This document shows, piece by piece, positions 1 to 20,927 of a stretch of DNA of 20,927 nt (the first letter of the stretch is position 1; each line of letters begins with the position of its first letter). A program made the position numbers and the translations under genes. This DNA is from a virus: IMG/VR virus record IMGVR_UViG_3300020469_000316, positions 1 through 20,927 of that record. One strand, written 5' to 3'. Under the pieces are notes generated by a model that did not search any database, had not been told where the DNA came from, and saw nothing but the letters and a program-made list of their open reading frames with translations.

Positions 1-520
1 CATGGTACGTTAACAACTAAGTTGTCTGAACTATCAACTTGAACTTTATATGTTCTTCCACCTGTATTAGTAGAACTATTTGGTGAAACTGAATTTGTTC
101 CATCTACGTTGGCGTCTATAGTATTTCCATTTAGTGATAAACCAGCACCTGCAGACCTTGCAGGAGTTTGAGTATTTGCCCATGGTACGTTAACAACTAA
201 ATTATCAGAACCATCTACTTGAACTTTATATGTTCTTAGTGCTGTAGTACTAGAGGCATTTGCTGCAACTGTATTAGTTCCATCAACATTAGCATTTATA
301 GTGTTACCACTTAGGGATAAACCAGTACCTGCAGCTCTTTGAGTATTTTGCCATGGTACGTTAACAACTAAATTATCACCTGAATCTCTTTGTACTGAAT
401 AAGTTCTACTTGAAGTAGAAGAAAGACTATTGGCAGCCGTTGACTGGACTGTTTCTGAATTTAGATTTACTTTAAATTCTGTTCCACTTAATACTAATCC
501 TATTCCTGCAGTATATGTTG
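1..520 (-). repeat. Tandem 57-60-residue fibre repeats
   Basis: Three copies of a block starting catggtacgttaacaac lie at 1, 181 and 352, spaced 180 and 171 bases, all in the reading frame of the fibre gene. Each protein unit runs from G-L-S-L-S-G-N-T-I to D-N-L-V-V-N-V-P-W. The unit farthest upstream in the gene is the most diverged (G-L-V-L-S-G-T-E-F), and the last is cut by the window edge, so more copies may follow. Beta-rich repeats of this sort are common in phage fibre shafts. Confidence 0.85.
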
Positions 521-3500
521 TATTCGCACCACTAATTGTAATTCCAGTATTAGATGTTCTAGTAATTGAAACTGCACCTGCTCCTGTTAAAGTAATATCA
601 TCATTAGTACCAGAGCTTGGATCTAATCTTAAAATTGGATTTGTATTATTACCACCAGTTTGTACTACGTATAAATCATAAAGAGTATTATCGCCAGATA
701 TTGTAGACCAAGTCATTGATCCATCACCATCTGAAATAAGAGCTTGTCCTGAAGCACCATTTCCAGTTACATTTAATTGTAAAGCACCGATAGAGTTATC
801 AACTAAATTAAATTTTAATTGATCATCGGCATTAAATCTTGGTTCAATCTGGTTTGTATCAATAAATGATAATACATCGCCTGAAGTAATTGGATATGAT
901 GTTGGAGTGTTAGCTCCATCTGCAGCTGTCCATGAACTATAATTGTCAAATGTTGGTTTGCCTGTTATATTTGTCCATGCAATTGCACCACTAAATGTTC
1001 CAGCAGTTAATGTATTTGAACTTGGATTATATAATAGATTATCATCATGTTCAACTCCACTATTTCCAGTTCCAGTTCCATCATGGAATAATAATCTTAA
1101 ATTAGTATTCTCTGTATTGTTTTCTGTTACATAAACTTGAGTTGCAGTAGCAGCATTACCTGTAATACTTGATGAAATACTATTTGGTAATCTGGCATCT
1201 GCAATAGTTCCAGTTGAAATATTAGATGCATTAAGAGCACTTAAACTTGCACCATCACCGTGGAATGATGTTGCATGTAAAGGTTTATTAGATACTAATT
1301 TTGTTCCACTATGAACATAAGTAAATGTGGCCTTTCCAATATAATCACCAAATGTAAGTCCTGATCCATTTGCTGCAGATGAAGTAGTTGCAGCTTTAGC
1401 AACTGTTATATTAGTATCTTCAACAGATAGTGTTGCCACATTTAAAGTTGTAGTATCACCTGATACTGTTAAATCACCAGTAACTGTTAAATCACCAGCT
1501 GTTACTATTGATGTAGTTGAGTCACCAAGTGTAAGAGTATGTGCACCAACTCCGTCAAAGATTGTTTTATCACCAGATGTTAAATCTATATCTGTTAAAC
1601 CTGTAAGTGTTGTGTCTGTTCCACCTAGAGCAATTGTACTGTTACCAATTGTAATACTTGGATTACTTATTTTACTATTTGGAATACTTCCTGAAAGTTT
1701 ACTTGCAAGAATACTACCTGCCAACATGGCATTAGTAATACCACCAGCCTTAACTCTTAAATTATCTGACGAAACTTCAATAGATGAATTATCTACATTT
1801 ATATCGAAGTCCCAAATACCTTGGTGTTCTCCAGTAGTAGATGTATTCATCGTAAATGTTGGAGTAATACCAGATGAATTAGAAGCACTTACTAAATCTT
1901 TTGCGTTATAGAATGTTACTACATCAGCTGTATTTGCAATAGGGGTTGAGGCATTACTAAATCCTTTTAGTCTCCAACCTCTATGTGATGTATTATTAGC
2001 ACCTGTTCCTACTTGTGTTTCGTCCCAGAAAAAGTCTGGAAAAATACTAGTTGAAACTGTTGCACTTGTATTTGCACTTCTATCAATTCTTAAACCAGAA
2101 GCATTTGTATCTGCGTTTAATGTTAAGAATTGAGTATTAAAGTTTTGTATACTTCCACCACTACCAAATGTAACTGTGGCACCTGAAAGGTCAACAGCAC
2201 CAACAAAGGTTTTAGTACCATAAATTGTTTGTGCACCAACACCAGACTGAATTCTCATGACCTGAGTATCATCTATATCAAAATTGAGTTTACCTGCACC
2301 AGTGTCGTTGTCCGCATATGTTACAGCAATACCATCTTCTGTATTACCAGAAACCATGGTGCCAACAATGTCTTCGATTCTTTCATCATTAATTGTAACA
2401 TCACCACTGGTTACTGTAAAGTCTGTACCATCAAATGTTGCGACACCAGCATTAATTTCTGTGGCAAGTTCTGCAGATATTGTAACTTTATCTGATGTAA
2501 GAGCAATATTTATTGCCTCTCCCTCATCAAAATTAAATGTATCACCCAGTTGAATATCAAAGTTATTACCTGTTCCGTTTGTGGCTATAGTATAATGATC
2601 ATTAACTAGTTTACTATTTGGAATACTACCAGCAAGTTTTGTTGCTGCAATTGAACCAGCCAACATGGCATTAGTAATACCACCTTGTTTAACTCTAAGT
2701 ATGTCTGAATTGATTTCTATAGATGAATCATCTACGTTTACATCAAAAGTTCTATTTGCAGCTAATGTTCCACCACCTGATAAACCTGCACCAGCAGTAA
2801 GTGTGAGACCATTAAGATCATCTAATTCGTTATTAAGATTTACTAATACTTTAGATATTGTATCGTCACCATAAGTTATTGTACCAAATGCATAGTTAGC
2901 ATCTTCTCCAATTTCTGATTCTAATGTTTTAATTGCGACAGTAAGATTGGAAGTACTTCCTAGTGAATTAAGTAAAAGACCACTAGTAAAATTATTACTT
3001 CCTACATCACTTTGTAAAGCAGTAATACTTGTCTCAACATTGGTAAGTGTACCAAGAGCCAATGTACCATCTATATCTGCGTTACCACTAATATCTAAAG
3101 TGACAGCATCGAGCTCTCCACTTATAGTGATATTTCTACCACCTGTTATGTCTTTATTGGAATCTGTAATTATAGCTTTACTTGCTATTACTGTTCCGTT
3201 TGTAATACCATCAATTAAATTAATATCGGTAGCACTTGCAGTTACTCCGTCAAGAATATTTAATTCAGATGTAGTTAATGTTGCACCATCTAGGATATTT
3301 AATTCTGATGTACTTAGTGTTGCACCATCTAGCTTATTTAATTCTGCTGCAGTAGAAGATACTGTAGTTCCATCGATTGATAGAGCATCAGTTTCTAAAG
3401 AGCCATCAATATCAACATTACCAGATATGTCTAGGTTTGTGAATACTGAAGTTCCTACTGCTGTAACTGTACCAGCAAATGTAGCGTTGGCACCACTACC

Positions 3501-4910
3501 TGTAACCATTGTTGTAGTACCAGATTTAATTACTAAATTACCACCAGAATTAGTTAAAGAACCATATTGAGTAGTATTATCAAATAGATTTATAATACCA
3601 TCTTCTGCATCAAGTTTAATAGTTCCGTTTGAATTAACAGTAAAGTTGTCTGAATTGATTGTAAATGTATTTGAACCAGCACTAATCTCATGTGTTGATG
3701 CATCGAAGACACCTTCGATTTCGTTAATCGCACCTACTAAGGTTGTATCATGTGTTGTATTTAATCCTGTAACATCTCCGATGTCACCTTGAATTTCTTT
3801 AATACCACCAACAGAAGTTGTCGCACTATAGCCTGTTGCATCATTAATTTCTGTAACGTCACCAAGTTCTGTTCTTAATTCTCTTGCGGCTGCAGATAAA
3901 TTATTAGCACTCAATCCCGTGAGTGTCATATTACCTATGTCTGATTCATGGTCATTAATTGCTGTAACTAAATCGGCTGAACCTTGTGTAAGACTTTCTA
4001 GTGTTCCTATATCATCTTGAATTTCATTAACGGCATCAACTAAATCTGTTGCAACTATTGTTACTATATTTGTATTTGCTGCAGGAGTGTTTAATTCTAT
4101 ACCAAATCCATCGGCACTATAGTTTGTAATATTACCGTGATTAGAACCAGTGATAGTATCACTTGTACTTGAATTTTTTATTACTGTACTGGCATTAAAT
4201 GAACCATTTACAGTTTTAACTGTTAGTAATGTTGAACTAGCATGATATAAAGTACCAGACCAAGTTGCAGTATTTACACTATTACCTTGATAAACAAAAT
4301 CTCCTTCATGGAATTCTGAAACGTCTGGACTTCCTGAAAGTGGAATACTACCAGCAAGTGGAATAACATGGAAACCATTCTGCGATAAATCTTGTACTAG
4401 TTCTGCAGAATCTTTTAATACTCTAATTGCTGCAACATTATAACTTTCTGATATTTGTCTTACGATATTGGCATGGGCAATAGTTCCTGTGCCGTCTGTA
4501 AAATCTTGACCTGAATTAAAAGTACCAGATGAATTTTTAACAAGAAGTTTTGGTTTGCCATCTACTGTTGAGATTGCAACAAGAGTACAACTATATCCAC
4601 CACTTTGTGATAGTGTATCTCCAACTGCAAATGAGGCTGGTATGGAGGTACTATCTTTTAGAATAATATAACCACCAGTATTATCTAGTGAAACATCAGG
4701 TAATACACTGAATACTAAACTATCACTATTACTATCATTACCAATAAACTTACCACCATTAGCAGTAGTCGCAGTATAAGTATATACCTTATCACTTAAT
4801 CGAGTAGTATCTAGTTGACTATTGTCACCTAAATCAAAAGAAACCTCATTGGTCTTTTGTCTTAATTCTTCTAGTGTATTACTCTTTAAAACTTTTATTT
4901 CATTTGCCAT
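1..4910 (-). CDS. Giant tail-fibre protein, 3'-truncated by window edge
   Basis: The frame is open from an ATG at 4908-4910 to the window edge, giving 1636 codons with the C terminus missing. The N terminus (residues 10-32, NTLEELRQKTNEVSFDLGDN) matches the conserved start of fibre proteins in T4-like marine phages. It is followed by two F-x-x-G-E/D modules (residues 80-151 and 199-248), a helical region with repeated I-x-x-D-I-G motifs (about 265-400), four 13-residue LNILDG repeats (516-567), two copies of a GGITNAMLAGSI block, an SGDLTVTGDLTVSGDTTT segment, and 57-60-residue G-L-S-L-S-G-N repeats at the visible end. The role is probably host recognition as a trimeric fibre attached to the baseplate. 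The ATG overlaps the preceding stop (TAATG) and has a good ribosome site. No receptor-binding tip or fibre chaperone is visible because the gene leaves the window. I am sure it is a fibre-type structural protein but not which T4 fibre it replaces. Confidence 0.88.
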   Translation of the reverse strand, partial: MANEIKVLKSNTLEELRQKTNEVSFDLGDNSQLDTTRLSDKVYTYTATTANGGKFIGNDSNSDSLVFSVLPDVSLDNTGGYIILKDSTSIPASFAVGDTLSQSGGYSCTLVAISTVDGKPKLLVKNSSGTFNSGQDFTDGTGTIAHANIVRQISESYNVAAIRVLKDSAELVQDLSQNGFHVIPLAGSIPLSGSPDVSEFHEGDFVYQGNSVNTATWSGTLYHASSTLLTVKTVNGSFNASTVIKNSSTSDTITGSNHGNITNYSADGFGIELNTPAANTNIVTIVATDLVDAVNEIQDDIGTLESLTQGSADLVTAINDHESDIGNMTLTGLSANNLSAAARELRTELGDVTEINDATGYSATTSVGGIKEIQGDIGDVTGLNTTHDTTLVGAINEIEGVFDASTHEISAGSNTFTINSDNFTVNSNGTIKLDAEDGIINLFDNTTQYGSLTNSGGNLVIKSGTTTMVTGSGANATFAGTVTAVGTSVFTNLDISGNVDIDGSLETDALSIDGTTVSSTAAELNKLDGATLSTSELNILDGATLTTSELNILDGVTASATDINLIDGITNGTVIASKAIITDSNKDITGGRNITISGELDAVTLDISGNADIDGTLALGTLTNVETSITALQSDVGSNNFTSGLLLNSLGSTSNLTVAIKTLESEIGEDANYAFGTITYGDDTISKVLVNLNNELDDLNGLTLTAGAGLSGGGTLAANRTFDVNVDDSSIEINSDILRVKQGGITNAMLAGSIAATKLAGSIPNSKLVNDHYTIATNGTGNNFDIQLGDTFNFDEGEAINIALTSDKVTISAELATEINAGVATFDGTDFTVTSGDVTINDERIEDIVGTMVSGNTEDGIAVTYADNDTGAGKLNFDIDDTQVMRIQSGVGAQTIYGTKTFVGAVDLSGATVTFGSGGSIQNFNTQFLTLNADTNASGLRIDRSANTSATVSTSIFPDFFWDETQVGTGANNTSHRGWRLKGFSNASTPIANTADVVTFYNAKDLVSASNSSGITPTFTMNTSTTGEHQGIWDFDINVDNSSIEVSSDNLRVKAGGITNAMLAGSILASKLSGSIPNSKISNPSITIGNSTIALGGTDTTLTGLTDIDLTSGDKTIFDGVGAHTLTLGDSTTSIVTAGDLTVTGDLTVSGDTTTLNVATLSVEDTNITVAKAATTSSAANGSGLTFGDYIGKATFTYVHSGTKLVSNKPLHATSFHGDGASLSALNASNISTGTIADARLPNSISSSITGNAATATQVYVTENNTENTNLRLLFHDGTGTGNSGVEHDDNLLYNPSSNTLTAGTFSGAIAWTNITGKPTFDNYSSWTAADGANTPTSYPITSGDVLSFIDTNQIEPRFNADDQLKFNLVDNSIGALQLNVTGNGASGQALISDGDGSMTWSTISGDNTLYDLYVVQTGGNNTNPILRLDPSSGTNDDITLTGAGAVSITRTSNTGITISGANTTYTAGIGLVLSGTEFKVNLNSETVQSTAANSLSSTSSRTYSVQRDSGDNLVVNVPWQNTQRAAGTGLSLSGNTINANVDGTNTVAANASSTTALRTYKVQVDGSDNLVVNVPWANTQTPARSAGAGLSLNGNTIDANVDGTNSVSPNSSTNTGGRTYKVQVDSSDNLVVNVP
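1655..1803 (-). repeat. GGITNAMLAGSI fibre block, copy 2
   Basis: This segment encodes a block of about 48 residues, from N-V-D-N-S-S-I-E-V through G-G-I-T-N-A-M-L-A-G-S-I to S-I-P-N-S-K-I. It is a diverged copy of the block near 2605-2750. The 26 bases at 1720-1745 are identical to 2659-2684. Both copies are in the fibre frame. Confidence 0.8.
2605..2750 (-). repeat. GGITNAMLAGSI fibre block, copy 1
   Basis: This is the first copy, in reading order, of the block that recurs near 1655-1803. It encodes N-V-D-D-S-S-I-E-I through G-G-I-T-N-A-M-L-A-G-S-I to S-I-P-N-S-K-L. The motif is typical of shaft repeats in marine phage fibres, where repeated modules let fibres lengthen or shorten by recombination. 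Confidence 0.8.
3208..3363 (-). repeat. Four 39-base tandem repeats (LNILDG units)
   Basis: The cca/ccg landmark recurs at 3208, 3247, 3286 and 3325, an exact 39-base period, with each unit encoding 13 residues. In reading order the units are LNKLDGATLSTSE, LNILDGATLTTSE, LNILDGVTASATD and INLIDGITNGTVI. Similar A-E-L-N-x-L-D-G-V-T repeats are widespread in phage fibre proteins. Being an exact multiple of three, the array can change copy number without breaking the frame. Confidence 0.9.
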
Positions 4911-5110
4911 TATTTACCACCTAAATTTTTCAGTAGTTCTTTAATCTCAGCCACGTCGGCCTTCATCTGTGAAAATTCATTTTTAAAATTTTCTTCTTTT
5001 TTAATCTGCTTTAATCTATTTTCGTATGCAGTCATACTTGTATTTATAACTGCGTGAGAAGATAAATCCCTTTCTAAACCTATATTATCTTTTATTTTTA
5101 CTCTATTCAT
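4910..5110 (-). CDS. Small conserved coiled-coil protein before the fibre gene
   Basis: This 66-residue protein has an N-terminal part containing L-E-R-D-L-S-S-H-A-V-I-N-T and A-Y-E-N-R, a pattern I recall from small hypothetical proteins near the structural genes of T4-like marine phages. Its charged C terminus (about residues 32-63, ending E-I-K-E-L-L-K-N-L) has coiled-coil spacing. There is no signal peptide, membrane segment or cysteine. Its ATG overlaps the stop of the 1818-residue gene (TAATG) and its own stop overlaps the ATG of the fibre gene (again TAATG), so the three are probably translated together. It could be a minor virion or fibre-assembly protein; that is only inferred from position. 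The gene is very likely real because of the double coupling and its continuity with the neighbours. Confidence 0.75.
   Translation of the reverse strand: MNRVKIKDNIGLERDLSSHAVINTSMTAYENRLKQIKKEENFKNEFSQMKADVAEIKELLKNLGGK
4916..4922 (-). promoter_or_regulatory. Ribosome binding site of the fibre gene
   Basis: The coding strand reads AGGTGGTAAATAATG, with GGTGG six bases before the ATG at 4908-4910. It lies within the last codons of the 66-residue gene and supports the chosen start even though the genes overlap. Confidence 0.65.
5041..5048 (-). promoter_or_regulatory. Candidate late promoter inside the 66-residue gene
   Basis: The coding strand carries TATAAATA, the T4 late-promoter box, followed five bases later by an in-frame ATG (codon 25 of the small gene). 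Usual spacing would start RNA at or near that ATG, about 125 bases before the fibre gene. The same bases also encode the V-I-N of the small protein, so chance is a real alternative. Confidence 0.3.
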
Positions 5111-8100
5111 TATGTTGTTGCAATGGCCCTAAAGTCTTTTATTGTTGGTACACTTGAACTTCTTTGTGATTTTAATACAATCTTAACTGAGAAAGAATTA
5201 AAGGCACTAGCTGGAGTCGCGACATAACCTACTTCATTATATTCATTTCTATCATTAAAAGAAACAACACTATTTGGATTAACCAAAGTCCAACCTATAT
5301 CATCAAAATCAACATCGGTATCTCCACTTGTCTTAACGTAGACTTCTACTGATGTATGTGTAGGTCTGTTAATATTTAAGAACATATCAAGTTGAGTACC
5401 ATCAGTTGCCAGTTCTACTCTCTTAGTAATATATTTTGCAACACTAGATGTTCCTGTTCCAGATGTTTCTGCGACATAATTAGTTTCAGTATTTACCGGT
5501 TCATTAATTCTATTCTGAATTGCATTAAATGATGTTCTATTTAAATCAATTACAGGAGATAGATTTTCTATTCCAGCATTGGATAAAGTACATGTTAGTA
5601 GTAAGTTATTTGATAATGATTTATATGTTACATTAGTTGCAGAAGCAATACTAAATGGTTCATCAAAGAAAACATTTTTATTTCCTAATATTGTTTTATT
5701 ATCACTAAAAGTATAATGTACCTGGCCACTGTCTGCATTTTGTGACTTACTTCTTAACCCTCTATGTTGATATGTAATTTTTACATCATCAGCATCAGTT
5801 TCAGGATCACCTGGAAATTCTAATGAATTAACAGCAAGATAACCTGTATCATACATCTGATTTTCTGAAGCAGTAACACTTGCACCACCACCTCTTTGAC
5901 CAAGAGTAGTTGCAACATCACTTGGTATTCTAATTACATATGAATCATGTTGTGCGTCTTTTACTAAATGAGTTCCGTTAATACTTGAAGCTGCAATACC
6001 ATTAATAGTAGCCGGTGATGTTGGTACTCCAGCAATTGTAACTTTGTGTACATCATCACCTCCATACATTCCATGGTTTGGATGAATAACTCTAATGTTA
6101 CAATTTCCACTTACATTGGATTCAAAGATAAGTGGATCAACACCCAAATCTTTTACCTCAATAGTATCATTGCTAAGAACTACAGTAGCATTATTACTGG
6201 CATCTCCAACGAATGAAGCTCTTTTTAATTTAAATTTAAGGTCTTTATTTTGTTCTGCAGTCCATGTTGAGGCATTCTGTGATGTAAAGAATACACCATT
6301 AAATGGTTGTTTACTTATTCTATGGTTTGCATTTGTTAAATCAAACTTACTTGTTTCTGCAACATATACTTTATATATGTCAGAATTGGAAATAAGAACA
6401 ATGGCATATTCCTGTCCTTCTTTTAAGAACACTGGGAAGTCCCAATTAATACTTGTTGCAGTATCAGCATTACCTACACCAGCATTGGCAGAAGTGTCTG
6501 TTGGTAAACTAATATCGCCTGGATAAACTACAACATCTGCACCAGGTACAACCCTCTGAGTAGGATATCCATTCTCTACTTCTCTGATTGACACTTGAAC
6601 TGGTATTGCTGAATCTTTTACTGCAAAGAATATATCAATACCTGTAGTAAACATACCACCTCTGTTTGATACTAAGAATGTTTCAGCAAGAGGATCCGCC
6701 CATCTAATTACTTCATGTGATACTTCATTAGTTCTTCTTGTAATAGTATTTGTTTCTGATACTTCTCTAAAGGCCAATCTAGGAACTTTAGTAGAAATAA
6801 TTGTTTTTTGATATGTTTCTAAAATACCTTGTGCATAGAAATTCTCCGAAGCACTAGTAGTAGAATTTGCACTATTGTTTAATGAATCATCTGTTAGTTT
6901 AAATTCTCTAGTTCCAGTTTTAAATTGTAATGCATCATTTCTTGGAATAATAAATGAACCAATACATCTTCCAGATGCATCTGTTTCTAGTACACCTGAT
7001 GTTCCTGATGTTGCACCACTATCATCAACCCATTGAGTTTTATCACTAAATGTTTTAACATTAGATTGATCAGAGAATTCTAAGAACTCTGAATTAACAT
7101 GATTAGTGCCTGATTTGTTTTGGTTACAGTATGATGTAATATTAACACCATTAAAGAATGCATAAAGTTTAGTATTTGGTTTAAGAAGTTCTGCATTAAA
7201 ATAAACTCTCCTTGATCTCATGAAAGGAATAAAGTTTACTTCAACAACATAATTTCCTATTTCTTTTGTTTCTGTGTCATGAGTTACATATGTTTCTAGT
7301 CCATCTCTTGTTTGTGTACCAGTATTTAATACCGCAGTAGTAGTTGTGACAACATCTGCTCTAGCTCTATTAGCTCTTCCAGTACCATCTACTCCTCTTA
7401 AACGAGTAGCAGTATCCCTTCTAAAGGTTCCTCTATTCTGTCTGGTTGTACTTAAAACTTCTCTACCAGTCCAGTTAGTTTCCCATTCGTTCCAGACTGT
7501 TCCTAAGATACCTTGTGATTCGGCCATATTAACAAACTGTTCATACGCTGAATTATCATCAATGATAATATCTGGTCTTTGGTCAACATCTTTCCATTCG
7601 TCTGATTCTGGAGATAGTTTGATAGTTCCGTCCCATACTACAACATTATATGGATTTACAAATTCTGCATAAGAAGAAAGTGGTTGATTGATTTCTGTAA
7701 CTACATTATAAGGCATAGTTATAATTCCACCTCTTGTGGACTTAACTGCCTTATTACCTGAAATTGCAGCTGCCATATTTGCAGGTTCATCACCCGCTGC
7801 CCTAATTAAGTTTACATTTCTATTGTCTGATTTTGGTCTTAGTATACCATTAACTTTATCTACACCAATATCATAATCTGGGTGAGAGGTATCACCTACG
7901 TTATGTCCGAAGAAGCCGTCAACAATAAAACCATTTTTAAATCTTTCATTGGTTAGGTCAGGTTCAGTTGCACTAAAAATTTGTGCATCTTTTGCACTCT
8001 TTTCAAGTAGGGACAATGAAGTATAATACTCCAATCTTTTTACTCTCTTTTCAAGACCACCAATGTCTTGCATAGTATATCTCTTATTGTCAATCTTTGT

Positions 8101-10566
8101 TGGAACAACATCGCCAACATCAAAGACATAAGGATTTAAATTTAAAGTATAAAGATGAATTGAATTTTCTAAACCTTCTGGTTCTGTTGGATTAATTGAC
8201 GGCACACCAGATACAAGTTTATATTGTCCTTCTTTAGTTAAGAATAATTTATCTATTCTTGGTAGATGAAAGGCAAGTTCCATTTCAGCATTACCTGTAG
8301 GTTGAATAATAACCAGGGAACTCGAGCCAGTAGCTGTAAATTGTGCGTCTTCAGTTTGTGATGCACTTGTAGTAACTGATGGTCTAAAGTCAATACAGTC
8401 TCTTAGATTTAAACCTTTATATGTAGGAATACTAGTATAATCAGAATACGAATCAACAGAAAAATGGTTACCAGCACCAGCATGAATAAAGCATTTATAA
8501 TCGACTTGCATTGCACCAGCAGGTACTGACTGTCCACCTTTTAGAATAATCTTACCTCTGTCATAGAAAGAATCTCTTTGACCATTATCAAGGATAAACT
8601 TGTCTGTTACATCATTACCATTAACATCTGTAATTTCAGTTAATTCTTGAATATCAACATTTGATAATTCGTAAGATGCAGAACCATTAGCAGTAATTGA
8701 TTCATTATTAATAGTTTGTATTGTTCCTTTTGATTTAGGAGTATCATTTAGTTTTCTTAAAGTAAAGATACCTGTTGCAGCCTTTCCGTTAAATGATGAA
8801 CCAAGACTGGCAACAGTAACTGATGTTCCGTTATCAGTAACAGTTCCATCAGCAACTTCTACGGAGTCAACATTATCACTTAAAGTTCCTGCATGTATAA
8901 TAACATCATCATCATTTGCCAAACTAAAACCTGTTGGTATATTAAATGATACACTACCACCGCTTACATTACCTGAGCCTGTTAATCTTTTTCTAACATT
9001 AAAGTCTATGGTATTATTACCACTACCATCTTGTAAAGTTTGAACTGCCTCAAATGGTAGTTTATAAACCAATAGATTATCACCAGTTTTAAATCTTTGG
9101 CCATCAGCCGCTGGTAATAATTCTGCCTCGAATGAAGTGCCTTGCACAACTTTAGTTACGGCTGAGAAAGATTTACCAGATGCAATTGTTACATCAAAAA
9201 TGTATAACTCAAAACATGGAGAAGGAGTTGTTGCTGCGGCATCTGTAAAATATTCAAAGCCTCTTGCTCTTGCAGTTGCCTGGACCACACCACTATCATT
9301 GGTTAAGTTAAGTGTTGTGAATCCATTAATGTCTGGAGTACCTTCTACTGTGTCTGGTTTTAACTTAATAAAGTTACCAAACCCTGTGGACCTTCTTACA
9401 TTATCTACTCTTTGAGTAGAAGAATTTGCCCTAATGTTATCTAAAATAACATGTTCCGTTTTTGTTTTTTCTATTCTACGGCCATCAATATATGCAATTG
9501 CAGGTTCAATTCCTATTGCTATTTTGTTTGCGTTACCACCTTGTGATGAATCAAGAAAACCTTTATTATTATTTTGTCTTAAATGTTCTTTAATATCAAG
9601 AATAAAAGGAGAAAGTACATAATCGCCATGTGTTTCTTTTGTTCTAGTTTCTATTCTATCTAAGAATTCTGTATCAATTTGATTTTCATCTTTGTTTAAT
9701 ATCTCGCCATTTTCAACAGTGATTAAATGAATATATTCATTAACTGTTCTACTGGCCAAAGTGATATCAGATTCTTTTATAAGTACTGTATTAATAACAT
9801 ATCTATTGGCACCAGGCGCGGTATGGTTAGGACTACCCTGTGCATTATCTACTAATAAAGAATGCCCTGTATCTGTTGATGATACATCTGTTTCGGTAAC
9901 TTGTAGACCAATAATGTATGTTGGAGTATTTGTGTACTTATCTAGTACAATAGTTTCACTTGGTATATGGACGAAGGAACCTGAAATAAAATATATACCT
10001 TCTTCAACATTAAATGCTGAACCTTTACCTATGGCATTGGCAATACCAGAACCAGAACCTTGACCAATAGTAGCACTTCTTACAGTTGAGGCGTTAGATG
10101 AAATTGCTTCACCAACAGCAAAGGTCTTGGTTATTTTATTAGTACCTGAGTTTTTATATTTTACATAGAGAGTATCTGGATCACCACCACTAGCAGCAAC
10201 TACATTTATTACTTCAGCAACTACACCTGATGTTGCACCAGTAATATCTGTATTAAGAAACTCTGAAACATATCCTGAAATGGCACCACTGTTATGTAAG
10301 GCCTCTAATTTAATATATGCATATTTATCTCCAGCCAATAAAGTACCTTTACCTCCAAGTACTCTATCACCATCACTGTAAAAGGCCTGTCCTAATTTAT
10401 CTATTTGATTTTGTAAAGAAGTTTGTAATTGTGTTAACTCTCTAGCCTGTACAGCAAAACCTGGACGAAAAAGAATTCTATGATAATTCTTTGTTTCATC
10501 GAAGTCGTCGAAATACGGAGTGTTTTCAAAATGTTTTACGTTTGATATAGTGTCTCTATCTGCCAT
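5110..10566 (-). CDS. Very large DUF4815-type baseplate/tail structural protein
   Basis: The protein has 1818 residues. Its N terminus (residues 12-60: Y-F-D-D-F-D, N-Y-H-R-I-L-F-R-P-G, A-V-Q-A-R-E-L-T-Q-L-Q) matches the start of the giant structural proteins of T4-like cyanophages, which I recall under the DUF4815 name. Residues 99-168 hold an F-x-x-G-E module. A helical segment with coiled-coil character lies near 840-860 (L-E-K-R-V-K-R-L-E-Y-Y). Further family motifs are F-I-P-F-M-R-S-R near 1110 and D-P-L-A-E-T-F near 1290. It follows gp8 and precedes the fibre genes, the place that gp9 to gp12 take in T4. I infer that it forms the outer wedge or fibre attachment. There is no enzyme signature. 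The ATG is 31 bases after the gp8 stop, with a weak purine-rich site (AAGAGAG) about nine bases upstream. Confidence 0.85.
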   Translation of the reverse strand: MADRDTISNVKHFENTPYFDDFDETKNYHRILFRPGFAVQARELTQLQTSLQNQIDKLGQAFYSDGDRVLGGKGTLLAGDKYAYIKLEALHNSGAISGYVSEFLNTDITGATSGVVAEVINVVAASGGDPDTLYVKYKNSGTNKITKTFAVGEAISSNASTVRSATIGQGSGSGIANAIGKGSAFNVEEGIYFISGSFVHIPSETIVLDKYTNTPTYIIGLQVTETDVSSTDTGHSLLVDNAQGSPNHTAPGANRYVINTVLIKESDITLASRTVNEYIHLITVENGEILNKDENQIDTEFLDRIETRTKETHGDYVLSPFILDIKEHLRQNNNKGFLDSSQGGNANKIAIGIEPAIAYIDGRRIEKTKTEHVILDNIRANSSTQRVDNVRRSTGFGNFIKLKPDTVEGTPDINGFTTLNLTNDSGVVQATARARGFEYFTDAAATTPSPCFELYIFDVTIASGKSFSAVTKVVQGTSFEAELLPAADGQRFKTGDNLLVYKLPFEAVQTLQDGSGNNTIDFNVRKRLTGSGNVSGGSVSFNIPTGFSLANDDDVIIHAGTLSDNVDSVEVADGTVTDNGTSVTVASLGSSFNGKAATGIFTLRKLNDTPKSKGTIQTINNESITANGSASYELSNVDIQELTEITDVNGNDVTDKFILDNGQRDSFYDRGKIILKGGQSVPAGAMQVDYKCFIHAGAGNHFSVDSYSDYTSIPTYKGLNLRDCIDFRPSVTTSASQTEDAQFTATGSSSLVIIQPTGNAEMELAFHLPRIDKLFLTKEGQYKLVSGVPSINPTEPEGLENSIHLYTLNLNPYVFDVGDVVPTKIDNKRYTMQDIGGLEKRVKRLEYYTSLSLLEKSAKDAQIFSATEPDLTNERFKNGFIVDGFFGHNVGDTSHPDYDIGVDKVNGILRPKSDNRNVNLIRAAGDEPANMAAAISGNKAVKSTRGGIITMPYNVVTEINQPLSSYAEFVNPYNVVVWDGTIKLSPESDEWKDVDQRPDIIIDDNSAYEQFVNMAESQGILGTVWNEWETNWTGREVLSTTRQNRGTFRRDTATRLRGVDGTGRANRARADVVTTTTAVLNTGTQTRDGLETYVTHDTETKEIGNYVVEVNFIPFMRSRRVYFNAELLKPNTKLYAFFNGVNITSYCNQNKSGTNHVNSEFLEFSDQSNVKTFSDKTQWVDDSGATSGTSGVLETDASGRCIGSFIIPRNDALQFKTGTREFKLTDDSLNNSANSTTSASENFYAQGILETYQKTIISTKVPRLAFREVSETNTITRRTNEVSHEVIRWADPLAETFLVSNRGGMFTTGIDIFFAVKDSAIPVQVSIREVENGYPTQRVVPGADVVVYPGDISLPTDTSANAGVGNADTATSINWDFPVFLKEGQEYAIVLISNSDIYKVYVAETSKFDLTNANHRISKQPFNGVFFTSQNASTWTAEQNKDLKFKLKRASFVGDASNNATVVLSNDTIEVKDLGVDPLIFESNVSGNCNIRVIHPNHGMYGGDDVHKVTIAGVPTSPATINGIAASSINGTHLVKDAQHDSYVIRIPSDVATTLGQRGGGASVTASENQMYDTGYLAVNSLEFPGDPETDADDVKITYQHRGLRSKSQNADSGQVHYTFSDNKTILGNKNVFFDEPFSIASATNVTYKSLSNNLLLTCTLSNAGIENLSPVIDLNRTSFNAIQNRINEPVNTETNYVAETSGTGTSSVAKYITKRVELATDGTQLDMFLNINRPTHTSVEVYVKTSGDTDVDFDDIGWTLVNPNSVVSFNDRNEYNEVGYVATPASAFNSFSVKIVLKSQRSSSVPTIKDFRAIATT

Positions 10567-10597
10567 TTAATTTCTCTCTTTTATATAACGAATTCAA

Positions 10598-12040
10598 TTA
10601 GAATTCTATGATACATTTAATATCTTCAATCTGTGATGATGTTCTTGAAATAGGGGCTCTATTTTCTAAGAAAATCATTTGTCCACTACCTTCAACAAAT
10701 TCAGAATTCTGAACTGCATTAGAAGCTTTACTACTTGCGCTTCCACCGTTCGGGTTAGAACCTGTAATAGTTTCACCAGCATCTCTAAATTGTTTAAAAC
10801 CTGTTTTATTATTTTGGTAGTAATATAATCTTTCATTAGTAGTATCTATTTCTACTAAGTATGCCTTTGCATTAGATGTTCCACCATTAATAACTTGGTC
10901 TACTGCAAAGTTTGTAAAGGAGGCACCTGAAGCCATTTGTAAATATTTAAGACCTTTTAGTGTAGGGGCCGTTGCAACAGTATTCGTAACTGCTCCATTA
11001 GTCTCAGATGTATGACCACTGTCTGTGTTATTTGCTCTCTTAAAAGGATTCTTAATAATTGAAATTTGTCTAAAGTCATTTCCAACTGTTAAGTCACCAG
11101 ATTCAGCTGAATCTAATTGTGAATTAAGACCAACAAAGAATGATCCTAATTCTTTTACTGGATCAGTACCATGACCTGCGGGTGTACTAATAACTGCTCT
11201 TGCAGCTGCATCTGAACCACCACCGCCAGTAAATGAAATATTAGCAATAGTATAACCTTTACCTTTTGTAGTAACTGTAATTGATGTAACAGCATCACCA
11301 GTTCTAGTAGCAGTAGCCACTGCATCTGTAGTTCCGTCTCCTGTAATTACAACAGTAGGGTCAGATGTATATCCACTACCACCAGCAGTAACTACGATTC
11401 TTTCAATCCCTGCAGCTGTTGTAGAATTGTAAGATAGTACTTGAGAATTTTGTTGAGGATAATCTACGTTAGTAGTAGCAAGTGTAGTAGCCGCAGTACC
11501 ACTTGAAACTGTCATTGGTAATGTTTTAACAGGCATAAATTCTTTAGTTAAAAACTTCTCTGAATCTGCAGTGGTAATTGTATACATATATTTCCATGTA
11601 TAACCATCTGTATTATCAGTTACTGGATTAACACCAGTATGAACTGGTTGAACTGATGTAACACTAGGTCCTTGTTTAAGACACTTGTATACCTTAAACT
11701 CTGATGTTACTACATAAAACTTTTCATTGTATATGTTAGAATTACTTGAGTCCCATGCCACGTATGTAGCACCATCTGCGTAGTCGTACCTAGGTACTAC
11801 GTGTGAAACATCAGTAGATTGAATTCTTTTCATACCTATGATTTGTTGATACGCCTCATTAACTGCATCAGTGTGATCCGCTGGTACTGTAGGTGTAGAA
11901 TCAGTTAAAGTAGAAAGTGAACTAGACCATGCATCTGACTTACCTATAGCCACATAGATACTGTTATTTGAATCGGCGACATCTTCTTTGAAGTTCTCTC
12001 CATTGAGAACTCTGAAAGGGGTTGTAATTATTGCTGCCAT
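10598..12040 (-). CDS. 8: Baseplate wedge protein gp8, with two inserted modules
   Basis: The 480-residue protein matches T4 gp8 along its core: S-I-Y-V-A-I-G-K-S-D-A-W-S-S (27-40), V-V-P-R-Y-D-Y (81-87), F-K-V-Y-K-C-L (115-121), D-G-Y-T-W-K-Y-M-Y (145-153), F-R-Q-I-S-I-I-K-N-P (323-332) and the C-terminal S-G-Q-M-I-F-L-E-N-R-A-P (452-463). T4 gp8 is 334 residues and dimerises in the wedge. The extra length here is explained by two insertions: G-S-G-Y-T repeats at 211-285, and an F-x-x-D/G-E module at about 374-432, placed between N-P-F and the C-terminal block. The start is supported by AGGA seven bases upstream, and a late-promoter box lies 47 bases before the ATG. The stop is followed by a 31-base gap. 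Confidence 0.9.
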   Translation of the reverse strand: MAAIITTPFRVLNGENFKEDVADSNNSIYVAIGKSDAWSSSLSTLTDSTPTVPADHTDAVNEAYQQIIGMKRIQSTDVSHVVPRYDYADGATYVAWDSSNSNIYNEKFYVVTSEFKVYKCLKQGPSVTSVQPVHTGVNPVTDNTDGYTWKYMYTITTADSEKFLTKEFMPVKTLPMTVSSGTAATTLATTNVDYPQQNSQVLSYNSTTAAGIERIVVTAGGSGYTSDPTVVITGDGTTDAVATATRTGDAVTSITVTTKGKGYTIANISFTGGGGSDAAARAVISTPAGHGTDPVKELGSFFVGLNSQLDSAESGDLTVGNDFRQISIIKNPFKRANNTDSGHTSETNGAVTNTVATAPTLKGLKYLQMASGASFTNFAVDQVINGGTSNAKAYLVEIDTTNERLYYYQNNKTGFKQFRDAGETITGSNPNGGSASSKASNAVQNSEFVEGSGQMIFLENRAPISRTSSQIEDIKCIIEF

Positions 12041-12047
12041 TTTTTTA

Positions 12048-12051
12048 TCCT
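12048..12051 (-). promoter_or_regulatory. Ribosome binding site of gp8
   Basis: The coding strand reads TAGGATAAAAAAATG. AGGA lies seven bases before the ATG at 12038-12040, just before the A-rich stretch, and overlaps the first base downstream of the preceding gene's stop region. It decides the gp8 start. Confidence 0.65.
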
Positions 12052-12052
12052 A

Positions 12053-14245
12053 TTAATCTAAAGTTATAAAACTATTTGTATTATAACTATTTATACTATT
12101 TTTATAATTGTTTTGAATGATTTGTGTACCTATTTGTTCAATAGTAAAATTACTACTCCAGGTATATTGTGTGTTACCAAACCGATCACCCTTATTATTA
12201 AAATAATTGTTTGTTGTTTGACTTAAATGATTTAGCATTATTTTTAAAATCATCTGAGTATCTTTTGCTCTATGCTCATCAATACTTCTTGAGAGTATAG
12301 TCACTGCTGGATTAAGTGTATAACCATTTCCTGCATTACTTATATTTATACTGTTAATTGTAGTTGGTATTAAGTAACCTTCAGCAGTAGCATTACTACC
12401 ACCTCCACCAGAAATACTAATTGTAGGTAACGCAGTATATCCACTTCCTTGATTTATTACTTCAATACCAGTTACATTTCCATTTTGTACTATTGCACGA
12501 CCTGTTGCATTACCTGATACAGTTACAGTTGGTTCAGAGGTATAACCACTACCACCATTTATAACCTTTATAAAATCTAAAGATGTAGAATCCATTACAA
12601 AGTTTGCAACGGCCTGTACATTACTTGATAATAAATTACCATCTGTATCTACGGCAGTAGGAGCTCCTATACTAATAATAGGAGGTCTTCTGTAACTTCT
12701 TTTAATTCTGTTAAAGATATTTAATTTACCAATCTTTGTAGTTGTTATATTATTAGAACTATCCTTTGGTTCAGTAACAGAAATATCAGCAGTAGTATAT
12801 CCACTGCCACCTGTTACTGTTACGGATTCAATTACTCCATCTGAATTAAGTACTGCTGTTCCACTTGCACCACTTCCATCACCTGTAATAGTAATAACAG
12901 GAGCCGACGCTGGAATATATCCAGAACCACCTTGTACTACAGTAACGGAACTAATCGCACCTCCAGATATAACTGGAGAAAGAACTGCTCTTCTATTTGC
13001 AAGAGCTTCTGGATTAGGAGTAAACATACTAATAAACATTTCTATGAGTAATGGTAAGTCCTCTGCTCCTATGACTCCTGGTTGTTGACCCGGCATAGAT
13101 GAAAGCGTTACTCTATTATTAAAACCTGGACCTCTTAAATTACCATATACGTTAAGTGTTTGATTCACTAATAAACCAGTTTCTGGATTTTTTGTTTGTA
13201 TTGTGATAGGTTTTACATTATCACCAAATGTATCTCTAGTAAGTTTTAATAAAATTAAAATCTCTCCAAAGAATATAAACCCTGCCGGATGGATTAACTT
13301 GTTAAATGTGTCTTTCCAATCATTGACATTTCTACCTGACTTAATTAAATATGAATATTTCTGGTAACGAAATGAGTCATGGATTCTAATATCTTTTTCA
13401 GATATAAAACCCTTAGTAGAAGTAAACTGGTTAATAGATGAGTCCCAATCACCTGCAGATGGAATAAGTGTATCGTCGTAAGGTCTTTCTACCTCTACTT
13501 CTTCATTAAAGAATAATCTAAAGAAAGTTTCAATAGAATCATCACTACCTCTTACTTTGTAAAAGTCAACAATTCTCTTATAGAGTACTGACTTGTTTGC
13601 TTGTAAGTCTGCAGGTATTGATGCAGCAATTTCTTTTTGCATCATTTCTAAATAGTCTTGTGATAACTGACCATCTTGATCCAAGTTCTTATCAATGTCC
13701 ATTGCATCTTCTAGTGCATTTAAAATATAAGATGGACCAGGACCTACCCAATTTCTAATGAGTGTGGTTAGTCTTGCGTTCCATCCATTATAAGCACTTA
13801 AACCCGAAATAGTAATTGTCTTACCAATTGCTGATGTGGACTTAGCCAATGAACCTGGAAGGTCATTACCATTACTAATCGCAACGTTAGATGATACTAA
13901 ACTAATAGTAACATCACTTTCTCCAGCTTTAGAAAGTACTAATGTGGAATTAGAACCATCGTCATCTGTAAAAAAACTATTACCATTTGCATCAGGGTCG
14001 GGATATCTAAAGACAGCCCTATTGATTAATATAATATCATTAAAAGTTTCTGTGGTCTGATAAGTAAATTCGTCCATATTCATGAACTCGTAGTACTTCT
14101 TTAAAAGGGTTTTAATACCACCTTCGCCGATATAGTTTTGTATCTCTCCTGGAATGAGCTCATTAATTCTTAAATCTTCTTTAGACTTTCTTTTAGTAGA
14201 ACTGATGCTCTCTACATATCCAGGTGAAAAAGTATCTTCAGACAT
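12053..14245 (-). CDS. Probable gp7-like baseplate wedge protein with GSGYT repeats
   Basis: The protein has 730 residues. The N-terminal half (residues 25-335) contains motifs I recall from the protein that follows gp6 in T4-like marine phages, notably Y-K-R-I-V-D-F-Y-K-V-R-G-S-D-D-S-I-E-T-F-F-R-L-F-F (222-246) and L-I-H-P-A-G-F-I-F-F-G-E (317-328). The C-terminal half has five G-x-G-Y repeats between 421 and 651, separated by a linker with an R-R-P-P turn near 519-522. Position after gp6 and before gp8 is that of T4 gp7, the 1032-residue wedge initiator, but this protein is shorter and I cannot prove homology. The ATG is one base after the gp6 stop, with AAGG ten bases upstream. If not gp7, it is a different wedge protein with the same place in the gene order. 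Confidence 0.65.
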   Translation of the reverse strand: MSEDTFSPGYVESISSTKRKSKEDLRINELIPGEIQNYIGEGGIKTLLKKYYEFMNMDEFTYQTTETFNDIILINRAVFRYPDPDANGNSFFTDDDGSNSTLVLSKAGESDVTISLVSSNVAISNGNDLPGSLAKSTSAIGKTITISGLSAYNGWNARLTTLIRNWVGPGPSYILNALEDAMDIDKNLDQDGQLSQDYLEMMQKEIAASIPADLQANKSVLYKRIVDFYKVRGSDDSIETFFRLFFNEEVEVERPYDDTLIPSAGDWDSSINQFTSTKGFISEKDIRIHDSFRYQKYSYLIKSGRNVNDWKDTFNKLIHPAGFIFFGEILILLKLTRDTFGDNVKPITIQTKNPETGLLVNQTLNVYGNLRGPGFNNRVTLSSMPGQQPGVIGAEDLPLLIEMFISMFTPNPEALANRRAVLSPVISGGAISSVTVVQGGSGYIPASAPVITITGDGSGASGTAVLNSDGVIESVTVTGGSGYTTADISVTEPKDSSNNITTTKIGKLNIFNRIKRSYRRPPIISIGAPTAVDTDGNLLSSNVQAVANFVMDSTSLDFIKVINGGSGYTSEPTVTVSGNATGRAIVQNGNVTGIEVINQGSGYTALPTISISGGGGSNATAEGYLIPTTINSINISNAGNGYTLNPAVTILSRSIDEHRAKDTQMILKIMLNHLSQTTNNYFNNKGDRFGNTQYTWSSNFTIEQIGTQIIQNNYKNSINSYNTNSFITLD
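12088..12095 (-). promoter_or_regulatory. Candidate T4-type late promoter for gp8
   Basis: A perfect TATAAATA lies on the coding strand inside the last codons of the preceding gene. With T4 spacing, RNA would start on an A near 12082, leaving a leader of about 42 bases that contains the AGGA ribosome site. This is the best-placed of four such boxes in the window. It assumes that the phage uses a gp55-type late sigma factor, which is not in view. Confidence 0.5.
12293..12985 (-). repeat. Five diverged GSGYT beta repeats
   Basis: Codons 421-651 of the gp7-like gene encode five units centred on GGSGYIPASAP, GGSGYTTADIS, GGSGYTSEPTV, QGSGYTALPTI and AGNGYTLNPAV. Each is preceded by an S/I-V-T-V strand and usually followed by a glycine-rich I-S-G turn. 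An 80-residue interruption lies between the second and third unit. The DNA is too diverged for a recent expansion. Confidence 0.8.
12343..12350 (-). promoter_or_regulatory. TATAAATA box inside the gp7-like gene (weak)
   Basis: A perfect TATAAATA lies on the coding strand, about 300 bases before gp8, within codons for S-I-N-I-S. It may be a second gp8 promoter, but in DNA this AT-rich a few boxes are expected by chance. Confidence 0.15.
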
Positions 14246-14246
14246 C

Positions 14247-16118
14247 TTATCTTAACCTTGAATTAACATTATAATTAATTGAACCACTTGAACCAGCAGT
14301 AGAAATAGTATCTATTTGGGCATTGACTGATACTGCATTATTGTCTATGTCTAATAACTGATCCCTCTTCGGAGCAATGTCCAACGAGTTAGGAGTTAGT
14401 GTAAGTTTAATAGTAGTATTATCAGCAGGTAAACCAAACCCAAATAAAGTAATCTTACCAGTAGAAGGAGTAATAATACCACAATTATTTTCAACTGTAA
14501 TATTTTGGCCATCAACTATCTTGTATATAATAATTTGTCTATTCGCAGAATTGGTTATAGATATATCACCGAAGTAATGGTCGGCACCACCTGTCTCTAA
14601 TTTAAAGGCACTTGAATTTAAAATAAAGTCTGTAGAGTTACCACTCTCATAGAAAGGAGCTGCAAAGCTTAAATTAAAGTTATTCAATAATTTAGATTGT
14701 CCTGCTATTATATTCTGGAACATATAAGGACGTACAGTACTATTTAAAATAGAAGGATCAGACTGATCAATAAATTTAAGTAACTGCGAGTGTCTTAAAA
14801 CACCATCAAACTTATTTAAGTTATTAAAGTTATAATCTGCAATAACATCTTTAATAAGTGATTCTAATTCTGCCGCAGTTCTATCTGTTAAGTTAGGATT
14901 AAATTTAAAGAATACATCTAATTCTAAATATGTAAAGTTAGGGTCTACTATCTCAGGGGTAATAGATACAACATTCTTGCCTTTTAAAATAGTCTCTTTA
15001 ATAGATAGCTTTTCACTAGCACTTAGAGTCTGAGCTGTTAAAGGTTTAATCGCGACATATACACTTCCAAAATCCACAGGATCATTATCTTCTCCACCCC
15101 ATGTTGAGATAGATGAAATATTAGAAAAGGATTTAAGTATAATAGATTTATAGTCCTCTGATGTAACGGCCCTACCTTGAGAAGTAAAAGTTAAAGGAGC
15201 ATTAAAACGTATCGAGTCAATACTCTCTGGTATTGTACCACCCGAAGCATTTGAAACTGTAGTAGTAGTAACTGATGATTCAGTTGTTAAACCTACTATA
15301 GTATCTTGATGAGTAAAGACACTTGCACCATTGGCTTCTTCTCCATGGGTATAAACATAATCGACAGTAACGATATTATCATTCACGGGTTTTTTACCAG
15401 TAACTCCATCGCCGAAATAAACCTCATAATAACCATTTGGATTTTCTTGGAGATAATAAACTTGAGAAGCTGAATCTACAGTTAAAAGTGTTTCGAACTT
15501 AGTATATACTTGATAAGAAGTTGATTGTTCATTCTCTTGGACTCTGACACGAAGTGTTGAAGTATCAGCGTCTTTATCTGAGAGTTGGAACTTCTGATTC
15601 TCTATATCATTATCCACTCGATAGAGTAAAGACTTGTGTCGGCCCTCGGCCAATTTTACATTAGTAAAAGTATAGGTGTTAGTTGAAGTATCTAAATTGG
15701 CTGATACATTTTCTAAAGTAGAAAAGTCATATGTAATACCCGAGGCTTCTGAGGTAAACTTTGACCCTCTTTTTAAAATGATTAATCCTGGTCGCGTACC
15801 ACTTTCGTTCGTGGCATCTACTACTACATTTACAGTAGCTCTTGGAGATAAAACAGAACGTGGAGTATAACCTAAGAGCTTGGCTCTTGTGACTACATTA
15901 CCTCTTATCTGTGCTGAATCTAAAAAGGCTTCATTCAGAGAGTAATGAGCAGCGACTGCATTATAATGCGTATTATATGAGAGTACATCTAAGAGTACAT
16001 TTAAACCCGATCCCTCAAAGTCGTGGTCAGTAAACTCATTTTGAGCTTTTAAAAAGTTTTTTAGATTCTTCTTGATTTCGTCAAAATCTAATTCTGTGAC
16101 ATTTAAATTACTTGCCAT
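14247..16118 (-). CDS. 6: Baseplate wedge protein gp6 (baseplate J family)
   Basis: The protein has 623 residues, close to the 660 of T4 gp6. The N terminus (D-F-D-E-I-K-K-N-L-K, then F-T-D-H-D-F-E-G-S-G-L-N-V-L-L-D-V-L-S-Y-N-T-H-Y-N) and N-E-A-F-L-D-S-A-Q-I-R-G-N-V-V are strongly diagnostic of gp6. The Y-Y-E-V-Y-F-G-D-G-V-T-G-K-K-P block near 225-240 is the conserved baseplate-J core. gp6 dimers connect neighbouring wedges into the inner ring around the hub and move during sheath contraction. Its partner gp25 lies directly upstream with a six-base gap, matching the gp25-gp6-gp7 core complex of T4. AAGG nine bases before the ATG supports the start. Nothing looks broken or inserted. Confidence 0.93.
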   Translation of the reverse strand: MASNLNVTELDFDEIKKNLKNFLKAQNEFTDHDFEGSGLNVLLDVLSYNTHYNAVAAHYSLNEAFLDSAQIRGNVVTRAKLLGYTPRSVLSPRATVNVVVDATNESGTRPGLIILKRGSKFTSEASGITYDFSTLENVSANLDTSTNTYTFTNVKLAEGRHKSLLYRVDNDIENQKFQLSDKDADTSTLRVRVQENEQSTSYQVYTKFETLLTVDSASQVYYLQENPNGYYEVYFGDGVTGKKPVNDNIVTVDYVYTHGEEANGASVFTHQDTIVGLTTESSVTTTTVSNASGGTIPESIDSIRFNAPLTFTSQGRAVTSEDYKSIILKSFSNISSISTWGGEDNDPVDFGSVYVAIKPLTAQTLSASEKLSIKETILKGKNVVSITPEIVDPNFTYLELDVFFKFNPNLTDRTAAELESLIKDVIADYNFNNLNKFDGVLRHSQLLKFIDQSDPSILNSTVRPYMFQNIIAGQSKLLNNFNLSFAAPFYESGNSTDFILNSSAFKLETGGADHYFGDISITNSANRQIIIYKIVDGQNITVENNCGIITPSTGKITLFGFGLPADNTTIKLTLTPNSLDIAPKRDQLLDIDNNAVSVNAQIDTISTAGSSGSINYNVNSRLR

Positions 16119-16124
16119 AATATC

Positions 16125-16577
16125 TTACCTTATTCTTCGTAGAACTATATTAACTTGTCCTACTTCGTTAGTTTGTCTTATTAAGTACTTAACTTGTATA
16201 TTATAATTATTCTGTTCGGGTATACCCTTTACAGTAATTTTAATTAAACGGATACGTGGCTCACTTTCTAAGATAACATCTTCTATATTTTCTCTTAACG
16301 CTATCTCTGTAATAGTATCCATAGGCTCAAATAAAAGAGCTTTTAAATTCGCCCCTATCTGTGGCTGAAAGGGTCTCTCAAAGAAGTTAGTAAGAATTAA
16401 ATTCCTTACGGCATTCTTTATCGCCTCTGAATCTTTCAAAGGAGTGATATCATTACGGAAAGGGTGTAAAGTTAATTTTAAATCTAAATCTCTATAACCC
16501 TTAGTACGAGCGGTTCTATTAGTTACACTCTTATCTGATATGTTAATCGTACTTGATTTTCTTTCTACTGTTGCCAT
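16125..16577 (-). CDS. 25: Baseplate wedge protein gp25 (TssE-like)
   Basis: The 150-residue protein matches T4 gp25 (132 residues) and the contractile-system TssE/gp25 family. Diagnostic stretches are R-P-F-Q-P-Q-I-G-A-N-L-K-A-L-L-F-E-P-M (68-86) and E-S-E-P-R-I (104-109). The E-P-R tripeptide at 106-108 is the family's invariant core motif. gp25 sits at the inner end of the wedge, where the first sheath ring docks. The extra length is an N-terminal extension of about 20 residues rich in serine, threonine, lysine and arginine. The start follows an 18-base gap with no good ribosome site (AAGG is about 13 bases away). A TATAAATA box five bases before the ATG would place the RNA start on the ATG itself. 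Confidence 0.94.
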   Translation of the reverse strand: MATVERKSSTINISDKSVTNRTARTKGYRDLDLKLTLHPFRNDITPLKDSEAIKNAVRNLILTNFFERPFQPQIGANLKALLFEPMDTITEIALRENIEDVILESEPRIRLIKITVKGIPEQNNYNIQVKYLIRQTNEVGQVNIVLRRIR

Positions 16578-16582
16578 ATACT

Positions 16583-16590
16583 TATTTATA
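16583..16590 (-). promoter_or_regulatory. Candidate late promoter immediately before gp25
   Basis: A perfect TATAAATA lies in the 18-base gap before gp25, with only five bases (AGTAT) between the box and the ATG. At the spacing known for T4 late promoters, +1 falls on the A of the start codon, which would give a leaderless gp25 message. It is the only such box located outside coding sequence in this window. Confidence 0.4.
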
Positions 16591-16595
16591 ACCTT

Positions 16596-17918
16596 TTATA
16601 TGATGATTGTAATATTTTGGTTTACTTCTGTCGCGTTTTGTAGTATAATACTATTACCACTTATAGTATAATCTGTATCTAAAACACCAGATACCCCATC
16701 AATTAAAACTTTATTAGGTGCGACTTCCAGAGATAAAACAGAACCGAAATTGTCAACCCCCTGTATAGTGGACTGATCTTTCACCCTGGTAAAAACGTAT
16801 ATATCTGGCGAACTTCCTGTATCTCCTACTAGCGGGGTCGTATTTCTAGTCAATATAGGGAGAGAAGTTTTTCCTGGATTTAAAACGGGTGTTATAGTTA
16901 AAGGGTTAGTTAAGTCTATACTCTTCGGCAGCCCTATTAAAGAGAGAAAGTCACAGAAGTCAAACATCACCCAATCTAATATCTTTCCAAGTCCTATTGC
17001 GTCCAGAAATTTCTTTACTGTATTCAACCATTCTTGTATTAGATACTTCGGCCAGTTCTCTCCAAAGTCTCTTAACCCTTCTAAGAACCTTTCCATTCTT
17101 CTTTCATCACTGATAATAAACTCGTTGGGTGTACCCCCTAATATATCCATCAAATTAAAACCCGTTCCTGGTATACTAAGTGATTCCAAAGAAGTAATTA
17201 TCTGTTCTCTGACATCTTGTTTCAAGTTATCAGGTGCGTCTCGTAATTCGTCGCGTAAGCTGTCTATTCTATTTTTGATTAATGTTTCTATATCTAAACT
17301 AGTCAACGCTGGCAACGAGGGTAATCCTAAAGCGGACCATATCTCATCAAATAATTCTATTAGTTTTCCGGCAGCGCCATGTATTAAACCTAATGCGCCT
17401 TTGTTTAATTGTGCCATTATATATGAAAACAATGCCTCCAATTTAAAGTCGTCACTTACTAACCCATACTCACCATCGTATACTTTATAGGGGTCTGGAA
17501 TTAATGCATATAATTCGTTTAATTGGTTTACAAGCTGACCTTTTAGTGTTATAATATAAGTAGCATCAGTAAAGAACTTTAGTAAGTCTATATTAATCCC
17601 TATCCCTGGTATAGGAACAACAAAGTTTATTGGAGTTATCTCAGCGATTAATTCTAGTATCTTAACCTGGACGTATAGATGATATTCTTGTATCAACGCT
17701 GTAATGCGCTTCTCCCACTCGATCTCTGGTATTGTGAGAGATGCAAAGACTGGAGAAGAAACACTGATAGGAAACGCTCCTAGTAAGTCATCTATTTCCT
17801 GGAGTAAATCTTTTATTTCTTGTTCTGGTCTATTCGCAAGTTGAATAAAGATATTGGTTAAGTCTCCCTTAGTAGGAAGAAGAACCGCGGAACAAGGGAT
17901 ATCGATTCGGGTAGACAT
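16596..17918 (-). CDS. Unrecognised two-part structural protein between spike and gp25
   Basis: I do not recognise this 440-residue protein. Residues 1-335 look mostly helical, with long hydrophobic runs. A turn-like motif recurs as I-P-G-I-G-I-N-I-D-L-L (103-113) and I-P-G-T-G-F-N-L-M-D-I-L (249-260), suggesting an old internal duplication. Residues 222-300 are charged and amphipathic. The C terminus (about 370-440) is beta-rich and ends with V-L-I-D-G-V near 404-409, then D-Y-T-I-S-G-N-S-I-I-L, a pattern common at the ends of fibre and other virion proteins. There is no signal peptide and no clear enzyme motif. Between the gp5-like spike and gp25, it may be a hub, spike-tip or delivered protein; this is inference from position. 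The ATG is two bases after the gp5 stop, without an obvious ribosome site. The reading frame is intact and densely spaced with its neighbours, so the gene itself is secure. Confidence 0.8.
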   Translation of the reverse strand: MSTRIDIPCSAVLLPTKGDLTNIFIQLANRPEQEIKDLLQEIDDLLGAFPISVSSPVFASLTIPEIEWEKRITALIQEYHLYVQVKILELIAEITPINFVVPIPGIGINIDLLKFFTDATYIITLKGQLVNQLNELYALIPDPYKVYDGEYGLVSDDFKLEALFSYIMAQLNKGALGLIHGAAGKLIELFDEIWSALGLPSLPALTSLDIETLIKNRIDSLRDELRDAPDNLKQDVREQIITSLESLSIPGTGFNLMDILGGTPNEFIISDERRMERFLEGLRDFGENWPKYLIQEWLNTVKKFLDAIGLGKILDWVMFDFCDFLSLIGLPKSIDLTNPLTITPVLNPGKTSLPILTRNTTPLVGDTGSSPDIYVFTRVKDQSTIQGVDNFGSVLSLEVAPNKVLIDGVSGVLDTDYTISGNSIILQNATEVNQNITIII

Positions 17919-17920
17919 AG

Positions 17921-18439
17921 TTAAGAAGGCGTTCCGTTAAGATATATCTGAGGCGCTGTAAGTAATATGTTCCCTTTACTATCGAAAGTTATAGTAGAAG
18001 TAGAATTCGTGGCATGTGTGATTTTAATAGTTTCAGACCCTGATTTATTTTCTATCTCGAAGAGATGACCCGCCTGCGATTTATATACTTTCTTGGTAGT
18101 AGAGTGTTCACTAGGAACATCCACGACGCCATCAGTCTGTGACGAGATCGATCCCATCACCATTGGATCCTGTGCGCTTGGACCGTCTCTAAAGAATCCT
18201 ACCACCCATGAGCCTATCTCTAATTGATGTGATGATCCATTTCCTTTAAGTCCCGCTGATGTAGTAGGCATCATCACAGTCGCCCAGGGAAGATCACTAG
18301 TCTTTAATACTTTTTCATCCTCTTCATACCAACCAAAAGGTCTGACTTTTACTCTATTCATTTTTTCTGGATCGTCAATATCTTCTATCACTCCCGTGAA
18401 CCAGGAGAATTGTTGTTCTACAAATTCGTCTCTTCTCAT
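17921..18439 (-). CDS. 5: gp5-like baseplate spike protein lacking lysozyme domain
   Basis: The 172-residue protein has an OB-fold-like N terminus (about residues 12-102: F-T-G-V-I-E-D-I-D-D-P, N-R-V-K-V-R-P-F-G-W, D-L-P-W-A-T-V-M-M-P, G-S-W-V-V-G-F-F-R-D-G) typical of gp5 and VgrG spikes. It ends in a short beta-strand repeat segment (about 125-170: H-L-F-E-I-E-N-K-S-G-S-E-T-I, S-T-I-T-F-D-S-K-G-N-I) like the start of a spike beta-helix. T4 gp5 is 575 residues with a lysozyme between these parts; here it is absent, and there is no room for it. The protein should trimerise on the gp27-like hub encoded next to it. Its ATG overlaps the hub stop (TAATG), and GAGG seven bases upstream supports the start. 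A peptidoglycan-degrading function, if any, must be encoded elsewhere. Confidence 0.85.
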   Translation of the reverse strand: MRRDEFVEQQFSWFTGVIEDIDDPEKMNRVKVRPFGWYEEDEKVLKTSDLPWATVMMPTTSAGLKGNGSSHQLEIGSWVVGFFRDGPSAQDPMVMGSISSQTDGVVDVPSEHSTTKKVYKSQAGHLFEIENKSGSETIKITHATNSTSTITFDSKGNILLTAPQIYLNGTPS

Positions 18440-19758
18440 TATATTACCTCTTTCTTATCTAAATCGACACTGCTTGAGTTTCTTTTCACAGTTACACTCA
18501 TCAGATAGTCATTTGTTTTCATATCATGTACTATATTAGTAACTAAATATTTTCCACTTTGAACTTTATTCACAGTTTCTTTCGCTTTACTTTCTATTCG
18601 CGTCTCTGGTATTTCTATTTCTATAATCATTCCCACATTTAATCTAAAATCGCCGGGTATTAATATCTCATGTGATTGATATTCCATATTCTCTAAGTGT
18701 GAATAACCTTTTCCTACATTACTTTGAAGTGTCGCATAGTAATTATCTTTCTTATCAAAGGATTTACTATTAAGATTAAAGAAAAAGTTTTTCGCTGCAG
18801 GGAAATCTGTTAAGCTTTTTTCTTTTATTTTATTTTCTCCATCCAAATCCGCAAAAGGTTTAAATTCTTCTATGGTTGAATTGGTATCTTTCTTATAATT
18901 ATATATTTTTTTGGATGTTGTTTTAGTAGCTATATCAAAGAAGTGAGACGTATTAGAAAAAGCCCCTTGTTGAAGTCCTGTGAACTTAGAAACACTATAG
19001 TCTGAAGACATTTCTATGATTCTTTTTCTTGTTTCTTCGTAACCTTTGTCTGATTCCAAATTACTAGTAAGTGTTTCTCTTATAGAATACTTATCAAATG
19101 GTTCTTGATCAATCATACTCTTAAGGCTTTTGAATTTTATTCCATTTGTGAAAGTCTCATAGAAATAATAAGGAGTTCCATCGTCAAATGTATTTACTAA
19201 TAAGAAATTTATTGCACTTAATGGTTTGAGTTTAGGAAAAACTCCAGACATTTTAGGAGTCGCAGTGTCTATCTCTAGTTCTTTCTTAGGGATATCCAAA
19301 TCTGACATACAGATGTTTTGAATCGTTTGTCCTACTGTTCCTTTAAAGGAATTACCCTTGGATATCACTTGATTACTGAGAATATGCGGTGAAATACACC
19401 TCATCTGATACGTCGTCAAGCCACGTTTTTCCTTGACAAAGTTCAATACCTCTATGACACGAAAATCGAGTAAATATTTTTCTTTTCCGTAGTGTGCGTT
19501 TCTATCTAATTCTACGGAAATTTTTTCATTACCAGAAAGTCTTAACCTCTCTATGTAATTTTCTGAATCCCCTACAGAAATGATAATTTCCAGGCCTGGA
19601 TTCTCTATATTTTCGATTACTTCTATTCTTGTTACTAGATTAGTGATGTCAAAATCAAATTTTCCATTTTCTCCATGAGTATGATTCGATGTGATTATTA
19701 TTTTTCTACTATATGAAGTAGGTATTATTGTATTTCTGGCAGAACTTTTTTCAGACAT
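18439..19758 (-). CDS. gp27-like baseplate hub protein
   Basis: The 439-residue protein resembles the hub family (T4 gp27, 391 residues; phage gpD; N-terminal VgrG). The N terminus has a sheet pattern around I-T-N-L-V-T-R-I-E-V-I-E-N-I. The middle shows G-T-V-G-Q-T-I-Q-N-I-C (about 140-150), L-K-P-L-S-A-I-N-F-L-L and P-Y-Y-F-Y-E-T (about 196-202). The C terminus has I-P-G-D-F-R-L-N-V-G-M-I-I-E-I-E-I-P followed by S-G-K-Y-L-V-T-N-I-V-H-D, the usual closing pattern of hub proteins. gp27 trimers form the channel ring that carries the gp5 spike, and the gp5-like gene follows with a one-base overlap. In T4 the gp27 gene is in a different cluster, so the arrangement differs from T4. The start is 11 bases after the gp53 stop and lacks a ribosome site, preceded by an A-rich stretch. 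Confidence 0.77.
   Translation of the reverse strand: MSEKSSARNTIIPTSYSRKIIITSNHTHGENGKFDFDITNLVTRIEVIENIENPGLEIIISVGDSENYIERLRLSGNEKISVELDRNAHYGKEKYLLDFRVIEVLNFVKEKRGLTTYQMRCISPHILSNQVISKGNSFKGTVGQTIQNICMSDLDIPKKELEIDTATPKMSGVFPKLKPLSAINFLLVNTFDDGTPYYFYETFTNGIKFKSLKSMIDQEPFDKYSIRETLTSNLESDKGYEETRKRIIEMSSDYSVSKFTGLQQGAFSNTSHFFDIATKTTSKKIYNYKKDTNSTIEEFKPFADLDGENKIKEKSLTDFPAAKNFFFNLNSKSFDKKDNYYATLQSNVGKGYSHLENMEYQSHEILIPGDFRLNVGMIIEIEIPETRIESKAKETVNKVQSGKYLVTNIVHDMKTNDYLMSVTVKRNSSSVDLDKKEVI
18447..18450 (-). promoter_or_regulatory. Ribosome binding site of the gp5-like gene
   Basis: The coding strand reads AAAGAGGTAATATAATG, with GAGG seven bases before the ATG. It lies inside the final codons of the hub gene and supports translation through the one-base overlap. 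Confidence 0.65.
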
Positions 19759-19769
19759 AACTATTTTTT

Positions 19770-20711
19770 TTATTTGTTAAGAATTTTCTCAAATTCTGAC
19801 ACAAACTCTCCTATGAATTCTGGATTGATTACTCTAATAGAGGACCTTTCGTCATTTTTTTCTTGAATGTGTTCTCTATTAGTCACTATAGACAATGCGG
19901 TTTCTGATTTGGCCAATCTTTCTGATGGAATATTTAATTCATTCTGTAATCCTTCTACAGTTGCGTAAGAAGGTTGGTATAAATTTGAGATAGTGGTTGG
20001 ATTTCCTTCATCAAGAGGAGAAGGATCATCAATAAATCTTTCGTTAGTGTAAATTCTTTTTTCTGTTGCTCCTGTGACTACGTCAGTTTCATTAATGTAG
20101 TAGTGATGTGGTGCATCGACGTACTTATATACTATATGAGACTGTACTTCCTGTCCAGTAGAACCCCCTGCGATGGTTTCTTTTTGATTTCCGTCACCAA
20201 TAAATGCAGCGTTACCACTTCCAAGTGTAACATTTTGGACTATTAATTGATTTAAGTCAATATTTTTTCTTACAAGAGTACCACTACACCCAGAAGCCCC
20301 TCCAGTAAGTGTTTCTCCTAACTGGAATTTACCAGCGATAGAATTTTCTGTCTGAAAACCTCCATCACTAGTAGGAGTTACGTTAGGATCACAAGTAATT
20401 GCAAATCCATTGTACTCAGTATTCAAATATTCTAGTAAAAGTTCTTGTGACATGGGCCAAACTTTATATCCATCGTGCAAAAATTCATTTACTACAAAGA
20501 AAGTCCAATAATATTCTGGAGTTCCATATAATCTTTGCGAAGTAATGTCTGGTCTCTCTCCATTTTTTATTTCATACTTCATATACAGAGTAGGAGAGTC
20601 AACAAATTCTTGAAGTGGTCGTACACTTCTATAGATATCTACTATTTTTTGAACTGTGCCCGTTCGATTTATGTCATAATCTACTTTTGGAAATAATTTA
20701 AAATAGCTCAT
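19770..20711 (-). CDS. 53: Baseplate wedge protein gp53 with an inserted module
   Basis: The 313-residue protein matches T4 gp53 (196 residues) at both ends. The N terminus has T-L-Y-M-K-Y-E-I-K-N-G-E-R-P-D-I-T-S-Q-R-L-Y-G-T-P-E-Y-Y-W-T (41-70), matching T4's R-P-E-E-L-A-N-A-I-Y-G-N-P-Q-L-Y-W region. The C terminus has I-R-V-I-N-P-E-F-I-G-E-F-V-S-E-F-E-K-I-L (about 292-311), matching the T4 end. gp53 joins neighbouring wedges when the baseplate closes around the hub. Residues 105-195 are an F-x-x-G-E module absent from T4 gp53, and account for most of the extra length. The ribosome site GGAGG lies six bases before the ATG. The preceding gene ends two bases upstream. Confidence 0.93.
   Translation of the reverse strand: MSYFKLFPKVDYDINRTGTVQKIVDIYRSVRPLQEFVDSPTLYMKYEIKNGERPDITSQRLYGTPEYYWTFFVVNEFLHDGYKVWPMSQELLLEYLNTEYNGFAITCDPNVTPTSDGGFQTENSIAGKFQLGETLTGGASGCSGTLVRKNIDLNQLIVQNVTLGSGNAAFIGDGNQKETIAGGSTGQEVQSHIVYKYVDAPHHYYINETDVVTGATEKRIYTNERFIDDPSPLDEGNPTTISNLYQPSYATVEGLQNELNIPSERLAKSETALSIVTNREHIQEKNDERSSIRVINPEFIGEFVSEFEKILNK
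20127..20399 (-). other. F-x-x-G-E module inserted in gp53
   Basis: Residues 105-195 of gp53 encode K-F-Q-L-G-E-T-L-T-G-G-A-S-G-C-S-G-T-L-V, a strand L-I-V-Q-N-V, then further glycine-rich turns. The T4 protein has no counterpart at this site. Similar modules lie at 10063-10272 (1818-residue protein), 10745-10921 (gp8), and 4458-4673 and 4167-4316 (fibre). Confidence 0.6.
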
Positions 20712-20713
20712 CT

Positions 20714-20927
20714 CTAACCTCCAATATTTAATTCATCGTAAGCAGAATCTGCTGTAATTGTTACTTGTTCTATATCATCAAGACTGTCACTATCAGTATA
20801 TAAATCTTCTCGCGTTAGTTGTCTTTGTTCTTGGAAAGATAATCCTATTAAAGTATCAGTTGGCGCGCCATCTTTGAAGAACATATTACCACCCTGTTGA
20901 TTATAATTAGTATTCAAAGATGTCAAA
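20714..20927 (-). CDS. 3' end of an unidentified gene, truncated by window edge
   Basis: About 70 codons are visible up to a TAG stop at 20714-20716. The frame stays open to the window edge. The TTG near the edge is a possible start, but the frame more likely continues beyond the window. The C-terminal part is acidic (L-Y-T-D-S-D-S-L-D-D-I-E, ending Y-D-E-L-N-I-G-G), with a preceding F-F-K-D-G-A-P-T-D. An internal ATG (the M of N-M-F-F-K-D) could make a 57-residue protein, but no good ribosome site was noted. The tight two-base gap to gp53 suggests that it belongs to the same transcription unit. I do not recognise it. Confidence 0.55.
   Translation of the reverse strand, partial: LTSLNTNYNQQGGNMFFKDGAPTDTLIGLSFQEQRQLTREDLYTDSDSLDDIEQVTITADSAYDELNIGG
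20718..20722 (-). promoter_or_regulatory. Ribosome binding site of gp53
   Basis: A full GGAGG lies six bases before the gp53 ATG (GGAGGTTAGAGATG), overlapping the last codons and stop of the preceding gene. It is the strongest ribosome site in the window. Confidence 0.75.

Follow-up and report, generated by a model that had tools for sequence, protein, structure and literature searches.

Across tailed phages, a module of about 60 residues recurs in numerous virion proteins that are unrelated to one another, and a single stretch of phage baseplate genes holds five copies of it. These five segments represent one small domain and have a common ancestry. Together with their relatives they form a new, unnamed family, whose distribution is wider than the earlier note on this DNA had supposed.

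The window and its carrier proteins

The window, by which we mean the whole stretch of 20,927 nucleotides analysed, is a 20.9-kb fragment of the baseplate region of a T4-like myovirus, with all of its large genes on the minus strand. The gene order is gp53, a tail protein, a short gp5-like gene, a 440-aa orphan, gp25, gp6, a 730-aa protein, gp8, an 1818-aa VrlC/DUF4815 protein, a 66-aa protein and a fibre gene that runs off the end of the window. A very similar order is found in Pelagibacter phage HTVC008M and phage C48C1, both Kyanoviridae, and in HTVC008M it is VrlC that occupies the place of the 1818-aa protein.

Four of these minus-strand genes carry the module. The first is the baseplate wedge gene gp53 (19770-20711; Pfam PF11246, phrog_232), whose product has an N-terminal core that matches PF11246 above the curated cut-off (E = 4e-6) and T4 gp53 in the PDB (E = 4.5e-5). 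The second, the wedge gene gp8 (10598-12040), is matched over its full length by phrog_438 and has gp8 core sequence at both ends (PF09215, E = 5e-23; gp8 of 9f4a, E = 9e-16). The remaining two are the 1818-aa VrlC/DUF4815 baseplate protein (5110-10566; PF16075, phrog_358) and the fibre-like protein (3-4910), the latter defined by its open reading frame and its relatives (L241-L286).

Two other genes in this region are unusual. The 440-aa protein (16596-17918), whose gene separates the gp5-like gene from gp25, has few relatives and no PHROG match. The 172-aa gp5-like protein (17921-18439) matches only the N-terminal part of the hub/lysozyme families, which indicates that the lysozyme domain is missing.

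The five segments are copies of one domain

The limits of the five copies, all encoded on the minus strand, were set by HMM searches. In gp53 the module covers residues 123-194 (20130-20345; E = 2e-13), with further support from an alignment of gp53 from seven phages and from an AlphaFold model; relative to the short gp53 proteins of 168-213 aa, the entire insertion spans about 20118-20405. The gp8 copy lies at residues 377-430 (10751-10912; E = 2e-11), as also seen in the T4 gp8 alignment and by hhalign, and that in the 1818-aa protein at residues 106-162 (10081-10251; E = 4e-8, or 8e-6 in the decoy run described below, and hhalign). The N-terminal region of the fibre contains two copies, at residues 89-144 (4479-4646; E = 6e-6, AlphaFold) and 198-254 (4149-4319; E = 7e-9, hhalign and AlphaFold). 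The segments are thus in the proteins named by the earlier note and close to where it had placed them, with tighter limits.

The search began with relatives of gp53 taken from viral contigs, in most of which the insert is a conserved segment. With a profile of the gp53 inserts alone, gp8 came up at the very first attempt; before iteration the set was widened with relatives of the other carriers (gp8, the 1818-aa protein and the fibre). Over five rounds, the profile built only from the gp53 insert reached all five segments and none of the other window proteins, which is the connection that the earlier note had suggested looking for. In a decoy test, the gp53 seed was iterated five times against ∼6,400 ORFs together with their reversed and shuffled copies. 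This gave 482 real domains and no decoy, and among the 12 window proteins exactly the five segments were recovered. Twelve control seeds likewise drew in no decoys; nine of them kept to their own family, and the other three matched only a separate repeat, GGSGYT, found in the 730-aa protein and gp8.

Since iteration may inflate E-values, the evidential weight lies with the decoy count and with an independent profile-profile ranking, which groups the segments in the same way as the iterated HMM search. By hhalign, the gp53 and gp8 modules (prob 90) and the gp8 and 1818-aa modules are linked within a range of prob 84-91, and the two fibre copies link to each other at prob 98-99. The direct links between the fibre copies and the gp53 module are weak (prob 8-31). 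These weak single comparisons are what would be expected if the segments had no shared ancestry and were Gly/Ser/Thr-rich beta stretches, alike by composition. We regard that explanation as very improbable, since the zero decoys in the reversed and shuffled sequences rule out an artefact of composition, the control seeds did not converge on the module, and the strand register is the same in independent structural models of the gp53 and fibre segments.

Shape and predicted fold

The consensus of the module is NSIAGTFTVGETITGGTSGATATVVSVDASSNTLYVKNVSGTFSAGETITGSTSGSTVTIAEV. The earlier note had picked out an F-x-x-G-E pattern, which is indeed present, but the module is better described as a near-duplicate of ∼36 residues occurring twice, so that the pattern G-x-F-x-x-G-E-x-I-T-G-x-x-S-G appears in each of two similar halves of the ∼60 residues. 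Conservation is highest at the F, G, I/V/L, SG and A/G columns, as in a small beta structure, and there is no invariant catalytic, metal-binding or polar set among them.

AlphaFold models were made of the gp53 module and of fibre residues 74-280, each from a separate family alignment, with mean pLDDT values of 89.6 and 94.2, respectively. The core strands (residues 134-137, 143-150 and 155-162 of gp53; 99-101, 107-116 and 119-128 of the fibre) fall on the same alignment columns and in the same register, so for the two segments modelled, the structural comparison proposed in the earlier note points to one fold. Neither model named a confident fold family in searches of the PDB, and the gp53 model gave no confident match there. 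Its low-confidence matches included small barrels of pyruvate kinase and of eIF2-gamma domain III, which were not used. A fold search of BFVD matched about 45 viral proteins with a probability close to 1, among them a fibre protein, a neck protein (gp14) and a tail sheath.

Insertion sites, divergence and history

The gp53 proteins of T4, HTVC008M, Mosig, S-CREM2, S-H34, Vibrio phage K471 and BUCT-ZZ01 are 168-213 aa long and have no module; in the window and in C48C1 the module occupies one loop, before a conserved HHY-type motif. In gp8 the module is flanked by FRQISIIKNP and SGQMIFLENR, where T4 gp8 has about 25 residues. In both proteins, then, the module is a clean loop insertion, and the ortholog alignments bear out the statement that T4 gp53 and gp8 are without it. 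The claim that it had been inserted into all four proteins is supported for these two; the 1818-aa protein and the fibre have relatives that nearly all carry it. Among relatives that were picked by similarity to the window proteins, which biases the fractions upward, the module is present in 25/27 for gp53, 73/85 for gp8, 99/104 for the 1818-aa protein and 34/35 for the fibre.

Within a given protein, the module diverges faster than most of its flanks. Mean pairwise identity is 0.36 for the gp53 module against 0.54 and 0.52 for its flanks, 0.39 against 0.46-0.61 in gp8, and 0.46 against 0.64 and 0.53 in the 1818-aa protein; the two fibre modules have values of 0.49 and 0.39, with flanks of 0.46-0.53.

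A tree of 100 modules, poorly resolved as it is built on 60 columns, requires 10 changes of carrier label, compared with a minimum of 4 and a mean of 59 when labels are shuffled. Modules cluster by carrier, which suggests that most of the spread is old and that modules have mostly been inherited with their carriers. The 10 changes, and the grouping of all the fibre copies together, further suggest that each carrier acquired the module once or a few times. The idea of a mobile domain therefore stands in so far as the module has moved between unrelated virion proteins, but on this tree the movement was mostly old and the insertions few. Clustering by carrier would also be seen if the carriers descended by duplication from one ancestral protein that retained the domain, so that nothing moved; this is scarcely credible, as the carriers come from families with no relation to one another (neck, tube, adaptor, gp8, gp53) and, although parallel loss could be argued, short gp53s and T4 gp8 are without the module at the same loop.

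Distribution among phage proteins

The bare consensus matched 14 PHROG families at E <0.003 and 16 at E <0.1, including phrog_9851, 460, 358, 18802 and 693. These families are defined on whole proteins and none of them defines the domain, so that the module is an unlabelled part of their profiles. When viral contigs were scanned with the same consensus, at least 490 of 600 candidate stretches were confirmed. Among 54 dissimilar module proteins, the Pfam carriers were the SU10 adaptor (7), T4 neck (6), gp8 (5), DUF4815 (4), baseplate wedge (4), Phage_tube_2 (3), CBM_5_12 (2), gp53 (1) and beta-helix (1), and overall, relatives of the module were seen in neck, SU10-type adaptor, tail tube, major tail and gp7-like proteins. 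PF16190 (E1 FCCH) also matched two of the module proteins. Both these Pfam carriers and the BFVD fold matches agree with the earlier view of a module common to unrelated virion proteins. The association with marine phages and the outer baseplate was too narrow: the module is neither marine-only nor, given its neck, adaptor and tube carriers, baseplate-only.

There were also 17 matching loci in bacterial and archaeal assemblies. Several of their carriers are phage tail proteins, namely Phage_tube_2 proteins in assemblies labelled Omnitrophica and Nitrospirae and a major tail protein, and for this reason at least these loci are probably proviral or belong to co-binned phages. The chromosome of Candidatus Velamenicoccus archaeovorus (L306, 5674-6816) encodes a 381-aa protein with one module, which has the size and layout of the tail-tube-like proteins in the Omnitrophota and Nitrospirae assemblies; its locus is possibly a provirus.

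No Pfam or NCBIfam model covered the module in searches with the consensus, in keeping with the earlier note, in which no named family was given, and sequence searches of the PDB with the consensus and three profiles gave no relatives. Designed WRAP proteins did appear as a PDB match, but this was a sum of weak repeat matches with no single stretch that passed, and it was rejected. In the open-licence literature searched, we found no description of a repeat or mobile domain of this kind.

The gp7-like protein and a candidate copy in T4 gp7

The 730-aa protein (12053-14245, minus strand), encoded between gp6 and gp8, was identified as a gp7-like wedge protein by hhalign and by a survey of its insertion site. 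It shares a core with residues 733-900 of T4 gp7 (hhalign prob 87, E = 4e-6). According to a published survey, marine T4-like phages have no gp7 and carry VrlC in its place (PMC7029224); the presence of a gp7 core in the 730-aa protein speaks against a complete absence. Counterparts of this protein are annotated as ‘head closure Hc2’, and the Hc2 profile shares both the module and the GGSGYT repeat. The 730-aa protein holds several copies of that repeat, and gp8 a single one (11201-11428). Like the module, the repeat is dispersed in the same baseplate proteins, but it is a separate sequence family, and its profile and that of the module do not cross.

Between two conserved cores of the gp7-like proteins there is a variable site, which holds 23 aa in the window. 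Of 133 sequences, about 90 have 20-29 residues there; in others the site reaches up to 837 residues and is filled by the module together with GGSGYT repeats. The module lies between these cores in L048, L076, L212, L223, L353, L372 and L376. L367 also has a hypervariable site with mixed repeats, and the L076 protein contains additional HGF-x-x-GD repeats.

In T4-type gp7, the same two cores are separated by 101-105 residues, and there the stretch DLVGQTIYTATGRCNVTYIERSYSNGKLQWTVTIHNLLGRLIAGQEVKAE, at about 774-841, fits the module pattern. The fibre model matched chains in structures of two T4-type baseplates, both judged by their length to be gp7: 5iv5_BJ of the T4 baseplate, with 1004 residues (prob 0.89, rmsd 3.4, E = 0.41), and a 1031-residue chain of 9f4a (prob 0.69). 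In the PDB fold search with the gp53 model, gp7 was not among the top 50. The T4 gp7 profile gave hhalign probabilities of 30-41 with the gp53 module, its best match in the window, which is not significant, and the direct HMM search for T4 gp7 gave nothing above the decoys. The stretch resembles the module of gp7-like relatives in occupying the same variable site, but differs in that its sequence match is not significant, and we treat it as a weakly linked candidate that may be a divergent copy. The earlier statement that T4 is without these insertions in gp53 and gp8 holds, with gp7 as a candidate carrier in that phage.

Possible function of the module

We think it probable that the module is an accessory domain, shared and promiscuous, that faces outward and has no fixed ligand, a reading with which its optional presence in loops, the variety of its carriers and its faster divergence all fit. 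The optional loops and the faster divergence also fit the earlier suggestion that it may decorate the outside or mediate contacts. Such a domain would tolerate insertion into loops, would face outward, and would multiply weak contacts, whether with the surface of the host or with adjacent parts of the virion. Its likeliest use may be low-affinity adhesion that adds avidity, a more tentative assignment. Some observations count against the accessory reading. The module's presence in 95-97% of the relatives of the fibre and the 1818-aa protein would equally suit a fixed part of the structure, and faster divergence fits relaxed constraint without binding too. The absence of a confident PDB match for the gp53 model and the poor resolution of the tree weigh on the same side.

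Phage Ig-like domains provide the closest comparison. These domains (Big_1, Big_2, I-set and FN3; Fraser et al. 2006, as cited in PMC9022992) are peripheral and dispensable for tube formation or infection, with some mutants infecting less efficiently (PMC9022992). Like the module, they are small beta domains found on unrelated virion proteins such as tube, fibre and baseplate, and optional between relatives. The module differs in its size of about 60 residues, in its two similar halves, and in being an in-frame loop insertion in gp53 and gp8, whereas Ig-like domains are appended at the C terminus. Neither the consensus nor the fibre region matched a Pfam model of the Ig clan (Big_1, Big_2, I-set or FN3) at E up to 10, where only unrelated weak matches appeared. 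Judged from these sequence comparisons, the module appears analogous to the phage Ig-like domains and unrelated to them by sequence. A bolder proposal, which we consider rather unlikely, is that it represents another broad class of promiscuous virion domain in addition to the Ig-like one, spread over contractile, long flexible and short-tailed phages, with an unrecognised divergent copy in T4 gp7 and a role in adjustable adhesion.

The strongest alternative to an accessory domain is an internal brace, in which each copy would pack onto an adjacent wedge subunit, so stabilising a larger baseplate, instead of acting as an adhesin. Near-fixed presence in relatives of the 1818-aa protein and the fibre fits this, carrier-specific contacts would predict the clustering of modules by carrier, and gp7 and gp8 are adjacent in the T4 wedge (PMC3004832). 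Nevertheless, modules diverge faster than most of their flanks, the gp53 of many related phages is cleanly without one, and tail-tube, adaptor and major tail proteins have the module but other neighbours; on balance we consider a brace unlikely. Less likely still is a neutral spacer, self-folding and harmless at permissive loops, that spread by recombination and has no selected function. Low module identity is in its favour, as is the mixture of modules and GGSGYT repeats, 23 to 837 residues in length, tolerated at the gp7-like site; but a neutral spacer would not be expected to persist at single sites for as long as the module has in the families of gp8, VrlC and the fibre.

Whichever function applies, the module lies without a name of its own in 14 or more families of phage proteins and may draw unrelated proteins together in annotation, as with the gp7-like proteins between gp6 and gp8 that bear a head closure label. 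A domain model would help to mend such labels. Should the module prove to be an adhesion domain on the outside, it would account for some of the growth in baseplate size of marine T4-like phages, and would offer a testable handle on how these abundant phages make contact with their hosts.
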